IMG/VR virus record: IMGVR_UViG_3300050821_004348
Location: 1-55,656 of that record
Strand: one strand, 5' to 3'
Length of the DNA: 55,656 nucleotides
Source of the DNA: a virus
Part shown: positions 1-55,656 of the stretch, one piece after another
How the letters are laid out: each line of letters opens with the position of its first letter
Position numbering within the stretch: the stretch's first letter is position 1
Position numbers and translations under genes: made by a program
Notes under the pieces: model-generated
What the model was told of the DNA's origin: nothing
The model's database searches: none
What the model saw: the letters and a program-made list of their open reading frames with translations, nothing else

Positions 1-476
1 CCCAAGGAGAGAAGAGTTTTCGTCGGTAAGGATAAGAGGAATTTCTCCTGGGTTATCAACAAAGCCTGTCGCCCGTCCCTGCGATGTATTATCGCCCAAT
101 AGAGTGCTCCACTTCGCTGGCGGTCAATCTCCGCTTTCGCAAACCACTGCTCATAACTATCTATATCTATAGTTTTCTTAGTGTCTGGTTTATCCATCAA
201 AAGATTAAGAGTGGCTTTTGGATAACCTCTTTTACATTCTATTAAAAGAACTTTGAGGAGAGGTTCACCTATGGGATTGATAGCACAGAGGTCGGCACAA
301 TGGAGGTCTGCTTTCTGTCCCTTCTTGGCACGAGTAGTTGCACGACCGCCACTTTGAGTAGAACGCCAGAAGATAAGGTCATCGGGTTCTGGGCAGAGGG
401 GATTGTCCGTAGACCACCAAAGACTCAAAGTCCTGCTCAATTCCCGTTCATATTCGCCGCCTTTGAGGGAACCCAT
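1..476 (-). CDS. PD-(D/E)XK-type nuclease, C-terminus cut by the window edge
   Basis: The open frame starts with ATG at 476 (MGSLKGGEYERELSR) and runs off the left edge after about 158 codons. It begins with a GGEYERELSRTLSLWW helix, followed by FWRSTQSGGR. An Asp in QKADLHCADL then precedes a hydrophobic strand ending in LLIECKR. This is the D-x(n)-ExK arrangement of PD-(D/E)XK nucleases, as found in phage resolvase or exonuclease-like proteins. It follows the small membrane gene by 5 bp, so the two are probably co-translated. Exact family (resolvase, VRR-NUC or restriction-like) cannot be decided without the missing end. Confidence 0.6.
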   Translation of the reverse strand, partial: MGSLKGGEYERELSRTLSLWWSTDNPLCPEPDDLIFWRSTQSGGRATTRAKKGQKADLHCADLCAINPIGEPLLKVLLIECKRGYPKATLNLLMDKPDTKKTIDIDSYEQWFAKAEIDRQRSGALYWAIIHRRDGRQALLITQEKFLLSLPTKTLLSL

Positions 477-481
477 TAGAT

Positions 482-733
482 TTACTTTCTAATCCAATTG
501 AATATGCGTGAAGGAACGAAGAAAACGACTTTGATCAGTAGGATAATTGGCAGTGAAATGACCCAGAAGATTCCAGTAAATAGGCAATCACCATCACACC
601 AGTTTGTCCATCTAGCAAGGAGACCTGCCACCAAAGCTGCGATGCAAGAATATAAAAAGACACCGATGACGATACCTGGAGTAAGAAGCACCCAGAAGGG
701 AACTTCAAAACCAGGGATACGGAGGTCACTCAT
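482..733 (-). CDS. small two-helix membrane protein
   Basis: An 83-residue protein of unknown function. Two hydrophobic stretches (about residues 13-40 and 52-75) predict two transmembrane helices, with a short hydrophilic turn (ARWTNWCDGDC) between them. I chose the ATG at 733 rather than the one at 739 because the AAGGAG SD site lies 9 nt upstream of it but only 3 nt from the earlier ATG. It sits between a WYWxR family gene and the edge nuclease. Confidence 0.55.
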   Translation of the reverse strand: MSDLRIPGFEVPFWVLLTPGIVIGVFLYSCIAALVAGLLARWTNWCDGDCLFTGIFWVISLPIILLIKVVFFVPSRIFNWIRK

Positions 734-739
734 CTTCAT

Positions 740-982
740 CTACTCCTTGAATTCAGGCACTTCTAACGGACCGAACCAATCTGCTATGTGTCCATCCTTG
801 TCTAAATCTTCCAAACCGCCGTCAACATCACTTCCAGCAAACAGAACATTCAATGTATTGCAGTAATGAGATAACGAGACGATGATAATTCTAAAACCGG
901 CCCCTCCAGGACGAAGATACTTGTCGTAATACCGAACCCAGTACCAGCCTTCTTTATCTGGCTTCTCTTTTGTCCAATTCAT
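740..982 (-). CDS. WYWVR/WFGPL small phage protein
   Basis: An 80-residue protein of unknown function. It begins WTKEKPDKEGWYWVR and ends near ADWFGPLEVP, a layout common in short soluble phage proteins in which an N-terminal GWYWVR strand is matched by a C-terminal W-x-GP. A paralogue lies at 16940-17200 (SGYYWSRYG ... QWAGPIP). Its ATG overlaps the RNase H stop codon as ATGA, indicating translational coupling. Confidence 0.55.
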   Translation of the reverse strand: MNWTKEKPDKEGWYWVRYYDKYLRPGGAGFRIIIVSLSHYCNTLNVLFAGSDVDGGLEDLDKDGHIADWFGPLEVPEFKE

Positions 983-1476
983 TTAATTCTCCTCTCTAAA
1001 TATTGCCTTGATAGCCTCTGGCACTCTTTGTCACACCAAACGTTCCAACAACTAACCGGGACGCCCTTGTCATTGAAGCCGCTAGACAGCATTTTACGGC
1101 TAGGGTGACCAGCCAACAGCCTGGCAGTCCATTTACGTGCCCGACGCAGTTCTAGGCACATTGTACGCAACGAGGTGGGCACTCCCTTAAAACTTTGGCT
1201 ACCCAACAACCGCCGCAAGGTGACTAAACTATCCGTCCACAGGGTTCCCTCCCATTCTATCCCTACGGCTTGGAGCCCTTCTAAGGCTGCATAAATTTCC
1301 GAAACGTTATTTGTAATCTTTTGGAATCCTTCAAACTCGGCAGGTAGGATGATACCAGAGCCACTGGTTTTGACTTGATTGTTTTGAACGAGGCACCAGG
1401 CGAAGGTGCCTCCGTAGGCAGAGGGGTTCTTTCCAATAACTCCGCCATCAACATATAAGTCAGGATGTTCAGTCAT
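979..1476 (-). CDS. rnhA: ribonuclease H-like protein
   Basis: A 165-residue RNase H fold protein that should cut the RNA strand of RNA-DNA hybrids, for example by removing primers. All four acidic catalytic positions are visible in order: D10 (YVDGG), E60 (NNVSEIYAAL), D82 (WTDS) and D149 (WCDKEC). H124 (LAGHPS) sits where the flexible-loop histidine is expected. The usual NE-x-AD ending is replaced by WNVWCDKECQ, as in several phage versions. It lies downstream of the RecA-like gene within the replication/recombination block. Confidence 0.8.
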   Translation of the reverse strand: MTEHPDLYVDGGVIGKNPSAYGGTFAWCLVQNNQVKTSGSGIILPAEFEGFQKITNNVSEIYAALEGLQAVGIEWEGTLWTDSLVTLRRLLGSQSFKGVPTSLRTMCLELRRARKWTARLLAGHPSRKMLSSGFNDKGVPVSCWNVWCDKECQRLSRQYLERRIK

Positions 1477-1510
1477 TTTTCACTCACATAGGACTCGCAT
1501 AGGGTCACCT

Positions 1511-2671
1511 CTAGTCGTAAGGGCACTTTCTCACCACGGAAACCTTCTCTTCTATCTGGTTCCAAACCATCTGCACTATCTCCCTCAACTTATCTTCCAA
1601 ATTCTTTTCGTAGATGTGTTTGATGAGTTTTTCTCTGCCTATGTTGACACCAAAATCCGTGGCATCTACCTTTCCACTCATCTCCCATTCTTCCCCACTC
1701 TTCCCCCAGTGCTTCCATTCTGTGAGAAAATCACACATACCACCGATGTTATCAATTCCAGCAGAATGATAGATAGGAATACGGACAGTTCTGTCCTTGC
1801 CTGTGATGCGTCCCTTCTTCACTCTCACTTTACACCGGACGCCCTGCTCTACTGCTTTTTCTTTGTACTTCGTTGTTATCTTACCTGCTTGTTCTGAGAA
1901 TAATTCCAAACCCGCATAGAAGGTAGGAGCCGTTCCTCCTCCTCTAGTCATCTGTTTGGTGAGGGAACGACTGCCTATGTCTTCTCTTCCTTGAAAGATG
2001 ACGATGAGGATAGATTTGCTGTTGTGGAGGGTATTGTAGACGATTCGGAGATTTTTGGAGTTGACACGGGCTCTGTCAGTTCCATAACTTCCACTCTCCT
2101 CTGCTGGCAAATCTCCATATTTCACTTTATCTAGTTTCTTTCCCTTCTTAAGGAATTCTCTGTACTCTGTTTCTGTGGGGAGAGGGTCCATACTATCTAA
2201 GAGGTAAACGCACGGACCTTTAGAGATAGCAGTGAAGAAGTTGTGATAGAATCCTTCCAAAGTGTAGGAGTATTCTGGGTTCTCCCTCGTCCCAGAAGGT
2301 GGTGCTAATCTCTTCGCCAGTTTCTTTCCATAGAATTTTTGGATGTTCATTAAGATGCCCCGCTCAGGGGCATCTAGGATAAGTTGATGGTCATTATACT
2401 TGGGGTTGATGGAAGCTTCGGCTAGAGCAGCCATTGTGATGAAAGATTTGCCAGAGCCTGACTCCCCTGTCCATACATAATAAAAATCCTGAAGAAATCC
2501 TACATCTATTCTGCCTGAACAGGCTAAGTTAAGACATTCAAAACCAGTAGAAAGTCCGTCCTCCCATCGGGGTTCATTCGCACCACGAGTAGGCTTCTTG
2601 AGGAGGATACTAATTTCCTCCTCAACGGAATCTTTGGGGTTGGAAAGGCTTTCTACTGGTGGTTCTTCCAT
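1511..2671 (-). CDS. RecA-like recombinase / RecA-superfamily ATPase
   Basis: A 386-residue protein with the RecA core. GLSTGFECLN leads into a Walker A motif GESGSGKS at residues 69-76 and a Walker B strand CVYLLDSMDPL near 154-164. The stretch SILIVIFQGREDIGSRS follows, then a TRGGG loop that resembles the DNA-binding loop region of phage recombinases. Position between an HTH gene and RNase H, with SSB nearby, fits a strand-exchange role similar to UvsX or phage RecA. The ATG at 2671 is preferred; an in-frame TTG at 2701 would overlap the HTH gene by 23 bp. It could instead be a RadA- or KaiC-like ATPase, but the context favours recombination. Confidence 0.7.
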   Translation of the reverse strand: MEEPPVESLSNPKDSVEEEISILLKKPTRGANEPRWEDGLSTGFECLNLACSGRIDVGFLQDFYYVWTGESGSGKSFITMAALAEASINPKYNDHQLILDAPERGILMNIQKFYGKKLAKRLAPPSGTRENPEYSYTLEGFYHNFFTAISKGPCVYLLDSMDPLPTETEYREFLKKGKKLDKVKYGDLPAEESGSYGTDRARVNSKNLRIVYNTLHNSKSILIVIFQGREDIGSRSLTKQMTRGGGTAPTFYAGLELFSEQAGKITTKYKEKAVEQGVRCKVRVKKGRITGKDRTVRIPIYHSAGIDNIGGMCDFLTEWKHWGKSGEEWEMSGKVDATDFGVNIGREKLIKHIYEKNLEDKLREIVQMVWNQIEEKVSVVRKCPYD

Positions 2672-2678
2672 ATCACTA

Positions 2679-2924
2679 TCACTTTCTGTTCTTGATAACA
2701 AGATTCAATCCAACTGCTTTCGCATACCCGTAGAGGGCTTTGTAGCCAATCTTCCTGTCTGGTCGTTGCTCAATCCTTTTCAAGGTATTTAGACAGCAAC
2801 CCATCCGTTCACTTACTTTATCTCTGGAAAGACGCTTACCTTTGCGATAGCCACGAAGATAGTGGATGATATGATGGGTGGCTTTCCCTCTCCCCAGTGA
2901 CGCGGTGAAGGTGTGATTAGACAT
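2679..2924 (-). CDS. helix-turn-helix (XRE-like) DNA-binding protein
   Basis: An 81-residue protein. A basic N-terminus is followed by LSRDKVSERMGCCLNTLKRIEQ, a standard XRE-type helix-turn-helix: the RDKVSERMG helix, a turn, then the LNTLKRIEQ recognition helix. It is probably a small transcriptional regulator. The start is MSNHTF at 2924, preceded by AAGGAGG at optimal spacing, and it overlaps the end of the upstream gene by 8 bp. Confidence 0.65.
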   Translation of the reverse strand: MSNHTFTASLGRGKATHHIIHYLRGYRKGKRLSRDKVSERMGCCLNTLKRIEQRPDRKIGYKALYGYAKAVGLNLVIKNRK

Positions 2925-3255
2925 TTTGACCTCCTTCAAATTCTTTCTTCAATTCTTCATATCGTTTACGTCTCTCCTCTTGCTGTTCTCTTTTCTCTGC
3001 TTCATAAATTTCCTTATATTCTTCATCGGTTATAACACCCACGCCACGCAAATCATACTTATAAACGTATCTGTCTAAACTAATACTCGGCTCTTCATCG
3101 CAGTCCCCTCCTTCTGCTAAGAAAGCGATGAAAGTCCCATCCGTGAAACGGAAGAGGAGTTTACCACCCCAAGAGTTGAGGTGAACTTTGGCGATAGTCT
3201 TACCTTCCGTGTTTTCTACTTTTCTGAGGCGGAGTTCATCTTTAAAGTGAGGCAT
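2917..3255 (-). CDS. uncharacterised acidic protein with charged C-terminal helix
   Basis: A 112-residue protein that I do not recognise. The first 70 residues look like a beta-rich domain (AKVHLNSWGGKLLFRF). Residues 75-110 form a highly charged helix rich in Glu, Lys and Arg (YEAEKREQQEERRKRYEELK), likely a coiled coil. The start codon lies about 30 nt downstream of the tRNA-Met, so the tRNA and this gene may share a transcript. Confidence 0.5.
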   Translation of the reverse strand: MPHFKDELRLRKVENTEGKTIAKVHLNSWGGKLLFRFTDGTFIAFLAEGGDCDEEPSISLDRYVYKYDLRGVGVITDEEYKEIYEAEKREQQEERRKRYEELKKEFEGGQNV

Positions 3256-3284
3256 TAGAGTCTCCTAAGAGATAGAAAAATCAA

Positions 3285-3356
3285 TCGACCCGGTGAGATT
3301 CGAACTCACAACCAAGAACGTATGAGATTCCTGCTCAACCATTGAGCTTCGGGTCG
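3285..3356 (-). tRNA. tRNA-Met(CAT)
   Basis: A full cloverleaf can be drawn. The 7-bp acceptor stem is CGACCCG/CGGGTCG with discriminator A, the D arm is GCTC/GAGC, and the T arm is GTGAG-TTCGAAT-CTCAC. The anticodon arm GGAAT-CTCATAC-GTTCT has wobble closing pairs and anticodon CAT. No CCA is encoded. A CAT anticodon could also be a lysidine-modified Ile tRNA or an initiator; nothing visible separates these. It stands alone, 26 kb from the main tRNA cluster. Confidence 0.9.
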
Positions 3357-3421
3357 AACTGACTAGCAAGTTCCAGCCGCTAGCCAGCTAACCTGGAACG
3401 ACAACGAGCCGACCAGATATT

Positions 3422-3595
3422 TCATTTATTCCAATCACTAGCTACCAAATACAAATATCCTACAACGAGTAAGAAAGTAAGAAGGGCAGACAAAGCCCAT
3501 AATCCACCATTCGTTTCTCGACCATAGAAAGCCGCTGCCCACCAACAGGAAGCCAAAACTCCACCTAATAGAAAGAACAAAGAATTCCTCGCCAT
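3422..3595 (-). CDS. small two-helix membrane protein
   Basis: A 57-residue hydrophobic protein starting MARNSLFFLLGG. It has two predicted transmembrane helices (about residues 5-22 and 33-51) joined by a short polar loop, YGRETNGG. The start at 3595 was chosen because AAGGGGG lies just upstream of it; the longer frame would reach into the SSB gene. Function unknown; this is a common kind of accessory phage inner-membrane peptide. Confidence 0.5.
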   Translation of the reverse strand: MARNSLFFLLGGVLASCWWAAAFYGRETNGGLWALSALLTFLLVVGYLYLVASDWNK

Positions 3596-3605
3596 CTCAT
3601 CCCCC

Positions 3606-4760
3606 TTAGAACGGAATGTCGTCGTCATCAGGAGATTCACTTGTATCCACTTTGGCGGGAGCAGGAGTCTTCTTTTCCTTCTTTACTACCTTCTCAACTG
3701 GAACCTTTTGATGCAAATCCTCCTTCGCATCTTCTAGCATAAGGAACAAACCATCCGCAGAGATGCGAATGATGGAGCACGGACCTCCGTTATACTCAAC
3801 CGAATCCATCACTTTCAATCCCAAGTCATTCGCGGTCTTCTGTTTAGGAGGTGAGGGAGGTGGAGGTGCCAGAGGTGGGGATGAAGATACCCCCGGCACC
3901 TTCGGTGCGTCCGGAACTGACGAGGTAGGATTTGCTGGCGGAGATACTGAAGTGCTTGAAGTGGTCTCTTCGGCTCCCTCTACGGAACCCCCATTATAGA
4001 TTCTCTCCAACTCCTTGTTCACAGCGTGCCAATCCGCATCCGTAAACTCCTTCAATGGTTTTGTCAAACCACTAGGACGAGGAACAATGATGCAGTCATC
4101 TAAGCACGGCATACTCTTATACAGATTCACATCGTACTTGTATTGACGAGGATAGAAGTCAATTGCATCTACTTGGTGGAACTTCTGTCCTGCCACTGAG
4201 ACTTGAAGCTGTAGTCCGTTCTCCAAGTCAAAGAAGTCCTCTGTTCCGCGATACCGCTGGATAGTGGAAACCAATTTCTGTCCAAATCCAAGTTTTCTAT
4301 TAAAGAATGCCTCGTCAAGGATTTTGAATGGACCAGTAAGGTTTCTATCCAGTTCGTCGTTGACGATGAGGAGGAGGCGGGGTTTGGTTTGCCTGTCAAT
4401 CTTCATCTGCTCACCCATCGTCTTATCGTTGCAACGCTTGCAGACGTAACAAGGCTTTCCAAAGGTTTCCCAGAGGCAAATGTAGGTGGCGTCCTCTCCA
4501 TCGGGTCGAGGGAAACGGTGTTGTCCGTATCGTCGTGCCCAGACGAGGAAACCCTCGTCTGCGTCTTTGTTTCCCCAACCTGCGACGAAGGGAATGATGT
4601 CAAAAGTGAGGAGGTCATTTTCCCACTTCAACTTCTTCCAGTCTTTGGGGAACTTGACGGAGGTGGGGGTCCAGCCACCTGTGGAGGCTTGTTCCGCCCA
4701 CGCTTTGGCGGATTGGCGACGTTCTTGTTGTGCTTGCTGTTCTCGGTTATTCATATTCAT
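3606..4760 (-). CDS. single-stranded DNA-binding protein (gp32-like)
   Basis: A 384-residue protein with the layout of phage gp32-type ssDNA-binding proteins. It has a polar, basic N-terminus and a central OB-like core with a cysteine cluster (CLWETF...CYVCKRC) that could bind zinc. A long Pro/Ser/Thr-rich linker (residues about 260-310) follows, then a small C-terminal domain and an acidic tail ending DDDDIPF. That tail is the classic SSB protein-interaction tip. It should coat ssDNA and recruit polymerase, primase and the RecA-like protein encoded nearby. The KOW-like segment EYNGGPCSIIRI in the C-terminal part is an extra not found in T4 gp32. Confidence 0.75.
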   Translation of the reverse strand: MNMNNREQQAQQERRQSAKAWAEQASTGGWTPTSVKFPKDWKKLKWENDLLTFDIIPFVAGWGNKDADEGFLVWARRYGQHRFPRPDGEDATYICLWETFGKPCYVCKRCNDKTMGEQMKIDRQTKPRLLLIVNDELDRNLTGPFKILDEAFFNRKLGFGQKLVSTIQRYRGTEDFFDLENGLQLQVSVAGQKFHQVDAIDFYPRQYKYDVNLYKSMPCLDDCIIVPRPSGLTKPLKEFTDADWHAVNKELERIYNGGSVEGAEETTSSTSVSPPANPTSSVPDAPKVPGVSSSPPLAPPPPSPPKQKTANDLGLKVMDSVEYNGGPCSIIRISADGLFLMLEDAKEDLHQKVPVEKVVKKEKKTPAPAKVDTSESPDDDDIPF

Positions 4761-4911
4761 TTCTCCAGGAAAGAGTGTTTTTGTGTTCTTGTTTAAATCG
4801 CCACTGGGCTTTAAGGATGCCGTAGGTGGACATCTTAAAGACGAGATAGGAAGAAACTGGTAGAACCACTAACAATATTATCGCTGTGCAAAGTAGCGTC
4901 TCCACGCTCAT
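4747..4911 (-). CDS. 54-residue single-helix membrane peptide
   Basis: A short frame with a strong AGGAGGAATAG SD upstream of ATG 4911. The product begins MSVETLLCTAIILLVVLPVS, a single transmembrane helix, followed by a basic tail (KAQWRFKQEHKNT). It overlaps the SSB start by 14 bp, so the SSB may be coupled to it. Function unknown. Confidence 0.5.
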   Translation of the reverse strand: MSVETLLCTAIILLVVLPVSSYLVFKMSTYGILKAQWRFKQEHKNTLSWRNEYE

Positions 4912-4913
4912 TT

Positions 4914-5171
4914 CTATTCCTCCTGCTTCTCTGCTCTAGCCTCAAACGTATAGTGGAATTCCTCTCTTCCCATTCCCCTAATGTGCTGATAAGAGACAAA
5001 ATCCACTACGATAGAGGAGCAGAAGCGGTTCCAATTTGGTACGTTCCTCATATATCCGAAATCATCACCACCAAACATCTGCACAGCCATATGATAAGCG
5101 TTTAGACAGGCTATATCAAAGTTAGGTTCATGCGGTCTAATTACGAGGATAATTTCCTTGGCTAGTATCAT
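4914..5171 (-). CDS. uncharacterised 85-residue protein
   Basis: A small soluble protein (MILAKEIILVIRPHEPNF...) with no recognised domain. Its ATG overlaps the stop of the preceding gene. It sits between a helical protein and the SSB leader peptide gene, in a block otherwise devoted to recombination and SSB functions, so an accessory role there is possible but unsupported by motif. Confidence 0.45.
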   Translation of the reverse strand: MILAKEIILVIRPHEPNFDIACLNAYHMAVQMFGGDDFGYMRNVPNWNRFCSSIVVDFVSYQHIRGMGREEFHYTFEARAEKQEE

Positions 5172-5683
5172 TCCTCGCCCCTTTCTCCTTCACCAAGGCT
5201 CTTCCGCTTTGATCTGAATGCCTCTTCCACTTCTCTAGCCGAGGCACGATGCGTTTGTGTTATTCCGTGTTCTTTACTTACACCGAAAGAAGTAGAGGGA
5301 GAGCCGTGATTAAAGTAGTCTCTCGACTCTAATTTTACCAGATTCACCATCGCCTCTTTCTTATGCTCCAAGGCATCTACGATAGCAGCGATGTGAGCCA
5401 TTTTGTTCTTAGCATCAAGGACAGCAAGTTCTGCTACTTGCATCCTTGCTTGTACTATTATCGTATTCTTCACTCCCTCATCCGTTACTTTCGGCAAACC
5501 AAAAGAAGTGCAGTCTTTACGGATGGCAGTGTCAAGTTCTGCCTTTACGACGTCCCTCGCTGCCTTGGCACGAGCGAAAGTATCTTCTGCATCTGCGAGG
5601 CGTTCTGCTTGTTGATGGTATTCACGGGGGTGATTGAGCCAGGAGGTGTCGAGGCGATTGGGGTCGAGGTCGAAGAGCTCCAT
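5168..5683 (-). CDS. helical phage protein, possible recombination mediator
   Basis: A 171-residue, mostly helical protein. It opens DLDPNRLDTSWLNHPREYHQ and continues with a long charged helix (AERLADAEDTFARAKAARDV). This N-terminal pattern (acidic, W-x-hP-x-x-Y/H, then a coiled coil) resembles small phage proteins located beside SSB and RecA/UvsX genes, some of which serve as UvsY-like recombination mediators. That assignment is inferred from context and shape only. The C-terminus is basic and Ser/Arg-rich. Confidence 0.45.
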   Translation of the reverse strand: MELFDLDPNRLDTSWLNHPREYHQQAERLADAEDTFARAKAARDVVKAELDTAIRKDCTSFGLPKVTDEGVKNTIIVQARMQVAELAVLDAKNKMAHIAAIVDALEHKKEAMVNLVKLESRDYFNHGSPSTSFGVSKEHGITQTHRASAREVEEAFRSKRKSLGEGERGEE

Positions 5684-6102
5684 TAAAAGTATCCTCCTCT
5701 GGGTAGATTAGTTTTCGGTTGTTTTGTTTCAATAGCCAGTTTCACTTCTGGCAGGAGTTCATTTCTTACTTCGCTCCTTGGTGTTTCATCAAACCAATTG
5801 AGGAACCATCGGCACCCTGCGGGTTCTCCTAGATTATTATCACATTCAAAGCATCGTTGAGCGAAGAATTTCTCCACCTCTCCTACGGACTCCTTCTCCT
5901 CGCCAATCCATCCGCAGAAACCGATGGCACAGGCACCTTCTACTAGCCAATCTCGGACAGATTGTAGAGGAGGCGGGGAAGTCGTAGACCCTTGAATCAA
6001 CCTCTTGTCATTCGTTATCAGTGCCTTTCGCAAGGCTTGGAGAGCAGGGATAGAGAGTTGAGGGACGAAGCCATTTCGCCAAGCCCTTCTCCAGGATTCC
6101 AT
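5683..6102 (-). CDS. uncharacterised Cys/Trp-containing phage protein
   Basis: A 139-residue protein with a recognisable conserved-looking core: ALRKALITNDKRLIQGSTTSPPPLQ, then EGACAIGFCGWIG, CFECDNNLG and FLNWFDETPR. This pattern (LIQG-TTSPPPL ... GACAIGYCGW) occurs in phage proteins of unknown function. Two CxxC-like groups suggest metal binding. The gene follows the terminator at 6113-6166, with a GGGGAG SD placed directly after the hairpin, so it may begin a new translational unit. Confidence 0.5.
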   Translation of the reverse strand: MESWRRAWRNGFVPQLSIPALQALRKALITNDKRLIQGSTTSPPPLQSVRDWLVEGACAIGFCGWIGEEKESVGEVEKFFAQRCFECDNNLGEPAGCRWFLNWFDETPRSEVRNELLPEVKLAIETKQPKTNLPRGGYF

Positions 6103-6112
6103 CTTTTACTCC

Positions 6113-6166
6113 CCAATAAAACAGGGTAGGCTCCCTTGACATGAACAAGGTGAGCAAGCCTACCCT
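6113..6166 (-). terminator. rho-independent terminator after the secreted protease-like gene
   Basis: A perfect 10-bp stem AGGGTAGGCT/AGCCTACCCT (6157-6166 with 6123-6132) encloses a second 5-bp stem (CCTTG/CAAGG). Read on the minus strand it is followed by GTTTTATT. It lies directly downstream of the gene at 6185-6799, so it should end or attenuate transcription there. Confidence 0.75.
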
Positions 6167-6184
6167 ATTATCGCTATCTGCCAG

Positions 6185-6799
6185 TCAAAACCATTTCTTA
6201 GTTGGTGGGACCAGAGTATAAGCCCAACCATTCCACCGATTCAAAAATTCGTCTTCCTTCCAAGATTGGACTCCTCTACTAAGATTAGAATTGTCAATAA
6301 CTTTCACAACTCCGTCCTTGTAATGAATAACGTTGAGGACATGGCAGACGTTTCCATGACCTACGCCAACTGCACATCCCCACCCGTTAGCACAGGAATT
6401 GACTAAGAAACTTCTGTCTCTGGGTGCCCCCATCGGGGAATGATAATAATGTCTCCCTCTTACTAAGCCGCGTTCTTGTAACACTCTGTCCAAATCACCT
6501 GGGGAAGCAACCCCCTTGTATCTGGCTGTTAAATCGTAACAGGATTCAATTCCGTGCTTCCGTGCCAAACATTCTGCAGAGCACCAAACACATTGGCTTC
6601 CTGTCTTATTTTCAACCCAGCATTCTCTGGAGATTTGAACTTGGCAAAGTGTCACGTCACCTTTCTGAGAAGAGATGACAACAACACTCTGCGGAGGTCC
6701 TTGAGGAACCTTGGGGACTGTGATTGGTTGACTTTGAGCAGCAGAGAACGTCGCTGCAAAGAATAGAACGGAGACAGAAAAGGCTTTACGAAGAAACAT
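6185..6799 (-). CDS. secreted papain-like (C39-like) cysteine peptidase-fold protein
   Basis: A 204-residue protein with an N-terminal signal peptide (basic start, hydrophobic residues 7-20, likely cut after SAAQS). The mature part has a Cys motif (TGSQCVWCSAECLARKHG, C70/C73), a later His (NVCHVLNVIHY) and an Asp/Asn (KVIDNSN). This Cys-His-Asp order is that of papain-like C39-type peptidases and related transferases. It is exported by the host, and is terminated by the hairpin just downstream. A secreted protease-like protein inside a replication block is odd; it could act on the cell envelope or block superinfection, but neither is shown. Confidence 0.55.
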   Translation of the reverse strand: MFLRKAFSVSVLFFAATFSAAQSQPITVPKVPQGPPQSVVVISSQKGDVTLCQVQISRECWVENKTGSQCVWCSAECLARKHGIESCYDLTARYKGVASPGDLDRVLQERGLVRGRHYYHSPMGAPRDRSFLVNSCANGWGCAVGVGHGNVCHVLNVIHYKDGVVKVIDNSNLSRGVQSWKEDEFLNRWNGWAYTLVPPTKKWF

Positions 6800-6821
6800 A
6801 ACTCTTCACCGTTTCCGTCTC

Positions 6822-7778
6822 CTATTTCTTGGTCTTTTTGGAATATTCCCAACATCTACTAGCAAGGACTGCGTGTCCGGCTTTACCATCCGGGAATGGT
6901 GACCCGTCAAAAAGGCAAACCAGATTATAACCTTGGATGGCCTGATTGCCTCCATCATAAAGTTTTTTTAGAGCACACCCTAAAATATACCTTCTGACAT
7001 CTTCTGCAGATTCAGAATGAAGTCTTTTTAATACCTCCACAACCTTTTCCCAGGGTTCTTTCCCCCATACCAATATGTTCGCTAGGTCTTTGGCGTATGC
7101 TTGAGCATCCTCTCTAATTACTGCCTTTAAGCGGTCTTCTTCTACTACGAAATTAAGAGCCTTTTGGAGCAACCCCAAGGCATCCCTAGCACTTCCGTCT
7201 CCGTGTTGGAGGATTTTACCGATTAATTCATCACTTAATGTGGTGTTCTCCTGTATTGCTACACTCTTCAAAATCGTGGTTATGTGTTCCTCTGTCAATG
7301 GCTTTAGATGAACAATAGTACAACGATTCTTTACAGTACCTTTGAGCTTAACAGCATCTGTAGTACAGAAGAAGAAATAAGCATGAGATGGGGCATTTTC
7401 TAGAATAGTTAAAAGGGCGGACTGAGCATCGTTAGTGAATTGCTGGCACTCATCAAGTATCCAAACTCTACTCTTGCCTAACGGAGCCAAGTGGAGTCGT
7501 TGACTAATCTCCCTAATAGTATCAATGCCACGGGATGAAGCAGCATTAAGTTCTGTTCTATCTTGGTCCATACAACCGATTTTAGTCGCAAGTATCTTAG
7601 CTAAGGTGGTTTTCCCCACACCTGTCGGTCCTGTAAAAATCACGCAGTGTGGAATCTTATTCTGCGATACTTGTTGCTGAAGTAAAGCAACAGCCTCGTC
7701 CTGCCCAATCACATCCTTAAATTTCTTCGGGCGATAGATTCTGTAAAGTTCCGTAAGGTTGCCTGGATTATCAATCAT
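6822..7778 (-). CDS. clamp loader subunit (DnaX/RFC-like AAA+ ATPase)
   Basis: A 318-residue AAA+ ATPase. LYRIYRPKKFKDVIGQDEAV is the signature start of DnaX and RFC small subunits. Walker A is GPTGVGKT (residues 50-57), Walker B WILDECQQF (DE at 109-110), and the sensor region FFCTTDAVKLKGTVKNRCT follows. The DnaX zinc-binding cysteines are absent, giving an RFC-like minimal form. It should load the beta-clamp-like protein (15830-16939) for the split polymerase. AAGGAGAAGG precedes the ATG. Confidence 0.85.
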   Translation of the reverse strand: MIDNPGNLTELYRIYRPKKFKDVIGQDEAVALLQQQVSQNKIPHCVIFTGPTGVGKTTLAKILATKIGCMDQDRTELNAASSRGIDTIREISQRLHLAPLGKSRVWILDECQQFTNDAQSALLTILENAPSHAYFFFCTTDAVKLKGTVKNRCTIVHLKPLTEEHITTILKSVAIQENTTLSDELIGKILQHGDGSARDALGLLQKALNFVVEEDRLKAVIREDAQAYAKDLANILVWGKEPWEKVVEVLKRLHSESAEDVRRYILGCALKKLYDGGNQAIQGYNLVCLFDGSPFPDGKAGHAVLASRCWEYSKKTKK

Positions 7779-7787
7779 TCCTTCTCC

Positions 7788-8033
7788 TTAATCACTTGAA
7801 TCAACGTTCTTTATCTTCTTAGCGTAACCGATAGCCGCTGCCATTATATCTTCCAATCCTTTTTCAAAGCCATCCTCACTATTCCTTGCGGCGAGGGCGA
7901 GGAGACAAGCAGCGGCACAATCCAAGGTTCTGTCTGGGGCATCGTTCAATCTTACATTGACCTTGGCAGAGTAGTTGTCAGGTTTGCCTTTGATTGGCTT
8001 TTCGTCGACAATGATGGAGATGGTGTGTTTCAT
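7788..8033 (-). CDS. uncharacterised 81-residue protein
   Basis: A short soluble protein with an N-terminal beta region (MKHTISIIVDEKPIKG...KVNVRLND) and an Ala-rich helical C-terminus (CAAACLLALAARNSEDGFEKG). No domain recognised. It overlaps the SLOG gene stop by ATGA and precedes the clamp loader, so it is probably co-translated with both. Confidence 0.5.
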   Translation of the reverse strand: MKHTISIIVDEKPIKGKPDNYSAKVNVRLNDAPDRTLDCAAACLLALAARNSEDGFEKGLEDIMAAAIGYAKKIKNVDSSD

Positions 8034-8458
8034 GAGGTTATGTAATCACATACCTTTATCCCGTGTCTCCTTGCTTTGTCAATCATATCTTTGGTGCCCT
8101 TAGATTTACCATCCCAGAAGGCAATGCAAAGAGCCTCTTCACCTGCTCCCTCTTCACCTAGTACATAGTCAGCCATTTCTGCGTTACGACGAGGCCCAGC
8201 GGCTCTTCCGTATTTCTTCCAATTGGCGGGGAACTTTTTGAATGCCACCACTCTACTCTCAACTATAACGTCACTATCTATCCAGTCGTCCCAACTTTTA
8301 GAGCAGAACCAATCCCACGCCATTTTATCCGCACCCGTGGGGCAGTCACCCGTAATCAACTCAAAGTTGAGATGTGGAGTGACTATTTTCTCCAACATCT
8401 CTTCTAATAGGGCTTTGTTCTTGTAGTCTCTGCTGCCACACACGATAATCTTTTTCAT
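8030..8458 (-). CDS. YspA/YpsA-related SLOG family protein (DUF2493-like)
   Basis: A 142-residue Rossmann-like protein of the SLOG superfamily. It starts MKKIIVCGSRDY and has GDCPTGADKMAWDW, then FPANWKKYGRAAGPRRNAEM and AFWDGKSKGTKDMIDKA. Those four blocks are the nucleotide-binding hallmarks of DUF2493/YspA proteins, which are common in phages and thought to bind nucleotides or their derivatives. The exact ligand is unknown. In this genome a role near nucleotide-derivative metabolism is possible. Confidence 0.85.
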   Translation of the reverse strand: MKKIIVCGSRDYKNKALLEEMLEKIVTPHLNFELITGDCPTGADKMAWDWFCSKSWDDWIDSDVIVESRVVAFKKFPANWKKYGRAAGPRRNAEMADYVLGEEGAGEEALCIAFWDGKSKGTKDMIDKARRHGIKVCDYITS

Positions 8459-8700
8459 TCTTCGTCTCCTGCTTTATTCTTTGCCGCGAGTGCCTCTCTT
8501 GGAATGTTGTAGTAGTTATAGTAACAATTGGCTCCTTCATACGTCCAGCACGGAAACCCTGCTTCTCTATCTACGTGAGTGATACCAGCAGCACGAATTG
8601 TTTCTCCTACTAATCGGTCTGCGATGGCGAGCATCGCGTTAGCGTGCCTTCGAATATCCGCTGCCATCTGCATCGCCGCATCAAAGTCTCCGAGAGTCAT
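8455..8700 (-). CDS. uncharacterised 81-residue protein
   Basis: Starting at MTLGDFDAAMQM (8700), where ATG overlaps the stop of the preceding gene as ATGA. The N-terminal half is a helix pair (AADIRRHANAMLAIADRLV), and the C-terminal half is aromatic-rich (CWTYEGANCYYNYYN). No known family recognised. The start upstream at 8745 would overlap the previous gene by 49 bp and is less likely. Confidence 0.5.
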   Translation of the reverse strand: MTLGDFDAAMQMAADIRRHANAMLAIADRLVGETIRAAGITHVDREAGFPCWTYEGANCYYNYYNIPREALAAKNKAGDEE

Positions 8701-9035
8701 TCTCTTTCTCCTATTCTCCACCATTTCCATCGTCCGTCTTTCCAACCACCGATAATCACCCCCATCCTTCTAAGTTCATTCTGGGCGTTCTGCAAACGTG
8801 AGAGGCGGAAGAGGTGTCCGTCACTCTTTATCCATTCACGCATAGCGATGGAATCGGCTATGCCTCCATTCTCATCTAAGTACTGGAGGGTGAGCTGTTC
8901 ATAATCCCCTTGCGTACATTCTTCTCTAGTCTTTTCTATTACTGGAGGATTGACAGGAGTTTCTTCATACTTTATACAGGGATACCAAATCTGGTCTTCT
9001 GTATAAGGACAGAGGTTAGAGGCGAGGAAGTGCAT
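8697..9035 (-). CDS. possible winged-helix protein
   Basis: A 112-residue protein. Residues 45-112 (LTLQYLDENGGIADSIAMR ... LQNAQNELRRMGVIIG ... WKWWRIGERE) have the helix-helix-helix-beta-wing outline of a winged-helix domain, with a Trp-rich wing. The first 35 residues hold CPYTEDQIWYPCIKY. Likely DNA- or RNA-binding, but only by pattern. Confidence 0.45.
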   Translation of the reverse strand: MHFLASNLCPYTEDQIWYPCIKYEETPVNPPVIEKTREECTQGDYEQLTLQYLDENGGIADSIAMREWIKSDGHLFRLSRLQNAQNELRRMGVIIGGWKDGRWKWWRIGERE

Positions 9036-9086
9036 TGGAAAGTCTCCTAAAAGGAAAGGAGCATCCGTGCTCCTAAGTTTGAAATA

Positions 9087-9563
9087 TCACTTACCAGGAA
9101 GGGATTTCAGTTCACTCTCTCCTGGTGCCTCATAATCCTCTGTCGTCGCAGGGTAGGCATCATAATCGTCAAGGGGAATCATACAAGACTCGTTCGCACA
9201 CCAGTAATACCATCCAACACATCCAGCGGTTGGACAATAATAGCACCAGCAGTGATGAGCATTACAATATTTCCGTTGCGAATAGCGGAAGTTCGCAGCA
9301 CGGAACTTGTAGTGCCCATTGTTCATCCGTATGCCGTTATGATTGTGATGACCAGGATGGCTGCCTGGATGGTGCCCAGGATGATGGTGTCCGGGATTAT
9401 GACTAGGGTGATGTCCGGGGTGTTGGTGACCAGGATGTCCGTGTCCTGGATGACCGCCTCCAGGGTGCCCGTGTCCACCGCTTGAATGTCCACCTGGATG
9501 ACCAGCTAGAACTAGACCGAAAGGAACCAGGGTCGCCAGCGTCGTTGCCAGAAAGAACTTCAT
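9087..9563 (-). CDS. secreted His/Gly/Pro-rich protein with Cys-rich C-terminus
   Basis: A 158-residue protein with a signal peptide (MKFFLATTLATLVPFGLVLA) cleaved about residue 20. Residues 21-78 are a low-complexity run of HPGH-type repeats with more than 20 His residues. The C-terminal domain has CNAHHCWCYYCP and CANESC, then an acidic tail (DDYDAYPATTEDYEAP). The composition strongly suggests extracellular or periplasmic metal binding. No phage function is known to me for this layout, and the gene looks acquired from a host. Confidence 0.6.
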   Translation of the reverse strand: MKFFLATTLATLVPFGLVLAGHPGGHSSGGHGHPGGGHPGHGHPGHQHPGHHPSHNPGHHHPGHHPGSHPGHHNHNGIRMNNGHYKFRAANFRYSQRKYCNAHHCWCYYCPTAGCVGWYYWCANESCMIPLDDYDAYPATTEDYEAPGESELKSLPGK

Positions 9564-9595
9564 ACAAAACTCCTAAAGATTAGAAACAGAAAACT

Positions 9596-9829
9596 TTAAT
9601 AATCAACAAGACTTCCGTCTTTAAATTCAAAAAAGATTTCCTTTAAAAGCAATTCCTTCATATCTTCTATTTCCATCATTTTCTTTGTATATCTATTGCA
9701 GAGGAAGAGATATTGCCATTGAGGTGGGGTTCCTTCTTTCAGTTCGTGGTCTTCGTTCTCTCCCTCTCGCACCACGTAAAGGATACCACACTTGTCATAG
9801 GCTTCTGTGATTATTTCTAAGTGGGTCAT
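9596..9829 (-). CDS. uncharacterised acidic 77-residue protein
   Basis: A small acidic protein (MTHLEIITEAYDKCGILYVV...) with a central YLFLCNRYTKKMMEIE segment and no recognised motif. Its ATG overlaps the stop of the preceding 58-residue gene as ATGA, which supports both starts. Confidence 0.45.
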   Translation of the reverse strand: MTHLEIITEAYDKCGILYVVREGENEDHELKEGTPPQWQYLFLCNRYTKKMMEIEDMKELLLKEIFFEFKDGSLVDY

Positions 9830-10002
9830 TTCTTCTTCTTTCTAAGTAATCTCTTATATGCCTGATACATCTTTTCTTTACTTAGTAGCCTCGCCCAGTC
9901 CATCTTTGATTCCATTTGCTCTTCTGAGATTTTACCTTCCAAATTCAATTGGGAATAATGGTCTAATAATCTCCCCAACATATAATCTGTAGATTCACTC
10001 AT
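9826..10002 (-). CDS. 58-residue helical protein
   Basis: A short frame with AAGGAATAAG before ATG 10002 and an ATGA overlap with the next gene. The product (MSESTDYMLGRLLDHYSQL...) is helical and ends with a basic run, RLLRKKKK. Stop of the upstream gene and this ATG are separated by one base. Function unknown. Confidence 0.5.
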   Translation of the reverse strand: MSESTDYMLGRLLDHYSQLNLEGKISEEQMESKMDWARLLSKEKMYQAYKRLLRKKKK

Positions 10003-10003
10003 C

Positions 10004-10201
10004 TTATTCCTTCTCTATGGTGATGGTGTACTGCTCGCCAACTTCGTAAGAAGAACGTATCTCATTAGTTCTAATTACAAAACACCAGTCTCCATCACCG
10101 AGAATCTCCTCCAAGGCAACCATACAGGAAGCTTCTACACCATCCTCATCCGTTGCTGTGTTGGATACAACGGAAACGATTTTACATGATTTTTGAATCA
10201 T
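10004..10201 (-). CDS. uncharacterised 65-residue beta-rich protein
   Basis: A short, probably beta-stranded protein (KIVSVVSNTATDEDG ... WCFVIRTNEI ... YTITIEKE). ATGA overlap with the polymerase stop codon ties its translation to the polymerase gene. No family recognised. Confidence 0.45.
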   Translation of the reverse strand: MIQKSCKIVSVVSNTATDEDGVEASCMVALEEILGDGDWCFVIRTNEIRSSYEVGEQYTITIEKE

Positions 10202-11649
10202 ATTGGTTCACCCTTCTTTGTGCTCCATACCCCGCCCCTATTTATTATCGGTTTCTTGTCGTGCCAGTTTTGGCTACTCGCTTCCATTTCTATCACTAAT
10301 GGAGCAGCTATCCATCCCCAAAATTGCCTTACTTTTCGTGTCATTATCCTTTCACAAGCATCACACACTGCTTGAAATTCTTCCGGCACTACGTCTATCA
10401 ACATCGAATCATGGATTTGTGCAACTATCTTACTCTTCATCTCTTTCTTATTTAGCCACTTCTGTAGTTCTGTTAAGCACCATAGAAGAATATGAAAAGC
10501 ACTTCCTTGGGCAGGATAATTAGTGACAGCATTCTTTTGGTAGATTCCTTGGATGCGAAATCCAGTGGGGAGATCAAAATACCCTTGGGACTGATAAAGT
10601 TTCCACTGCTTTGTTCTCCAGGCGTCATAAACTGGGAAACGACGTCCCCAGAAGTCCTTTTCTACTTTGTAAACATGATATTCAAACGTTCCTGGTTGAG
10701 GAGAACCTTGAGGGTCACATTTCCCTAATTCTTTTATCCCTTTCTCATAGAGATGTTCTTTAAGAGACTTTCCATCTTTAGTCACTAATTTCGCAGTGTC
10801 AATTGCTTTCCATAAAGCAGGAGCACACTGGAAGTAACTGGAGCCGTAGAAAGAAGGAAAGACAAAACGATTCTTGCCATAATAACGGATGTCTTTGTAT
10901 TGGTCTTTTTCCCAATCCTTAAAATCTAAGATATAGAGTTCCTCCGACATATCCCTGTGCATATCCGTCGTCGGGTCACTTACATAGGACATAAGAGTCG
11001 GGTCTAAATTAATAGAGGCGTTGACTCGAACCTCCAAGATATTAAAATCTACTTCTAGCAAGTAGTTTCCGGCAGACGGAATGAATGCTCTGCGGATAAT
11101 CTTCCCCTGGAGTTTGTTTCTCAAGGGCATATTCTGGAAATTAGGAAGTTGTGCCGAGCCACGATAAGAACGTGCCCCACCTCTTTCATCGTCACCACTA
11201 ACTAGGTTGAAAGAAGGATGCAGATATCCATTATCGTCCGTTTCTCTTTCTATGCCTTTTAGATAGGTGCCTCTTACTTTTTCTAGTTTGGCGAGTTGGA
11301 GGTATTTGGAGATGAAAGGAAGGGGAACGGTCTTTAAGTGCCCTTCGTCGGCACTGGGTTTGCCGCCCTTTGTAAAGGCACTAGCAGGGTATCTAAGCCT
11401 GTTGAAAAGTAACTCGGCTAGTTGTGGTCGGCTGGTTAAATTTGCCTGCTCTTTGTATTCATTTTGCCACTTTCCCCATAACTCATCCTTTTTCAACTCT
11501 TCAACTATCTTTTTCTCTCTCTGAGATACCCACTTAGTCGCTTTCTCTAAATATTCTCTATCTACTTTAATTCCGTTGTTTTCAACTTGGGCTAGAGCCA
11601 GACTTCCCTCGTGAAAGAGACGAAGGGCATCTTTTCTAGTTGCCTGCAT
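10198..11649 (-). CDS. family A DNA polymerase, polymerase domain only (split gene)
   Basis: A 483-residue protein covering thumb, palm and fingers of DNA polymerase I. Motif A is LLEVDFNILEVRV (D201), motif B is RYYGKNRFVFPSFYG (R255, K259, Y268-G269) and motif C is QIHDSM (H413, D414). The first residues (DALRLFHEGSLALAQVENNGIKVD) match the point just after the exonuclease domain in ordinary fused enzymes. The exonuclease itself is in a separate gene at 12704-13963. The enzyme should be the phage replicative polymerase. AAAAGGATTACGA precedes the ATG, which overlaps the upstream small gene by 14 bp. Confidence 0.85.
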   Translation of the reverse strand: MQATRKDALRLFHEGSLALAQVENNGIKVDREYLEKATKWVSQREKKIVEELKKDELWGKWQNEYKEQANLTSRPQLAELLFNRLRYPASAFTKGGKPSADEGHLKTVPLPFISKYLQLAKLEKVRGTYLKGIERETDDNGYLHPSFNLVSGDDERGGARSYRGSAQLPNFQNMPLRNKLQGKIIRRAFIPSAGNYLLEVDFNILEVRVNASINLDPTLMSYVSDPTTDMHRDMSEELYILDFKDWEKDQYKDIRYYGKNRFVFPSFYGSSYFQCAPALWKAIDTAKLVTKDGKSLKEHLYEKGIKELGKCDPQGSPQPGTFEYHVYKVEKDFWGRRFPVYDAWRTKQWKLYQSQGYFDLPTGFRIQGIYQKNAVTNYPAQGSAFHILLWCLTELQKWLNKKEMKSKIVAQIHDSMLIDVVPEEFQAVCDACERIMTRKVRQFWGWIAAPLVIEMEASSQNWHDKKPIINRGGVWSTKKGEPI

Positions 11650-11824
11650 TCGTAATCCTTTTATGATTCTCGTCTTGGTGTTCCCTAAGCATCACACCCA
11701 CCAACCACTTCAATTCATCTATCGTAATGTCTTCCACAAATAATATGCTTCCGTCTGTCTGTAGTTCGCAGAGTTTTCTATTACTATTTATCCAACAAGG
11801 TTGTCTAGCATATTCACTCATCAT
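11636..11824 (-). CDS. uncharacterised 62-residue protein within the polymerase split
   Basis: A short protein (MMSEYARQPCWINSNRKL...) with one helical segment, ITIDELKWLVGVMLREHQ. It is one of four small genes lying between the exonuclease and polymerase parts of the split DNA polymerase. ATGATG overlaps the stop of the upstream gene. No function recognised. Confidence 0.45.
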   Translation of the reverse strand: MMSEYARQPCWINSNRKLCELQTDGSILFVEDITIDELKWLVGVMLREHQDENHKRITNAGN

Positions 11825-12027
11825 TTCAACTCTTTACCATTCTCAGGTTGAAGGTTGGCGAAACTTTCTCTCATACTCTGTATGTATTTCATCTTTTCAT
11901 ATTCACCATTCTGCTCCCAATATTCAATTTCCTTATCAAAGTAAGCCAATAAACAGCGACGATGAATCCACATTTGGCTTTGCCATAGAAGGAAGTGGAT
12001 ACGAGTTGCTTCTGTTTGACTAGACAT
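11821..12027 (-). CDS. uncharacterised 68-residue helical protein within the polymerase split
   Basis: A small helical protein rich in aromatic and charged residues (MSSQTEATRIHFLLWQSQMW ... RCLLAYFDKEIEYWEQ). It lies one base from the preceding gene. It carries no endonuclease motif that would explain how the polymerase came to be split. Confidence 0.45.
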   Translation of the reverse strand: MSSQTEATRIHFLLWQSQMWIHRRCLLAYFDKEIEYWEQNGEYEKMKYIQSMRESFANLQPENGKELK

Positions 12028-12028
12028 T

Positions 12029-12469
12029 TTATTCTCCTAAAGATGAAGTCCACGAAGGGATCATCTTGGCTGCTAAATCATATAATCTGTCAAATAGGAC
12101 ACCGATATTCGTTGCTTCTTCCCTTCCACAGAAATGAAGACATACATTATCCTGCTCGTCAAAATGGAGGTTGGAGCAACCATCCCATTTAATAGAGCCG
12201 TGAAGGAATACCTGTGCCTCGTCAATCTTTTTAACCGGGTCTGGACTGCAATTGTACTGAGTATGATTGAAGGCGTAACCAGAGGGAGCGAGTCCTGCTG
12301 CTAAAGGTGCTATTCCATCCCATTCTTCCTCTCCAGGGTCTTTATAGAGATAGAATTCGTAAATCTTCAAATCCATCCAGTATTCATAGGCTTCCGCTAC
12401 ACAGCAGTATCCAATGTCTTTCCACGCTACATAAGATACTTCTAATACAGGAAATTGAGACTCAGTCAT
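12029..12469 (-). CDS. uncharacterised 146-residue protein within the polymerase split
   Basis: Start MTESQFPVLEV at 12469, where the ATG overlaps the upstream stop as ATGA. The protein has an N-terminal aromatic region, then HTQYNCSPDPVKKIDEAQVF, a Cys/His stretch (GCSNLHFDEQDNVCLHFCGRE) and a C-terminal helix. The Cys/His residues could bind a metal but match no named zinc motif. Not HNH, GIY-YIG or LAGLIDADG. Confidence 0.45.
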   Translation of the reverse strand: MTESQFPVLEVSYVAWKDIGYCCVAEAYEYWMDLKIYEFYLYKDPGEEEWDGIAPLAAGLAPSGYAFNHTQYNCSPDPVKKIDEAQVFLHGSIKWDGCSNLHFDEQDNVCLHFCGREEATNIGVLFDRLYDLAAKMIPSWTSSLGE

Positions 12470-12714
12470 TTCTGTTTCCTTTTCCATTCTTCATATTGTA
12501 GATGAGCCTGCTCTTCTTCAGTTATACAGCGGATGCGGACTTCTTTGTGCGAGTATCCGTAGTCTCCGCCACCGAGGACTTCATAAGGCATACCTACCTT
12601 CCCCATCATGTCAATCATTACCAGTCTGTCTTTCCACTGCTTCTGTATATCCTGTAAGATTGATAGTAATTCACTAAGCATCATCCTCTTAGTCGCCATC
12701 TCTTTAATCTCCAT
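12466..12714 (-). CDS. uncharacterised 82-residue helical protein within the polymerase split
   Basis: A helical, basic protein (MEIKEMATKRMMLSELLSIL). GAGGTGG upstream supports the ATG at 12714, which overlaps the end of the UDG-exonuclease gene by 11 bp. An internal start at MATKRMM is possible. The HKEVRIRCITEEEQ segment resembles a short C-terminal phage motif but no family can be named. Confidence 0.45.
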   Translation of the reverse strand: MEIKEMATKRMMLSELLSILQDIQKQWKDRLVMIDMMGKVGMPYEVLGGGDYGYSHKEVRIRCITEEEQAHLQYEEWKRKQK

Positions 12715-13963
12715 CTAACCACCTCTCCAAATCTAAACCTAAATTCTTAGATTGCACTTTCGCTAATTTGAATTCGAGTAAAGAATCCATTGCACAATAA
12801 GAAAGAATCGACTCTAGGTTCGCCTCCCTTATCCTATTCCTTCCATACCCTCCACCATCCTTTGCCTTCAAATAAGGCTTGATACTATCATCATAACTCT
12901 GCTGTCCTAAAAGGACGAAGGATTGGAATTTGACGGAGGAAATCTCTGGTCTGTTATCTCCAATATGAGCCGCCTCACATACATCCCATATCCAGTTATT
13001 CACTGGTCGACCGAATCTCTCTAACACGAAGCGATTCTCGAACTTAGAATTTGCTCCTATCTTCGGTACTCCTGAGAAGAGGAACTCCTTCGTCGCCTCT
13101 ATCGTCTCGCCTATCCACGGATAGGCGAAAGTGACCAAGCCATTGGATAGGGAGCAAGAGAAGATATCCAACTTGTATCCGTTCTTCTGTTCTGGCTTCA
13201 ATCCTTCTGTTTCAAAGTCAAAAGCAGTGGGCTTATTCATACTTATGACTTCTCTAATCATATGGGCGGCTTGAGCAGGATAGAGAATCACCTTGCACTG
13301 CTGTTTCCAGTCGGGGACTTCTTTCCAAGGTCTTTCTATCCTCTTACAAGCCTCTTCTAAATGTTGATTGAAGTAAAGTTCTAAGATGGGGTCTAGTCTC
13401 CCTTTCCTGTCTTCACTCCTCTTAACGTGGGACGGATGGAAGGTTGGAGTTACCCAGGCGTTGATTTGTTGTGATGGAATCCTCCATCCCGCCCACCTAC
13501 TAATACTTCCAACTTTATCCTTCCATAACCAAGTCATCACGCTCTTTACAGCCGCATCACCTAACAGGATGATGAGCTTCGGTTTCAATTCTTGAATGTG
13601 GTTGATTACTTTTGGTCGGCAAAACGTGATTTCTCGTTCCGTGGGCTTTCTGTTCTTTGGAGGACGACATGAAAGTGAATTCGTTATCCAACAATCTTCT
13701 CTTAGGTCTATGCCTTGACGAGAGAGACAAGTTTGGAGGTATTGTCCTGCTTTACCGACGAAGGGACGATTCTGAGAATCCTCTGTCGCTCCACTGGCTT
13801 CACCGACGATGAGGATTTCTTTCTTGCCGTTGCCAGAGAGGGGCATCCGTGGGGAGAGGCAACCGAGGTCTAATTTGCAAGCGGCACACTGAGGGACGAG
13901 ACCAATGGGCTTCCTACTCGTAACTTCACTCGGGGTGAAGAAGGCTCTTCGTTCTTTGGGCAC
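12704..13963 (-). CDS. uracil-DNA glycosylase (family 4-like) fused to DnaQ-type 3'-5' exonuclease
   Basis: A 419-residue two-domain protein. Residues about 20-205 are a UDG: CAAC (C26, C29), GEASGATED (54-62), the NSLSCRPP block (C99), C115 and FHPS (H176). The four cysteines are spaced like the iron-sulfur ligands of family 4/5 UDGs. Residues about 225-410 are the proofreading exonuclease of a family A polymerase: Exo I DFETEG (249-254), Exo II NSKFEN (305-310) and Exo III YCAMD (389-393). It ends just where the polymerase domain would begin. It should remove uracil and proofread alongside the separate polymerase at 10198-11649. Confidence 0.85.
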   Translation of the reverse strand: MPKERRAFFTPSEVTSRKPIGLVPQCAACKLDLGCLSPRMPLSGNGKKEILIVGEASGATEDSQNRPFVGKAGQYLQTCLSRQGIDLREDCWITNSLSCRPPKNRKPTEREITFCRPKVINHIQELKPKLIILLGDAAVKSVMTWLWKDKVGSISRWAGWRIPSQQINAWVTPTFHPSHVKRSEDRKGRLDPILELYFNQHLEEACKRIERPWKEVPDWKQQCKVILYPAQAAHMIREVISMNKPTAFDFETEGLKPEQKNGYKLDIFSCSLSNGLVTFAYPWIGETIEATKEFLFSGVPKIGANSKFENRFVLERFGRPVNNWIWDVCEAAHIGDNRPEISSVKFQSFVLLGQQSYDDSIKPYLKAKDGGGYGRNRIREANLESILSYCAMDSLLEFKLAKVQSKNLGLDLERWLDGD

Positions 13964-13966
13964 ATA

Positions 13967-14200
13967 TCACTCCTCTTCTACTCCACCGCTCATAACTTCA
14001 GTAACATACTGAACACAGATAGAAATGACTTGGCGGTCTTTAGCGTATATCTTATTCCTGCGGCGTGCCTCATTCTGTGCCCAGTCCCAGGCTTCATTCA
14101 AATTCTTAGAAACTCTATCACACATAAAGTCACATCCTATCGTTTCATGGAAGAAATGTGCAACATAACAAGAACCAGTGGGAGGTATGGTGTCATTCAT
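13967..14200 (-). CDS. uncharacterised 77-residue protein
   Basis: Start MNDTIPPTGSCYVA at 14200 is supported by GAGGAGTGATAAAG upstream; this SD lies inside the end of the preceding gene. The protein has a His/Cys-containing N-terminus (AHFFHETIGCDFMCD) and a helical middle (LNEAWDWAQNEARRRNK). No known domain. Confidence 0.5.
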   Translation of the reverse strand: MNDTIPPTGSCYVAHFFHETIGCDFMCDRVSKNLNEAWDWAQNEARRRNKIYAKDRQVISICVQYVTEVMSGGVEEE

Positions 14201-14205
14201 CTTTA

Positions 14206-14703
14206 TCACTCCTCTGTAGTCCATTCTCTTTGTTCTACAGGATTGCCATTAGCGAAGTACGTGTCATTTTGAATCCATAAGCCACAATCGCAACATCTTA
14301 TGCAATAACTTTGATAGGACAGACTCTCTCCAAATAGTTTGTGATGTTTTCGTTTATGAGGACACTTGCTCTGTAATTCCTGAATCAGTTTTGCAGTAAT
14401 AGATTGAGTCCGCCTCAACCTATCCATCTTCTTTTGAATTTCATCTCTATCATACTCCTCTAACTTCTTAAGTTCTGTATTCAATTTCTCAGCGACGTAA
14501 TCTGCAAATTCTTTGGCTTTCGTATAATGAGGAAAGAAATTAAATTCTTTTCCATCTTTGAGGCGGACGACTACACGAGTGGTGGATTGGCTCGTCATAT
14601 AAACCTGCCCAACCGATTCTGGGTCTATATAGACTTGCTCCTCCATAGCGTGGAGGCCATAAGGACTCTCCCTCCAGTCTGCATCTGTGATATGGATAAG
14701 CAT
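14206..14703 (-). CDS. uncharacterised protein with C-terminal zinc-ribbon-like motif
   Basis: A 165-residue protein. A beta-rich N-terminal half (VVVRLKDGKEFNFFPHYTKA) is followed by a charged helix (KLNTELKKLEEYDRDEIQKK) and a C-terminal Cys/His cluster CPHKRKHHK ... CIRCCDCG that looks like a zinc ribbon. AAGGGG precedes the ATG, immediately after the end of the Thg1-like reading frame. Confidence 0.5.
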   Translation of the reverse strand: MLIHITDADWRESPYGLHAMEEQVYIDPESVGQVYMTSQSTTRVVVRLKDGKEFNFFPHYTKAKEFADYVAEKLNTELKKLEEYDRDEIQKKMDRLRRTQSITAKLIQELQSKCPHKRKHHKLFGESLSYQSYCIRCCDCGLWIQNDTYFANGNPVEQREWTTEE

Positions 14704-14712
14704 TATTCCCCT

Positions 14713-15524
14713 TTATGCTGTCTTCGGTTCGTGTCCATAGTAAATGACGAAGGGACGATTGATGATAGTAGAAAAGACTGGCATATCTATAGGCACACAC
14801 TCCGTCCTCTCCACCATTAGATTGGGGTCACTCCTTGCCTCGTGTTTCTCTGGTAGTGTATCTAACTCTTCCGTTGTGAACTTACGAGCAGATTTCTTTG
14901 AATATAAGTTCCCCGTTTGAAGAAAGTAGGATAGTTATTCCAATTAATCTTCCTCTCCATAAGCATATCCAACATCTCACCAGTATGCTTGTTATGGAGT
15001 TCTTTGTGGGAATAGACACTTTGAGCAGCCATAGAAATACTATTCTTCGTCGCATCCCATTCCCTCCACAGAAAGCAGTTGGCTCCTTCTTCTAGTGTTG
15101 GAACGTTCCAGACACGAGCATCAAAGTGGGGGAGCTTTTCTTGGAGGGCACTCACACCCCTGTCAAAGTAAAATGGTAATTCACAAAAGAACAGAACCGA
15201 AGCCATCCCTGCTAAAACCGATTCCATCTTCTGGATGCGACCATTGAAGAAGATTTCACTTTTAGAATTATCACTATACCAAGTAAGAGTGATTTCATCA
15301 CTCTGGGTGTAGCCCATACAAGCATTCGTTTCCTTGACAAGATACTTAGTTAGTCTAATCATAGACATAGCAAATCGTTCGTCATAAGGACGATTCATAT
15401 CTTTGGTGAACTTAGAGAATGAGCGTCCATCCAATCTTGCCATTGCTGGAATGAGAGGAAGTAGCTTTCGTCCTGCTACTTCCATTTCATAAGCCTTCAC
15501 CCTATCCCCGAGAGCGTCATTCAT
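14713..15524 (-). CDS. tRNA-His guanylyltransferase (Thg1-like), with an apparent -1 frameshift
   Basis: A Thg1-family 3'-5' nucleotide-adding enzyme. MARLDGRSFSKFTKDM (D32) and TQSDEITLTW (D76, E77) carry the metal-binding residues, and FFNGRIQKMESVLA follows as in phage and bacterial members. Frame 0 stops at 14862 after RGTYIQR. The sequence KSARKFTTEELDTLPEKH then continues in the -1 frame to a TAA at 14713, with the family's usual C-terminal block. One extra A in the AAA at the junction would restore a 270-residue protein. It is either one missing base, a real frameshift, or frameshifting. The enzyme would add G-1 to tRNA-His or repair tRNA 5' ends. Confidence 0.8.
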
Positions 15525-15534
15525 CTTTCATCTC

Positions 15535-15837
15535 CTACTCTACAGAAAAAGTGAATCTTGCTTCGTATTGGTCATACTTGACTATCCAACCCACTTTTCG
15601 GTAAATATCTTCCACATCCAACCAATGATTGTTGTAGATTTCTTCACTAGAGGAGAGAGGCATCTTTTCCAGAATCCTATTCACTACTTCCTTAGCTGTA
15701 AATGATGACGACGAATTGGAGAAGTTTTCTGATATCAGTTTATTAAAAGATTTAATCACAGCGTCTGGTATTGTGCTCTCCTTCATCCCCAACACTTGGG
15801 CAGGATTGATGGGTTGGACATTTCTGGCGTTACTCAT
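15535..15837 (-). CDS. conserved small phage protein (IP..VI.SFN type)
   Basis: A 100-residue protein starting MSNARNVQPINPAQVLGMK at 15837, where its ATG overlaps the clamp stop codon. The pattern IPDAVIKSFNKLISENF is found in unnamed phage proteins near replication genes. C-terminal KVGWIVKYDQYEARFTF looks like a beta hairpin. The longer start at 15867 would overlap the clamp gene by 38 bp and lacks a clear SD. Confidence 0.55.
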   Translation of the reverse strand: MSNARNVQPINPAQVLGMKESTIPDAVIKSFNKLISENFSNSSSSFTAKEVVNRILEKMPLSSSEEIYNNHWLDVEDIYRKVGWIVKYDQYEARFTFSVE

Positions 15838-16939
15838 CTTTCTCATACTCCTCTCTAGCCGACTCATTGGAAGTGGAGGAAGGAGACTTGGACTCCTCTT
15901 TCTTCTTCGTCAAACCAGTGATGTACTTGTAATTAGAACCCTTTACGATTAAAGCGTCCTCCGTCACTTCACACTGCGAATGCTTCTCCACCACTTCTTG
16001 GAGGACAGCAGGCGGAAGCATGAAGTGCATCTCATCACCAGTGTACTCTACTCGCTTCACTTCCTCATACCAATCAATGCCATCCCTACCTGTGATACGG
16101 ATAGCACCCTTCCCCGCTGGACCAGGTTTCAAATCAATATAAAGTTCATCGTGGTCACTGCCTTGAGCCCCGATGAAGTCCTTGGCTCTGTCTGCCGTCT
16201 CCTTCAATGCCTTGGGAAGTGAAAGAGGTTTCCCTGTGACGGAGAGACCTGTATTGAAGTCGGGAAACTCTACGACGTTATCCACATAACGACGGCAAGA
16301 GAGGATGAGTCCACGGATGTTCTTGAAGTGAACCCATCTTTCTGTCTCTGCGAATTGATTAGCACCCATATCCTTCACGTGCTTGATAGCATTGCGACGG
16401 ACGAGGAAATCTTTAGCAAATCCTGTCTGCATATTCCAACGACAGATTTGATAATAGTCTCCTGCTTCTACGAAATTTGGAGAGACGTGGACGCAAGTCA
16501 TGGAGAACTTATTATCATCCATTCCCGCACACTTCTGCACCAAGCCGACGGCTTCACCGAAAGATTCTGGGAGAGATTGCCACTGCTCCTCCTTCGGTGT
16601 CTCTATCACTTCTATCGGCATAGAGATTTTCGCTTCCATACGAAAGTGTCCACACTTATTCTTCCCCTTGACGAGGAGTTCGTTGTCTTTGACGGAAACC
16701 TCTACGGATTCTTCTTGGAGTTTCCCAAGGCAATTCAAAAGTTTTTCGTGGTGGACTGCACCAGTGAAATCTTTTCCAAAGGGGGAAGGGATACGACACG
16801 CGGTTTCATCGTTGTAGCTGTATATCAATCCGTCTGAGAAGACGTAGCATCTCGATTGGTCAATGATTTCTTTCTGTGCTAATCCTGGACGACAGGATTC
16901 GAGGGTAGCGAGGAATTGTTCTCTATTGATTGAAGGCAT
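15830..16939 (-). CDS. sliding clamp-like protein (DnaN/beta-clamp fold)
   Basis: A 369-residue protein with the repeated beta-alpha-beta pattern of DNA clamps. The N-terminal domain is LATLESCRPGL ... YVFSDGLIYSYNDETACRIP. Later come EVSVKDNELLVKGKNKCGHFRM and a C-terminal domain with ALIVKGSNYKYITGL. These match the D-x-L-x-VxG-xx-G edges of DnaN-type domains. It probably tethers the split family A polymerase, loaded by the protein at 6822-7778. The last 25 residues are a disordered Ser/Glu tail. The assignment rests on pattern, not a sequence search. Confidence 0.65.
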   Translation of the reverse strand: MPSINREQFLATLESCRPGLAQKEIIDQSRCYVFSDGLIYSYNDETACRIPSPFGKDFTGAVHHEKLLNCLGKLQEESVEVSVKDNELLVKGKNKCGHFRMEAKISMPIEVIETPKEEQWQSLPESFGEAVGLVQKCAGMDDNKFSMTCVHVSPNFVEAGDYYQICRWNMQTGFAKDFLVRRNAIKHVKDMGANQFAETERWVHFKNIRGLILSCRRYVDNVVEFPDFNTGLSVTGKPLSLPKALKETADRAKDFIGAQGSDHDELYIDLKPGPAGKGAIRITGRDGIDWYEEVKRVEYTGDEMHFMLPPAVLQEVVEKHSQCEVTEDALIVKGSNYKYITGLTKKKEESKSPSSTSNESAREEYEKDE

Positions 16940-17200
16940 TTATTCTACTCCCTTTGGAATGGCGTTTTCGTGGTCAAAGTCAACTTGTTCTACTGGATGT
17001 GGAATAGGACCAGCCCATTGACGCCTACTTGTTTCTGTCGCATACAAAGGTTTGATTGTTCCCTGTTCAAGTATGTAAGGATGTGGATACTCTTCACTGC
17101 CTGTGATTACTAAGTGGATGACACCATCCCCCTCATCACCATACCTAGACCAATAGTATCCACTCTTCGTCGGCAGTTCCTTCGACCATTTCAATAACAT
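16940..17200 (-). CDS. YYWSR/WAGPIP small phage protein
   Basis: An 86-residue protein, paralogue of the one at 740-982: LLKWSKELPTKSGYYWSRYG at the start and RRQWAGPIPHP near the end. Unknown function. It begins 12 bp after the gene at 17212-17478 and directly precedes the clamp gene. Confidence 0.5.
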   Translation of the reverse strand: MLLKWSKELPTKSGYYWSRYGDEGDGVIHLVITGSEEYPHPYILEQGTIKPLYATETSRRQWAGPIPHPVEQVDFDHENAIPKGVE

Positions 17201-17211
17201 CTGTTTCCTTT

Positions 17212-17478
17212 CTAGAAGGACTCAAGGAGTCCTTCTTCCTCGTCGGGTTCTTCTACTTCTTTGGCTTTATTTATCTTTTCTTTCACATCTTTACTTGTCT
17301 TGCCCTTTTGGATAGGGACGTCTGTGACTTCTTCGCCTCTCGATTCTGCTAATCTCTTGAATCGACTGCTGGGGTTTTCATTCTGGCAGTGGATGAAGTA
17401 GGTGAACATGACTGTCGCATTGGGAATGACGTATTCGGGGAGACTGCGGTTCTCTTCACCACTATAGAAGATAATCAT
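17212..17478 (-). CDS. uncharacterised partner of the DpdA-like gene
   Basis: An 88-residue protein (MIIFYSGEENRSLPEYVIPN ... MFTYFIHC) whose start overlaps the DpdA-like stop as ATGA. I recall short proteins beginning with a similar YYSGGG...PE-VL...hML-Y segment next to DpdA-type genes in other phages, so a shared role in the modification pathway is plausible but unproven. C-terminal half is Lys/Glu-rich and likely disordered. Confidence 0.5.
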   Translation of the reverse strand: MIIFYSGEENRSLPEYVIPNATVMFTYFIHCQNENPSSRFKRLAESRGEEVTDVPIQKGKTSKDVKEKINKAKEVEEPDEEEGLLESF

Positions 17479-18365
17479 ATTACTCTGCTTTTCTTCTTAT
17501 CATTGGGCTTGAAAGCCCAGGGATACTTGGGAAGGGATTTTCTTAATTTCTCAAAGAAAAGAAGGTTGGCTAACTTTCGACACGAGTGGCTATTGATAAC
17601 ACCCTCGTTATTATCGTCACCCAGTGGCACTTCAATTTCTGTCAGCCATTCTAAGAGTATCTCCCTCGCCCCGTCTGAGAGTGTTCTAATGTGCTTATCC
17701 TGGTCACCAACTTTGGACTCATTGGAAACACTTATCATATAGGGTTGCGTGCGGAAGGAGAACTTTCCGTCTCTTTTATGAGGGACGAGGACATTCCCGT
17801 AGGCACCGACCTTCGTCCACGTTGCGGAATCAACGGATGTCCAAGGCCACCTCCACATCAAGTCAAACGCCGTCATCGCAAATCCGTGCGTCCTTACCAG
17901 TGGAAGATAATCATTGGAGGCGGGACAGAGGCGAGTGAAAAGAGCATCCCCCCAATCCAAATACATATTCTTCGTCACCCCCTGCCCCAGCCCTCCTATG
18001 CCTAGATAAGTGTATCCCGCCTCTAAGTGCTTATCTATCCACTCTGCACTTGCTCCATAGTGGATAACTGGGATAGGGTGGAGTCCGTGTTCATTCTCTA
18101 GATACTTTAGAACCTTCCAGGAACGCTCTGGATCGTAGATGACATCGATGTTGGCGTAGAAGTCAATGGACTTGGGGTAGGCTTTGATAAAGGAGGCGTA
18201 CCTATCGCAGTAGGCGTAGAACTCGGAGGAATCGTAATAGGCGTAGCCAGCTTTGTTCCCCATCTTTCCAACATAGATGTTCCACAAAGAATGCGCCCCG
18301 CTGTCAAGGAACACCAGTTTAAATTGAGGATCGGGTCGATTCTCTGCGGTAGGTGGAAGTGGCAT
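17475..18365 (-). CDS. dpdA: DpdA-like 7-deazaguanine DNA transglycosylase (TGT superfamily)
   Basis: A 296-residue protein with TGT-type active-site blocks. VFLDSGAHSLWN (D21) is the base-recognition Asp, and FYANIDVIYDPERSW follows. PVIHYGASAEW then YTYLGIGGLG gives the barrel strands, and HGFAMTAFDLM ... WTSVDSATW (D179) supplies the likely nucleophile. Phage DpdA enzymes exchange guanine in DNA for preQ0 or a derivative. Adjacent folE, queD, queE, queC and queF genes strongly support that role over tRNA modification. It overlaps the QueF gene by 47 bp. A GTG start nearer the DSG motif is possible. Confidence 0.75.
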   Translation of the reverse strand: MPLPPTAENRPDPQFKLVFLDSGAHSLWNIYVGKMGNKAGYAYYDSSEFYAYCDRYASFIKAYPKSIDFYANIDVIYDPERSWKVLKYLENEHGLHPIPVIHYGASAEWIDKHLEAGYTYLGIGGLGQGVTKNMYLDWGDALFTRLCPASNDYLPLVRTHGFAMTAFDLMWRWPWTSVDSATWTKVGAYGNVLVPHKRDGKFSFRTQPYMISVSNESKVGDQDKHIRTLSDGAREILLEWLTEIEVPLGDDNNEGVINSHSCRKLANLLFFEKLRKSLPKYPWAFKPNDKKKSRVI

Positions 18366-19758
18366 GAATGGACACTCCTCCTCTAGGGGTTTGGATGACT
18401 GTGACAGTGACTTCGTTAGGATGAATAGAGTCTACTACGTGTTGAAGTAAGTCGTGGGATAGTCTTTCACAGAAGACGCCTGTTTCTCGCAAACTCTGCA
18501 GTTTGAGTTTAAGGGACTTAGATTCAATACATCGTTCATCTGGCACATAGTCAATTTCTACTGAGTAGAAATCTGGTTGATTTGTAATCGGGCAATTGTG
18601 AACTATAATACCATTGGCGAAGAAGCATTCCGTATCTTCCACCTCCATATTGTAGACATCTGCTTTGCCTGCTGATTCTACAGAAATAACTTTATGATTC
18701 AAAGATGGTAAAGTAATCTTCTTTCTTAGACTTTTGGTTTCTTTGTCTGTTCTTACTTTCCCTCCTGCTTTCCTCACCCAATCACAGATAGACGTGGAAT
18801 GGACACCATAGTAGTCACAGAGTTCATATATAGTGTATCCCTTTTCATAATATCCTAAACATTCGGTATACACTTTTCTCTTATTAACGTGGTCAGCATT
18901 ACCGAGTAAAGATTCTCGTTGTGTTCTTTTTTTTACTAAATGACCTATCCTATTTATTATTGTTGAGACGTCACATTCATATTTTCGCCCTAAATCAGCA
19001 AAAGACGCCCCGTTTTCATATTGTATTACTAAATCATCAATGTTAAGAAATGCTTCATAGCCGTATTGTTCTAAACGATGATAAGAGGAATGCACACCCT
19101 CATGCAAGATTTCTAAATTAGATGGTGTATTATCATAGTGGTTGTGATTCTTATGATGTACATGCTCCTCATGTGATATTGATTCGCCGTAGACACATTC
19201 AGCTACTAAACGATGCCTCCCTTTGCCTTTTATTGTATCCCTTTGACGTTGGTGAGAAACCAACCTCATAGAAGGTTTTAGGTCTTTAGCTTGAATCCAA
19301 ATATACCAATGCCAAGAGGCTCTGCCTTCTTTAACTAGAAATAGGTGGTCTGGTGTGCAAGTGATTTCTTTCTCAACCCTCTTCCTTGGTTCCCCTTTCT
19401 TCGTTCTCCCTTGCAGTAAAGAATATTTAACTCGCACTACACCAACTTGGTCTCCAGTTTTTCTTACATTCGTAAATTTCTTGGCTACTGCTGTATTATC
19501 ATTCTGGTCAAAAGAAAAGACAACACCATCAAACCCTACAAGGTCCTTTATGGCTCTACCAAAAGGGTAAATCGTTTCATCAGTTGCCACATCTATCAAT
19601 GTATCTCCGTGGAGGCATCTTGCACTGCATTCATTGGAAATCATTTTGACGCGAGAGATGTGACCGGGACGAGGAAATGATTCCAAGAGTTCCGTCGGTT
19701 CTGTGACACCGGACTTACCGAGAAGGGTGAGGTCTTTCTTAAATTGTTCATCGTTCAT
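18319..19758 (-). CDS. queF: QueF-type 7-cyano-7-deazaguanine enzyme interrupted by an HNH intein
   Basis: A 479-residue precursor. Residues 1-47 and 389-479 join to a 138-residue QueF: LTLLGKSG, LLESFP, CPITNQPDF with the catalytic Cys and Asp, then ESKSLKLKLQSLR, VFCERLSHD and TPRGGVSIH. The QueF FHE motif reads FCE here, so the usual His is Cys. QueF reduces preQ0 to preQ1, while QueF-L relatives make archaeosine; the altered motif leaves the product open. Residues 48-388 are an intein inserted directly before the catalytic Cys. With the DpdA-like enzyme this predicts a 7-deazaguanine derivative in phage DNA. Confidence 0.8.
   Translation of the reverse strand: MNDEQFKKDLTLLGKSGVTEPTELLESFPRPGHISRVKMISNECSARCLHGDTLIDVATDETIYPFGRAIKDLVGFDGVVFSFDQNDNTAVAKKFTNVRKTGDQVGVVRVKYSLLQGRTKKGEPRKRVEKEITCTPDHLFLVKEGRASWHWYIWIQAKDLKPSMRLVSHQRQRDTIKGKGRHRLVAECVYGESISHEEHVHHKNHNHYDNTPSNLEILHEGVHSSYHRLEQYGYEAFLNIDDLVIQYENGASFADLGRKYECDVSTIINRIGHLVKKRTQRESLLGNADHVNKRKVYTECLGYYEKGYTIYELCDYYGVHSTSICDWVRKAGGKVRTDKETKSLRKKITLPSLNHKVISVESAGKADVYNMEVEDTECFFANGIIVHNCPITNQPDFYSVEIDYVPDERCIESKSLKLKLQSLRETGVFCERLSHDLLQHVVDSIHPNEVTVTVIQTPRGGVSIHATSTYRRESTRSSI
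18595..19617 (-). mobile_element. intein with HNH endonuclease inside QueF
   Basis: A 341-residue in-frame insertion with class 1 intein features. It begins CLHGDTLIDV (Cys1). Block B is ITCTPDHLFLV (TxxH) and the end is GIIVHN, followed by Cys+1. An HNH-type homing endonuclease sits in the middle: EEHVHHKNHNHYDNTPSNLE. Two helix-turn-helix-like segments follow (ASFADLGRKYECDVSTIINRI; YTIYELCDYYGVHSTSICDW), which probably bind the homing target. Cys+1 doubles as the QueF catalytic nucleophile, so the host enzyme is inactive until splicing is complete. Confidence 0.85.
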
Positions 19759-19762
19759 GGGT

Positions 19763-20644
19763 CTATCCTTTGATAAGATTGAAGAATTCTGCTCGACAGG
19801 AGGGTTCTTTCATAAACACCCCTGTGAGGCTGCTGGTCACTGCAACTATTCCAGGTTTTTGAATTCCACGACAGGACATACAAGAGTGCTGGCATTCAAT
19901 AACACAGGCACTCCCCTTGGGCTGCAAGTATTTATCGAGGGCATCCGTTATCTGCTCCGTTAATCTCTCTTGCACCTGGAGCCTACGGGCAAAGACATCA
20001 ACCAGACGTGACAACTTACTCAACCCAAGTATCTTCCCCTTGGGAATGTAGGCAACGTGAGCAATCCCCGAGCATTCTAACATATGGTGCTCACACGTGC
20101 TACTGAAGGGAATCCCTCTCAATAACACCATCTCATTACAAGCTCCTTCTGTGAAGCACTTGAAGACGTCTTCAACATTCTGTTGATAGCCAGAAAAGAG
20201 TTCTTTATAAGAACGAGCTACCCGAGCAGGCGTCTCCAGAAGACCTTCCCTTGTCGGGTCATCTCCAATAAATTGGATAATTCGGCGGATATTATCTTCA
20301 ATTCCTGCCCCTCCTACTGGGTTCTCCCTCTCCCACGGCATAGAAACCCACTTCCCTTGCCAGTGTTCATCCTTATCTAACTTGTCCACAAGTGCATAGA
20401 AGGGACGTTGAGGGTAACGACTACACCAATCTGTCATCGTCGCCCCAGAGTCAATGATGTCATCTACAAAAACATCTGCCTGTGCTGGATTTTCAACTAC
20501 TAAGGAAGACGGATGACGAGCGTGGCAGATGAGGGCTGCTTTGATGCCACCATTGGGGATGCCGTAGATGTTCTTCCCTGTGAGGGGAAGGCTCTTCGCT
20601 CGCATATAAAGTTCGTCGTAAGAGAGGGAGATGACTTGATTCAT
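19763..20644 (-). CDS. folE: phosphoribosyltransferase-like domain fused to GTP cyclohydrolase I
   Basis: A 293-residue fusion. Residues 1-105 look like a small PRTase: GIPNGGI, then VFVDDIIDSGATM (59-70), the PRPP-binding loop. Residues about 115-293 are GTP cyclohydrolase I: CEHHML (C184, H186, H187), GLSKLSRLVDVFARRLQVQERLTEQI and CQHSCMSCRG (C258), which supply zinc and substrate residues. FolE makes dihydroneopterin triphosphate, the first step to preQ0. The role of the PRTase-like domain is unknown; it might be degenerate or act on a purine in the same pathway. ATGA overlap with queC. Confidence 0.8.
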   Translation of the reverse strand: MNQVISLSYDELYMRAKSLPLTGKNIYGIPNGGIKAALICHARHPSSLVVENPAQADVFVDDIIDSGATMTDWCSRYPQRPFYALVDKLDKDEHWQGKWVSMPWERENPVGGAGIEDNIRRIIQFIGDDPTREGLLETPARVARSYKELFSGYQQNVEDVFKCFTEGACNEMVLLRGIPFSSTCEHHMLECSGIAHVAYIPKGKILGLSKLSRLVDVFARRLQVQERLTEQITDALDKYLQPKGSACVIECQHSCMSCRGIQKPGIVAVTSSLTGVFMKEPSCRAEFFNLIKG

Positions 20645-21354
20645 TCTGGTTTCTTAGGAAGAGGTCCAGTGTATTGGTAAGGGATGGGGTCTTCGATTCC
20701 AAGCAGTTGGAAAGATTCTCTGCGTTCGCAGCACGCTCCGCAACGCCCACAAGAAACCTCATTATCGGTATAACAAGTCCGCGTGTACTGATAAGGAGGA
20801 GGGGCAGTGAGTGCGAATCCTGCTTTAAGGATGCCTAGTTTATTCGTATACAGGAACGGACACTCTAATGTGATACCAGGCTCATTGTCTTCCCACTTGG
20901 TTGCTTTTCCAATGGCATTCTGCATAGCTTCAATAAAGGCTGGACGGCAGTCTGGGTAGCACGCAAAATCTCCAGCATGAGCACCGAGCCACACTTCACT
21001 ACATCCCTCACTTACTGCTATCCCAGTAAGAATAGACAGGAAAATCATATTCCTATTTGGCACGACTGTCTGACGCATATTCTCTTCTTCATAATGCCCC
21101 TCTGGGATAGGTCTCTCGTCCGTTGCGATGAGAGCAGATTTGAAACTGCCCATTACAGCAGATAAGTCCAGCAAGCGGAAGGGAACACTATAGTAGTCGG
21201 CTACCTTCTTGGCAGCGATATTCTCCCATCGTCCGTGACGGCTTCCGTAGTAGAAGCCGACGGCTAGGACTTCTTTGGCTCCGTGCTTGTCAACAGCAAC
21301 AGCGAGGGCAGTGGAAGAATCCATTCCACCGCTTAACGCGCACACACATTTCAT
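20641..21354 (-). CDS. queC: QueC, 7-cyano-7-deazaguanine synthase
   Basis: A 237-residue N-type ATP pyrophosphatase. It starts MKCVCALSGGMDSSTALAV with the SGGMDSS P-loop (residues 8-14), and VPNRNMIFLSI and WLGAHAGDFACYPDCRPAF follow. The C-terminal zinc site is SCGRCGACCERRESF. It converts 7-carboxy-7-deazaguanine to preQ0 with ATP and ammonia. The start at 21354 has GGAGG and overlaps the upstream stop codon; the ATG at 21366 is too early for that SD. Between folE and queE in the modification cassette. Confidence 0.9.
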   Translation of the reverse strand: MKCVCALSGGMDSSTALAVAVDKHGAKEVLAVGFYYGSRHGRWENIAAKKVADYYSVPFRLLDLSAVMGSFKSALIATDERPIPEGHYEEENMRQTVVPNRNMIFLSILTGIAVSEGCSEVWLGAHAGDFACYPDCRPAFIEAMQNAIGKATKWEDNEPGITLECPFLYTNKLGILKAGFALTAPPPYQYTRTCYTDNEVSCGRCGACCERRESFQLLGIEDPIPYQYTGPLPKKPE

Positions 21355-21617
21355 GATATCCTCCATTCATTCGCAAAGATGATATCTTTCATTGACGATA
21401 GGGTTGTTGTATCTGGGATTAGGAACTTGCCATCTGAAGACCAGTTTGTCGTATCCTTATTCTTTTCGTAGTATTTAGTCAAAGCCTCTTTGGGAGTCGT
21501 TCCCATCTCTTTTCCTAGAACCATATGCGTCCACCAGCAGACGCCCCACTGGTTTCGAAGGAGTATCCAATACTCCTTCGAGTGCCACCACTTTATCAGT
21601 TTCTGCCAAAGAGACAT
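21351..21617 (-). CDS. uncharacterised Trp-rich 88-residue protein
   Basis: A small protein with an unusually Trp-rich N-terminus (MSLWQKLIKWWHSKEYWILL ... WGVCWWTHM). This may be a membrane-surface helix. C-terminal part polar. It lies inside the modification cassette, overlapping the start of queC, but no link to that pathway is visible. Confidence 0.45.
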   Translation of the reverse strand: MSLWQKLIKWWHSKEYWILLRNQWGVCWWTHMVLGKEMGTTPKEALTKYYEKNKDTTNWSSDGKFLIPDTTTLSSMKDIIFANEWRIS

Positions 21618-21633
21618 TCTTATTACCTTTCCT

Positions 21634-22212
21634 TTATCCTTTCAATCCTTGGAGGACTTGATAAGCCAAATCGTAAACTTCTTCCTGGCTAAGAATCGCA
21701 GAAGTAAGTGCCCAACCAGTCAAGTTTGTCTCTCGTCTCACCGACTTGGCGAGCCTGTATAACTCATTATTCACCTCCTCTTCTGTCCTTCCCAAAAGAG
21801 CAGCCAAGTATCCGACATCAAGGACAGAATACTTGTTCTCTGGGTTCAAGCACAAGGACATAATGTGATAATCCCTTTTAGTAAAGACCCGTCCCTTCCG
21901 CCAAAGATGTTGGTCTGGGAAGAATAGGACGGAAGGACCTTGAGAGTTCGGGTCACAATACTGGACGGCAATCTTCCATATCTTCGTCCTCAAGGCAACC
22001 CAAGTCCTTCCCAACAGATGCACCATTCCCAACTTTCCACTCTCATAGCAAAGGTCGCCAAGATAAGACATAAAGAGGAGATTAACATCCCTACTCGTCC
22101 ACTTCTTTCTATCAAGGACTAAGGGTCCTCTTTCTTCTTGGGATAGTCGTTTCTTGGTGTTGTGGACGCTATTCAAGTGGAGGCGGCGATCCGTTTTTCG
22201 TACTTTACTCAT
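21634..22212 (-). CDS. possible SANT/Myb-like DNA-binding protein
   Basis: A 192-residue basic protein starting MSKVRKTDRRLHL at 22212, its ATG overlapping the upstream stop. The stretch KKWTSRDVNLLFMSYLGDLC ... LLGRTWVALRTKIWKI resembles a SANT/Myb repeat, and a second weaker one (FTKRDYHIMSLCLNPENKYS ... AALLGRTEEEVNNELYRLAK) follows. Two repeated helix-turn-helix units suggest sequence-specific DNA binding. It lies between QueE and QueC but is not a known pathway member. Confidence 0.5.
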   Translation of the reverse strand: MSKVRKTDRRLHLNSVHNTKKRLSQEERGPLVLDRKKWTSRDVNLLFMSYLGDLCYESGKLGMVHLLGRTWVALRTKIWKIAVQYCDPNSQGPSVLFFPDQHLWRKGRVFTKRDYHIMSLCLNPENKYSVLDVGYLAALLGRTEEEVNNELYRLAKSVRRETNLTGWALTSAILSQEEVYDLAYQVLQGLKG

Positions 22213-22423
22213 TTTCATCCATACCCTTTGATGAAATGGTTTGAACGTATTGATACTTTCCCGAATCTTGCTTATCATAGATTCTTACATAGCCATCTCC
22301 CATAAAGCCACAATAGATATGTGGAGGGTACTCTTCGATTCCTTTGGGCATTTTATCAATTACGACGGAGACTAGTTTCCCATCGTATGGACCTCCGTTT
22401 AGAACCGCACAGAAGAGATTCAT
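22205..22423 (-). CDS. small phage protein (LNGGPYDGK type)
   Basis: A 72-residue protein: CAVLNGGPYDGKLVSVVID, IYCGFMGDGYVRIYDKQ. Proteins with an N-terminal NGGP-DG motif and a beta-rich body occur widely in phages without known function. Inside the modification cassette. Confidence 0.5.
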   Translation of the reverse strand: MNLFCAVLNGGPYDGKLVSVVIDKMPKGIEEYPPHIYCGFMGDGYVRIYDKQDSGKYQYVQTISSKGMDENE

Positions 22424-22426
22424 ACC

Positions 22427-22618
22427 TCACCAGTATTTGGAGATGAAGTGAATGGCAACCCAGATGACACCGATGAGGAGACTTAAGTAGCACAGAAGGG
22501 AGAGAAGCCAGATGACGAAGGCTGCCATTGCTCCTTTCTTAACTCCTCCTTGTACTTGCTTAAAGAATTCTCTGTGTTCCTGTTGCATCTTCTTAAAGTT
22601 ATCGTTGAAAGAATCCAT
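22427..22618 (-). CDS. 63-residue single-pass membrane protein
   Basis: An N-terminal amphipathic, charged helix (MDSFNDNFKKMQQEHREFF) is followed by a long hydrophobic segment, residues about 30-57 (MAAFVIWLLSLLCYLSLLIG), that forms one or two transmembrane helices. It could be mistaken for a holin, but no lysis genes are nearby. Function unknown. Confidence 0.5.
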   Translation of the reverse strand: MDSFNDNFKKMQQEHREFFKQVQGGVKKGAMAAFVIWLLSLLCYLSLLIGVIWVAIHFISKYW

Positions 22619-22626
22619 TTTGTCTC

Positions 22627-23364
22627 CTACTCTAAACCAACGAGTTTATGGATTTGTATGGTGAGTCGGTAATCAGTGTGCTTCAAGCACGCATCTGCGG
22701 CTGCTTTGAGGTGGAGTTTATTCCGTTCCTCATCCTGCTCGTCCAAAGGTTGAATCCAAACCTGTCCTTTGAATCCTTTCCAAGGGCGAGCAACCCTAAC
22801 ACCCGCACCTAAACTATCGGTGGGAAGCCCGTCCTCTGGGTCTATCTTATCATAGGCAACGATATATTTCAAGTGGTCTATGAAAGGTTTCAGCCTTTCA
22901 TTTATAGAACCTGTTTTGGGGGAGCAGACAAGGGTGAAGGTATAGTGAGGTGTTCTGGGGTCTGACTGAGGGACGTATTCTGTATTGTCCGGCACGAAAG
23001 GAAATAGAGTGCCATTCGTCTCAATTTGGATTTTGTAACCCAGGTCTTTGGCTAGTCTATCCATTAGAGGAAAGATATTCTGTCGCAGGGGTTCCCCTCC
23101 TGTCAATACCACCAATCCAGGATTGGGCATGAGAGATTGAACTTTAGCAACAATCTCCGGAACGGAGAGGAGGTGACGACCAGTGGTATAGTCGGAATCA
23201 CAGGCGGGGCACGCTAAATCGCATCCTGCTGTACGAATAAACACCGCTGGAGTACCAGCGAAGGGTCCCTCGCCTTGAAGGGTATACCAGACGTGAACGA
23301 CGTCTAAGTTTCCGTCGGGGTCGTTTACGGGCTTCTCAATTGGTTGCATATTCAAGGGAATCAT
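22627..23364 (-). CDS. queE: QueE, 7-carboxy-7-deazaguanine synthase (radical SAM)
   Basis: A 245-residue radical SAM enzyme. LQGEGPFAGTPAVFIRTAGC then CDLACPACDSDYT carry the CxxxCxxC iron-sulfur motif (C48, C52, C55) with the N-terminal extension typical of QueE. VVLTGGEPLRQN and IQIETNGT are the SAM-binding strands, and SPKTGSINE and WIQPLDEQDEE the C-terminal blocks. It turns 6-carboxytetrahydropterin into 7-carboxy-7-deazaguanine. AAGGAGTAAAA precedes the ATG, and the gene follows queD by 2 bp. Confidence 0.9.
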   Translation of the reverse strand: MIPLNMQPIEKPVNDPDGNLDVVHVWYTLQGEGPFAGTPAVFIRTAGCDLACPACDSDYTTGRHLLSVPEIVAKVQSLMPNPGLVVLTGGEPLRQNIFPLMDRLAKDLGYKIQIETNGTLFPFVPDNTEYVPQSDPRTPHYTFTLVCSPKTGSINERLKPFIDHLKYIVAYDKIDPEDGLPTDSLGAGVRVARPWKGFKGQVWIQPLDEQDEERNKLHLKAAADACLKHTDYRLTIQIHKLVGLE

Positions 23365-23366
23365 TT

Positions 23367-23807
23367 TTACTCCTTAGTAAAATCACTCCAACAAGATGGA
23401 GTTTCATAAATACGAACGTTGACGATTTTGTAAGGTTTGAGTTTTTCTACTATTGCGAAGTGAAGTTCTCTTGCCATCTCTTCCGCAGTAGGATTAACTC
23501 CATTGATATGCGTCCCTTGATAGCATCCCATTACATATGGAGGAATTTCTTCTGTGTCGTGTAGGAACTTGAGTAGAGGGTCTTTGTAATTGAGAAGAAT
23601 ATTGTGATCCCAATAGGTATCGATGAATCCTTTCACCACGTCCTTCAAATCAGCAAAATCTATTACCATCCCTAATTTATTCAAAGTTCCATAATTGACA
23701 GTGACTTCGGCTATTCCATGATGTCCGTGAACATTCTTACACTTGCCGCCGTGCCCCAGAACCCGATGTCCGTAATCAAATTCAAATCTTTTGGTGACGG
23801 AGAACAT
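23367..23807 (-). CDS. queD: QueD, 6-carboxytetrahydropterin synthase
   Basis: A 146-residue member of the PTPS/QueD family. FEFDYGHRVLGHGGKCKNVHGHHG holds the three zinc histidines (H14, H27, H29) and the catalytic Cys (C23). GMVIDFADLKDVVKGFIDTYWDHNILL is the signature following block, and NPTAEEMARELHF and NVRIYETPSCWSDF end the enzyme. It converts the FolE product to 6-carboxytetrahydropterin. First gene of the modification cassette in the transcription direction, directly after the terminator at 23821-23860. Confidence 0.9.
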   Translation of the reverse strand: MFSVTKRFEFDYGHRVLGHGGKCKNVHGHHGIAEVTVNYGTLNKLGMVIDFADLKDVVKGFIDTYWDHNILLNYKDPLLKFLHDTEEIPPYVMGCYQGTHINGVNPTAEEMARELHFAIVEKLKPYKIVNVRIYETPSCWSDFTKE

Positions 23808-23820
23808 TAGGAGAATCTTT

Positions 23821-23860
23821 CAAAAAGAGAAGGGGGCTGCTCTCATAGCAAGTGCCCCCT
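23821..23860 (-). terminator. rho-independent terminator upstream of the modification cassette
   Basis: A 7-bp stem AGGGGGC/GCCCCCT (23831-23837 with 23854-23860) stacks on TGCT/AGCA with a 5-nt loop. On the minus strand it is followed by TCTCTTTTTG. It closes the transcript of the gene at 23888-24607. No promoter is evident between it and queD, so read-through must serve the cassette. Confidence 0.8.
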
Positions 23861-23887
23861 CATTTTAGTTGCTACCCAACCTATCGC

Positions 23888-24607
23888 TTAACTTTGACTC
23901 TCAACCAACTCTTCGACTTGAGCCTTGATAGTACGGAAGGAGTTGAGCTCACTCGCCTGGTCAAGCGTCAATACCGCACGCTTCCCATACCTCTCATCCA
24001 CACGACGACCATCTGTGAGATAGGTTCGTAGTGTTGAGTCTTTGATACTGCACCCGTAGTTGGTGAGAGCCTTCTGTGCATCGTTCAAAGAGAACTTCTC
24101 CCACCCGAGCCAGTGAGCCACGGAAACTGCACTATGCCCGAAGATTTTAGGTTGAGTGCTGCGGGTGGCTCCTGGGGCACCTTTAGCCTTTTGAGTGGCT
24201 TGGCGGGGCGATGAGGTGCCTTCCTGGGCACCCTTGGGCTTACGCCCCCGCTTGCTTTTGGCTGGGGTAGGCTGCTCATCATGGATGGAACCGTCAACCA
24301 CACTACCCTCGGCATACTCTCCATTCTCAGGAGCCTCCATCACCGCTGTGGCAGTGAAAGAGTCCTTTTTCTCTACGGATTCCGCCAACTCCATCGGCGT
24401 GCCGCTGTTTAGGGCTTCCAGTACCTCATCCCTAAGATTCAAATCCTCTGCGTCCTCCAACTTTTCACCTTCCTTGAGAAGGTCTGGGAGGGAGGAGAGA
24501 CGATTGACGAGTTGCTTGCCGCTAAGGGAAGAAACTTCGTATCCTAGGGAATCAAAGAGATGCCGTGCTTGTTCTGCTGTCACTTTCAAACTAACTTGAG
24601 TAGACAT
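23888..24607 (-). CDS. protein with a C-terminal FGHS...SLRT...DGR domain, low-complexity middle
   Basis: A 239-residue protein. Residues 1-90 are helical; the middle is basic and Pro/Lys-rich (AKSKRGRKPKGAQEGTSSPR, an AT-hook-like patch). The last 85 residues (IFGHSAVSVAHWLGWEKFSL ... STLRTYLTDGRR ... AVLTLDQASEL) match the C-terminus of the 419-residue protein at 44252-45511. The shared helical domain has a conserved DS-x-LRT-x-x-DGR core, probably nucleic-acid binding. Start 24607 has AAAGGAG. It has its own promoter (24660-24695) and terminator, so it is likely highly expressed. Confidence 0.6.
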   Translation of the reverse strand: MSTQVSLKVTAEQARHLFDSLGYEVSSLSGKQLVNRLSSLPDLLKEGEKLEDAEDLNLRDEVLEALNSGTPMELAESVEKKDSFTATAVMEAPENGEYAEGSVVDGSIHDEQPTPAKSKRGRKPKGAQEGTSSPRQATQKAKGAPGATRSTQPKIFGHSAVSVAHWLGWEKFSLNDAQKALTNYGCSIKDSTLRTYLTDGRRVDERYGKRAVLTLDQASELNSFRTIKAQVEELVESQS

Positions 24608-24632
24608 GAAATGTCTCCTTTCTTGAGATTTT

Positions 24633-24658
24633 GGAGAGTAGCACATTGCTACGCTCCC
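24633..24658 (-). other. leader hairpin just after the 24.66 kb promoter
   Basis: GGAG-A-GTAGCA / TGCTAC-G-CTCC with a 3-nt loop, that is 10 bp with one mismatch, positioned to start within a few bases of the predicted transcription start. It would form a stable 5' end on the mRNA. Confidence 0.6.
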
Positions 24659-24659
24659 G

Positions 24660-24695
24660 TATTACCATTATACTATCGCTGTTTGGGGATGGCAA
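24660..24695 (-). promoter_or_regulatory. sigma-70-type promoter for the 23888-24607 gene
   Basis: On the minus strand: -35 TTGCCA (24690-24695), a spacer of exactly 17 bp, -10 TATAAT (24667-24672). Start predicted near 24660, about 50 nt before the start codon. Confidence 0.75.
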
Positions 24696-24730
24696 GTGTT
24701 CTGTGGAGAAAGATAATGGAAAAGATTTGG

Positions 24731-24955
24731 TTAGAAGGAAGAAAGAAACCAGGGAACGACATTGGCAGTCTCCGTCTTCTCTGTGTATGGAACTAGAACA
24801 TAGCCAATCGGTTCTAAAGAAACATAAGGATAGACGAATCCGTATTTGTCTTGGTAAGTCTCCTTTATGGGAAAGTAGCCAAGGTAGCGATAGGGAGATT
24901 TTGGATCAATAGAAAGCGGAGTTAAAGTTCTTTTATAGGATAGAAGTAGAGTCAT
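24731..24955 (-). CDS. uncharacterised 74-residue protein
   Basis: Start MTLLLSYKRTLTPLSIDPKS at 24955 with AAGGAACC upstream. Tyr- and Pro-rich (SPYRYLGYFPIKETYQDKYG), beta-type composition, no recognised family. Downstream of the helicase gene and just upstream of the 24.66 kb promoter, whose -35 lies after its stop codon. Confidence 0.45.
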   Translation of the reverse strand: MTLLLSYKRTLTPLSIDPKSPYRYLGYFPIKETYQDKYGFVYPYVSLEPIGYVLVPYTEKTETANVVPWFLSSF

Positions 24956-24975
24956 TTTAGGTTCCTTAGAAAGGT

Positions 24976-26418
24976 TTAAAAGACGGAGAGGACAAATGGG
25001 TTTGCTAAAGACAAGCACGTTGCCACATGGCAACATCGTTTGTAATTAAAATCAATATCCCTAGCATCAATCCAATTCAATCTCATTGTTCCCTGTTCTT
25101 TTTCCTTTGGAGTCACATTTAGAGCAAACATAGAATTGATGTGGCTATGTTTCCGTTTATCATTGGAGAAATTCTTTTTGCTTTGTGTTATCGTGTCATA
25201 ACTAGCAGCATCACTCTGTGTGGCAGTTATGACACAAGCGTGGGTTTCCTCGCTTAACCTCCGCAATTGAGCCCATGTCTCATTAATGGCATCCCGCGGG
25301 TCTAGTCTATTATTGGGAGAGGCCAAAATATCCGCGTAATCAATGATAATAAGGTCTGGACACCAACCTTCTAAGTGCCAAGATTTGAGTTTGGCTCTAA
25401 TGCCAGCAACATTGATGGATACATTAGGATAGACGGCTAATTTGAAGAAGGAATGATTGGACTTTACTTTATCTCGCATTAGTTTCTGACAGGATTCCCA
25501 TGCCGTCTTTCTATCTAATCTAGTAGTAAAGTTGAGATTAGTGTGCTGGACTCTGGCTTCCACTTTCCCCTTTTCTGATTTTAGAAGAGATGTGGGGAAC
25601 TTGACTATGGTAGGCCAGATACCAGTGGGGCTACGCCAGGGGTGGTCAGATACCCTTGCCATAAGGCGACGCTTTATTTGCCTCCTTGTCATATCACCAA
25701 CTTCAAAGAAAGCCACCCTCTTTCTTTGAAGCATTGCTAAGAACCCCAATTCTTGGAGGACAAAAGTTTTACCAGTCTTTTCTGGAGCCTGTATAGCAAC
25801 AAAACAATCCCGTGCTATTTCGCTTTGAAAAAAATCCGCCAAGCCACTACCTGGAGGAAATTGAATAAGAGATTCATCTATACCCTCAAAAGTAGCGTAG
25901 ACTTCATTCTCACTAAGAAAGACATCTTCATTAGCATCATCCGTTATTTCTGTGGTATAGATGGACAGGGCTCGGCTAAGAGCAGAATCTACTTTTCCCT
26001 CCTTAAGGTCTGCCTCTCCTGCTATGTACATACGACGTAGTTTGATAGAAATGAAATGATTCCTAGCCTCATCACACAATTGGTCTGTGTTTAGTTCTAA
26101 ACCATCAACAAAATTCTTGCTCATTCGAACAAGAATCTTTTCTATCTCTTCTACGAGTTTTGGGGTTCTTTTCTTAGTTGCTACCCATCTTTGGAAGTAT
26201 AGATTGAGACCTGCTTTGGGGGCTTCCCCATACTTTTCGAAGTGTTTGATACACCAAGACCCGATTTTGTTTGTCCATGAATTGGAGAATGGACCTTCAG
26301 CACTGAGACCATCTTTGGTGTGCCAATAAGGAAGAAGACGGGCACAGAATAGACTATCTGTGGCGAGTCCTGTTAGAATCCGTTCTTCAATTTGAAAGTC
26401 GAGAGTTTCCGTAAGCAT
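24976..26418 (-). CDS. replicative DNA helicase (DnaB-like, RecA-fold SF4)
   Basis: A 480-residue protein. The N-terminal helical domain (residues 1-160) is followed by the RecA-like motor: Walker A APEKTGKT (211-218), VAFFEVGDMTRRQIKRRLMA, Walker B PDLIIIDYADIL (about residue 355), CVITATQSD (motif H3-like) and the C-terminal SMFALNVTPKEKEQG ... LNWIDARD block. This is the DnaB/gp41 layout. It should unwind the fork for the split polymerase and cooperate with the primase at 32421-33293. It follows the iteron-bearing initiator gene. Confidence 0.8.
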   Translation of the reverse strand: MLTETLDFQIEERILTGLATDSLFCARLLPYWHTKDGLSAEGPFSNSWTNKIGSWCIKHFEKYGEAPKAGLNLYFQRWVATKKRTPKLVEEIEKILVRMSKNFVDGLELNTDQLCDEARNHFISIKLRRMYIAGEADLKEGKVDSALSRALSIYTTEITDDANEDVFLSENEVYATFEGIDESLIQFPPGSGLADFFQSEIARDCFVAIQAPEKTGKTFVLQELGFLAMLQRKRVAFFEVGDMTRRQIKRRLMARVSDHPWRSPTGIWPTIVKFPTSLLKSEKGKVEARVQHTNLNFTTRLDRKTAWESCQKLMRDKVKSNHSFFKLAVYPNVSINVAGIRAKLKSWHLEGWCPDLIIIDYADILASPNNRLDPRDAINETWAQLRRLSEETHACVITATQSDAASYDTITQSKKNFSNDKRKHSHINSMFALNVTPKEKEQGTMRLNWIDARDIDFNYKRCCHVATCLSLANPFVLSVF

Positions 26419-26449
26419 TGGCGGACCTTACTAGGAAGTGGAATCTTAG

Positions 26450-27463
26450 TTAAATCAATACTTCTTTAGCAATTCTTTCTATCCAGGTGAATATAGCCTC
26501 ATTACAGAAATGAGCCACGCTAGTTATGTCTGGTAATTTTAGATGTGACCTTTGTTCATAATTACTAACATAGAAATTGACGCATATCTCTATCCTATCC
26601 TCTGCTTGGGGTGGGGTCCCTAGTTGTTTGTATAGGATATACATTTTATCTGTTCTTCCTTGCACACTACTTGCTTTCATTGGCACATCTAAATCTCGAA
26701 GAGATTGGTGGAGTTTAGTGGACCATTCTTTACACCATTCTTTCTGTTGTTCGACTGATTTGGTCTTCTTTTGGAGTGGAGGTTCTTCTGTGTTCTCCGA
26801 ATGAGAAGGGCACGTTTCTTTTAAAAGTTTATTAGTAGGTTTATTAGGGGGATTCTCAATACCATTGGAAACCCCATTATTACAGCCATTTTTTGTCAGA
26901 TACTGGGTTTCCCTATTACTGGGTTTCCCTGTCTCCAGAGACAGGGTTTCCCCGTTTCTGAGGGGAGGGTTTCCCTGTAACTGGGTTTCCCTGTTACTGG
27001 GTTTCCCTGTTTCTGAACTTTCGTCATCCTCCTCAAATCCATCCGCATCCACGGCTGCTTCTTCCAATTTCTTCAAAGTATCTGTTCGCACTAAGACCCA
27101 GAGTTTATTCCTGTGTCCGTGTTTGGTTTCAAGAAGCGTTTTATCGGAGAGGGCTTTTATCACCCTGTCTACCTTATCCCAGGTCATCCCTAGTTTTTCT
27201 TGGATAGATTTATGAGGACACTGGAACCACATTTGTTCGTGGATTAATTTCTTTCTGTCGTTTCTATTTCCCCATTTCATTCGCAGAAGATTTAGAAGGT
27301 GGGAGAAGATGACGGCACTATTACCGTCGCCGTTCAAGTATTGGAGGTGGTCGTATCGGACTTGGAGAAAGTTGTTCCCAGCGTGGCGTTTCACCACTTC
27401 CATCTGCTTGGCAAAATCTTTTTCGGTATAGGTGGGGGTGCTGTCTACTGGTAAAGTGTCCAT
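26450..27463 (-). CDS. winged-helix replication initiator-like protein (O/DnaD type)
   Basis: A 337-residue protein starting MDTLPVDSTPTYTEK at 27463. Residues about 30-150 are a helix-turn-helix/winged-helix domain (SIQEKLGMTWDKVDRVIKAL ... HGHRNKLWVL). A low-complexity middle (residues about 150-230) is encoded by the iterons at 26905-27007. The C-terminal helical domain may load helicase. Gene order initiator then DnaB-like helicase is that of lambda-type O/P modules. A GTG start at 27559 would lie within a few bases of the predicted transcript start, so the ATG at 27463 is preferred. Confidence 0.6.
   Translation of the reverse strand: MDTLPVDSTPTYTEKDFAKQMEVVKRHAGNNFLQVRYDHLQYLNGDGNSAVIFSHLLNLLRMKWGNRNDRKKLIHEQMWFQCPHKSIQEKLGMTWDKVDRVIKALSDKTLLETKHGHRNKLWVLVRTDTLKKLEEAAVDADGFEEDDESSETGKPSNRETQLQGNPPLRNGETLSLETGKPSNRETQYLTKNGCNNGVSNGIENPPNKPTNKLLKETCPSHSENTEEPPLQKKTKSVEQQKEWCKEWSTKLHQSLRDLDVPMKASSVQGRTDKMYILYKQLGTPPQAEDRIEICVNFYVSNYEQRSHLKLPDITSVAHFCNEAIFTWIERIAKEVLI
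26905..27007 (-). repeat. six iterons (GGGTTTCCC) inside the initiator gene; candidate replication origin
   Basis: Six copies of GGGTTTCCC begin at 26905, 26921, 26944, 26967, 26983 and 26999, giving steps of 16, 23, 23, 16 and 16 bp. The wider unit is GGGTTTCCCTGTTACT. The repeats lie in the low-complexity centre of the initiator gene, the same place as the lambda O origin iterons. This is consistent with an initiator that binds inside its own gene. Confidence 0.65.
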
Positions 27464-27474
27464 CCGTCGTCTTT

Positions 27475-27535
27475 CTTTGTGGAAGATGGTGCCGTCCCCT
27501 GCTTCCACCACAAGGGACGGCACAAAGAAACTTGG
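27475..27535 (-). other. large leader hairpin ahead of the initiator gene
   Basis: Two nested stems: TTTCTTTGTG pairs with CACAAAGAAA and GTGCCGTCC pairs with GGACGGCAC on either side of a 14-16-nt loop. They cannot both form completely (the CAC/GTG bases are shared), so alternative folds are possible. It is in the predicted untranslated leader. Confidence 0.5.
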
Positions 27536-27566
27536 CTCGGGTCGCGACTCCCTCGCCACTGCCGCT

Positions 27567-27602
27567 ACACGGCATTATAGTTATCGTAATCGTTTAAATC
27601 AA
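27567..27602 (-). promoter_or_regulatory. sigma-70-type promoter for the initiator-helicase operon
   Basis: On the minus strand: -35 TTGATT (27597-27602), 17-bp spacer, -10 TATAAT (27574-27579). Predicted start near 27566, which places about 100 nt of structured leader before the ATG at 27463. Confidence 0.75.
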
Positions 27603-27666
27603 GCGGAAGTTCAAGAGGGGGAAGAGGATGTGGGCGATGGAGATGTGTTTGACTCTATCTCTACCA

Positions 27667-27894
27667 TTAGAAGTCACATTCTATCACTATATCTAATAAC
27701 TTTATCGTCTCCGCGTCCCTCGTCATATATGTCATCCCAGACTTTGTACGGATGACATATTCCTTCGTCTGTTCACTTACTCTAAAGGTAGAAATGGATT
27801 CAATGCAAGATGTGTGCAAGTGCGTGGTGAACACTTCTCGGTCACTATCAAAGCCGAAAAGACGCACTTTTTCTAACTTTTTGAGATTAGACAT
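27667..27894 (-). CDS. uncharacterised 75-residue protein
   Basis: A small beta-rich protein (MSNLKKLEKVRLFGFDSDRE ... FRVSEQTKEYVIRTKSGMTY). No domain recognised. It is the last gene before the initiator operon promoter; about 90 nt between them holds only that promoter and no visible gene. Confidence 0.45.
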   Translation of the reverse strand: MSNLKKLEKVRLFGFDSDREVFTTHLHTSCIESISTFRVSEQTKEYVIRTKSGMTYMTRDAETIKLLDIVIECDF

Positions 27895-27907
27895 TCTAAG
27901 AACCTTT

Positions 27908-28117
27908 CTAGGAAAGGGTTAAAAGAGGCGTTGTCCAATACTCATTCGTATCTATTGCTACAACGCTTCCTTTAGGAAGATGAGCACTTTTCACTAAATG
28001 GATTTTATGGAGGAGGAACTTATCTGCATAAGATATTAACTCGGTAAAGATATCCTCCGCCACATAGAGCCTTCCTGTCTTGGCAGCGAGTTGGATTAGT
28101 TTGTCAATGTCTTCCAT
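27908..28117 (-). CDS. uncharacterised 69-residue protein sharing a C-terminus with its neighbour
   Basis: Start MEDIDKLIQLAAKTGRLYVA at 28117 has AAGGAG. N-terminal helices, and the last residues WTTPLLTLS closely mimic the neighbouring phosphoribosyltransferase ending WITPLFTLS. The C-terminus may be a recombined copy. Otherwise unrecognised. Confidence 0.45.
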   Translation of the reverse strand: MEDIDKLIQLAAKTGRLYVAEDIFTELISYADKFLLHKIHLVKSAHLPKGSVVAIDTNEYWTTPLLTLS

Positions 28118-28125
28118 TTCTCTCC

Positions 28126-28490
28126 TTAACTTAAAGTGAAAAGAGGTGTTATCCAGTCTGGGCACTTTCCTCTAGCGAACACGACCGCACCGATACAAGG
28201 ACCAGGAATCTTTTTTCTAAACTCCTCCATACTCTTGCCTGTAGTAAGGACATCGTCAACTATCAATGAAGGATGGCTACCTGTGATAGTGATATAGGGA
28301 ACAAGTGCCGAAGCCAGTTTCAAACCACCTCTAGGAACTCCATACAAACAGAAAAAAGAGGTAATCGCTCCACCAGCATCATCGCCAATGTCCGCCAGTC
28401 CTCATCCGTCAAAGCATCACAATTTATCTTATACTTACTCTTCTGTCCACTATGGAGATGAAAATCTCCGAGTTGGAAAAGGTTTGTCAT
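28126..28490 (-). CDS. orotate phosphoribosyltransferase-like protein, with an apparent -1 frameshift
   Basis: Translation from ATG 28490 gives MTNLFQLGDFHLHSGQKSKY, KINCDALTDEDWRTLAMMLV and ERLPLFSV before running out of frame. The next frame continues YGVPRGGLKLASALVPYI and LIVDDVLTTGKSMEE (the PRPP loop), ending GKCPDWITPLF. This is the order of a short phage OPRT-type PRTase, about 121 residues. The break lies at a run of six T (minus strand) and one added base would join the frames. Predicted role is PRPP-dependent nucleotide salvage. Confidence 0.65.
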
Positions 28491-28497
28491 TCTTCTC

Positions 28498-28718
28498 TCA
28501 CCATTTCTGGTATCTACGTTGTTTCATCTTCTTGCTTTCTACTTCTTTTGTACCGCCGATGTGATACAGGTCACATATCTCGCATCGGTAAACCTCCACC
28601 TTGGCTCCATTCCTCTTTCTCATCCTCTTCACTCCTTGGCATACTCTTTCGTCCTGTAAGCATTTCCCTTCTGTGTCTTCTTCTGACACTGAGAGGATTG
28701 GAATTCTCTTAAACTCAT
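28498..28718 (-). CDS. zinc-ribbon-like small protein, with an apparent -1 frameshift
   Basis: From ATG 28718 the frame reads MSLREFQSSQCQKKTQKGNA, YRTKEYAKE then stops. The +1-base-corrected frame continues KRMRKRNGAKVEVYRCEICD, LYHIGG. The joined protein (about 73 residues) has the C-x(n)-K-x-x-Y ... YRC-x-x-C-x-x-YHIG pattern seen in small phage zinc proteins. AGGGTTAGGAT precedes the ATG. If the sequence is correct as given, only the 63-residue GTG-started C-terminal frame at 28498-28689 remains. Confidence 0.5.
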
Positions 28719-28721
28719 ATC

Positions 28722-28940
28722 CTAACCCTCATTCACCCACGTCAATGTTAATCCAACTTGGAGGATGAACATCGCACCAAGATTCACGGATACAGATTTA
28801 ATTTTAGGATGACGACGGAAGTATTCCTTAGCGTGCTTATCTAGGATGGAGATGTGTCCGTCCAAAGTTTCCAACTTAGCCGAAAGTTCTTCGGCACTCA
28901 TCTGTGGGAAGGTGACGTCTTGGATAGAATAGCCTGTCAT
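28722..28940 (-). CDS. uncharacterised 72-residue protein
   Basis: A small protein: MTGYSIQDVTFPQMSAEELS, a helix (AKLETLDGHISILDKHAKEY) and a C-terminal beta region. No family recognised. Confidence 0.45.
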   Translation of the reverse strand: MTGYSIQDVTFPQMSAEELSAKLETLDGHISILDKHAKEYFRRHPKIKSVSVNLGAMFILQVGLTLTWVNEG

Positions 28941-28949
28941 AGGAACTCC

Positions 28950-29113
28950 TTATTTCTTGGCTCGTCCTGGTTTACCATCGCGTACCCAGCAGTCGTAGCA
29001 TCTACCATCTTTGAAGATAGTCCGTCCTACTTTCATCCTGCCGATTTCAACCAGTTTCTCACAGAATGGGCAGATTCGCTCTGTTTCCTTTGAAGGCTTT
29101 TCTTCGATAACAT
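28950..29113 (-). CDS. small CxxC protein, start codon separated by an apparent lost base
   Basis: The coding frame (EEKPSKETERICPFCEKLVE ... DGRCYDCWVRDGKPGRAKK) has two CxxC pairs, a likely zinc ribbon, but no in-frame ATG. An ATG at 29113, exactly after the upstream TAA and 5 nt past GGAG, is one base out of frame. One extra base after that ATG would give about 54 residues. The given sequence may therefore carry a one-base deletion. Confidence 0.5.
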
Positions 29114-29251
29114 TTAATCTCCTACGGAAAGGATGACGAGAAGAGCAAGACCCCATCCCCAATTATCATTCCCAGTGGAAAGAATCATTACAGCAGTGAA
29201 AATCAATATTGCAAGGGCGAAGATGAGTTGCACCCATAACTTCTGTTTCAT
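29114..29251 (-). CDS. 45-residue two-helix membrane peptide
   Basis: Start MKQKLWVQLIFALAILIFTA at 29251 with GGAGACAAG upstream. Two short hydrophobic segments separated by STGNDNWG. First protein gene after the tRNA cluster; the ATG lies 28 nt after the tRNA-His. Confidence 0.5.
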   Translation of the reverse strand: MKQKLWVQLIFALAILIFTAVMILSTGNDNWGWGLALLVILSVGD

Positions 29252-29278
29252 CTTGTCTCCGTTGATTGAAGAATAGAA

Positions 29279-29351
29279 GCCGGACGACGGGACTCGAACC
29301 CGCACACCAGGATTCACAATCCTGTACTCTAGCCAGTTGAGCTACGCCCGG
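29279..29351 (-). tRNA. tRNA-His(GTG) without an encoded G-1
   Basis: Acceptor stem CCGGGCG/CGTCCGG (one G-T wobble), anticodon arm CAGGA-TTGTGAA-TCCTG with GTG, T arm GCGGG-TTCGAGT-CCCGT, discriminator C73. The base before position 1 is T, so the G-1 normally required by histidyl-tRNA synthetase is not in the gene. The Thg1-like enzyme at 14713-15524 could add it. Confidence 0.9.
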
Positions 29352-29353
29352 AG

Positions 29354-29438
29354 CGGAAGGAAAGAGAATTGAACTCTTAAGGGCTTTCGCCTCGCCTGTT
29401 TTCAAAACAGGTTCCCTCGCCAATGGGATTGTCCTTCC
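29354..29438 (-). tRNA. tRNA-Ser(TGA)
   Basis: Acceptor stem GGAAGGA/TCCTTCC with discriminator G; anticodon arm CCTGT-TTTGAAA-ACAGG (TGA); long variable arm (GAGGCGAAAGCC) as in class II tRNA; T loop TTCAATT. Confidence 0.9.
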
Positions 29439-29440
29439 AT

Positions 29441-29515
29441 TCGGGGTAGACGGATTTGAACCGCCGACTCCTTGCTCCCAAAGCAAGTGCTCTAGCCAAA
29501 CTGAGCTATACCCCG
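29441..29515 (-). tRNA. tRNA-Pro(TGG)
   Basis: Acceptor stem CGGGGTA/TACCCCG with discriminator A; anticodon arm CTTGC-TTTGGGA-GCAAG (TGG); T loop TTCAAAT. Confidence 0.9.
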
Positions 29516-29539
29516 TTCGACAATTGACTGGTTGTCTAA

Positions 29540-29610
29540 TGCGGAATAGCGGAATCGAACCGCTGACACCAGCTTGGAGGGCTGGCTCAATGCCACTCTG
29601 ACAATTCCGC
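29540..29610 (-). tRNA. tRNA-Gly(TCC) with C at position 33
   Basis: Acceptor stem GCGGAAT/ATTCCGC with discriminator A; anticodon arm CCAGC-CCTCCAA-GCTGG. The anticodon is TCC but position 33, almost always T, is C. T loop TTCGATT. Confidence 0.8.
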
Positions 29611-29615
29611 AAATG

Positions 29616-29675
29616 GGGGAGTGAGGTGGCAACCCCTCTTATGGATTTTCAGTCCATCGGGCACCTCGTCTCCCC
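29616..29675 (-). ncRNA. long hairpin capped by a Phe(GAA)-type anticodon arm
   Basis: GGGGAG pairs with CTCCCC, GAGGTG with CACCTC and CCC with GGG, and these stack below a perfect anticodon arm ATGGA-CTGAAAA-TCCAT. Loop CTGAAAA is the normal Phe loop. Only 60 nt; there is no room for proper D and T arms. It may be a degenerate tRNA-Phe or an anticodon-arm mimic. Confidence 0.5.
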
Positions 29676-29720
29676 TGCCGACGACCCTGTTGCTGGGGTC
29701 GCTGCTTTCTTGAATAAGAA

Positions 29721-29863
29721 GGACGGCTGACTGGGCTTGAGTACCAGTTCAATGGCATATTCCCCAGATTGACCAGTCCAGGACATCCACCGCAGCATTA
29801 CCGATTTTGAGTCGGTCCACCCTCGCGGATTAGCCGATGTGTCCTTCCACATTGCAGCCGTCC
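29721..29863 (-). repeat. 9-bp inverted repeat enclosing two hairpins
   Basis: GGACGGCTG at 29721-29729 is perfectly inverted as CAGCCGTCC at 29855-29863. Between them lie the Leu(CAA) anticodon-arm hairpin (29781-29844) and another foldable segment (29732-29780: ACTGG/CCAGT-type pairs). The pair would close a 143-nt structured RNA between tRNA-Leu and the Phe-type hairpin. Confidence 0.45.
29781..29844 (-). ncRNA. hairpin capped by a Leu(CAA)-type anticodon arm
   Basis: GGAC-(AC)-ATC pairs with GATGTCC, CCGC with GCGG, and the tip is ACCGA-CTCAAAA-TCGGT, whose loop is the standard Leu CAA loop. 64 nt with no T arm. Same design as the Phe-type hairpin at 29616-29675. Confidence 0.45.
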
Positions 29864-29866
29864 AAT

Positions 29867-29946
29867 AGCGGGTGAGGGATTTGAACCCTCATGGCAAAAG
29901 CCGCACCCTCTTAAGGGGTGTGTGTATCCCAATTCCACCAACCCGC
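29867..29946 (-). tRNA. tRNA-Leu(TAA)
   Basis: Acceptor stem GCGGGTT/CACCCGC with a mismatch at the last pair; anticodon arm CACCC-CTTAAGA-GGGTG (TAA); class II variable arm; T arm GAGGG-TTCAAAT-CCCTC. Discriminator is T rather than the usual A, which may weaken charging. Confidence 0.8.
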
Positions 29947-29952
29947 CAGAAA

Positions 29953-30049
29953 GGCTGGAGATGAGTCCGGTTCGGCACCTGCCAGTGTTACCTTCTCTTA
30001 GCGACATAGAGGTGGCAGCCCCTTAGTCGCCCCCCGCTCATCCCCAGCC
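29953..30049 (-). ncRNA. structured RNA candidate with 13-bp closing stem and pseudoknot
   Basis: GGCTGGAGATGAG (29953-29965) pairs with CTCATCCCCAGCC (30037-30049) over 13 bp with one G-T. Inside, GCGAC/GTCGC (30001-30005 with 30026-30030) caps into AGAGG/CCCCT with a TGGCAG loop (30013-30018, plus strand). That loop is fully complementary to CTGCCA at 29979-29984, allowing a 6-bp pseudoknot. First element of the tRNA cluster. Strand is assumed from the neighbours. Could be a ribozyme, a processing signal or an unnamed phage RNA; no known family fits by eye. Confidence 0.4.
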
Positions 30050-30065
30050 AATTTTACTATCGCTT

Positions 30066-30308
30066 CTATTTCCTCTTTCCATATTTCTGTGCTAAGTCTG
30101 GTCTCAGCCTCATTAGTTCTGTCTCTAATACATCAACTCTATCTTGGTCTGTCATTGCTGCATACTTACTAATCGTAATATAAGCCTTCCCGTCGCAAGA
30201 GGGACAGAATCCGTTTTCTCCTTCCTTTCGTCCTGGTATGGACATACCCTGACAAGAGGAGCAATTCTTTTGGACGAAAGTATTGAGTAATTCATCTAGT
30301 GTTGGCAT
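30066..30308 (-). CDS. small zinc-ribbon protein (DnaJ-like CxxC repeats)
   Basis: An 80-residue protein. CSSCQGMSIPGRKEGENGFC then PSCDGKAYI gives two CxxC pairs (CxxCxG and CxxCDG), similar to the zinc domain of DnaJ, and a helical C-terminus (DVLETELMRLRPDLAQKYGK). Just upstream of the tRNA cluster, so the cluster may be co-transcribed with it. Confidence 0.5.
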   Translation of the reverse strand: MPTLDELLNTFVQKNCSSCQGMSIPGRKEGENGFCPSCDGKAYITISKYAAMTDQDRVDVLETELMRLRPDLAQKYGKRK

Positions 30309-30551
30309 CTAGTTCCTCTGTAACTCTTCAGAGATAATCTCAGATACGAAATCATCATACTCTTCCCACAGACCACAAGTTCCACTCGTGTTCTGTACCA
30401 AATCCAACTCTGGTAGTTTCTCCCTTACTACCCGTCTTACTTCACTTTCGTACTCTTCCAAACTCAAATCTTCATCTAAGAACGCAAGTTCAAAAGAGAT
30501 GACGAAGGGAATGGGGCGATGCTTTCTACGCTTGATTCTTTGGTAACTCAT
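30309..30551 (-). CDS. uncharacterised 80-residue protein
   Basis: Start MSYQRIKRRKHRPIPFVISF at 30551, directly at the base of the leader hairpin, with AGGGAG upstream. Basic N-terminus and acidic remainder (LSLEEYESEVRRVVREKL ... EEYDDFVSEIISEEL). No family recognised. It heads the operon leading into the tRNA cluster. Confidence 0.5.
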   Translation of the reverse strand: MSYQRIKRRKHRPIPFVISFELAFLDEDLSLEEYESEVRRVVREKLPELDLVQNTSGTCGLWEEYDDFVSEIISEELQRN

Positions 30552-30552
30552 T

Positions 30553-30585
30553 GCGGCAGTCTCCCTAAGAAAGAGTGTCCGCCGC
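30553..30585 (-). other. leader hairpin overlapping the ribosome site of the 30309-30551 gene
   Basis: GCGGC pairs with GCCGC around the SD sequence AGGGAG, and the ATG begins at the stem base. Pairing would hide or expose the start signals. Confidence 0.5.
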
Positions 30586-30615
30586 AATTGTATACGCAGA
30601 CGCAACAGAAAGCAA
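30580..30615 (-). promoter_or_regulatory. sigma-70-type promoter for the tRNA-cluster operon
   Basis: On the minus strand: -35 TTGCTT (30610-30615), 17-bp spacer, -10 TACAAT (30587-30592); an overlapping TATACA gives a 15-bp spacer. Lies between the small gene at 30623-30664 and the one at 30309-30551. Confidence 0.6.
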
Positions 30616-30622
30616 GGGTCTT

Positions 30623-30664
30623 TTATTTCTTTTCTTCTTGGTCTTTCAACTCTTGCTCGGTCAT
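30623..30664 (-). CDS. possible 13-residue peptide
   Basis: ATG 30664 overlaps the upstream stop as ATGA with AAGGAG 5 nt before it, encoding MTEQELKDQEEKK. Too short to judge; it may only be a translational remnant before the promoter. Confidence 0.25.
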   Translation of the reverse strand: MTEQELKDQEEKK

Positions 30665-30855
30665 TTTTGCTCCTTGAGAAAGTGGACTTGGTAAGGACGG
30701 AACTCTGTTAGAACGCCATTGTCCGTTAGAACCATAATGGATAAACTACCACATAGAGGATTGACGTATAGACCTACTATTTCTCCATCTAACTGAGTTT
30801 CATACAAAGTCACTCGCACCCGTCTATTCATCAAGTCTTCATATAGTTGAGTCAT
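30661..30855 (-). CDS. uncharacterised 64-residue beta-rich protein
   Basis: Start MTQLYEDLMNRRVRVTLYET at 30855 with AAGGAG. The body (ITVLYVNPLCGSLSIMVLTD-like region with VLTEFRPYQVHF) looks like a small beta barrel of SH3/LSm type. No name can be given. Confidence 0.45.
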   Translation of the reverse strand: MTQLYEDLMNRRVRVTLYETQLDGEIVGLYVNPLCGSLSIMVLTDNGVLTEFRPYQVHFLKEQK

Positions 30856-30859
30856 TCTT

Positions 30860-31201
30860 TTACTCCTTTTCTTCAAGTAGATTGATGGTGATACAGGCTA
30901 ATCCAAACACAGCCAAATCTTCCTTCGTAGCAAGACGAATCACTTCATCTTTCCATTCAAACTCCCATTCACCCGGACCTAGCCAAGTGTCTTCCAGCTT
31001 ATATGAGCGAGGAATTCCTTCCCAGTAGTAGATACCGACTTCATCAGGGAAGGCTCCGTCTCCTATCACATCAACTGGTGAGGGAGAAACATTTTCTACT
31101 TCACATCCCAAAGTCTCTCCTTCAAAGGCGAGGAAGACATATAAGCCTCCCAAGCCGACGGCTACTATCGCACGTTCTTTAGAGGCTTTCTCTTTCATCA
31201 T
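30860..31201 (-). CDS. uncharacterised 113-residue protein
   Basis: Start MMKEKASKERAIVAVGLGG at 31201, inside the end of the preceding gene. N-terminal hydrophobic strand region, central aromatic segment (GIYYWEGIPRSYKLEDTWLG), C-terminal AVFGLACITINLLEE. Function unknown. Confidence 0.45.
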   Translation of the reverse strand: MMKEKASKERAIVAVGLGGLYVFLAFEGETLGCEVENVSPSPVDVIGDGAFPDEVGIYYWEGIPRSYKLEDTWLGPGEWEFEWKDEVIRLATKEDLAVFGLACITINLLEEKE

Positions 31202-31676
31202 TCTTCTTCTTTCTGTAAGCAACTAAGTCTTCATCTTTGCCACTACGAACAATACTCCCTTCATCATTTACGATGAAAGCATCCTCATCGAATTCTCCTG
31301 TGAATCGATAAGAGTTCGTATTCTCAATAACAATCCACATTCCATTACATTCCATATTGGAGCGGAGGATGTCCTCATCTTCGTTATTCTCCTTGAGAAC
31401 TTCATCATAGAAACGAAGTCGTCCGCCAAGAAAGTAGACTCCACTTCTTTTTACCTCCTTTTCTTCTACCTGTAATTCTATCCCTTCTTCCTTTACAGGT
31501 TCTGCTGTTATAATGGTTGAGAATTGAAAGGAGTGCGGCTTGGCATTATATCTTTCTAAGATGTCTTTGCTCATCTCAACAGCTTTCTTAGTCTCCCAAC
31601 TCTCTATCTCCTTGCGACTGGATTCCGTAAAGAAAGTACCAGGACTATAGAATGTCACATAGTGTTTCTTAATCAT
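31179..31676 (-). CDS. uncharacterised 165-residue protein
   Basis: A soluble protein with an N-terminal beta segment (KKHYVTFYSPGTFFTESSRK), a helix (KAVEMSKDILERYNAKPHS) and later beta stretches. Residue pattern suggests a single alpha/beta domain. It follows the CxxC gene and overlaps the next by 23 bp. Unrecognised. Confidence 0.45.
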   Translation of the reverse strand: MIKKHYVTFYSPGTFFTESSRKEIESWETKKAVEMSKDILERYNAKPHSFQFSTIITAEPVKEEGIELQVEEKEVKRSGVYFLGGRLRFYDEVLKENNEDEDILRSNMECNGMWIVIENTNSYRFTGEFDEDAFIVNDEGSIVRSGKDEDLVAYRKKKNDERESL

Positions 31677-31687
31677 TCTTCGTTTCC

Positions 31688-31926
31688 TTATTTTAGAAGT
31701 TCTGTCATCTGTTCAAGGGCTTTCGGGGTTAGAATACCAAACGTCCACAGATGGAGACAATGGCAACAGCAGATTCTTATCGTCCCGTCCTCATCATCTA
31801 TTTGACAGAACCACAGGTGTTTATTCTGCGGAATCCCCAAGGTAGAGGAGGATGTAAGGAAGAATCTGGGACACAGGTTATCTCCAGGCACGAGGGACAG
31901 GTGATACAGAAGGGGAGTTCCGTCAT
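31688..31926 (-). CDS. zinc-binding small phage protein, with an apparent -1 frameshift
   Basis: ATG 31926 overlaps the upstream stop as ATGA and reads MTELPFCITCPSC; after one extra C the downstream frame GDNLCPRFFLTSSSTLG ... ICCCHCLHLW would follow, giving about 79 residues. The natural result has a CxxCPSC start and a Cys-rich ICCCHC motif. The given sequence leaves only a GTG-started 67-residue C-terminal frame. Confidence 0.5.
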
Positions 31927-32144
31927 TCTTCTTTCCCTTTCTTTACGAGCATGAGCAGACGAGTAGCCAATCGCACGGCTTCCTCTAAAGTGAGTTGAGC
32001 AGGATGGGGATTGAATTTCCCCTCACCCCAGGTTTGTAGAATAATGTGTTTGTCTAGAGTCAAATAAGAACTCACTACATTGGCAAAACTCTTTGAATCA
32101 CATTGGAGTTCAATCTTATAGGGCCACAGACACTTAGTTGTCAT
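31923..32144 (-). CDS. uncharacterised 73-residue protein
   Basis: MTTKCLWPYKIELQCDSKSF ... LTLEEAVRLATRLLMLVKKG: beta strands then an amphipathic C-terminal helix. No family recognised; tightly coupled to the following gene. Confidence 0.45.
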   Translation of the reverse strand: MTTKCLWPYKIELQCDSKSFANVVSSYLTLDKHIILQTWGEGKFNPHPAQLTLEEAVRLATRLLMLVKKGKEE

Positions 32145-32160
32145 TCTAACTATCTCCTTC

Positions 32161-32424
32161 TTATTTCCCTTGGAGGAAACTTTTGATAACTAATTCGGCT
32201 TTCTTCGTTGCTTCTGGCAGGCTTCGTGCTTTTACACTTGGTAGCCAGAACTTGTGTCCTTCTCTCCAACACTCCATAGCCCAAGTTCTACTCCAACCAC
32301 CGGGGTCTCCTCCATTGAGAGCCCTGCTCTTTTTGCTTCTTCTTTCTAGGCCAAATTTCCACTCTCCTTTCCACGCTCTGTAAGTTTTCCATTCTGGGCA
32401 ACTGCTGACTAAGAGCCATTTCAT
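32161..32424 (-). CDS. uncharacterised basic 87-residue protein
   Basis: MKWLLVSSCPEWKTYRAWKG ... KKSRALNGGDPGGWSRTWAM ... a Trp- and Lys-rich protein with a C-terminal helix. Overlaps the primase stop as ATGA. Unknown function. Confidence 0.45.
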   Translation of the reverse strand: MKWLLVSSCPEWKTYRAWKGEWKFGLERRSKKSRALNGGDPGGWSRTWAMECWREGHKFWLPSVKARSLPEATKKAELVIKSFLQGK

Positions 32425-33293
32425 GTTAAATATCTCCTTCTTATTTCCTTCAATTCTTCCTCATCACAACTTGCTGCATCTTTTCCGCTCTCCAACACTA
32501 TATTTATCGTTTCACCTGGGAGAGCCGCTAACGTCCACAGCATCTTTCTCGCCTGCTCCTGTGCTTGGGGTTCTGCGTCAAAGCAGATGATGCGACGAGA
32601 GAACCTTGCAATCTGTGCGAGTTGTTCCTCTGTGTAAGAGATGCCGAGGGTGGCAGCTGCTCCAGGTCCAATCCTCCAAACGTCGGTGGGACCTTCAACC
32701 ACCACCAGTGCGTGTCTAACGTAGTCAAAGCCGTAAAGCAGCCCACGCCCCGGCAAAGCCTCCTGACTAGCCCCAGCGTTGCGGTAACGCACGCCACGGG
32801 CGCTCAAACTACGTGTGGTCCAACTAACCATTTTGCCTCGGTAGTAAATGGGGATGAATAGAGACCACGGATACTCCCCATCCATCCCCATTCCTTGAAT
32901 CCCCCACAGACGAACCAAGACATCTGGGTCAAATCCTCTTCCTCTTAGATACTTGAGATGAGTCTCTTGTAACTCACCAATGCCAAGGGGGAGAACGAGT
33001 CTCCCCCTTTTCACATACCCCTCATCTAAATTCCTATCCCAACCTACTCCTTGTAAAAGAGCCTTTATCTTAGAATAAGATTCCTTACTGGCTTCACAAA
33101 GTACAGAGGCAAGAGGTGCCGCTCCACAACTCCAACAATTCGTGTTGCCATAGTTGAGGGAGATTCCTCTTTTGAAGTTATCCTCGCCACAGAGTGGACA
33201 GCATATCTGTACCCATCCAGGTGAGGCGTGGTGATGAGAACCAGATTCCCTGTAGTCAATTCCAAGTTCCTCTAGGACTTCAATGATGTTCAT
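32421..33293 (-). CDS. DnaG-type primase (zinc finger plus TOPRIM)
   Basis: A 290-residue protein. The N-terminal zinc-binding domain has C31/C32-x2-C35 (CCPLCG) and C53-x2-C56 (CWSCG). GRLVLPLGIGELQETHLKYL begins the catalytic core. The TOPRIM acidic residues are EGPTDVW (E200) and RIICFDAEPQ (D239). It is shorter than bacterial DnaG, lacking the C-terminal helicase-binding domain, like many phage primases. It should make primers for the split polymerase and work with the DnaB-like helicase. Confidence 0.8.
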   Translation of the reverse strand: MNIIEVLEELGIDYRESGSHHHASPGWVQICCPLCGEDNFKRGISLNYGNTNCWSCGAAPLASVLCEASKESYSKIKALLQGVGWDRNLDEGYVKRGRLVLPLGIGELQETHLKYLRGRGFDPDVLVRLWGIQGMGMDGEYPWSLFIPIYYRGKMVSWTTRSLSARGVRYRNAGASQEALPGRGLLYGFDYVRHALVVVEGPTDVWRIGPGAAATLGISYTEEQLAQIARFSRRIICFDAEPQAQEQARKMLWTLAALPGETINIVLESGKDAASCDEEELKEIRRRYLT

Positions 33294-33490
33294 AGTTTTG
33301 AGAGCAACTTTTCTACAATGTCATCCGCTCCGTCTGGGTCTCTTTCTACCTCATTGGCGAGGTGATATAACTCTTCCTCTAACCCTTCCCATTCATCATG
33401 GGCTAGTTGATTAATCGCCTCTCCAATGATTTTGGTTTGGCAGAGACGGACGATGAGAACCTCTGCAATCTTATCAGCCAGTGTTTCCAT
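33290..33490 (-). CDS. 66-residue helical protein, half of a duplicated module
   Basis: Start METLADKIAEVLIVRLCQTK at 33490 with AAGGAG. The segment EWEGLEEELYHLANEVERDP matches residues of the 147-residue protein at 33944-34387 (EWDELEEEAYRLAKEVEDQP). Acidic helical; overlaps the primase start by ATGA. Unknown function. Confidence 0.5.
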   Translation of the reverse strand: METLADKIAEVLIVRLCQTKIIGEAINQLAHDEWEGLEEELYHLANEVERDPDGADDIVEKLLSKL

Positions 33491-33491
33491 T

Positions 33492-33755
33492 TCACTCTCC
33501 TTCAACCTTCGGTGGTATGGAACCCGACGAGGAAATCTTACTACTCCAATCCAACCATTTCGTTCCCTCGTGCTCATAAAGGGAAATGACAGAGGAACCT
33601 ATCGTCACTTCAATGTCCTCTGCCCGTAGTTGATAGTCATCAAATTCTCTGTGTCCATATTCATCGTAATCCTCTCTGTAGACACGGAAGTAGTAGCGTT
33701 CCGTTCCTTGATTGAGTAGGAAGCCACGGACGCCCTTTGCAGGTTTCTCAGTCAT
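33492..33755 (-). CDS. uncharacterised 87-residue protein
   Basis: Start MTEKPAKGVRGFLLNQGTER at 33755, overlapping the preceding gene's stop. A beta-rich middle (RYYFRVYREDYDEYGHREFD) then VTIGSSVISLYEHEGTKWLD. No family known. Confidence 0.45.
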   Translation of the reverse strand: MTEKPAKGVRGFLLNQGTERYYFRVYREDYDEYGHREFDDYQLRAEDIEVTIGSSVISLYEHEGTKWLDWSSKISSSGSIPPKVEGE

Positions 33756-33951
33756 TCTTTTCCTCATTTTCTGCTTGTTCTAATATCTTGGCAGGGTCAA
33801 GGGCGAGGGCACGGATGGCAGCGATGATGTTGGACTCTGGCAACCGACCGATGGCGAGACTTGGAGATATGAAAATCCTCGTCCCTGCTTCTATTACCTT
33901 CACCGCTGCTTCTAATCCTATCCGTATACCTCTCAACATATCTTCATTCAT
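33748..33951 (-). CDS. 67-residue helical protein, second half of a duplicated module
   Basis: MNEDMLRGIRIGLEAAVKVIEAGTRIF ... IAAIRALALDPAKILEQ resembles the C-terminal part of the 33944-34387 protein (LYGVRIGLKAAAEAIG ... LGTAIRAINPVKVLEE). Unknown function. Confidence 0.5.
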   Translation of the reverse strand: MNEDMLRGIRIGLEAAVKVIEAGTRIFISPSLAIGRLPESNIIAAIRALALDPAKILEQAENEEKND

Positions 33952-34387
33952 TCCTATTCTCCTCTTCCTCTAGCACTTTGACAGGGTTAATGGCACGGAT
34001 GGCGGTTCCTAAACTAGGATTACTACAGCAGCCAATCGCCTCCGCTGCCGCCTTTAGTCCTATCCGCACGCCGTATAATCGGGCTTCGCGTATACTGGCT
34101 TGCAATCGATGGTACTCTTCAAGGTTACCATTTGCGGGACCCTCATTTCTTTCCTTCCTCTTTCTATTCTTTTCTCTACAAAGTTCAAGCATAATGGACA
34201 ACGCCTTCTTGGGTTGGTCTTCTACTTCCTTGGCTAGTCTATAAGCTTCCTCTTCCAATTCATCCCACTCCTGTTCATCCATAGTGTCTATAATCGGTGC
34301 TAGAATGGGATTAGTACAGAAAAGACAGAGGAGAATCTCTACGATTGTTTCACTTAGGAATTTCCCTTCGTGATTCCATTCAATCAT
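33944..34387 (-). CDS. uncharacterised helical protein containing both duplicated modules
   Basis: A 147-residue protein. Its N-terminal half matches the gene at 33290-33490 and its C-terminal half matches 33748-33951, so this gene looks like the source or fusion of those two. Middle CREKNRKRKERNEG is basic. Its start overlaps the VWA gene stop. Confidence 0.5.
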   Translation of the reverse strand: MIEWNHEGKFLSETIVEILLCLFCTNPILAPIIDTMDEQEWDELEEEAYRLAKEVEDQPKKALSIMLELCREKNRKRKERNEGPANGNLEEYHRLQASIREARLYGVRIGLKAAAEAIGCCSNPSLGTAIRAINPVKVLEEEENRNE

Positions 34388-35636
34388 CTCCGCCTCCTTT
34401 CATCTGTATCACATCACCCCAAGAACAAGGTTGTTCGCCATTTGGAGTAAGAACCCAGAGGACAGGCACACTCGGCTTTGTCTCTGGTGCAGGACCGAAC
34501 CCATCCGTGAAAAAGATAACCAAATCTGGTTTCCACTTCTGCAAAAACTCTTTCTCCAAAGGAGGACGGAAGTCCGTTCCCCCTCGTCCGTGAAGCTCCA
34601 ACAATCCTTTATATGGATAGACTCCGTGAATCCTTTCGTCACACTCTACTATCAATACTTCCTTTTCACTCTTACTTAAGACCCTTAATTCTCCATCTAT
34701 CATCTCCAAGAAACTATCACTCATTGAGCCAGAGGTATCAATCACACACATCACCCTCGGCTTCACTCCAATCCTGGCTTTGCCTGGAATAATTCCAACC
34801 AAATCTGGGAACCTTCTGTTGGGACGATGATAGATGGGACGGACGGACGTCGCTCTTCCCACATACTTCCTCAACTTGCTCGTCCAATCTATCTCTCCAC
34901 TTATCTTGTGCTGGAGGCGATAGAACTCGCTGCCAGGACAATTTCCCTGACTCTTAATCGCCTCCTCTATCTCCTTGGGCATATCCTCCTTGGGCATATC
35001 ATCAATCGCCTCCTCTATCAACTTGCCAACGGCTTTCTTAATCGCCTCTTCAATATCCTCTGCCCAGACACTTCCTCCACAATCTCCTTCTATCCCTTCC
35101 CAGACATCGTGGTCATCCAAACTAATGACTATCTTCGTCTGTGGGATGGTGTCCTTCAATCTTTCATACCTTTGAAGTGTGCTCTCCATCTCAGGTAATT
35201 CTGGGTATGCATCTAAAAAGATAGCCTTTTCAAAGATTACCTTTCCATCGTCATCCTTTATGTTCTCAGGCAAAGGCTCTTTGACGAACTCATTCACAGT
35301 CACTTCTTGGGCGATGACAAGAGCATTACGATTAGGGAAGTCCTTTCGTGTCATAGACAGATGACCGAAGAGGACATGATGGACTTCGTGGAGGAGGACA
35401 CCGACGAGTTCGTTTAGTTTCAACCTCATCACAAAGTCGGGGTTATAGAGGAGGAGGACGATGAAACCCTCTTCCTCGGCTTTTCCTCTACCCACGCAGA
35501 CGGCGAGGGTTTTGATAGACTCTTTCTTCGTCAACTCCATATGGTGGACGATGGCGGCGTGAAATCTGTATCGCTGCATAAGTCTGTCACGGGCGAGGAA
35601 CATCTTCTTCAAGGCTCGTTGGTCTAAAGTGGACAT
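34380..35636 (-). CDS. VWA-domain protein with HEVHH metallopeptidase-like N-terminus
   Basis: A 418-residue protein. N-terminal half has LLHEVHHVLFGHLSMTR (HEVHH at 83-87), typical of the DUF2201 putative metallopeptidase domain often joined to VWA. The C-terminal half is a von Willebrand A domain with MIDAS residues DTSGSMSD (about residue 295), a GGTD turn and FFTDGFG. It is co-encoded with the AAA+ ATPase at 35853-37217, the usual MoxR-VWA pairing, where the ATPase remodels and the VWA domain binds substrate or metal. Target unknown. Confidence 0.75.
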   Translation of the reverse strand: MSTLDQRALKKMFLARDRLMQRYRFHAAIVHHMELTKKESIKTLAVCVGRGKAEEEGFIVLLLYNPDFVMRLKLNELVGVLLHEVHHVLFGHLSMTRKDFPNRNALVIAQEVTVNEFVKEPLPENIKDDDGKVIFEKAIFLDAYPELPEMESTLQRYERLKDTIPQTKIVISLDDHDVWEGIEGDCGGSVWAEDIEEAIKKAVGKLIEEAIDDMPKEDMPKEIEEAIKSQGNCPGSEFYRLQHKISGEIDWTSKLRKYVGRATSVRPIYHRPNRRFPDLVGIIPGKARIGVKPRVMCVIDTSGSMSDSFLEMIDGELRVLSKSEKEVLIVECDERIHGVYPYKGLLELHGRGGTDFRPPLEKEFLQKWKPDLVIFFTDGFGPAPETKPSVPVLWVLTPNGEQPCSWGDVIQMKGGGDD

Positions 35637-35839
35637 TCTTTCTCCTCATCATACTTACAAGTGCAGTCCAAATGTGATTGGGACTTTAGAAAGCCGCAGT
35701 GTTGGCAGTATCCGTCTGAAACCTTTCTAATCACATCTAGTCTATTTTCTGGGTCAAGGTATTCCAAACTAAGATTCAATGTCTGAGCGATGGCAAAGGC
35801 TCGATTCCTCCAGGCTTCTTTTATTTCTCTCTCATCCAT
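35624..35839 (-). CDS. small protein with CxxC zinc-like motif
   Basis: 71 residues: MDEREIKEAWRNRAFAIAQT ... DGYCQHCGFLKSQSHLDCTC. The C-terminal Cys/His group (CQHC, HLDCTC) looks like a zinc ribbon. Lies between the two halves of the AAA+/VWA pair, so may belong to that complex. Confidence 0.45.
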   Translation of the reverse strand: MDEREIKEAWRNRAFAIAQTLNLSLEYLDPENRLDVIRKVSDGYCQHCGFLKSQSHLDCTCKYDEEKECPL

Positions 35840-35852
35840 ACTTCACCTCCTT

Positions 35853-37217
35853 TCAAGTAATCGTATGGGTGATGCCGCCGGGAAGAGGTGGTTTCATCAC
35901 CTTCCCAGTCATGGTCACCATCTTCTTCAATGCCTCCATCTCATTTTCATCTACATCTGGTAGCACCATCTTGTCCTTGGCAGCCTTCCCATACTTCGGT
36001 ACTTCGTACCTCAAGTCAACCATGAACTTGGCAATCATAGAAGCAGTATCAGGCGGTATATCTGTGAGTAACGCTTTCAAGGCGAACCAAGTGTTCTTCT
36101 TCACTTCTCTGTAGTTATCTCCATCCTGCAAGTAAATCATCGCCTCATGGGCTATGTTGGCGAGAAGGTCTGTCTTTCCTTCCTTCGTCCAACTCCTTAT
36201 CTGTCCTTGATACGTTCCATAATCTGCAAGAATGTCTGGTACTTTTGGAAGAAGAAGACCCGATTTAAGATGGATAGAGAAGGTCACACACCTCTCCTTT
36301 CCTACGACACCTTGAATCGCGGCTTGGAGTGTTCCTCTATCCAAGTTCTCCTTCTTATACGCTTCCATCAAAGAACTTACCATACTCCAATCTCTGGGCG
36401 AGGTATCTGCGAATATCTGTGCATCACTCCCCACATAAGAACGCACCTCTTCACAGACGTGATTATTTTTACTCCATCCAAGCCATTCTGCCCTGTCTGG
36501 GATTACTTGCACTTTGACGAAGCGGGAGAGGAGTGCCTTATCTAAATCATTCACTTCGTATCCTTCTTCACTGGGGTTAATCGCAGCACAAGGAAGCCAA
36601 CCTGGAGGAAGGACGTAGTCATTCAAGCATCGTGCTGTGAGGAGTTGGAGGCAAGGTGCTCGCATATAGGAAGGACATCGGTTCAACTCCTCAAAGGCTA
36701 GAATACCTTTCCCCTCTGTGGGGAGGAAGGATGGAGGGAGGAACTTCGTCACCCCTCCATCAAGTTTCGGCATTCCAACTAGGTCTGGTGGTTCCATTAG
36801 AGACAGGTCTCGGCAGATATAGGAGATGCCGAGGGCTTTTGCCGCTTGAGCGACGAGGTCGCTCTTGCCAACCCCGTGCCGTCCTATGAGCAGACAAGGC
36901 TTATCTGCGGCATAACAGAGTTTGATGAAATCTACGAGGGGCTTTCCGGCTTTCACTTGTTTCATAGTTTTATCCTTTGGGATGAATGCGTTCATCCAGT
37001 CTTTGAAAGAGTAAGTTGGGGGACGGGGGACGATTCTGCTACCGACAACAGATACTTTAGAAGAGTGTCCTGTAGGCATAGGAGGAAATAGAACCTTTGG
37101 ATAGGACACTCTCCCTGCTGGTGGTAGAGGAATCACCTTCCCACCAGCAGCTATCAATGCTGCCTTCTGCTTTAGCAAATCTATCAGGCTTTGTTGGAGA
37201 GCATCTGGTCTATCCAT
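35853..37217 (-). CDS. MoxR-type AAA+ ATPase
   Basis: A 454-residue ATPase from MDRPDALQQSLIDLLKQKAA at 37217, its ATG 1 bp after the preceding stop. Walker A GRHGVGKS (112-119), DLSLMEPPDLVGMPKL, LAFEELNRCPSYM (Walker B with an EE pair), CAAINPSEEGYEV and a sensor region. The C-terminal portion is helical. The presence of a VWA protein beside it identifies it as a MoxR-type chaperone. The earlier in-frame start at 37412 would overlap the DUF7352-like gene and is unlikely. Confidence 0.75.
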   Translation of the reverse strand: MDRPDALQQSLIDLLKQKAALIAAGGKVIPLPPAGRVSYPKVLFPPMPTGHSSKVSVVGSRIVPRPPTYSFKDWMNAFIPKDKTMKQVKAGKPLVDFIKLCYAADKPCLLIGRHGVGKSDLVAQAAKALGISYICRDLSLMEPPDLVGMPKLDGGVTKFLPPSFLPTEGKGILAFEELNRCPSYMRAPCLQLLTARCLNDYVLPPGWLPCAAINPSEEGYEVNDLDKALLSRFVKVQVIPDRAEWLGWSKNNHVCEEVRSYVGSDAQIFADTSPRDWSMVSSLMEAYKKENLDRGTLQAAIQGVVGKERCVTFSIHLKSGLLLPKVPDILADYGTYQGQIRSWTKEGKTDLLANIAHEAMIYLQDGDNYREVKKNTWFALKALLTDIPPDTASMIAKFMVDLRYEVPKYGKAAKDKMVLPDVDENEMEALKKMVTMTGKVMKPPLPGGITHTIT

Positions 37218-37218
37218 T

Positions 37219-37488
37219 TCATGCCACTTCAAACAGGTGGAAGACCAAGTCTCCTCCGTACATCTGGACAGAGCCGATGTAGTTCCCTTCCATTCCAGGA
37301 TGACCAGTTCCAAACCAACGAAATCTTCGTATTCCTTTTGGGGCTTCGGTATCAATCCAAGCCCAGATGCAGGGAGTTTCTTTCTGCATCTGCACACAGA
37401 GAATTTGGGCACAGGAAGGGATTTCTACTTCTAAATAATCGTCAATGGGAACTGGGAACTTCCAAATCCGCCAATTAGGATTGCTCAT
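37219..37488 (-). CDS. small phage protein (DUF7352-like)
   Basis: 89 residues beginning IWKFPVPIDDYLEVEIPSCA with ILCVQMQKE ... WAWIDTEAP ... FGTGHPGMEG ... YGGDLVFHLFEVA. The pattern KFPL-I-D ... IL-VQ ... GTGHP ... LVFHVFE is a common small phage family of unknown role. TAA-free 1-bp gap to the AAA+ ATPase. Confidence 0.55.
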   Translation of the reverse strand: MSNPNWRIWKFPVPIDDYLEVEIPSCAQILCVQMQKETPCIWAWIDTEAPKGIRRFRWFGTGHPGMEGNYIGSVQMYGGDLVFHLFEVA

Positions 37489-37691
37489 TCTTTCTCCTCT
37501 TTCTTAAGAGAGCGGACTAGGATATCCACTATCGGTGGCTTGGGATTAGACATCCACGAAACCAGAATCAAGAAAGTAGCCTTCTGGTAATCCCCAAACC
37601 AGAAACTCATCCAAGCCCATATCCCCATTCCAGTGGCGAAGATGGCGTTGAAGATGTCCACACTATCCCAGATAGAGGACTTCTTATTCAT
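37485..37691 (-). CDS. 68-residue membrane protein
   Basis: Start MNKKSSIWDSVDIFNAIFAT at 37691 with GGAGGAGAGAG. Two hydrophobic stretches (AIFATGMGIWAWMSFWF, ATFLILVSWM) around residues 15-35 and 40-52. Function unknown. Confidence 0.5.
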   Translation of the reverse strand: MNKKSSIWDSVDIFNAIFATGMGIWAWMSFWFGDYQKATFLILVSWMSNPKPPIVDILVRSLKKEEKE

Positions 37692-37704
37692 TCTCTCTCC
37701 TCCA

Positions 37705-37947
37705 TTATTCGTTGAAAGATAATCCGTAAAGGACACAGAGCGGATCAAAGCAGATTAACGTTATGTCTGTGTCCTGTCCAATTGCTCCCTCGTCATTCGC
37801 AGCCATTGTCTTTGGGTCATAGCTTAGCATTCCGAAATGGAGTAGATGGGCTTGGGTAGCACCTTCTTCACACATAGCCAGGTGACGGCAATCATGTCCA
37901 TCCTCATCATCCAAAGTATGCCAGACGTGAGGGATTTCATTACTCAT
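37705..37947 (-). CDS. uncharacterised 80-residue protein with His/Cys motifs
   Basis: MSNEIPHVWHTLDDEDGHDC then RHLAMCEEG and ICFDPLCVLYG. Acidic with several His and Cys residues. ATGA-like overlap with the RuvB-like gene. No family recognised. Confidence 0.45.
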   Translation of the reverse strand: MSNEIPHVWHTLDDEDGHDCRHLAMCEEGATQAHLLHFGMLSYDPKTMAANDEGAIGQDTDITLICFDPLCVLYGLSFNE

Positions 37948-38959
37948 CCTTCACCTCCTTCTTCTTCAAATCACTTAAGTTGTCCATAAGACGATTTCCC
38001 TTCCCCAATTCTCTCTCCCTCTTTTTCCGTATCCATTCAATCCCCTCCCGAGTCAACCTCCGTCCTCCACTCGCTTTCTGTACCAACCCCAACTTAATCA
38101 ATCCAGTCTCTATCTTGTCCTCCGCGTAAGTGGCTTCCAACCCTAAGAGCGAAGCGAGGGTATGAATACTGGCATGACCCTGCTTATGAAGTATTCCAAG
38201 GAACTTCCTCTGCTCTAGGCTTAACCCATTGTTATCCTTTCCAGTAGACTTCAAATACTTTTTCACATCCTTGTCTGTCATAATGCGATGACAATCTGCG
38301 TGATAAAGACGCTTCATACCCTGGACAATCTTATAAGCACCATCTGGTGTTCCAAGGCAAGCGACGGAAATCCTCTTCAAGGCACTTATCCCCAAAAGTA
38401 ATCCTTGCTTACTCGCTTCTTGCGTGGCGATGTCCATCAACTCCTCTTTGGCGTAATCAGTAAGGCAGACAGTCAACTCCATTCGTCTTACGAGGGCAGC
38501 GAGGAGTCCGCTCGGTTCATTGGTAGCGAAAGCCAGGGTGCAAGGAGGGATGATGAGTTTCCCCTCTGCCGTCTGCTTTGGTGGGTTCTTCATCGTCTTC
38601 AAAGTGCCAGCGGAAACTTTGTTCGTGGCGACGAAATTATCAATCACCTCATACACATATTCTTGACTTTCTCTGGGTAGGGTATGGGCTTCGTCCAAGA
38701 AGAGGAAGTCTCCTTTCTGGAGGTTGATGAGTTTGGTACAGATGTCCTTTGGAGTTGCTTTTCCGTGGATGACCCAGCAGCAGGTTCCCGCCTCTTGAGA
38801 AAGAGCACGAACGAGACGGGTCTTTCCCATTCCTGATGGACCGAGGACGAGGATATGAGGACACGGGTCTCCCAGGGCTTGAGCACCCTCAAGTTGAGAC
38901 TTGAGATGAGTGATGATTTTCTTTTGCCCGTAGAAACCACGAAACGAATGTCCTGGCAT
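37940..38959 (-). CDS. RuvB-like Holliday junction branch-migration ATPase
   Basis: A 339-residue AAA+ ATPase with the RuvB order. GFYGQKKIITHLKSQLEGAQ leads to Walker A GPSGMGKT (40-47), Walker B FLFLDEAHTL (89-92), FATNEPSGLLAALVRRMELT (sensor and arginine finger). The C-terminal winged helix is LSLEQRKFLGILHKQGHAS ... YAEDKIETGLIKLGLVQKAS ... RRLTREGIEWI. It may move recombination junctions made by the RecA-like protein. It starts a transcript at the 39.01 kb promoter. Confidence 0.7.
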   Translation of the reverse strand: MPGHSFRGFYGQKKIITHLKSQLEGAQALGDPCPHILVLGPSGMGKTRLVRALSQEAGTCCWVIHGKATPKDICTKLINLQKGDFLFLDEAHTLPRESQEYVYEVIDNFVATNKVSAGTLKTMKNPPKQTAEGKLIIPPCTLAFATNEPSGLLAALVRRMELTVCLTDYAKEELMDIATQEASKQGLLLGISALKRISVACLGTPDGAYKIVQGMKRLYHADCHRIMTDKDVKKYLKSTGKDNNGLSLEQRKFLGILHKQGHASIHTLASLLGLEATYAEDKIETGLIKLGLVQKASGGRRLTREGIEWIRKKRERELGKGNRLMDNLSDLKKKEVKDE

Positions 38960-38987
38960 AGTCTTCCTTTCTTCTTAAACGGAAATA

Positions 38988-39016
38988 GGGCAGCAGGGCA
39001 CCTCACCCCGCTACCC
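38988..39016 (-). other. leader hairpin at the 39.01 kb promoter
   Basis: An 11-bp stem (GGGCAGCAGGG with CCCGCTACCC-side, two G-T pairs) with a 7-nt loop, beginning within a few bases of the predicted transcript start. Confidence 0.55.
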
Positions 39017-39048
39017 TTTATTATACGCTGGCGTAGCAAATCAAACAA
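39013..39048 (-). promoter_or_regulatory. sigma-70-type promoter for the RuvB-like/AAA-VWA operon
   Basis: On the minus strand: -35 TTGTTT (39043-39048), 17-bp spacer, -10 TATAAT (39020-39025). Start near 39013, about 55 nt before ATG 38959. Confidence 0.75.
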
Positions 39049-39079
39049 GCCTACGTGGCAATCAAAGTTTCCTTCTCAA

Positions 39080-39562
39080 TCATTCTTCTCTCCTATAGTT
39101 CCTTTCCCGTTTACATCCTTTCCTCCTCACTGCTTGAGGAGGAGTAGATTCTTTTTCACTTCTCACTTTGTAGTGCCAATGCTCGTCATATGTCAATCCT
39201 ATCCGTTGCTCACGTTCACAGACAGGACACTCTCCATCCCATAGATTGTGTCGGCACTTGCTCCGTTGCCCAGGACTTGGATAAGTCCCAAGGATAGGAA
39301 GGACAGGCTTGTCTGGGTGATACTTCGTTTCTTTCACTTCTTTCTTCACGGCATATTGATGTCTAATTCCAGCATTCTTATAACAGGCAGAGCAGAGTCC
39401 TCGGGCACGAGTAGCAGGTTTCGTAGTTCCAGTCTTTATGCAATGTTGACACGGCGGATAGAGGTCGTCCATTAGGTTCTCTTGAGAAGTGGAAAGGAGC
39501 CAGATGACAGCATTCGGGCACGGGTCTGGCTTAACTCCGTGACATGACTTAGTCCCTTTCAA
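39080..39562 (-). CDS. zinc-binding protein (CxxC and His motifs), TTG start
   Basis: A 160-residue protein. MDDLYPPCQHCIKTG is an alternative internal start, but the TTG at 39562 overlaps the upstream stop as TTGA, indicating coupling. It has CPNAVIWLLSTSQEN, PCQHC, GLCSACYKNAG and CRHNLWDGECPVCERE: several CxxC groups that look like repeated zinc ribbons. A basic C-terminus (AVRRKGCKRERNYRREE). Probably nucleic-acid binding. Confidence 0.5.
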   Translation of the reverse strand: MKGTKSCHGVKPDPCPNAVIWLLSTSQENLMDDLYPPCQHCIKTGTTKPATRARGLCSACYKNAGIRHQYAVKKEVKETKYHPDKPVLPILGTYPSPGQRSKCRHNLWDGECPVCEREQRIGLTYDEHWHYKVRSEKESTPPQAVRRKGCKRERNYRREE

Positions 39563-39693
39563 GGTCTTACCCGAGCTTGACCGGCACGCTGCTGTCTTGA
39601 CGTTCCCATACGGCTATTATGAAGAATCTTCAATGTTCCCCATTCGTTGATGGGACTTGGAAACTTTTCGCCGTTTTCGTATGCTACAAGCAA
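39559..39693 (-). CDS. possible 44-residue protein, TTG start
   Basis: An open frame from TTG 39693 ends in TGA overlapping the TTG start of the next gene. It reads LVAYENGEKFPSPINEWGTL ... RMGTSRQQRAGQARVRP. SD is weak (AGGCGAAAA). The overlap is its main support. Confidence 0.35.
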   Translation of the reverse strand: MLVAYENGEKFPSPINEWGTLKILHNSRMGTSRQQRAGQARVRP

Positions 39694-39723
39694 TTTTCGC
39701 CTAGGGAGAGGCGTGTCCGTGAA

Positions 39724-39948
39724 TCAACCAAGTGAGGACGATACGACTTTGATTTCCTGGTGTCCAATCAATTTAAGAAACTTCCTGGCGTTCTTCTGTG
39801 CTGTGGACTTGGCATTCCAAGAATACTCGGCTCGTGCTATGGGGTCACTCTTCTCATCATACAGAGTCCAAGTCCAATAAGAATCGTCGTGGTGGCATCG
39901 AGGGTGTCCGTAGTCTATACAGACTCTCTTTGTGACGATGATTTTCAT
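39724..39948 (-). CDS. uncharacterised 74-residue protein
   Basis: MKIIVTKRVCIDYGHPRCHH ... YWTWTLYDEKSDPIARAEYS: beta strands with a His/Cys-rich turn. C-terminal helix (AKSTAQKNARKFLKLIGH). No family recognised. Confidence 0.45.
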   Translation of the reverse strand: MKIIVTKRVCIDYGHPRCHHDDSYWTWTLYDEKSDPIARAEYSWNAKSTAQKNARKFLKLIGHQEIKVVSSSLG

Positions 39949-39952
39949 TTCT

Positions 39953-40588
39953 TCATTCCTGTGAGATAAGAGTGAGGAACTCCTCTAACTCATCTAAGCC
40001 ACCGATGTCTCGTAGAAAGTCTCTTACTTGGAGCAACCTTTCTGCCCCCATTTCTTGGGCGAAAGACTTTGCTTTGGCTAGGGTGGCTATGGTTGTGCCT
40101 TTACTGCCTTGGGGCGTGTCTAATGCAAGCCTAGGCGTTGCAAAGGGCACTTGCACAACACTTGTGCCCGCAGCATAACCTACCCCGTCCCTGCTAACAG
40201 GTGTTATCGGCCTCAACTGCACATCTTCTGGGTACTTGAGATTATATTGAATTTGAGGAGGGTCATTCCTCCTCTCCTCCCCCTTCCACGTCTTAATATA
40301 CTTACTGATTTGACAAGTAGCCTGATACCTATCTCCTTCTAACATCTCCTTCATCGTATCAGAATTCTGTATCCACATATGACCGAGGAAACACCATCCC
40401 TTATTCGGTATTTGGATTTCCGTCTCCTGGCTCAAGGCAATCCAGTTGTGATGACTTTCTTTAAGGGTTGCTCGTTCAAAGATGCCTTTGATGGGGAGGC
40501 GTCTTCCTAACCAGTCCTTGAGGAGGGTTTCCCTTAGTTGCCAATCTGTTTTGTTGAAGTTGAGAGGTTCCGTTTTTTGCTCATTCAT
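39953..40588 (-). CDS. uncharacterised 211-residue protein
   Basis: A protein with N-terminal helices (NKTDWQLRETLLKDWLGRRL) and a middle (WIALSQETEIQIPNKGWCFL ... DRYQATCQISKYIK) that is beta-rich. The C-terminal part (TPQGSKGTTIATLAKAKSFA ... LRDIGGLDELEEFLTLIS) is helical and carries a Gly-rich spacer. Precedes no known partner; downstream of the SNF2 helicase, so an accessory to it is possible. Confidence 0.45.
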   Translation of the reverse strand: MNEQKTEPLNFNKTDWQLRETLLKDWLGRRLPIKGIFERATLKESHHNWIALSQETEIQIPNKGWCFLGHMWIQNSDTMKEMLEGDRYQATCQISKYIKTWKGEERRNDPPQIQYNLKYPEDVQLRPITPVSRDGVGYAAGTSVVQVPFATPRLALDTPQGSKGTTIATLAKAKSFAQEMGAERLLQVRDFLRDIGGLDELEEFLTLISQE

Positions 40589-40601
40589 ATACTCCTCTTT
40601 T

Positions 40602-43016
40602 CTATTCTAGGTTTTGAATTGATTCTGTCAAAGCCTCAAACATATTGAAGTCATCCTCATTCGCCTTTCCATCTAATACCCTGCTCAAAACATTCTGCCT
40701 GCTATCCAATAACTGACAGAGCATCTCCTCACAGGTTCCTTTAGCGACGAGGCTCCAAACACGAAGAGGATGACCAGGAAGGCCCCTGTTGTTTCCGAAA
40801 CATCTGTCTTCTGCTTGAGCCCATTTGCCTGGAGCCCAAGGCATCTCAAGGAAGACGACGGAACTCGTGCTCCGACAACTCCACCCTGTTCCAGCGGCAT
40901 CAATGTTTCCAGCGAGGAGGCGTAATTTACTATCGGTGTTGAATGCTTCAAATATTTGCTCCCGCCGCTCGGGGGCGACCCTCCCATCCACCCGAATCGC
41001 TATCTTAGAGAATCTCTCCACCACTGCATCCAATACTTTGTAATGAATGCCGAAGACGATTAACTTCTCATCTGTCTCTTTGAGGTAATTTTCTATCCAT
41101 TCCAAGGCTTGAGGAAGTTTAGAAAGAGCGGCGAGCCTCTTTAAGTGTGTGAGCCAATTCTTATCATAATCCAAATTATTCTTTTTGAGATGTTTGAGAT
41201 ACTCTCTCGTCGCCTCGTTATATTCTGTAGCATTCAAGGGGTCTAGAGGAACGACTTGACGAATCTTGGGTGGAAGGTCTGGGAGGACATCCTCTATCCT
41301 CTTTCTAATCATACACGAGGAGATGAGTTTTTCGTGCAACTCCTCAAGGTTTGTCGCCCCTTTGTAAGTCCACGTCCCCATCACTTTCTTTGGATTGCAG
41401 TATCTGTCTGCAAAGTCCTGGAAGGAGGGGAAGAGAGTGGGACAAACTATCTTCGTTGGCATATAGATTTCAATGGGGCGAGTGACGAGTGGAGTGCCAC
41501 TTAGGGCGAGGACATGAGGAACTCCTTGACAGAGTGCCTCTAATGACTTAGAACGACGGGCACCTGGATTACAGCAAAAATGGACTTCATCTGCTATCAC
41601 TAGGTGCGGGTCATATTCCTTCAACCAATCAACCCACTTATAGAGCACATCGTAATTGATAATGAGTAACTTAGAACGGAAGAGAAGTCCTCGTCTCTTT
41701 GGAGGACGAGTCGTTCCTAATATCTCCGCTTCCAAGTCAATATGTTTCATCGCCTCTCTCCGCCACATCCACTTGAGATAGGCGGGACAGACGACGATGC
41801 ATCGTTCTATTTCGGGGTGACGAAGGAAGTAGTGTAAAGATATACAGGTATTGTGTGTGACGATGTGGCGGTCTGTTAGATATAAGCCGTCAGGAGAATC
41901 AATTCTAATGCACTGGCATTCAGTTAGCCCTAGTTCCTCCACTTTGTCTATAGCTCGATTTGGTGGTCTCTTTATTCTCGGTTTATAACGTTCTGCTTTT
42001 CTAGCGAGCTTAAATGGGAGGATAGAAGGTGGCAAAGAAATGGTTAAAGTGTAGGATGGTTGTCCAATCCTAACTTCTCCATTGTGAGTGTATTTTGGAT
42101 ACTTTTCTAAACTAATCCTTGCAGTCCCCCCGAGCGATTCTACCAAGTCCCTTACATTCTTTGTTAATTCCTTTGAAGATGATGAGTATTGAAGAATGGA
42201 ACCGCTTTTGTCTACCCAGGCATCCCCATCCATAAGACCTTGCAGTAGTTCTATTCTATTGGGAACACTATTTATTTGATATATTTTTGGAATGTGTTTT
42301 TCAGTGGATTTTTTACCCTCTAAGTCAAGAGATTTTATAGCTTCTCTTACTGGGTTCCCTATTCGCCTAGATTTTCCTTTTATATTCCAGGTTTTTGCTT
42401 TGGTCGGCCCACTGGATTTCCTTTCAATTAGTTCAACTTCTGTTGGGAGTAATTTTTCTATCCTATCTGTTACTTCTTGGTCTGGAGTAGTAAAATCTAA
42501 ATGACCCCAGACAAAACAACCATTAGCAATTAGATAGCCCATTACATACGGATGTATTGGTGTTTCTCTATGTGTGAACTGCACTGGTTCACACATAGGG
42601 ATAAAATGGTTTCTATTTTTTGCTCCTTTAGATACATAGAAAAGATTCTTCCTTAATTCAGAGAGTGGGGAAATTTGCGGCGGCTTGCCTTCCCATTTTC
42701 TTATTGGGGTGTTTACTGTCCATAAATGGTCTTCTGTACATATTGTTGATGATTTGTCAGTAAAGGAAACCTTAAAGGCTTTCTTTTTGCCTTGGGGATG
42801 GATGGAAAGCACCAATTTTGGTTTCCCATCTGCTCCAATAACGTAAGAGCCTGGATGGATGTCCTTCATCCTTTTCCATCCATCCAGGGTTAGAATTTTA
42901 GCACTGAGGGGTTGGGCTTTCCCTAATGACATTTCAAGGGCGAGAAGGGCACGACCACCGAACGATTCGGTGGTCGTGATGCACTCCTGCTGATAGTGAT
43001 AAGGAGTAGAGGGCAT
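40602..43016 (-). CDS. SNF2/DEAD-type helicase interrupted by a LAGLIDADG intein
   Basis: An 804-residue precursor. N-extein 1-33 ends LALEMSLGK and C-extein 390-804 begins TCISLHYF; together GKT rebuilds Walker A. Later motifs are VIADEVHF (DExH), LALSGTPLVTRP, and the C-terminal helicase domain (LIVFGIHYKVLDAVV, GRVAPERREQIFEAFN, LLAGNIDAAGTGWS, WAPGKWAQAEDRCFGNN). Mature size about 448 residues. It is a SWI2/SNF2-family translocase of the kind many phages carry for recombination or fork restart. Residues 34-389 are the intein. Confidence 0.8.
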   Translation of the reverse strand: MPSTPYHYQQECITTTESFGGRALLALEMSLGKAQPLSAKILTLDGWKRMKDIHPGSYVIGADGKPKLVLSIHPQGKKKAFKVSFTDKSSTICTEDHLWTVNTPIRKWEGKPPQISPLSELRKNLFYVSKGAKNRNHFIPMCEPVQFTHRETPIHPYVMGYLIANGCFVWGHLDFTTPDQEVTDRIEKLLPTEVELIERKSSGPTKAKTWNIKGKSRRIGNPVREAIKSLDLEGKKSTEKHIPKIYQINSVPNRIELLQGLMDGDAWVDKSGSILQYSSSSKELTKNVRDLVESLGGTARISLEKYPKYTHNGEVRIGQPSYTLTISLPPSILPFKLARKAERYKPRIKRPPNRAIDKVEELGLTECQCIRIDSPDGLYLTDRHIVTHNTCISLHYFLRHPEIERCIVVCPAYLKWMWRREAMKHIDLEAEILGTTRPPKRRGLLFRSKLLIINYDVLYKWVDWLKEYDPHLVIADEVHFCCNPGARRSKSLEALCQGVPHVLALSGTPLVTRPIEIYMPTKIVCPTLFPSFQDFADRYCNPKKVMGTWTYKGATNLEELHEKLISSCMIRKRIEDVLPDLPPKIRQVVPLDPLNATEYNEATREYLKHLKKNNLDYDKNWLTHLKRLAALSKLPQALEWIENYLKETDEKLIVFGIHYKVLDAVVERFSKIAIRVDGRVAPERREQIFEAFNTDSKLRLLAGNIDAAGTGWSCRSTSSVVFLEMPWAPGKWAQAEDRCFGNNRGLPGHPLRVWSLVAKGTCEEMLCQLLDSRQNVLSRVLDGKANEDDFNMFEALTESIQNLE
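41850..42917 (-). mobile_element. Ala1-type intein with LAGLIDADG endonuclease in the helicase Walker A
   Basis: A 356-residue insertion beginning AQPLSAKILTLDGWKRMKDI (Ala instead of Cys or Ser at position 1) and ending HIVTHN before Thr+1. STICTEDHLWTVN is the block B TxxH motif. A LAGLIDADG (DOD) homing endonuclease fills the middle: HPYVMGYLIANGCF and LLQGLMDGDAWVDKSG. The first motif has Asn where the catalytic Asp is expected, so the nuclease may be weak or dead. An Ala1 start implies a non-standard splicing route, as in class 2 or 3 inteins. Confidence 0.8.
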
Positions 43017-43019
43017 TGT

Positions 43020-43361
43020 TTAGGTTTCTTCCCTCTTTAGGCTTTCTCTCCTTTTCTTACTCAACTCCTCTAACTTGGCATTATCTCCTGCTGCGATTGC
43101 ATCCGCTACGTCGTCTGGTAGAGGTGGTTGGGGTTTGTGAGCCAGTTTCAATCCATCCAAGGCTTTGCATAAGTATTCATAAACTTCCTCATCCTTCTTC
43201 ATCCGCAGAACACGATGACACTCCTCAGCTAAGAAGAACATAGAATCGGCGAAGTTTCCTCTTTCCATCCCTGAGTGTAGGAGATGGAGAATCGCATCTC
43301 TGAGCAGAGTGACTCCTTTTTTCCTCTGCTCAAAGTATTCCTTATATTGTTCATCCGTCAT
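43020..43361 (-). CDS. uncharacterised helical 113-residue protein
   Basis: Helical and charged throughout (TDEQYKEYFEQRKKGVTLLRDAILHLLHSGM, ... EECHRVLRMKKDEEVYEYL, ... KLEELSKKRRESLKREET). No family recognised. Directly precedes the intein-bearing helicase. Confidence 0.45.
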   Translation of the reverse strand: MTDEQYKEYFEQRKKGVTLLRDAILHLLHSGMERGNFADSMFFLAEECHRVLRMKKDEEVYEYLCKALDGLKLAHKPQPPLPDDVADAIAAGDNAKLEELSKKRRESLKREET

Positions 43362-43373
43362 TTTATCCCCTTT

Positions 43374-43949
43374 CTATGCTAGAATCGCCTCACCTAACTC
43401 ACGCCACGCTTCTACTATTCTAGCAGCCGTCCAACCCATCTCACCCAATGTCCTTCTCAACATCTTCTTATATGTCTTAACCCTTTCACTCTCAACTTCC
43501 AAAGAATAGAGAACTTTGATGACTATCTGGGCATCGTCACTCAAGTCCATTAGAAACGCACGTTGATTAGAGTGACGCCGTTGTCGTATTGAATCAACTT
43601 CAATCGTGTCAACGGGGAAGTGCTTTCGTCGTTTGGCTTTCTCTCGCAAGCCATCCCACATAGCGAAGTAGACTTCCGCACAGACCTTCGCACCGAAGGA
43701 ACCTTTCTCTGGCTTATAGTGTTCATAAGCATAGAGAAAGCCGATGAAGGCATCGGAGAAGGCTTCATCAGGGTCACAACGATGTTTGTAGATGAATCCA
43801 CGATGAGTGGATTCAACGAGGTGTTTGCATTGTTCGTAGGCTTCTGTTAGGGAGGAAGCCCGGTCGAAGACTCGACCTTCAATCTGGGTTGATTTGGAGG
43901 GCGTTTTCTGGGGGACTTCAAGGAATGGGTGTTCGAGATTTGCTTGCAT
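43374..43949 (-). CDS. sigma-70 region 2-like phage factor
   Basis: A 191-residue protein. YEQCKHLVESTHRGFIYKHR, DPDEAFSDAFIGFLYAYEHY, KPEKGSFGAKVCAEVYFAMW and DGLREKAKRRKHFPVDTI follow the order of sigma region 2 (the D-EAFSDAFIGF helix and the basic core-contact segment). C-terminal LRRTLGEMGWTAARIVEAW may be a region 4-like helix-turn-helix. It may redirect host RNA polymerase to later phage genes. Confidence 0.6.
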   Translation of the reverse strand: MQANLEHPFLEVPQKTPSKSTQIEGRVFDRASSLTEAYEQCKHLVESTHRGFIYKHRCDPDEAFSDAFIGFLYAYEHYKPEKGSFGAKVCAEVYFAMWDGLREKAKRRKHFPVDTIEVDSIRQRRHSNQRAFLMDLSDDAQIVIKVLYSLEVESERVKTYKKMLRRTLGEMGWTAARIVEAWRELGEAILA

Positions 43950-43973
43950 TGTAAACTCTCCTTTGAGTTGATT

Positions 43974-44165
43974 CTACTCGTTGACAGCGTCAGCGCTGGC
44001 ATCTGATTCTTTCCACATTGCCTCTTCTCTAAGGCAACGTTCCTCAAATTCCTTCCACAGCTCTGGGCGGTTATTGAGGAAGAGGACGGGGAGACTTTCA
44101 ATCTCCGTCCATCTATATCGGTTTCTGTCCTCTAGTTCTGCTAAAACATCAATTGGAGTTTTCAT
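43974..44165 (-). CDS. uncharacterised 63-residue acidic protein
   Basis: MKTPIDVLAELEDRNRYRWT ... FLNNRPELWKEFEERCLREE: helical, acidic, no family recognised. Follows the terminator-like hairpin at 44209-44242 and leads into the sigma-like gene. Confidence 0.45.
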   Translation of the reverse strand: MKTPIDVLAELEDRNRYRWTEIESLPVLFLNNRPELWKEFEERCLREEAMWKESDASADAVNE

Positions 44166-44194
44166 TTCTTTAGGTTCCTTTCAGAAAGAGATGG

Positions 44195-44242
44195 GCGAAA
44201 GATACAAGGGGTGGCACCCTATTGATTAAAGAGGTGCCACCC
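44195..44242 (-). terminator. terminator-like hairpin below the 44252-45511 gene
   Basis: A perfect 10-bp stem GGGTGGCACC/GGTGCCACCC (44209-44218 with 44233-44242) around a 14-nt loop. On the minus strand it is followed by CCTTGTATCTTT, only three consecutive T, so termination may be partial. Confidence 0.55.
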
Positions 44243-44251
44243 AAGAGAGAC

Positions 44252-45511
44252 TTAGTTCACTTCAACTGCTTGCTCAACTTCCGTAGCAACCGCATTATCG
44301 GTGCTCACGGACTCAACCTCCACTTCTTCCCTGCTCTCTTCAACCTTCACAGGGTCAGGCAGAAGGGCAGCCGCTTCCAATTCCGCTACTTGAGCAGCCG
44401 TCAAGTCCGCAGGCTTGGAGTATGTTGGATTCCGTCCGTCACTCCAAAAAGTACGCAAAGAGGACTCCTTCACCCCACTCACATCGGTAAGCAAGGACAC
44501 CGCTTTCTTCGCTTTATCAAACCCCCAACCATTCTTACCGAGATAGTGCATCACCTTGGTAAGAGAGTGACCGAAGAGGTTTGAAGAACCTTTGGCGACG
44601 ACGGGAGCAGTCTTTCTGTCCTCTGCCAACTTTTCCAACGTCTCCCGTAGTTGGTTGTCGTCCTCCTCTGCCTCTTCCATAAGTTGAGTAGAGTAATCCC
44701 CAAGGATGCTGGAGAACGCACCAATCTTAGAACGAATCTCATTCCTCTCCTTGGCAATCGTAGAACTCGTCGCCGCACGAGTGTTGAGACTCAATTGCTC
44801 CGTGCGATCACGTAAACCTTCCAAAAGACCTTCCACATACTTCACCACACTCTGAGCAATCGTGTGGTCGTTATTCTTATTCCCCTTGGGAATAGAGAGA
44901 CGAGAGAGATTACGACCCAGGTTCTGTAAGAAACTTTGCACTTTATCGACGAAGGGTGTTTCGTCGGGGCGGACGAACCAAGCACCATTAGCGAGGGGGA
45001 CGATGTCCGTGTTGCTCTTCAACAACTTGACAACGATAGCAGACACATCACTCGTCGTCCGTTCCTCCATACACTGGTCTAATAACTTCTGGGCATCCTC
45101 TCGCACTCGGTCATCCTTGCACGCCAACTTTCCAGTCGTCTTCTCCAGAAGAATCTTTACCTCTTTCCGATACCCAACCTGCTTCCCACCTTCCGTAGAA
45201 TCGTCCTCTGCATACTGCTTGGAGAACTGGAATAGAATATCGTCCTTATCCTCACGGAGTTTATCAATCACTCGGTTCTTGCTCAACTTTTCGCAAGCCC
45301 GTGCGAAGGCTTGACGAGGGAGGAGTTGACGGGCGACATCTTTGTCTAAGCCATTCGTGGTGAGAGAAGTGACGATTTCCAAGTGGGTATTCTTCTTGCC
45401 ACGATTGGAGGGGAGGTCGGTGAAGACACATTCGCCCAGGACTTCCATCTGAGAAACCTCGCTCTTGAGAATGTTTTCGTTAGTGACTTCGACTTTAGTA
45501 GACGTAGACAT
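44252..45511 (-). CDS. 419-residue coiled-coil protein, possibly DUF6744-like, with FGHS...SLRT...DGR C-terminus
   Basis: A large helical protein. N-terminal part includes VTNENILKSEVSQMEVLGEC and THLEIVTSLTTNGLDKDVAR, and the middle SSTIAKERNEIRSKIGAFSS is coiled coil. The C-terminus LFGHSLTKVMHYLGKNGWGF ... SSLRTFWSDGR ... TAAQVAEL matches the gene at 23888-24607. The layout resembles phage DUF6744 proteins. Acidic C-terminal tail. It has its own strong promoter and structured leader, indicating high expression and probably regulation. Confidence 0.5.
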   Translation of the reverse strand: MSTSTKVEVTNENILKSEVSQMEVLGECVFTDLPSNRGKKNTHLEIVTSLTTNGLDKDVARQLLPRQAFARACEKLSKNRVIDKLREDKDDILFQFSKQYAEDDSTEGGKQVGYRKEVKILLEKTTGKLACKDDRVREDAQKLLDQCMEERTTSDVSAIVVKLLKSNTDIVPLANGAWFVRPDETPFVDKVQSFLQNLGRNLSRLSIPKGNKNNDHTIAQSVVKYVEGLLEGLRDRTEQLSLNTRAATSSTIAKERNEIRSKIGAFSSILGDYSTQLMEEAEEDDNQLRETLEKLAEDRKTAPVVAKGSSNLFGHSLTKVMHYLGKNGWGFDKAKKAVSLLTDVSGVKESSLRTFWSDGRNPTYSKPADLTAAQVAELEAAALLPDPVKVEESREEVEVESVSTDNAVATEVEQAVEVN

Positions 45512-45518
45512 TTGAGAA

Positions 45519-45578
45519 AGCCTTTCGGTAGAAAGGCTTGCTGCTTGGGGTGGAATATACCTCCAAGCGTAGCAAGCC
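45519..45578 (-). other. double leader hairpin that covers the SD of the 44252-45511 gene
   Basis: First stem GGCTTGCT/AGCAAGCC plus GCTTGG/CCAAGC (45535-45578). The second is AGCCTTTC/GAAAGGCT with a 4-nt loop (45519-45538). The two cannot form at once because they share GGCTT bases near 45535. The SD AAAGG sits in the second stem, 9 nt before ATG 45511. This allows a switch between folds. Confidence 0.55.
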
Positions 45579-45588
45579 AGTAAGTTAG

Positions 45589-45624
45589 AACCTAAATTAT
45601 ACGCGGACGTAGTCTTAAAAGCAA
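45589..45624 (-). promoter_or_regulatory. sigma-70-type promoter for the 44252-45511 gene
   Basis: On the minus strand: -35 TTGCTT (45619-45624), 17-bp spacer, -10 TATAAT (45596-45601). Predicted start near 45588, giving a leader of about 77 nt. Confidence 0.8.
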
Positions 45625-45652
45625 GGGCAGAAGTGCCGTTGCGTCAATCCTT

Positions 45653-45829
45653 TTAGTAGTCAACTCGGGGTTCTGGGAGTCGGGTTTCTGAGAAAACCTC
45701 AACTACATAGTTGAACTTCCTTCGCAAACCTGCCGCCATTGCTTCCGCATCTTCCTTGAATAGTTTGTTATCAAAGAGTTGCCACACATCCGTTCCTTTT
45801 TCTTTGATGTAGACGGAATAGTAATTCAT
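45653..45829 (-). CDS. uncharacterised 58-residue protein
   Basis: ATG 45829 overlaps the preceding stop as ATGA and has GGAG upstream. Product MNYYSVYIKEKGTDVWQLFD ... FNYVVEVFSETRLPEPRVDY, a small alpha/beta peptide. Last gene before the 45.6 kb promoter. Confidence 0.5.
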   Translation of the reverse strand: MNYYSVYIKEKGTDVWQLFDNKLFKEDAEAMAAGLRRKFNYVVEVFSETRLPEPRVDY

Positions 45830-46245
45830 TCTTCATCTCCTTTCACTAATTCCACAGAAACAGAAATCTTCATCCACCCTTGTTTCTGGGCACGGACGAG
45901 TTCTTGCCAGACTCGGTTGCTCTTTTGGAGTTCCTTTCCTTTGTCTGTAAGGAAGATTTCCAGGTTTTCAAGGTCTGCTTGCTCGCCTCCTTCCCTCACT
46001 AGCGTATAGTCAATAACACCTTCATTCCTGGCTCCATTGATGACTTCAACCACTCTCTTCCTTGTCCCTATCCTAATCTGTTCAGCAAGAGGAAACTCCT
46101 CAGCATTTTTCCTGGCACGATGGAAAGTGCGGACGGCAACTTTTGGGTCTACCCTCTTATTAAGATAAGGAAGAATCTCTTTCATCTTCACTTTATCTCG
46201 TCCATAAGTAACTGCCATTAGACAGATTCTAATCTTTGCACTCAT
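45826..46245 (-). CDS. winged-helix-like 139-residue protein
   Basis: MSAKIRICLMAVTYGRDKVK then KEILPYLNKRVDPKVAVRTF (helix-turn-helix) and RVVEVINGARNEGVIDYTLV ... IFLTDKGKEL, the outline of a winged helix. Probably DNA-binding. Name unknown. Confidence 0.45.
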   Translation of the reverse strand: MSAKIRICLMAVTYGRDKVKMKEILPYLNKRVDPKVAVRTFHRARKNAEEFPLAEQIRIGTRKRVVEVINGARNEGVIDYTLVREGGEQADLENLEIFLTDKGKELQKSNRVWQELVRAQKQGWMKISVSVELVKGDEE

Positions 46246-46260
46246 TCATCTTTCCTTTCT

Positions 46261-47235
46261 TTAAACCTTTTGAGCAGATAAAGCCACTTTGTTCATCCCA
46301 ACTTGAATCTGCTTCCAAGCCTTTTCTGCTATTGCCAAGTCCGCAGGGTCTGTGAGTTGAAGTTGAGTCAAGGTGCTCTTTCCATCTAACACTTTTGCCA
46401 ATCCAGTGAGGTTTCGAAGAAAAATATCACGGACATTCCGTGTCATATCCACGGAACCCTTGGCTCGCTTCTTCGGCTGCTTCCGTGCTTCAATCAATGC
46501 TTCCCACTTCCCTACCTCCCCCATCATCTGATTCTCAGTGTTCTTACTCTGCACATCCGTAATGATGTGCTGAATGTCCGTCTTCTTAATGTCATTAGCA
46601 GTGATAAGACGAACGACATTCCTAAGAACATTCCTATTCCTGGCAGCGATGGGATGGAGTTTGGTAAGGATATATCCAGGCAATCCGTCACTCTTTGGAA
46701 TATCTGCGACGGCTTCCTTCACTTCCGCCGCACGATTGGCAACTCCAATCCAAGCGGGTTTGCATCCAAAGAGGCGAGCGGCTTCTCCTATCTCCATTGA
46801 ATGGTTATCCACCATCCATTTGGCATTGGCAATCCTTTCTTCTTTAGAGAAGCCGATTTGGGATTCCCAGGCATTAACGACTCTGGGGAGCAAGTCTAGC
46901 ATCACAGGGTCTTTGACTGTGACGACGTAGGCTTCAATATACTTGTCATCTGGGTAAGTGATATCAAAGGCTGCTAGTCTGTGGTTTCCACTCCACGTCC
47001 ACATCTTTCCGTGTGGTGGGCGTTGGAGAATAGGCATAGGAAACGCAGCATCTGGCTTCGCCATATCAATTGCCATAGACAGGACTTGGTCTTCATTCAA
47101 CTTGTTGATAAGACGTGCTTGCCGACGGATTCCTTCCTCGGTGTCAATCTGGTCACGGGCAACTTTCATCGCTTCAAATTGGATACCGAGGGAACGGAGG
47201 TTGGCTTCAACTTTTTGGTCACGGCACCATCTCAT
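46261..47235 (-). CDS. ParB-like protein
   Basis: A 324-residue protein. TRIDTEEGIRRQARLINKLN-like N-terminal region, then PILQRPPHGKMWTWSGNHRL, AAFDITYPDDKY (the ParB/Srx GNHR motif) and KEERIANAKWMVDNHSM, an HTH-like segment (EIGEAARLFGCKPAWIGVAN). Phage ParB-like proteins act in regulation or as nucleases. No ParA partner is seen here, so partitioning is unlikely. Confidence 0.6.
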   Translation of the reverse strand: MRWCRDQKVEANLRSLGIQFEAMKVARDQIDTEEGIRRQARLINKLNEDQVLSMAIDMAKPDAAFPMPILQRPPHGKMWTWSGNHRLAAFDITYPDDKYIEAYVVTVKDPVMLDLLPRVVNAWESQIGFSKEERIANAKWMVDNHSMEIGEAARLFGCKPAWIGVANRAAEVKEAVADIPKSDGLPGYILTKLHPIAARNRNVLRNVVRLITANDIKKTDIQHIITDVQSKNTENQMMGEVGKWEALIEARKQPKKRAKGSVDMTRNVRDIFLRNLTGLAKVLDGKSTLTQLQLTDPADLAIAEKAWKQIQVGMNKVALSAQKV

Positions 47236-47258
47236 AGTCGTTGTCTCCTTCTTTGGGA

Positions 47259-47504
47259 TTAGTTCTTTGTCGCTTCTTTAAATGCTCGCAGAGCATCCGT
47301 AACAGATTCGTACATCTTATAGGGAACAAATGGCGGATGCCATTCTGGGACACTTGGGTTCTGCACCTCTCCAGGTAGCCGTTCAAAGACTTCCTTCGGA
47401 AGTGCTTCCGCACGCGGATAACAGGTGAGGGACTCTTCTGATATCCAGCAGTGCCTCTTCCCTAGATTTGGAATCGTACACGCAACAGGAATTGGAATAC
47501 TCAT
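47259..47504 (-). CDS. uncharacterised 81-residue protein
   Basis: MSIPIPVACTIPNLGKRHCW, ISEESLTCYPRAEALPKEV ... VPYKMYESVTDALRAFKEAT. Pro- and Cys-containing, no family recognised. Between the 47.5 kb small gene and the ParB-like gene. Confidence 0.45.
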   Translation of the reverse strand: MSIPIPVACTIPNLGKRHCWISEESLTCYPRAEALPKEVFERLPGEVQNPSVPEWHPPFVPYKMYESVTDALRAFKEATKN

Positions 47505-47527
47505 ATTCTAGTCTCCTTCATTTGGGA

Positions 47528-47728
47528 TTAGACACGGAGGTACTTATCTTCTTCAATTAGTCGGGCTTCTTCCTCTTTGGTTAAATTTCTACTTCCGTCG
47601 TCTGGTTGGCGATTTATCCATTCTAAGAATTTTGTGGTTAATTTCCAAGTCCCAGAAAATCTGCCTTTGCCCATTAATCGGCAGTTCACTTTTGCCAATC
47701 GTTTAAAGAGTTCTTTCTTGGTAGCCAT
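47528..47728 (-). CDS. uncharacterised basic 66-residue protein
   Basis: MATKKELFKRLAKVNCRLMG ... TWKLTTKFLEWINRQPDDGS: helical, basic. Its ATG overlaps the preceding membrane gene by one base. No family recognised. Confidence 0.45.
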   Translation of the reverse strand: MATKKELFKRLAKVNCRLMGKGRFSGTWKLTTKFLEWINRQPDDGSRNLTKEEEARLIEEDKYLRV

Positions 47729-47919
47729 TACTTATCTCCTTCTTTAGTGGCTTTCCATTCTATCCAGACATTTCTGGTTATGAAGAAGGAAAGAACAGCA
47801 ACGGCAGTATTGATGCCTGTCCACAGATAATCTCTGTACCACAGACTAGCCGCTGCTCCTCCAATATTCCATCCTGTCAAGGCAGAGAAAAGTAAATATC
47901 TTGTTAGTGTCCAATTCAT
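47728..47919 (-). CDS. 63-residue membrane protein, first tandem copy
   Basis: MNWTLTRYLLFSALTGWNIG, transmembrane helices about 6-28 and 34-52, ending WIEWKATKEGDK. Tandem paralogue of 47919-48110, which ends WIEWKTTKEGDK. Small phage inner-membrane peptide of unknown role. Confidence 0.5.
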   Translation of the reverse strand: MNWTLTRYLLFSALTGWNIGGAAASLWYRDYLWTGINTAVAVLSFFITRNVWIEWKATKEGDK

Positions 47920-48110
47920 TACTTATCTCCTTCTTTAGTGGTTTTCCATTCTATCCAGGCTGTTTTAGTTAGATAGAACCAGTAGATGCCGATGGCGACG
48001 TCAAAGGCAGCCCATCCATAGTCTTGCTTTTCCATCATCACTCCAAAACACCAGCCACTTATCACGACGAATGAGCATCCTATAAGAAACTTCACCAATT
48101 TCCAATTCAT
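47919..48110 (-). CDS. 63-residue membrane protein, second tandem copy
   Basis: MNWKLVKFLIGCSFVVISGW, two hydrophobic segments, ending WIEWKTTKEGDK. About 40 bp at the C-terminal end is nearly identical in DNA to the neighbour copy, so the pair arose by a recent tandem duplication. Confidence 0.5.
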   Translation of the reverse strand: MNWKLVKFLIGCSFVVISGWCFGVMMEKQDYGWAAFDVAIGIYWFYLTKTAWIEWKTTKEGDK

Positions 48111-48111
48111 C

Positions 48112-48570
48112 TTAAACCTCTGGGTAAATCACTCTGTGTTTCCAAAACGTCGGCAACTCTTCTTTTAGTAGCCGTTGATACATAGACAGAACTACGTGAG
48201 CGGGGACGTTGTGCTTGTTGCGTCTCCAAGCTATTATCGGGTCTGCCCAGATTGTCAATATCTCGTGCTCATAGCCATAAGCCTGTGAGGCGAGGATGTA
48301 AGGTGAAATCTCGTAAGGAGAGATATTCGTGTTATCCACCCACAAGTCCCTCTGGTCTTTCTCTATTCTAAAGCACTCATTTTCTAGCCCACTTAGATAC
48401 CTGCGGAAGCACCATCCGTGTGCCTCACTCAGTCGCAACGGGTCGAATAGGATGTTCTTCACCTTCCAAAAGTCATCTGTTGAAAAGTAACATCCTCTAT
48501 CTTTGTCACAAGGACAAGCAGTCGTCTTGCCGCTGCCCGAGATTCCGCGAAGAAGAGTAACTTTAGGCAT
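48112..48570 (-). CDS. P-loop kinase, polynucleotide kinase-like
   Basis: A 152-residue P-loop protein. LLRGISGSGKTTACP (residues 6-20) is the Walker A, then FSTDDFWKVK and DLWVDNTNISPYEISPYILA, followed by ILTIWADPIIAW. This STDD-x-F ... D-N-T-N order is that of N4BP2/PNK-like kinases that phosphorylate nucleic acid 5' ends or small molecules. It may join tRNA repair with the Thg1-like enzyme, but no RNA ligase is present in the window. Confidence 0.65.
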   Translation of the reverse strand: MPKVTLLRGISGSGKTTACPCDKDRGCYFSTDDFWKVKNILFDPLRLSEAHGWCFRRYLSGLENECFRIEKDQRDLWVDNTNISPYEISPYILASQAYGYEHEILTIWADPIIAWRRNKHNVPAHVVLSMYQRLLKEELPTFWKHRVIYPEV

Positions 48571-48580
48571 TTCTCATCTC

Positions 48581-48790
48581 CTATTGCCTTTTTATCCAAT
48601 CAAACAAACACTTGAAACTACAGAAATAGCAATCCTTATCCAAGTGAGGATGGCTGCTCATCAATGTGACCAGTCCTCCACGCGAAGGAATCCTTTCATT
48701 CAATAAAGCAATCCTCCACCCTTCACAATTGCTAGTGGAGGTGATGTTTCTTTCACACTGGTCACAAGTCACTTTTACTTCTTTCGGCAT
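48581..48790 (-). CDS. small zinc-binding protein
   Basis: 69 residues: CDQCERNITSTSNC then HLDKDCYFCSFKCLFDWI. CxxC plus CxxCSxxC is a zinc motif of MYM/TRASH-like type. Nucleic-acid or protein binding. Unnamed. Confidence 0.5.
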   Translation of the reverse strand: MPKEVKVTCDQCERNITSTSNCEGWRIALLNERIPSRGGLVTLMSSHPHLDKDCYFCSFKCLFDWIKRQ

Positions 48791-48791
48791 C

Positions 48792-49067
48792 TCAATACCT
48801 CCAACTTTCTGTTATTTCGGCTTTCCGTTCTCCTCGTATATCTATCTTCTTTAGTAGTCTCTTTACTATCTCATCCGTTCCTGCTCCACAATCGTCATCC
48901 TGTATGGAGGCAGGAGCCCAAATACGGACTTCCTTTTCATATCTTTTATCGTTACGCCACCACATAGCGTAACCGCCGAATAGAGCCTCACGGACTCCGT
49001 TACGGATGCGGATTTTCTTCGGGTTCTTGTGTAACCCTTTCGCTGCAATCCAAGTTCTAATCGTCAT
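48792..49067 (-). CDS. uncharacterised 91-residue protein
   Basis: MTIRTWIAAKGLHKNPKKIR then EALFGGYAMWWRNDKRYEKE: basic N-terminus, Trp-containing middle, basic C-terminus. Likely nucleic-acid contacts; no family recognised. Confidence 0.45.
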   Translation of the reverse strand: MTIRTWIAAKGLHKNPKKIRIRNGVREALFGGYAMWWRNDKRYEKEVRIWAPASIQDDDCGAGTDEIVKRLLKKIDIRGERKAEITESWRY

Positions 49068-49070
49068 TCG

Positions 49071-49262
49071 TTATCTCCTTTGTTCTAAAGTTGTCTTATC
49101 TACAAAGCCATCCTCATTCACCCAGATATACTGGAAGGGGTCTCCAGTCATTCCAACTATCTGTTTCCACTGGGCGACAGACCATTCGGCATCGTCACGG
49201 GACATCCATTTACCTGGGAGGCGGACTAAGTTTCCTTTGAAGTCAAGCCACACGAACCACAT
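49071..49262 (-). CDS. uncharacterised 63-residue Trp-rich protein
   Basis: MWFVWLDFKGNLVRLPGKWM, SVAQWKQIVGMTGDPFQYIW: Trp-rich beta protein resembling a small phage domain of W-x-K pattern. No function known. Confidence 0.45.
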   Translation of the reverse strand: MWFVWLDFKGNLVRLPGKWMSRDDAEWSVAQWKQIVGMTGDPFQYIWVNEDGFVDKTTLEQRR

Positions 49263-49264
49263 CC

Positions 49265-49423
49265 TTACTCTTCTCCTTTCATAGTCTCATAGTCTTCCTT
49301 GCTGTCGTAAACAGGGATAGTCCTTTCAACAAGGGAGACGATGCGCACTGGGATGACTTCCTCATCTGGGATATACCAGCATTCAAAGACGTGTCCATCA
49401 TCATCAGTTAGTATTAGATACAT
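49265..49423 (-). CDS. 52-residue acidic protein
   Basis: ATG 49423 lies 10 bp inside the end of the preceding gene; product MYLILTDDDGHVFECWYIPD ... DSKEDYETMKGEE. Short, acidic, beta-rich. Supported by a GGGG SD. Confidence 0.45.
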   Translation of the reverse strand: MYLILTDDDGHVFECWYIPDEEVIPVRIVSLVERTIPVYDSKEDYETMKGEE

Positions 49424-49707
49424 AGATTCCCCTTCTTTAATTCACGCAAAAGTAGTCTCGCTTCCTTTCGTGTCCAACATCCTATCACTACATTCTTAGG
49501 ACGGAAGACGACGAGCCAGGGGTGTTGGTAGAACAAGGCTCGTCGGCAATCGTAGACAGCAGTTTTACAACCCATCTTAAGTACGTCTTGGTAAGCCACT
49601 TCTCGCTCCTTCTTCTTTTTGATAAATTCCTCTGCGAGGGTTTTGTCTTTGGATAGATTCCAAATCATTTCCTCTACGCTGTCGTAGGTCTCATCTAGTT
49701 CTTTCAA
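49414..49707 (-). CDS. uncharacterised 97-residue protein, TTG start
   Basis: TTG 49707 follows AAGGAGAAAGGA. Product begins KELDETYDSVEEMIWNLSKD, then helical, with CKTAVYDCRRALF and VIGCWTRKEARLLLRELKKG. Alpha/beta. No family recognised. Confidence 0.45.
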   Translation of the reverse strand: MKELDETYDSVEEMIWNLSKDKTLAEEFIKKKKEREVAYQDVLKMGCKTAVYDCRRALFYQHPWLVVFRPKNVVIGCWTRKEARLLLRELKKGNLCI

Positions 49708-49765
49708 TCCTTTCTCCTTTTCTTTAGTGGTTTGCTACAAGGCTGTTTGACAAACAAAAGCCAAG

Positions 49766-49861
49766 CAACGGGCACCACGCTACTGGTAGCCGTTGGCGGG
49801 CATTTGAGGGGCACCCTACGCTTGGCAAATGGCATATGACGGGCACTTGCCAAGCGTAGGG
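49766..49861. other. two strong hairpins in a gene-free stretch
   Basis: CCCTACGCTTGGCAA (49814-49828) and TTGCCAAGCGTAGGG (49847-49861) form a perfect 15-bp inverted repeat with an 18-nt loop. Just beside it CAACGG/CCGTTG (49766-49771 with 49790-49795) forms another. No U-tract follows on either strand. It may be a replication, packaging or regulatory site. Strand undecided. Confidence 0.6.
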
Positions 49862-49875
49862 CAAAGGCAGTTAGC

Positions 49876-50208
49876 CTAGCGGGATGTAAGGCGTCCGGGG
49901 GGGTCTACATAATCTGCTAAATCCTTTATCCAACGCTCATCCTTTGATTCTTTCACCTTCTCCTTCATCTCACATTCTAAGATGGAACCGAGCTTTGAGA
50001 TGACTACAGGCTGTATCTCCCCCCACTCAAAAAGTTTTCCTTTGAAGATGGTAACTCGGTACGGAGTGGTGCAGTAAGCCTTTTCCACTCCTCGTATACA
50101 TCCAAGTACAATCTCAGGGTCTTTCGTCTTTTCAACTATCTCCGTCAAATGGATGACGAGACCCTGTGGATTCGGGCATTCTTCAAACTGGTAGAAGCAA
50201 GTCTTCAT
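49876..50208 (-). CDS. uncharacterised 110-residue protein
   Basis: MKTCFYQFEECPNPQGLVIH ... EKAYCTTPYRVTIFKGKLFE: alpha/beta. Acidic C-terminal half. Followed by the hairpin region. No family recognised. Confidence 0.45.
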   Translation of the reverse strand: MKTCFYQFEECPNPQGLVIHLTEIVEKTKDPEIVLGCIRGVEKAYCTTPYRVTIFKGKLFEWGEIQPVVISKLGSILECEMKEKVKESKDERWIKDLADYVDPPGRLTSR

Positions 50209-50402
50209 TCATTCTCCTTCTTAGGTAAACTGCGTATGGACAGGCTCTTCGGTCCATCAAACTCCGTCCCATCAAACCAGAGATGGAACTCTATCTTTAG
50301 GTCTTCTTTCTTGTGCTCTACTTGAAGCCATCCTAACAATTCTTGTTCGATGGAGTTCTCTGCCTCCACTACCAATCCTCCAGCCACTACTCTAACTTTC
50401 AT
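50205..50402 (-). CDS. uncharacterised 65-residue protein
   Basis: MKVRVVAGGLVVEAENSIEQ, then IEFHLWFDGTEFDGPK: beta-rich. Overlaps the next gene's start as ATGA. No family recognised. Confidence 0.45.
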   Translation of the reverse strand: MKVRVVAGGLVVEAENSIEQELLGWLQVEHKKEDLKIEFHLWFDGTEFDGPKSLSIRSLPKKENE

Positions 50403-50405
50403 TCT

Positions 50406-50573
50406 TCATTCTCCTTTCTTTAATGTGATGTGGTTATCCAATAACCATCCCGTAATGAAAAGGTTTATCAAGTTCGTGCTAGGAGGCTCGTGTGCCTTTC
50501 CCTCAAATTCTAGGATAAACTTTCTTAGTTCTATTGCAAGATTAGCAGCAAGATGACTGGCAGTAGGGGACAT
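50406..50573 (-). CDS. 55-residue helical protein
   Basis: ATG 50573 has AAAGGAG. Product MSPTASHLAANLAIELRKFI ... NLINLFITGWLLDNHITLKK. Helical, one hydrophobic patch. Adjacent to the VWA gene. Unknown function. Confidence 0.5.
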   Translation of the reverse strand: MSPTASHLAANLAIELRKFILEFEGKAHEPPSTNLINLFITGWLLDNHITLKKGE

Positions 50574-50586
50574 TTCAAATCTCCTT

Positions 50587-52041
50587 TCAAATACTCAAAC
50601 TTCGTTGAATGCCGTCCTGGTCTAACCCAAGCGACATCTGCTCATACACTTCGTCACTCACACGGGCTAAATCCCCTGCCTCTCCACCTAACACCATCGT
50701 TATCACTCTCGCCTTCTCCGCCTTCTTCCAGGCAAGGAACTTTTCTTCCATCTCCGTGGGGAGGGAGACGATGGCGTCAGTAATAATGTGAATATCAGTC
50801 TTTCCTCTTTTCATTCCTTGCTTGATGAATTCCGGCCAGTAGGTCTCTGGCAATTCTTTTATGGGCACATCAAGTGTCGTGCCCCCAGAAGCTGGTTTAC
50901 TCAACCATTTGAGTAGAGCAGCCTCATCCCATTTCTTAGGTGGGAGAAGGAGGCAGTCCCCCTCACTTCCACCAGCGAATCCAATTAACGCACACCAACG
51001 ATTAGAGTGACGAGCGATGTAAGCCATTCCCAAAGAGAAAGCACACGCATCCACTATCCTATCTTGCCAGCCCATAGAGCCAGATTTATCTACCACGATG
51101 ACGATGGGTCCTTTCCCTACTGGCTCTACTCCTCTGTATTCCCTACACATCATCTGCCGTTCTACCAAACGTCTGGTCGCATCCAACTCAAACTCTGGCA
51201 ATCCAAGTTGGAGCAACTCAATAGGCAGAAGCCTTCCCACATCTCCATCAAGCACCACTCCAACCACGTCATCCCTTCCGTGTTGGACTTTGCGTCTTTG
51301 AGCAGCAGCAGCGAAGGCTCTTACTGCCCCGGCTCTGTTCATCACTTTCTTTAAGAACTCTGAATCCTTTACTTGGTTGAAGAGATTGCCTATCTTGCCG
51401 ACATCTAATTGTTCGTTGCTTCCTTGTCCAACTCCGCATCCCAGGGCTTCCATCGCGTCTTCCAGGTTCTCCACTTCTTTACTGGCTTCTTTAAGAGCAG
51501 AGCCAACAGCACGGGCAAGGGCTCCGTCTTTCCTGGCTTGCTCTTTGGTAGGGTTGGGTCGTTTCCCTTTCTTTTTCTCTTTTTCATTCTTCTCCTGCCT
51601 TTCTTTATCCTTCTCTTTCAACTTGGAAAAGGATTGTGCGAATTCGACGGAAGCCAGTTCGCTTGCCAAAGGATTCAATTCCGTGCTCCTGTGCAGGGCA
51701 CGGAAGTCTGGCGACTCTAAAGTCTTCTTCACATACTCCAGGCGTCGTTCATCCGTGCATTTCTCTACTGGAGTGGGGTCTGTGAGGAAAGCGGAGGCGA
51801 AGAAGTCACTCATCTCCTGGGGCGTTGCTCCAGTATCTTTTGCTTCCTTGTTGTGACGGAGGATTTCACCTCCTTTGGCAGAATCCCATCTGTCAAGTTG
51901 GAGGGCATGAGGGCTTGCCTCGCCTCCCAGGGGTCGCCTACTATCACTTCCCACCAGAGGTACTTGAGAAATTGCATCCTTGCTCTCCTTTTTCTGTTTG
52001 GGTTTGAGGTTGAGCATTTTGAGCAGGTCATCGGGTTCCAT
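50587..52041 (-). CDS. VWA-domain protein partner of the 52.9 kb AAA+ ATPase
   Basis: A 484-residue protein. Charged N-terminal part (residues about 145-165 EKDKERQEKNEKEKKKGKRP), then helices, then a VWA domain with MIDAS IVVDKSGSMGWQ (about residue 315), GGTTLDVPI and HIITDAIVSLP. It pairs with the MoxR-type ATPase at 52871-54019. It lacks the HEVHH segment of the other VWA protein. Function, as for MoxR-VWA systems, may be chaperone-like. Confidence 0.7.
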   Translation of the reverse strand: MEPDDLLKMLNLKPKQKKESKDAISQVPLVGSDSRRPLGGEASPHALQLDRWDSAKGGEILRHNKEAKDTGATPQEMSDFFASAFLTDPTPVEKCTDERRLEYVKKTLESPDFRALHRSTELNPLASELASVEFAQSFSKLKEKDKERQEKNEKEKKKGKRPNPTKEQARKDGALARAVGSALKEASKEVENLEDAMEALGCGVGQGSNEQLDVGKIGNLFNQVKDSEFLKKVMNRAGAVRAFAAAAQRRKVQHGRDDVVGVVLDGDVGRLLPIELLQLGLPEFELDATRRLVERQMMCREYRGVEPVGKGPIVIVVDKSGSMGWQDRIVDACAFSLGMAYIARHSNRWCALIGFAGGSEGDCLLLPPKKWDEAALLKWLSKPASGGTTLDVPIKELPETYWPEFIKQGMKRGKTDIHIITDAIVSLPTEMEEKFLAWKKAEKARVITMVLGGEAGDLARVSDEVYEQMSLGLDQDGIQRSLSI

Positions 52042-52408
52042 TTCCCTTCTCCTTCTTAAAGGCTTCTTTCAAAAGCTCGTGTGTCATCCTATCTGCCTCT
52101 TCATCTGCCTTGGCAACAATCTCTGGGTCGGCGTAATATAATCCACCGAAGCCAGAGACAGACCAACCAATCAACTGGGCGAATTGATTCCAGTCATCTT
52201 GGTTGAATGGCATAGACATAAGTTCATTTAATCCCATTCCGTGTCCACGACTATAGTCGTATAGAGCACGGACGATGGCGTTCTCCTTGAAACGGATGAC
52301 ATTATCCATCCACACCAAAGGTTGGATTGGATGTTTCATCTTCTCACTCCTTTCTGGGATTCCGTAAAGCTCCCCAAAAAATATAGTTTTGATTTCATTC
52401 CTATTCAT
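52028..52408 (-). CDS. small phage protein (MKHPIQPL type)
   Basis: Two in-frame starts have good SDs: 52408 and 52339 (MKHPIQPLVWMDNVIRFKEN). The segment HPIQPL ... RFKENAIVRALYDYSRGHG ... DWNQFAQLIGWSVSGFGGLY matches a phage protein family I recall with that start, favouring 52339, which gives 103 residues. Charged C-terminus. Function unknown. Confidence 0.55.
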   Translation of the reverse strand: MNRNEIKTIFFGELYGIPERSEKMKHPIQPLVWMDNVIRFKENAIVRALYDYSRGHGMGLNELMSMPFNQDDWNQFAQLIGWSVSGFGGLYYADPEIVAKADEEADRMTHELLKEAFKKEKGNGTR

Positions 52409-52616
52409 TTTTACTCCTTTCCTTTTCCTCCCAATGTCCTTGGGGCACCCAAGTAGGAATCAGTGTAAAGCTTCCATCCCCAGTCGACACTGGCGTCATT
52501 ATTAGGATTGGAGGGTCTGCGACATACCTGTGCGTCCGCTTGAACTCCTTGTCCTCCTTTGATTCAGAACAACCTACTCCAATCAACAAAACCCCAAGAA
52601 TTAACAACTTCTTCAT
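52401..52616 (-). CDS. small lipoprotein
   Basis: 71 residues with signal peptide MKKLLILGVLLIGVGCSESK; the lipobox LIGVGC predicts lipidation at the Cys. The remainder is charged and Pro-rich. It might be an o-spanin-like lysis component or an exclusion lipoprotein, but no lysis genes adjoin. Function unknown. Confidence 0.55.
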   Translation of the reverse strand: MKKLLILGVLLIGVGCSESKEDKEFKRTHRYVADPPILIMTPVSTGDGSFTLIPTWVPQGHWEEKERSKNE

Positions 52617-52640
52617 CTTCCACTCTTCTTTCCAGTTTCC

Positions 52641-52853
52641 TTAAATACCATCGCCATCGCAGTTCTCTATGTATAATCCACGCAGACGTCCAAGTTCTAT
52701 CAATGCCATTGGCAGTGGGGTTCCTTCTTCCCATTCAAACCACGCTCCACTAGGTCCAAAGGACAGGTTCAATCCTTCCTTAAAGGCTGCTGGGGAATGA
52801 AGGAGTTTGACTAATTCATCTTCAATTGGTGTGATTCTGTATTTCTTAGCCAT
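52641..52853 (-). CDS. uncharacterised 70-residue protein
   Basis: MAKKYRITPIEDELVKLLHS ... WFEWEEGTPLPMALIELGRL: alpha/beta. No family recognised. Between the lipoprotein and AAA+ genes. Confidence 0.45.
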   Translation of the reverse strand: MAKKYRITPIEDELVKLLHSPAAFKEGLNLSFGPSGAWFEWEEGTPLPMALIELGRLRGLYIENCDGDGI

Positions 52854-52870
52854 CTTTCACTCTCCCTTTT

Positions 52871-54019
52871 TTATTCTCGTTCAAGTCCAAACATTCGGTG
52901 CTCCCAATCCTTCTTCGCTTCCCTAAAAGCCTCTAAGGCTCCCAACACCACGGAAGTCTCTTTCCTGTTCCGTAAACTCTTAATACTTTCATCCAACTTC
53001 TTCATCGTGGTAATCGCAACACTCTGTTGCTTCGTCGCATCCGTTGCTTTCTTATATTCCTCCTCTGCTTTACTCAAACAATCCTCAATGTCCTCCTGCA
53101 TCTTTAACACTTCTGCTGTCAGACTATTCGCCACGCTCATCACCACTTGATAAGTCTTCTTCTCTTGTTCTGGTGCATCCCAAAGACAATGGGAGAGGAC
53201 TTCCAAGTGTTCTGGGGTTACTTCGTCACTCCCATTTAGATAAGCGTAGGAACGAGCGACGTCAACACTCTGCACGACTCGTCTATCACCAGGGAAGATG
53301 CCATTTCGTTTCAAGTCTTCTAGGATTTGCCAATAAGCATCAAAGGCATCTCCTTCAAATGCCAATGCCATCGCATCCGTGTGGGCATTCTTAATCTCAT
53401 TAGGTGTGATGGTGTAAGAGAACTTTGCCTCAAAGTTATCTCCCTTCGCCTTCCGTTGCAAAAGTTTCTTCCTTGCTGCTCCAACCAAAGGCATCACATT
53501 CTTACGGATGAGGAATCTGTCAAAGAGAGCACCGAGCTCCTGTCCTCCATTCTCGGAATTGGGGTACTCATTAGAAGCAGCGACAGCGAGCAGAAGAGGA
53601 CACACTATCATCTGCTTGCCAAATTTGAATATCCTTTCGTTCAAAATCTTTAACAGAGTATTGAGGATAGCGGAACTACCTTTGAAGATTTCGTCGAGAA
53701 AGAGGAGTGGGGCAGTGGGGGCGAAGCCCTCCACCACTCGTTCATATTCTCCGTGCTTCAACTTCTCAACGTGGATAGGACCGAAGAGTTCCATCGGGTC
53801 TGTGAACTTGGTGAGTAGATAATCAAAAGTTGGAACACTAATCCACTTCGCCAAGTTATCAACGAGGAGGCTCTTCCCCACGCCTGGAGGACCAACGAGC
53901 AGAGGATTCTTCTTCGCTATCATAGCGGTGAAGAGGAGGTCACATTCGGCATCTCTTCCTACTAGAGAGGCTTTGAGTTCTTTGTTCGCTTGGTTGAATA
54001 GGATTTGTAGACGATCCAT
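52871..54019 (-). CDS. MoxR-type AAA+ ATPase
   Basis: A 382-residue ATPase: Walker A GPPGVGKSL (residues 43-51), LLFLDEIFKGSSAILNTLLK (Walker B), LAVAASNEYP ... ALFDRFLIRKNV (sensor). The C-terminal helical extension is QKEEDIEDCLSKAEEEYKKA-like coiled coil. This N-terminal helix-then-AAA architecture fits RavA/MoxR ATPases that work with a VWA protein, here the one at 50587-52041. Confidence 0.75.
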   Translation of the reverse strand: MDRLQILFNQANKELKASLVGRDAECDLLFTAMIAKKNPLLVGPPGVGKSLLVDNLAKWISVPTFDYLLTKFTDPMELFGPIHVEKLKHGEYERVVEGFAPTAPLLFLDEIFKGSSAILNTLLKILNERIFKFGKQMIVCPLLLAVAASNEYPNSENGGQELGALFDRFLIRKNVMPLVGAARKKLLQRKAKGDNFEAKFSYTITPNEIKNAHTDAMALAFEGDAFDAYWQILEDLKRNGIFPGDRRVVQSVDVARSYAYLNGSDEVTPEHLEVLSHCLWDAPEQEKKTYQVVMSVANSLTAEVLKMQEDIEDCLSKAEEEYKKATDATKQQSVAITTMKKLDESIKSLRNRKETSVVLGALEAFREAKKDWEHRMFGLERE

Positions 54020-54042
54020 TGTTTCTCCTTAACTTTCTGTGC

Positions 54043-54264
54043 TTATCGTATACCACGGAAAACGATTTCTGCTTCTCCGTCTTCGTAAACGATTTCTGCA
54101 CTCTTGGCAAGTTCTAAATCTTTATATCTGCCATCAATAATGTCCTTGTCCTTTAGGAACTGGAGGACTTTGTGGAGTAATAGGAATTCGTTTGGGCTTA
54201 GTTCACCCAAGTCCAGTTTGGCGATCATTTGATTATGCTTGTTGTCAAAATAGAAAAGTTTCAT
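54043..54264 (-). CDS. uncharacterised 73-residue protein
   Basis: MKLFYFDNKHNQMIAKLDLG ... KDIIDGRYKDLELAKSAEIV: alpha/beta. ATGA coupling to the next gene. No family recognised. Confidence 0.45.
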   Translation of the reverse strand: MKLFYFDNKHNQMIAKLDLGELSPNEFLLLHKVLQFLKDKDIIDGRYKDLELAKSAEIVYEDGEAEIVFRGIR

Positions 54265-54458
54265 TCTTTCTCCTTCTTTGAGGTGTAGATTTCAACTACC
54301 ACGCCGCCGAAGTGTTCAAAGATTTGACATTGCACTTCTTCATCCGTGTAGTAGGGATAACTAGGTCCGTGTCCCGCAAAGGCGAGGACAGGGATATCGC
54401 CTCCGTGCTGCTTTCGTGCCTTCTGCAATTCTTCAATTAGTTTGTCTAAGGTATACAT
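54261..54458 (-). CDS. uncharacterised 65-residue protein
   Basis: Start MYTLDKLIEELQKARKQHGG at 54458 with AAGGAG. PVLAFAGHGPSYPYYTDEEV then FEHFGGVVVEIY: the phrase DIPV ... Y-D ... G-h-I-EIY is seen in short phage proteins. Function unknown. Confidence 0.5.
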   Translation of the reverse strand: MYTLDKLIEELQKARKQHGGDIPVLAFAGHGPSYPYYTDEEVQCQIFEHFGGVVVEIYTSKKEKE

Positions 54459-54463
54459 TCTTT

Positions 54464-54676
54464 TCACTCCTTATCCAAAACAGAATACCAGTGCCAGACA
54501 CCATCAATTGGCACTGAGAATTCATAATTTCCACTTTCGTTGCCGGGTCGCCACGGAACGCCGTTATGGCAGACGACGCACCACTCCTCTTCCCAACTCT
54601 GCTTCTGGGTTTGAGCAAGGACAGGACTTAGGTCATCTTTATCTACTTTCTGTTTGCATCTGTTGCATCTGTTCAT
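54464..54676 (-). CDS. small zinc-ribbon protein
   Basis: MNRCNRCKQKVDKDDLSPVL ... WCVVCHNGVPW: two CxxC pairs, then WHWYSVLDKE. Looks like a compact zinc ribbon. Unnamed. Confidence 0.5.
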   Translation of the reverse strand: MNRCNRCKQKVDKDDLSPVLAQTQKQSWEEEWCVVCHNGVPWRPGNESGNYEFSVPIDGVWHWYSVLDKE

Positions 54677-54679
54677 TCT

Positions 54680-54847
54680 TCAATCCTCCCATCCAAACAA
54701 GTTGATGATATCTTTCAATATCTCCTCTTTACTCGGTGCCTCTTCATCTGCTTCCAAATACTCAACGAAGATTCCTTCATACCAGCGATAGAAAGGGTCT
54801 CGCTCTAATGTGAATAGAATCTTCTGTGCCATCTCTTCCTTAGTCAT
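54680..54847 (-). CDS. 55-residue acidic helical protein
   Basis: ATG 54847 has AAAGGAG. MTKEEMAQKILFTLERDPFY ... EAPSKEEILKDIINLFGWED: helical, acidic. Stop overlaps the next start region. No family recognised. Confidence 0.5.
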   Translation of the reverse strand: MTKEEMAQKILFTLERDPFYRWYEGIFVEYLEADEEAPSKEEILKDIINLFGWED

Positions 54848-54858
54848 TTCTTTCTCCT

Positions 54859-55149
54859 TTACTTAATCGTGAATATCACTTCCACTTCATCCGTGCCAAG
54901 GAGAGCCAGTTTTACTTCTCTAATCTCTTCTAAGGTAGGCAATTCATCTGCTCTCATTGCCCATTCTGTATATGCCTTCCACACTTCTTCTCTGTGCTCG
55001 GGCGGCACTTCGTCTGCAAACTCTTTTACGGAACGTCTGTGCCATTCTGTGAAGTTGTGTCCTTGACCAGAACAGAGGATGTCTATAAGAACATCCAAAG
55101 CATCCTTGACTCCAGTCCATTCCTCTAGCCATCGGTTGTCTTCGTTCAT
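54859..55149 (-). CDS. uncharacterised 96-residue protein
   Basis: Start MNEDNRWLEEWTGVKDALDV at 55149 has GGAGAAAGAA; the ATG at 55161 lacks an SD. Helical, acidic (VKEFADEVPPEHREEVWKAY). No family recognised. Confidence 0.45.
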   Translation of the reverse strand: MNEDNRWLEEWTGVKDALDVLIDILCSGQGHNFTEWHRRSVKEFADEVPPEHREEVWKAYTEWAMRADELPTLEEIREVKLALLGTDEVEVIFTIK

Positions 55150-55200
55150 TTCTTTCTCCATCTAAATTCTAAAACAAGGTGGTGAGGGCGAACTGCGAAT

Positions 55201-55238
55201 GAAAAGGGGCTGGCGTGGGTATAAGCCAAACCAGCCCT
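55201..55238 (-). terminator. terminator-like hairpin right of the 55149 gene start
   Basis: GGGCTGG/CCAGCCC (55207-55213 with 55231-55237) with internal TGG/CCA, followed on the minus strand by TTTTCATTC. It lies about 60 nt upstream of the next gene. A second palindrome CCCCTAGGGG (about 55241-55250) adjoins it. Likely ends transcripts entering from the right. Confidence 0.6.
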
Positions 55239-55261
55239 ACCCCTAGGGGTTTTAGTCAAAG

Positions 55262-55308
55262 TGCCCTAGCGTGCGTGCTAGGCGTTTTAAATGCTATGCC
55301 AGTGGGCA
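55262..55308. other. GTGCCC/GGGCAC hairpin region
   Basis: GTGCCC (55261-55266) pairs with GGGCAC (55303-55308) around CTAGC/GCTAG. It resembles the inverted-repeat block at 49766-49861 in its GGGCAC/GTGCCC ends. No gene or clear promoter in 55240-55322. Confidence 0.45.
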
Positions 55309-55322
55309 CCTAGCCAAGTAGC

Positions 55323-55619
55323 CTACTGGCTGCCCTTTGCCAACTTTCCACAGAGCTTGAGGAAGAGGGCTTTCCTATCCTCTTTGGTGAAGTTGTTGTT
55401 GGGAGTGACAGCACGCTTCAAAGCAGCCTTCCTCCCTGTTAATTTGCAGAATTTATCCAAAGGAGAACACTGGGCTATCCCCGTTCCAAGTAGGACGTAC
55501 CCTTCTACAATGGAAACTTGGACATTGCGATAAGTACCTTTCTTTGGAACCTCATGTGTCCAATATACCACTCCAATCCTCACCTGCCGTCCGCTCGGTA
55601 GTTTCATCCTCATCTTCAT
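55323..55619 (-). CDS. uncharacterised 98-residue protein
   Basis: ATG 55619 overlaps the upstream stop as ATGA. Product MKMRMKLPSGRQVRIGVVYW ... VALLGTGIAQCSPLDKFCKL ... EDRKALFLKLCGKLAKGSQ: beta-rich then helical, basic C-terminus. Repeated K/R suggests nucleic-acid binding. No family recognised. Confidence 0.5.
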   Translation of the reverse strand: MKMRMKLPSGRQVRIGVVYWTHEVPKKGTYRNVQVSIVEGYVLLGTGIAQCSPLDKFCKLTGRKAALKRAVTPNNNFTKEDRKALFLKLCGKLAKGSQ

Positions 55620-55656
55620 TCCTCTACTTTCACTTGGTACGTTCCTACGGAAAGCT
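55616..55656 (-). CDS. C-terminal end of a gene cut by the right edge
   Basis: The last 12 codons, reading LSVGTYQVKVEE before a TGA at 55616-55618, lie in frame through the right edge. It overlaps the next gene as ATGA. Identity unknown. Confidence 0.4.
   Translation of the reverse strand, partial: LSVGTYQVKVEE

Follow-up and report, generated by a model that had tools for sequence, protein, structure and literature searches.

In bacteria, the extra 5' guanine (G-1) of tRNA-His is normally encoded in the gene. The G-1:C73 pair is the main histidine determinant in these organisms (PMC9976931), and alphaproteobacterial HisRS is able to work without G-1 (PMC6471195). Thg1-like proteins (TLPs) from bacteria and archaea add G-1 in vitro opposite C73 on tRNA-His lacking this base (PMC6471195). 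The tested TLPs favour 5'-truncated tRNAs and act on many tRNA species independently of the GUG anticodon, and in bacteria TLPs have not been tied to tRNA-His identity (PMC6471195; PMC3701042). In 2010 a Thg1 was pointed out in phage 201phi2-1, where tRNA-His maturation and RNA repair against host defences were both left as possible purposes (PMC2904730), and Thg1 has been termed sporadic among jumbo phages (PMC7824862).

The window, by which we mean the whole 55,656-nt stretch of viral DNA analysed here, holds both a Thg1-family gene and a tRNA-His gene without G-1 (Table 1), and no close nucleotide relatives of it were found in INPHARED. The initial annotation had described both genes, and chance is no concern for either call. 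The same tRNA-His bases were read again, with T at position -1 and C73, and ARAGORN and Rfam agree on the gene. Its acceptor stem (CCGGGCG/CGTCCGG) forms 7/7 pairs, one of them G-U, and base 73, the C at 29279, is followed by TTCTATT, so CCA is not encoded. From 5' to 3', with the flanks in lower case, the gene reads ...tccgct CCGGGCG TAGCTCAACTGGCTAGAG TACAGGATTGTGAATCCTG GTGT GCGGGTTCGAGTCCCGT CGTCCGG C ttctatt. The neighbouring tRNA-Ser(UGA), which was overlooked by ARAGORN, ends (G73) two bases upstream of the tRNA-His. As for the protein, its PF04446 match reaches 99.9 bits against a curated cut-off of 29.2, which places it in the Thg1 superfamily, and PHROG 4717 'tRNA-His guanylyltransferase' matches it at 3.8e-79. 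When solved structures were compared by phmmer, the nearest was the Bacillus thuringiensis TLP (BtTLP, 4KGK; 113 bits, 1.4e-31), while the M. acetivorans TLP (MaTLP, 5AXK) scored 49 bits and eukaryotic Thg1 chains 26-37 bits. On these phmmer scores, rather than on a tree, the protein is assigned to the bacterial/archaeal TLP type and not to eukaryotic Thg1, and as judged from its sequence it adds one more phage member to the known Thg1/TLP family. The 28 aligned phage relatives are 34-69% identical to it, and D32, D76 and E77 are invariant across all 29 phage sequences including the window copy; the metal-binding carboxylates are D29/D76/E77 in the human enzyme and D30/D75/E76 in BtTLP (roles per PMC3701042).

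Table 1. Coordinates of the Thg1 gene and of the tRNA-His cluster in the window.
Feature	Position	Strand	Evidence
Thg1-like protein (TLP), 220 aa in frame	14862..15524	-	PF04446 1.3e-28; PHROG 4717; 4KGK 1.4e-31; catalytic D32, D76, E77
Thg1 C-terminal ~55 residues, other reading frame	14713..14895	-	homology to L001 residues; frameshift near 14892-14900
tRNA-His(GUG)	29279..29351	-	ARAGORN; Rfam RF00005 60.9 bits; sequence; C1-G72, C2-G71, C73, no CCA encoded
tRNA-His position -1, T (U) and not G	29352..29352	-	sequence
tRNA-Ser(UGA), class II	29354..29438	-	Rfam tRNA 36.5 bits; tRNA-Sec model 43.7 bits; cloverleaf with long variable arm, z -3.2
tRNA-Pro(UGG), tRNA-His cluster	29441..29515	-	ARAGORN and Rfam
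tRNA-Gly(UCC), tRNA-His cluster	29540..29610	-	ARAGORN and Rfam
tRNA-Leu(UAA), tRNA-His cluster	29866..29947	-	ARAGORN

A check proposed with the initial annotation was the co-occurrence of thg1 and T-1 tRNA-His across phages, and our survey found no enrichment. The background sample consisted of 80 IMG/VR contigs retrieved with a tRNA-His core pattern that is blind to positions -1 and 73 and misses genes with odd T-loops, as in LR745206. For the Thg1-bearing set, tRNA-His genes were sought in 26 INPHARED records, in 3 contigs that the window protein had retrieved and in further contigs that two scans based on alignments had added. The bases at -1 and 73 were assigned by pairing register. Among 60 background tRNA-His genes with C73, 41 had G-1 and 19 had another base at that position (T 14, C 4, A 1). 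A PF04446 match turned up in 1/80 background contigs, and the tRNA-His of that contig is A-1/A73. G-1 was lacking in 5/24 C73 tRNA-His genes from Thg1-bearing records vs 19/60 from contigs in which no Thg1 was visible (Fisher p = 0.43). 'Visible' is meant literally, because IMG/VR contigs are mostly fragments, and each count is of genes rather than of independent events, with a known host for a minority of the phages. The five genes are those of the window, Brevundimonas phage Gurke and the viral contigs G088 (one of two) and G468, all with T-1, and of G151, with A-1, and the 19 with G-1 include those of phage G, D69, FLC9 and RAS14, one of two in LR745206 and the second G088 copy. The outcome was the same when the window was left out (4/23, p = 0.28), in an earlier tally (4/15, p = 1.0) and after removal of near-identical background tRNAs (4/15 vs 14/38, p = 0.54), and across relatives Thg1 was not found genomically linked with G-1-less tRNA-His. 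Since U, C or A stands at -1 in about one third of phage C73 tRNA-His genes, the pairing in the window is open to chance. One difference did emerge: non-C73 tRNA-His was commoner in Thg1 phages (13/28 vs 17/77, p = 0.026), and host identity is a likely confounder of this excess because several are alphaproteobacterial phages, whose host tRNA-His lacks G-1. A scan of bacterial genomes for C73 tRNA-His genes that have H at -1 found 0, with little power, as the any-base pattern matched just 5 genomes (four checked, all G).

Individual phages show each half of the pair on its own. For example, the complete genomes of cyanophages S-PM2 and S-CREM1 carry a U-1/C73 tRNA-His and have no PF04446 match. 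Conversely, Thg1 is present in Staphylococcus phage PMBT8, which has zero tRNA genes, and in Aeromonas phage 2L372D, whose two tRNAs are tRNA-Ile and tRNA-Pro. Contig G001, whose Thg1 is the nearest to that of the window (69%), likewise has no tRNA-His among the 56 tRNAs of the stretches that were read. Thg1 occurs in 127 phage records and in at least 586 viral stretches, tRNA-His was detected in 16/26 searched Thg1-bearing INPHARED records, and for most Thg1 phages there is either a C73 tRNA-His with encoded G-1 or no tRNA-His gene.

We therefore favour, at about an even chance, the reading that the phage TLP is a general tRNA 5'-end repair enzyme which may add G-1 to the phage tRNA-His incidentally, rather than a dedicated partner of this tRNA. 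During infection the enzyme would act on the 5' ends of host or phage tRNAs as a template-directed 3'-to-5' RNA polymerase, mending or completing them. Host RNase P would be expected to cut the phage tRNA-His before C1, because U-1 is unable to pair with C73; the resulting 5'-phosphate tRNA-His with C73 would be a permissible TLP substrate, so that G-1 addition opposite C73 may occur as one activity among several. Such templated addition is plausible from TLP biochemistry (PMC6471195), whereas the presence of the two genes side by side is no evidence of it. The initial annotation had this enzyme adding G opposite C73, and the chemistry stands, being known for TLPs in vitro and consistent with the conserved carboxylates; tested TLPs, however, prefer 5'-truncated tRNAs and show no specificity for tRNA-His. 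Several observations point to general repair. First, the protein is nearest to BtTLP and distant in score from eukaryotic Thg1. Second, tested TLPs accept a broad range of tRNAs (PMC6471195; PMC3701042). Third, phage Thg1 is widespread, often without a phage tRNA-His substrate, and Thg1 and G-1-less C73 tRNA-His do not co-occur preferentially, which makes a general 5'-end tool the probable function. However, RNA ligase, polynucleotide kinase and CCA-adding enzyme were not found among the window proteins scanned, so that the surroundings of the gene offer no backing for the repair role; the gene also carries a frameshift in this record, and the absent association is still compatible with a dedicated role in individual phages.

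Such a dedicated pair, in which the encoded G-1 was lost because the phage Thg1 restores it and the enzyme mainly matures the phage tRNA-His, is a possible but unlikely alternative. It would explain why one contig holds both a U-1/C73 tRNA-His and a Thg1 domain with its catalytic residues intact, C73 being the template that TLPs use for G-1, and like combinations exist in Gurke, G088, G468 and G151. However, the lack of enrichment argues against it, as do Thg1 phages without any tRNA-His. G088 holds T-1 and G-1 tRNA-His alike, and LR745206, whose Thg1 is 60% identical to that of the window, encodes G-1 before both of its tRNA-His genes. The suggestion that the pairing is a sign of post-transcriptional rebuilding of tRNA-His identity by the phage is thus not borne out by the survey, by the phages with one half alone or by the frameshifted gene copy.

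A distinctly unlikely reading is that Thg1 is unrelated to the tRNA-His, which would be used without G-1 or used poorly, whether through a tolerant HisRS, through RNase P leaving U-1 in place or because the tRNA is marginal. The G-1-less C73 genes of the background contigs and of S-PM2 and S-CREM1 are consistent with it, as is the alphaproteobacterial HisRS that can dispense with G-1 (PMC6471195). On the other side, the well-formed cloverleaf and C73 favour a tRNA that is used, and the most similar bacterial tRNA-His, that of Opitutaceae, encodes G-1, which may suggest that the phage host has a G-1-requiring HisRS.

We also considered the origin of the tRNA itself. It is improbable, but conceivable from sequence likeness, that the phage tRNA-His arose by remodelling of a tRNA-Asp and that the TLP would supply its absent G-1 opposite C73, completing its histidine identity. 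The proposed remodelling comprises an anticodon change from GUC to GUG, G73 to C73 and a flip of pairs 1-72 and 2-71 that removes the Asp determinants, and the new tRNA-His would lack G-1 because tRNA-Asp genes do not encode it. When compared with 288 Verrucomicrobiota genomes, the window tRNA-His was equally close to Opitutaceae tRNA-His and to tRNA-Asp. Its inner acceptor pairs, A15, T25 and T45 are Asp-like, and its 35-base body pattern matched 3 viral contigs in IMG/VR, 3/3 of them in tRNA-Asp. The Asp-vs-His profile log-odds was +6.0, a value as high in 4.5% of 156 tRNA-His, and with Verrucomicrobiota profiles, built from similarity-selected hits, it was +9.8, which was reached by 0/148 other tRNA-His. 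These features are suggestive, but 73 bases and similarity-selected references are no proof, and tRNA-Asp origin is kept as one possible reading because, beside the Asp-like 5' half, the 3' half is uninformative and two pairs of the anticodon stem, 28-42 and 29-41, resemble those of tRNA-His. If it were true, the absence of G-1 would be an inheritance from tRNA-Asp and not a loss, and a change of tRNA identity would have been enabled by a viral reverse-direction polymerase.

The Thg1 gene is frameshifted as sequenced, because its last ~55 residues lie in another frame, whereas relatives read through about 235-280 aa in a single frame; the window thus has no full-length C-terminal domain in one frame. 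Position 14713, given in the initial annotation, is the stop of the second frame, and the frameshift was absent from that account. The out-of-frame tail is well conserved (KFTTEELDTLPEKHEAR... vs KFTTNELEALPPKHQAR... in L001, IMGVR 3300049215_000771). Programmed frameshifting was judged unlikely, as the switch contains no X-XXY-YYZ slippery heptamer, and the shift is most simply explained by faulty assembly or by a lesion of recent date; intact relatives exist. That the gene of this phage is inactive or truncated, as the split frame and the missing classical heptamer might suggest, is very improbable, because the catalytic domain precedes the frameshift point and the tail is still conserved as expected for an assembly error or a very recent shift.

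The question of why Thg1 is present in large phages dates back to 2010 (PMC2904730). Our comparison across phages offers an initial answer, namely that the presence of Thg1 does not follow whether the tRNA-His of the same phage needs G-1 to be added, and this favours a wider role at 5' ends. In addition, about one third of the sampled phage C73 tRNA-His genes break the rule of encoded G-1 that holds in most bacteria, usually with no phage enzyme that could correct the deficit, and the charging of such tRNAs is a testable question raised by these results.

Compared with the known systems, the locus combines familiar parts in a different way. BtTLP (PDB 4KGK/4KGM) is of the same family, is the closest solved sequence and has the same metal-binding carboxylates and WR..D...NS region, but it is chromosomal, continuous and assayed, whereas the window Thg1 is a frameshifted phage gene known from sequence. 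The phage homologues in 201phi2-1 (gp319), phage G (gp378), CBB, GAP32 and Bc431v3 (gp143) are likewise annotated as tRNA-His guanylyltransferases in large phages, but in the three checked the tRNA-His differs from that of the window, being G-1/C73 in phage G, G-1/A73 in CBB and not detected in 201phi2-1. S-PM2 and S-CREM1 share a tRNA-His with U-1 and C73 inside a tight tRNA array, but lack Thg1. The eukaryotic Thg1 system is alike in that one genome holds a G-1-less tRNA-His gene and a Thg1-family enzyme; there, however, the tRNA-His has A73 and G-1 addition is non-templated, whereas the window brings C73 together with an enzyme of the TLP type.

The Thg1-like gene of the window adjoins a complete set of 7-deazaguanine genes, which probably serves DNA modification. 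Elsewhere in the window, the family A DNA polymerase appears to be split into two pieces with small ORFs intervening, the upstream piece containing a uracil-DNA glycosylase domain, and the LAGLIDADG domain found inside the SNF2-type helicase is probably a second intein or a homing insertion.

Features of the window and their positions
Feature	Position	Strand
Family A DNA polymerase	10198-13963	-
7-deazaguanine gene set	17475-23807	-
Queuine tRNA-ribosyltransferase/DpdA-like	17475-18365	-
QueF with intein bearing HNH domain	18319-19758	-
FolE	19763-20644	-
QueC	20641-21366	-
QueE-like	22627-23364	-
QueD	23367-23807	-
tRNA-Ser(UGA)	29354-29438	-
Three tRNA-like hairpin elements	29612-30060	-
SNF2-type helicase with LAGLIDADG domain	40602-43016	-

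In the tRNA cluster, ARAGORN missed tRNA-Ser(UGA), whose long variable arm gave it its highest score under the tRNA-Sec model. Three more tRNA-like hairpin elements lack a canonical T-loop and show the anticodon-like loops CTGAAAA and CTCAAAA; GGGGYTGCCACCTC is common to two of the three. When folding was compared with shuffled sequences, two elements folded better (z -2.6 and -3.1), whereas the third was no better than its shuffles (z -0.5). The 532 kb phage contig with the closest Thg1 relative (G001, IMGVR 3300049215_000771) carries at least 56 tRNAs, and the anticodon CTA, called for three of them, possibly allows amber decoding.

Among the C73 tRNA-His genes of phages in our IMG/VR sample, about one third, on contigs without a visible Thg1, do not encode G-1 (examples are L125, L127, L134, L137, L140, L155, L165, L185 and L194, with others). 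For L140, L155, L185 and L194, the leader and trailer are paired, flanking a U-1/C73 mismatch. The Thg1-bearing phages CBB (L038), XbC2 (L114), Fnu1 (L080) and LR756511 (L042) have tRNA-His with G-1 and A73, a combination which is eukaryote-like.

Follow-up and report, generated by a model that had tools for sequence, protein, structure and literature searches.

An intein at the catalytic cysteine of QueF in a phage 7-deazaguanine DNA-modification cassette

Results

Gene content of the locus

The window analysed here is the whole of an IMG/VR virus record (55,656 bases), which may itself be a fragment. Six genes of a 7-deazaguanine pathway were located on the minus strand, in the transcription order queD, queE, queC, folE, queF and dpdA (Table 1), and each was backed by profile searches against Pfam, PHROG and NCBIfam. 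The first-pass annotation had placed these six genes in a single block, and the presence of a 7-deazaguanine DNA-modification cassette was confirmed by the profile matches, by the alignment of spliced QueF and by the fold comparison of DpdA. The start proposed for the block, position 17212, was found to belong to a separate ORF of 88 residues with no family match; the cassette genes themselves occupy positions 17475–23807. The cassette is a further example of an already known phage gene set.

Table 1. Positions of the cassette features in the window, with the evidence for each.
Feature	Positions	Strand	Size	Evidence or description
queD, 6-carboxytetrahydropterin synthase	23367–23807	−	146 aa	Pfam PTPS 1.7e-30; PHROG 2389 QueD 3.2e-28
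queE, 7-carboxy-7-deazaguanine synthase	22627–23364	−	245 aa	Radical SAM, CxxxCxxC; PHROG 2076 QueE 1.7e-46
Four small putative ORFs	21351–22618	−	63, 72, 214 and 88 aa	Between queE and queC
queC, preQ0 synthase	20641–21366	−	241 aa	Pfam QueC 6.1e-51; TIGR00364 158.7 bits, cut-off 150.3
folE ORF	19763–20644	−	293 aa	Two domains: N-terminal PRTase and GTP cyclohydrolase I
PRTase-like N-terminal domain fused to folE	20306–20644	−	Residues 1 to ~113	PRPP-type motif VFVDDIIDSGAT
folE domain (GTP cyclohydrolase I)	19763–20305	−	Residues 114–293	TIGR00063 219 bits, cut-off 181.6
queF ORF	18319–19758	−	479 aa	Two QueF halves flanking the intein; Pfam QueF 1.1e-16
queF N-extein	19618–19758	−	47 aa	Aligned with B. 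subtilis QueF 4f8b jointly with the C-extein
Intein	18595–19617	−	341 aa	Class 1 splicing residues, Cys1...His-Asn; Pfam Intein_splicing 3.8e-10, TIGR01443, TIGR01445
HNH_3 homing-endonuclease module	19078–19221	−		Within the intein; Pfam HNH_3 3.6e-6
Two helix-turn-helix-like modules	18769–19011	−		Within the intein; first 19011–18949, second 18852–18769
queF C-extein	18319–18594	−	91 aa + stop	Alignment with 4f8b; +1 Cys at 18592–18594
QueF motif ESKSLKLK	18502–18525	−		Within the C-extein
Glu97 equivalent	18466–18468	−		Within the C-extein
dpdA, predicted DNA 7-deazaguanine transglycosylase	17475–18365	−	296 aa	PHROG 887 (queuine tRNA-ribosyltransferase) 9.3e-34

The functional residues of FolE, QueD, QueE and QueC had been called intact, and the motifs are indeed legible directly in all four proteins: CEHH and HSCMSC in FolE, CKNVHGHH in QueD, CDLACPAC in QueE, and SGGMDS and CGRCGAC in QueC. 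The lowest E-values were 7.2e-69 for FolE (Pfam) and 1.2e-61 for QueC (PHROG). QueD scored 79.1 against its NCBIfam model, under the cut-off of 89.25, and QueE, strong in PHROG, likewise scored under its curated NCBIfam cut-off. The 214- and 88-residue ORFs between queE and queC gave no convincing match to Pfam or PHROG profiles. A preQ1 riboswitch was not found at the Rfam gathering score, and PADLOC returned no defence-system match apart from QueC itself and weak cross-matches. A tRNA-His gene, whose product is a potential queuosine (Q) tRNA, is also present in the phage. The calls of queF and folE as genes present in the block also stood, having overlooked the intein in the former and the PRTase fusion in the latter.

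The interrupted queF gene

The intein extends from Cys48 to Asn388 of the queF ORF, starting with CLHGDT and ending with IVHN, and is followed directly by Cys389. All residues of a class 1 intein are present, namely Cys48, the block B sequence TPDH at 135–138, the His387-Asn388 pair and Cys389 at position +1. The matches to QueF, Intein_splicing, HNH_3 and, weakly, HTH share one reading frame, and the GC content of the intein is 38.1% compared with 44.6% for the exteins. An assembly chimera was considered as the source of the insertion and rejected, because the 341 codons are open in frame and six homologues occur at the same codon. The second helix-turn-helix-like module gave weak matches to HTH_23 and HTH_Tnp_1 and the first was read by eye; HTH matches were also obtained for members of the intein family, and the modules probably serve in DNA-target recognition.

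An AlphaFold model of the QueF-intein protein was of low confidence, with only six input sequences, a mean pLDDT of 67.6 and a pTM of 0.46. Residues 48–388, modelled at moderate to low confidence, adopted a HINT fold that matched the NpuDnaB intein with a Z score of 14.0, and comparison of the HINT domain with the NpuDnaB, Mtu RecA and DnaE inteins gave Z scores of 13–14 over about 140 residues. The two QueF halves assembled into a T-fold in this low-confidence model.

When joined, the exteins form a sequence of 138 residues that could be aligned to B. subtilis QueF (4f8b) without a break at the junction. The alignment placed C389, D396, E412 and E431 at the positions of Cys55, Asp62, Glu78 and Glu97, the defining residues of QueF (PMC5372742), and the +1 residue of the intein thereby coincides with the catalytic Cys55 of the B. 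subtilis enzyme. Splicing in silico raised the score against the preQ1-synthase equivalog TIGR03139 from 78.6 to 90.4 bits, so that only the spliced sequence passes the cut-off of 86.9. The QueF motif agrees with the pattern E(S/L)K(S/A)hK(L/Y)(Y/F/W) at seven of eight positions, the last being a lysine, and the position of His96 is occupied by a cysteine. The spliced QueF is predicted to reduce preQ0 to preQ1, a reading against which the terminal lysine and the cysteine at the His96 position count.

Inteins generally tend to occupy conserved active sites, and a catalytic cysteine at +1 fits this tendency. As the intein lies exactly at this cysteine, QueF probably works only after the intein has excised itself, which would leave the modification pathway hostage to protein splicing. 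The enzyme would be made as an inactive precursor with the class 1 intein directly before the catalytic cysteine, splicing would use that cysteine as the +1 nucleophile, and active QueF would result. We infer that the intein is active in both splicing and homing. A +1 nucleophile that doubles as the covalent catalyst of the host enzyme offers a directly testable system. Splicing might in addition be conditional, for example redox-dependent, given that Cys1 and the catalytic cysteine of QueF must both be reduced, and could then act as a post-translational switch determining when or whether dPreQ0 is replaced by dPreQ1; this extension is considered improbable.

Distribution and probable movement of the QueF intein

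Viral contigs were scanned for the junction pattern HN|CPxTxQPD, which revealed an intein at the identical queF site on five further distinct contigs (L007, L008, L010, L011 and L012). The allele of L008 was also seen on another contig, L009. A sixth further allele, L098, was added by a search with an intein alignment; it had been missed by the pattern scan, probably owing to the position of its junction at the edge of the contig stretch available, and the allele counts are consequently lower bounds. All six further alleles have Cys1, a terminal His-Asn and Cys+1 at the same queF site. The seven QueF inteins are 328–341 residues long, the six that were compared share 32–64% mutual identity, and HNH_3 and Intein_splicing matched all five members scanned. 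FolE, QueC and DpdA matches surround queF in L007, L008, L012 and L098, with a QueC match on the short stretch of L011 and only a QueD match on the available stretch of L010. For viral contigs, single-sequence queries (DpdA, spliced QueF) gave nothing usable and alignment queries were productive.

A search with a QueF alignment revealed 79 other queF loci with an empty site, whose sequence is EFTSL|CPKTGQPD or a close variant; these were ranked by similarity to intact QueF and the set gives no estimate of frequency. The six carriers known at that stage were scattered over a QueF tree with 89 rows, and their placement required six changes, of which at least four are forced by well-supported branches. 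The nearest extein found is intein-free for L008, L010, L011, L012 and L098, and L011 and L012 have exteins that are 58% identical but inteins that are only 32% identical. AU tests rejected the extein topology when imposed on the inteins (p = 3e-8) and likewise the intein topology when imposed on the exteins (p = 0.001). The scattered carriers and mutually rejecting trees indicate lateral homing, and the sequences show the pattern expected if an HNH-driven homing intein had moved among phage queF genes at a single site. The novelty lies in an apparently mobile intein at the catalytic-cysteine codon of a DNA-modification enzyme in at least seven divergent phages, a homing element lodged in one of the genes that belong to the phage's self-protection machinery.

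Full-length inteins of the same superfamily outside queF are at most 34% identical, higher values covering short stretches alone. Their hosts include terminases, DnaB-like helicases, PolA and a glycosyltransferase, and no close copy of the QueF intein was found in any other phage gene. The terminase inteins of Brochothrix phage BL3 and Lactobacillus phage CL2 share the HINT splicing domain and Cys1, together with the HNH module in CL2, and are about 28–34% identical to one member of the QueF-intein family over the matched part; they differ in being inserted in terminase rather than queF. A search of 50,697 phage records found no intein-split QueF. The pattern scan of genome contigs, which required His-Asn before the cysteine, gave two chance matches and no QueF intein, a result that does not imply absence from bacteria. 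When the histidine was dropped from the pattern, the scan returned, besides the known alleles, a QueF with SNCP in a longer ORF of 272 residues on two contigs, which was read as intein-free. In the openly accessible literature searched, QueF was not described together with an intein, the one paper that contains both terms dealing with a different topic, and the insertion site seems to be undescribed so far.

The DpdA transglycosylase

The start of dpdA (18365) lies inside queF, giving an overlap of 47 nt with the queF end, and an RBS-like sequence, AGAGGAGGAG, is present just upstream. The profile search that had been proposed as a check placed the protein inside the TGT/DpdA group. Besides PHROG 887, the protein matched PHROG 7068 (4.9e-13), with no meaningful Pfam match and no NCBIfam TGT match, and aligned over most of its length with a TGT-like protein of Edwardsiella phage ZHS at 35.6% identity. 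No PDB sequence was matched at E ≤ 5, and Foldseek returned no match at E ≤ 0.001 for the structural model, whose mean pLDDT was 76. In a second comparison, using VIA-align, the matches listed consisted of TGTs (Z about 10) and the solved DNA preQ0 insertase DpdA, 7ui4 (Z 10.0, rmsd 4.8, 207 residues). Asp74, His102, His160 and Asp179 do not vary across 48 phage sequences, and Asp21 hardly varies; Asp21 and Asp179 would correspond to the catalytic aspartates of TGT, and DpdA is predicted to exchange bases on DNA. In most retrieved phage loci dpdA is close to queF. DpdA and QueF are encoded together in a single ORF in L036 and L040, which supports a shared pathway.

The predicted DNA base

The first-pass annotation had read the gene set as the steps from GTP to preQ0, one further conversion and insertion into DNA, a reading that is supported and in which the conversion can now be narrowed to preQ0 to preQ1. 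FolE, QueD, QueE and QueC would convert GTP to preQ0, QueF would reduce this to preQ1, and DpdA would swap guanine in DNA for the 7-deazaguanine, leaving mainly dPreQ1 and conferring resistance to restriction, with the HNH-bearing intein spreading laterally among phage queF genes. This explanation as a whole, comprising the DpdA-containing cassette, activation of QueF by splicing, the laterally homing intein and DNA carrying mainly dPreQ1, is considered likely. We infer both the identity of the base and the resistance to restriction.

Measurements from other phages bear on the base. Streptococcus phage Dp-1 shares queF, queC, queD, queE, folE and dpdA in one cluster, and dPreQ1 has been measured in its DNA, as it has in the DNA of HVTV-1, which has QueF (Hutinet et al., PMC6884629). 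Dp-1 differs from the studied phage in having a queF without an intein, queT also in the cassette and another gene order. Mycobacterium phage Funsized has the same six genes, with QueF and DpdA adjacent, and its QueF grouped with that of the studied phage on the tree, both on long branches; it differs in having an intein-free queF and a FolE (579 nt) too short for the PRTase domain. The Dp-1 and HVTV-1 results and the match in gene set make dPreQ1 the best prediction for the studied phage, with dG+ or dPreQ0 as its rivals.

Sequence comparison distinguishes phage QueF from QueF-L only with difficulty (PMC6884629), and dG+ is therefore a possible product. If QueF were a QueF-like amidinotransferase or a mixed enzyme, the DNA would contain dG+, or dPreQ0 before QueF maturation, instead of dPreQ1. 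The lysine that ends the QueF motif in place of Tyr, Phe or Trp fits this reading, as do the traces of dG+ in HVTV-1 (PMC6884629) and the nearest fold match of the low-confidence model, which was QueF-L 5jyx (Z 14.2), tied with QueF 4f8b (Z 13.7). An amidinotransferase is nevertheless unlikely, since seven of the eight NADPH-binding motif positions are kept and the spliced protein scores above the preQ1-synthase equivalog cut-off; moreover, the Dp-1 and HVTV-1 enzymes were both formerly called QueF-L, yet the DNA of these phages contains dPreQ1 (PMC6884629).

Homing elements can decay, and an intein that had lost splicing would leave QueF dead and the pathway ending at preQ0, which DpdA would then insert to give dPreQ0, a base found naturally in CAjan and Rosebush (PMC6884629). 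This outcome is judged quite improbable, as the splicing residues are complete and the exteins retain all four QueF-defining residues (the Cys55, Asp62, Glu78 and Glu97 equivalents), which would be unexpected in a dead gene. Least probable is that the genes serve tRNA queuosine of the host or phage and not DNA modification: queDEC, folE and queF also make up the tRNA-Q pathway and the phage has its tRNA-His gene, but the transglycosylase falls among DpdA-type proteins of phages and resembles the DpdA structure no less than that of TGT, and the gene arrangement is that of phages with measured DNA modification.

The PRTase-FolE fusion

The N-terminal domain fused to FolE weakly matched PHROG 8995, phosphoribosyl transferase (1e-3). 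The same two-domain FolE, 47–52% identical, occurs in Variovorax, Stenotrophomonas, Pseudomonas and Vibrio phages (VPv64, Quinobequin-P09 and VpKK5), and several phages with the fusion also show a dpdA match; unlike in the studied phage, an intein-bearing queF was not found in their records. No discussion of the architecture was found in the literature searched. As a hypothesis, PRTase-FolE could provide a guanine salvage step coupled to base exchange, in which guanine freed by DpdA would be converted by a guanine PRTase to GMP and thence to GTP, the substrate of FolE. Alternatively, the substrate of the PRTase domain may be preQ0 or preQ1. The domain was present, fused to folE or as its own ORF, in 16 viral queF loci, and the recurrence of the fusion suggests an undescribed guanine-salvage step. 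In the phage records mentioned above, the fused protein is annotated merely as GTP cyclohydrolase.

QueF cysteines and domain fusions

In most unimodular QueF enzymes the catalytic Cys55 is shielded by a backdoor cysteine at position 53 or 99. The window QueF contained no backdoor cysteine at either position, and a cysteine was present at position 96, adjoining Glu97 (window 18466–18471). In two viral metagenomic contigs with queF loci retrieved for comparison, L036 and L040, a single ORF matched both DpdA and QueF, apparently a natural DpdA-QueF fusion. The fusion of folE with a PRTase domain was also seen repeatedly among other 7-deazaguanine phages, and may couple guanine salvage to DpdA.

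Features of the window and of two comparison contigs
Feature	Location	Strand	Match
ORF with DpdA and QueF matches	L036: 4888–6453	+	
ORF with DpdA and QueF matches	L040: 4864–6447	+	
folE fused to PRTase domain	window 19763–20644	-	
419-aa ORF beginning with uracil-DNA glycosylase superfamily domain	window 12704–13963	-	
Separate nearby ORF, family A DNA polymerase domain	window 10198–11649	-	
AAA-type ATPase ORFs, VWA-type proteins close by	window 34380–37412	-	
AAA-type ATPase ORFs, VWA-type proteins close by	window 50587–54019	-	
Phage-encoded Thg1 (tRNA-His guanylyltransferase)	window 14862–15524	-	PHROG 4717, 3.8e-79
tRNA-His gene	window 29279–29351	-	
SNF2-type helicase with intein	window 40602–43016	-	

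Extent of the record and second intein

The functions recognised across window 1–55656 were those of replication, metabolism or tRNA genes, all on the minus strand. None of the window ORFs inspected was recognised as a virion gene; the record therefore probably represents only a piece of a larger phage genome. Both Thg1 and a tRNA-His gene were present on this one record.

The second intein of the window was of the LAGLIDADG type and was located within the Walker A motif of the SNF2-type helicase. Its first residue was Ala, the +1 residue was Thr and a Cys was found within block F, features that, judged by eye, suggest membership of class 3.

What the first reader, a model, noticed from the sequence alone, without database searches (positions are those of the whole stretch)
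18595..19617. Intein exactly before the catalytic cysteine of QueF
The 341-residue HNH intein starts with Cys and ends VHN, and its Cys+1 is the QueF nucleophile in CPITNQPDF. I know of no described QueF intein. Insertion at the active-site residue is a classic intein target, and it makes the hypermodification pathway dependent on splicing. A redox-sensitive or conditional splicing switch could delay DNA modification.
Basis: partly seen in the sequence, partly recalled or inferred. Interest (0 to 1): 0.8.

Follow-up and report, generated by a model that had tools for sequence, protein, structure and literature searches.

The report
Mobile intein inside phage QueF enzyme
A self-splicing, mobile protein insert sits directly in front of the catalytic cysteine of QueF, an enzyme this phage probably uses to modify guanines in its DNA; related inserts sit at the same residue in at least six other phage QueFs, and inteins of several types sit at an equally essential cysteine of the partner enzyme QueE in fifteen phage contigs.

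Summary
Window 18319-19758 (-) encodes a 479-residue precursor: QueF N-part (47 aa), a 341-aa intein (18595-19617) and QueF C-part (91 aa). The +1 residue aligns to the catalytic cysteine of solved QueFs. The intein has class 1 splicing residues (C1, TxxH, D, H-N|C), an HNH endonuclease and helix-turn-helix segments, and its model matches solved inteins. Joined exteins pass the QueF family cut-off; the precursor does not. A syntenic phage (L150) has the same QueF uninterrupted.

The intein is not unique. Six more distinct QueF inteins at the same codon were found in uncultivated viral contigs, none in species genomes. Intein and extein relationships disagree, as expected of a homing element. 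Unexpectedly, the upstream enzyme QueE carries inteins before the third iron-sulfur cysteine in 15 viral contigs, of several unrelated types; two phages carry both.

Interpretation is partly supported. QueF activity should require splicing (inferred). The proposed redox or timing switch has no support in QueF: the only nearby N-extein cysteine (-4) is not conserved. No held paper mentions QueF or QueE inteins. Splicing was not tested. Verdict: a new member of a known kind, in a newly recognised host pathway.

The parts
18319..19758 (-). QueF precursor ORF, 479 aa (N-extein, intein, C-extein)
19618..19758 (-). N-extein, QueF residues 1-47, ending ...SNECSAR
   Evidence: gap-free alignment of the joined exteins to L150 QueF
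18595..19617 (-). Intein, 341 aa, CLHGDT...IIVHN
19249..19617 (-). N-terminal HINT (splicing) part: Cys1 (block A), T88-x-x-H91 (block B); boundary approximate
   Evidence: alignment with TerL mini-inteins; model
18718..19248 (-). Homing endonuclease region: HNH followed by predicted helix-turn-helix segments; boundaries approximate
   Evidence: absent in TerL mini-inteins
19108..19221 (-). HNH_3 match (precursor residues 180-217)
   Evidence: 27.0 bits vs cut-off 24.8
18595..18705 (-). C-terminal HINT part: block F (D320 VYNMEV), block G (H340-N341)
18592..18594 (-). Codon of Cys+1 (precursor C389), the QueF catalytic nucleophile
18319..18594 (-). C-extein, QueF residues 48-138 plus stop
17475..18365 (-). 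DpdA-like transglycosylase (phrog_887), overlaps the QueF 3' end
19763..20644 (-). FolE (GTP cyclohydrolase I) with an N-terminal phosphoribosyltransferase-like stretch
20641..21366 (-). QueC, uninterrupted
22627..23364 (-). QueE, uninterrupted (CDLACPACDSDY)
23367..23807 (-). QueD (PTPS family)

Best explanation
A phage QueF gene carries a class 1 intein with an HNH homing endonuclease. After translation, intein Cys1 attacks the Arg47-Cys48 bond (N-S acyl shift), the QueF nucleophile Cys389 (+1) takes the N-extein by transesterification, Asn341 of the intein cyclises with help from His340, and an S-N shift joins Arg47 to Cys389. This yields a 138-aa QueF whose active-site Cys was itself the splicing nucleophile (mechanism inferred from conserved residues). 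The endonuclease is inferred to cut intein-free queF alleles near the codons for the conserved CPxT active site, so that the intein is copied in, and imprecise loss is selected against because only precise removal keeps the enzyme. Spliced QueF then acts with FolE, QueD, QueE, QueC and DpdA to make and insert a 7-deazaguanine, probably dPreQ1 or dG+, into phage DNA (inferred from the families). Sequence, site, family membership and the mobility pattern are shown; splicing, cutting and the DNA base are not.
For: Pfam and NCBIfam matches; Cys+1 equals the catalytic Cys of 4f8b, changed to Ala in 4fgc; joined exteins pass the QueF-II cut-off, the precursor does not. All seven QueF inteins keep C1, TxxH, D320, H340-N341 and the HNH residues H154, H155, N163, H176. 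The AlphaFold model of the intein (pLDDT 81.6, 7-row alignment) matches solved inteins (probability 1.00). QueF is uninterrupted in syntenic L150 and in L093. Mobility: intein-bearing QueFs as one clade are rejected, AU p 3e-11, and 6 label changes are needed on the 53-row tree; L264's intein is closest to L021's (63%) but its extein to L266's (57%); window intein 46-52% vs extein 31-36% identical to five of the six others. Intein GC 38.1% vs extein 44.6% and genome 45.5%.
Against: No splicing, cleavage or DNA-modification data exist. -1 is Arg rather than the usual Leu, which could slow the first step. The N-terminal intein model matches below cut-off (21.6 vs 24.5 bits). QueF's usual His before the conserved Glu is Cys here, so catalytic activity is less sure than fold. 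The phylogeny rests on about 150 columns with long branches; one ancient insertion with many losses is not strictly excluded.
Confidence: 0.9

Rival explanations
1. The intein is a conditional switch: splicing responds to thiol redox state or to infection stage, so that QueF and DNA modification are delayed or gated.
For: The MoaA intein of Pyrococcus abyssi is trapped by a disulfide between an N-extein Cys and Cys1 (review PMC10663303). The window N-extein has a Cys at -4. QueE inteins have Cys at -3 by virtue of the CxxxCxxC motif.
Against: The -4 Cys is absent from the other QueF inteins and from the intein-free relative L150; the cysteine in QueE is there because of the cluster motif, not the intein. 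Patchy distribution and horizontal movement are explained by homing alone.
Confidence: 0.06
2. The intein is splicing-dead, so the phage makes no functional QueF and relies on preQ0 or a host QueF.
For: No activity data; Arg at -1 is unusual among the compared QueFs.
Against: Open frame of 479 codons with every splicing residue conserved in seven divergent copies, and extein kept at 60% identity to the intact L150 QueF; a dead gene would decay.
Confidence: 0.05
3. One ancient insertion into phage QueF followed by many losses, without homing between lineages.
For: All inteins at this codon are one family with the same HNH-HTH layout.
Against: Intein and extein groupings conflict: L021+L264 (100/99) for inteins, L264 with L266 and intein-free L118 (100/96) for exteins; the window intein is more like distant phages' inteins than its extein is like their exteins.
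Confidence: 0.08
4. An assembly or binning artefact.
For: All copies are uncultivated viral contigs.
Against: Seven distinct sequences, one of them found identical in two samples, all in frame, most within a shared gene order.
Confidence: 0.01

Closest known systems
Phage terminase large subunit (TerL) inteins, including mini-inteins L004, L009, L014
   Same: Same splicing blocks, e.g. GDTL...TxxH...GKADVYNMEV...HN|C; 33-36% identity over the alignment. Known phage inteins cluster in nucleic-acid enzymes near active sites (PMC5050341).
   Different: Host protein is QueF, not terminase; these particular TerL copies lack the HNH-HTH insert.
MoaA intein of Pyrococcus abyssi (radical SAM enzyme)
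   Same: A precedent for an intein in a cofactor-pathway enzyme with a nearby extein Cys (PMC10663303); comparable to the QueE inteins found here.
   Different: QueF inteins lack a conserved N-extein Cys; MoaA is an unrelated host protein. Its exact site was not compared here.
B. subtilis QueF (4f8b, 4fgc, 5udg) and Streptococcus phage Dp-1 QueF
   Same: Same enzyme family and catalytic Cys and Asp; Dp-1 DNA carries dPreQ1 (PMC6884629).
   Different: No intein; window QueF has Cys in place of the His before the conserved Glu.
PhoVMA and TliVMA endonuclease-associated inteins, Npu/Ssp DnaB inteins (7qst, 7qss, 4o1r, 6frg)
   Same: Among the best structural matches to the model of the window intein.
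   Different: Different host proteins; about 11-16% sequence identity.

Membership tests
Intein, class 1 | In-frame insert in a conserved protein, with intein-free alleles known | tested here: met
   L150 and L093 uninterrupted; gap-free junction alignment with L150
Intein, class 1 | Nucleophilic first residue, C-terminal His-Asn, and Cys/Ser/Thr at +1 | tested here: met
   C1, H340-N341, C+1, invariant in seven
Intein, class 1 | Block B TxxH and block F Asp | tested here: met
   T88xxH91 and D320 invariant
Intein, class 1 | HINT fold | tested here: met
   Pfam PF14890 above cut-off; predicted model matches solved inteins
Intein, class 1 | Protein splicing activity | not testable with these tools
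   needs expression
HNH homing endonuclease | HNH motif and DNA-binding segments | tested here: met
   HNH_3 27.0 vs 24.8 bits; weak HTH matches in the window and in its relatives
HNH homing endonuclease | Cuts the intein-free allele | not testable with these tools
   only indirect: patchy distribution, tree conflict
QueF (preQ1 synthase, TIGR03139) | Family score of the joined exteins | tested here: met
   90.4 vs cut-off 86.9 bits
QueF (preQ1 synthase, TIGR03139) | Catalytic Cys and Asp (CPxTxQPD) | tested here: met
   alignment to 4f8b and 4fgc
QueF (preQ1 synthase, TIGR03139) | His before the conserved Glu | tested here: not met
   Cys here; Met, Cys or Gly in many phage QueFs. Filed as a QueF-family protein, not as a proven preQ0 reductase; QueF-L not excluded
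QueF (preQ1 synthase, TIGR03139) | NADPH-dependent reduction of preQ0 | not testable with these tools
   needs assay

The most novel reading that the evidence does not exclude
Inteins at the essential cysteines of QueF and QueE form a thiol-sensitive control layer over phage DNA hypermodification: modified-base synthesis starts only once both precursors splice in a reducing cell.
Probability: 0.05. Interest if true: 0.8.

Novelty: new member of a known kind. Interest (0 to 1): 0.5.

Why it matters
It adds two host genes (queF, and queE at the third cluster cysteine) and one pathway, 7-deazaguanine DNA modification, to the known range of inteins. Unrelated inteins repeatedly reached the same essential cysteine of QueE, which makes a clean natural test of why inteins favour catalytic residues, and of whether splicing limits when a phage can protect its DNA. 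The QueF set offers intein-plus and intein-free pairs (window/L150, L020/L093) for direct comparison.

Tried and rejected
Full-length precursor model from a 4-row alignment: pLDDT 53.9, discarded. Redox switch in QueF: not supported by cysteine conservation. Bacterial QueF inteins: the genome scan returned 40 matches to N|CPxTxQPDF; those in QueF-like frames read as natural sequence (mostly TCNCP), the rest were chance frames, none an intein. QueF inteins in deposited phages or plasmids: none covering the query. QueE inteins in gut phage records MT836584 and MT839497, suspected from where the alignments started: both uninterrupted. Group I intron in queC of L002: none found. The pattern scans missed L002 although it matches; the match lies across the boundary of a stored stretch (L244 starts at contig base 14308), so counts are minima. 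Close relatives of the window extein by single-sequence scan: none; the alignment scan found L150.

Full report
1. The thing itself. The reverse strand at 18319-19758 holds one open frame of 479 codons. Pfam places QueF at residues 395-473, the intein splicing domain at 121-388 and an HNH_3 endonuclease at 180-217, each above its curated cut-off. NCBIfam adds the intein C-terminal region above cut-off; the N-terminal region model scores 21.6 against 24.5 bits. Junctions fall at residues 48 and 389, giving a 341-aa intein at 18595-19617 and 47 + 91 extein residues.

2. The junction is the QueF active site. The C-extein starts CPITNQPDF. Its first Cys aligns to chain position 56 of B. subtilis QueF 4f8b; chain 4fgc has Ala at that place and is otherwise alike. 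From established knowledge, this is the Cys that forms the thioimide with preQ0. Joined exteins score 90.4 bits against the QueF-II cut-off of 86.9, while the precursor scores 78.6. L150, a viral contig with the same gene order (queD, queE, queC, folE, queF, dpdA-like, clamp-like), has a QueF uninterrupted at this point and identical at 67 of 108 aligned residues.

3. Splicing and homing machinery. Across seven QueF inteins the invariant residues include C1, T88 and H91 (TxxH), D320, H340 and N341, and the HNH residues H154, H155, N163, H176, H180. Relatives show Pfam HTH matches, mostly below cut-off, after the HNH. Compared with TerL mini-inteins, the QueF inteins are the same splicing frame with an HNH-HTH block inserted. 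The intein model (pLDDT 81.6, 7 rows) matches solved inteins with probability 1.00, led by endonuclease-associated VMA inteins, GyrA and DnaB inteins. I therefore take it as a class 1 intein with a probably active endonuclease; neither activity was tested.

4. It recurs. Protein and pattern searches of uncultivated viral contigs gave QueF inteins at the same codon in L002, L020, L021 (identical in L022), L262, L264 and L266. Most phage QueFs are uninterrupted: among the 80 best relatives of L021's extein only the two copies of L021 itself had the intein. None was found in 84,980 species genomes by pattern, nor in deposited phages or plasmids by protein search. Counts are minima: the scan missed L002 because its match lies across the boundary of a stored stretch.

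5. It moves. On a 53-row QueF tree the label needs six changes; the window pairs with intein-free L150 (100/93) and L020 with intein-free L093 (100/100). Holding the seven together is rejected, AU p 3e-11. Inteins L021 and L264 group (100/99), but the L264 extein groups with L266 and intein-free L118 (100/96). The window intein is 46-52% identical to five others whose exteins are 31-36% identical to its own; the sixth, L266, is divergent (36% intein, 39% extein). Intein GC is 38.1% against 44.6% in the extein and 45.5% in the genome. Homing between QueF lineages explains this best.

6. The partner enzyme is hit too. In L002, QueE has a 316-aa intein between the second and third Cys of CxxxCxxC: CNLRCKH|CFGIREG...VHN|CDTTY. 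A pattern scan gave QueE inteins at this exact point in 15 contigs (L234, L239, L240, L242, L244 = L002, L245, L246, L247, L248, L249, L251, L254, L255, L256, L257), 150 to 339 aa long, many pairs under 30% identical. Among those scanned, types include HNH and LAGLIDADG endonucleases; two are 150 and 157 aa long, the size of mini-inteins. So several independent inteins reached one codon. Two phages carry both a QueE and a QueF intein: L002, and the contig of L254 and L262, about 1 kb apart. The window's own QueE is uninterrupted. Roughly 2 of about 80 cluster-motif matches near phage QueFs were interrupted.

7. Function. The window cluster FolE, QueD, QueE, QueC, QueF, DpdA-like matches phages that carry 7-deazaguanines in DNA. 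Hutinet et al. (PMC6884629) report dPreQ1 in phage Dp-1, which has QueF, and warn that QueF and QueF-L are hard to tell apart by sequence. Window QueF has Cys where QueF usually has His before the conserved Glu, so dPreQ1 or dG+ is the likely product but not shown.

8. The switch idea. A disulfide between an N-extein Cys and Cys1 gates the P. abyssi MoaA intein (PMC10663303). The window has a Cys at -4 only; the other QueF N-exteins do not share it. I give the switch 0.06. QueE inteins, with a Cys at -3 in every case because of the cluster motif, are the better place to test it.

9. Novelty. No held paper links inteins with QueF, QueE or their products; the few papers that hold both words were incidental by their titles and counts, and the two opened were. 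The mycobacteriophage survey lists terminases, RecB, RDF, nucleotidyltransferase, thymidylate synthase, helicase, methylases and others, not these enzymes, in the passages read. This is a new intein allele in a new host gene: a new member of a known kind, made more interesting by its recurrence and by QueE.

Noticed in passing
L234, L239, L240, L242, L244, L245, L246, L247, L248, L249, L251, L254, L255, L256, L257: QueE genes with inteins of several unrelated types, all directly before the third Cys of the radical-SAM CxxxCxxC motif (CxxxCxx|C...HN|CDTxY); no paper found on QueE inteins.
   Followed up: yes
L002:3391-4758 (+): queC has an in-frame insert of about 228 aa with two LAGLIDADG domains at the TSDF/GAAYPDC motif, but no HINT domain and no Rfam group I intron; how the enzyme is restored is unexplained.
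   Followed up: partly
L020:798-3482 (-): Family A DNA polymerase with an HNH/NUMOD3 intein (splicing domain and intein_Nterm above cut-off) in the same phage that has the QueF intein.
   Followed up: partly
L003, L005, L006, L008, L017: TerL genes broken inside an intein: one ORF ends after the N-terminal intein half, and a separate later ORF holds the C-terminal half plus TerL C-extein, like split inteins of fractured genes.
   Followed up: partly
QueF set, including window precursor residue C430: Phage QueFs replace the usual His before the conserved Glu with Met (31), Cys (19) or Gly (19) in many of 133 rows; possible change of chemistry.
   Followed up: partly
window 19763-20644 and L021:5146-6078: FolE carries an N-terminal phosphoribosyltransferase-like extension of about 110 aa (weak phrog_8995 match in the window; similar-looking sequence in L021).
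   Followed up: no
window 14862-15524: Thg1-like tRNA-His guanylyltransferase gene in a phage.
   Followed up: no
window 3285-3356, 29279-29351, 29441-29515, 29540-29610 (all -): Four tRNA genes (Rfam), three of them clustered.
   Followed up: no
L002 and L075 (both IMG/VR sample 3300033145): Intein-bearing and intein-free phage QueFs come from the same metagenome sample number, so possible homing partners may coexist.
   Followed up: no
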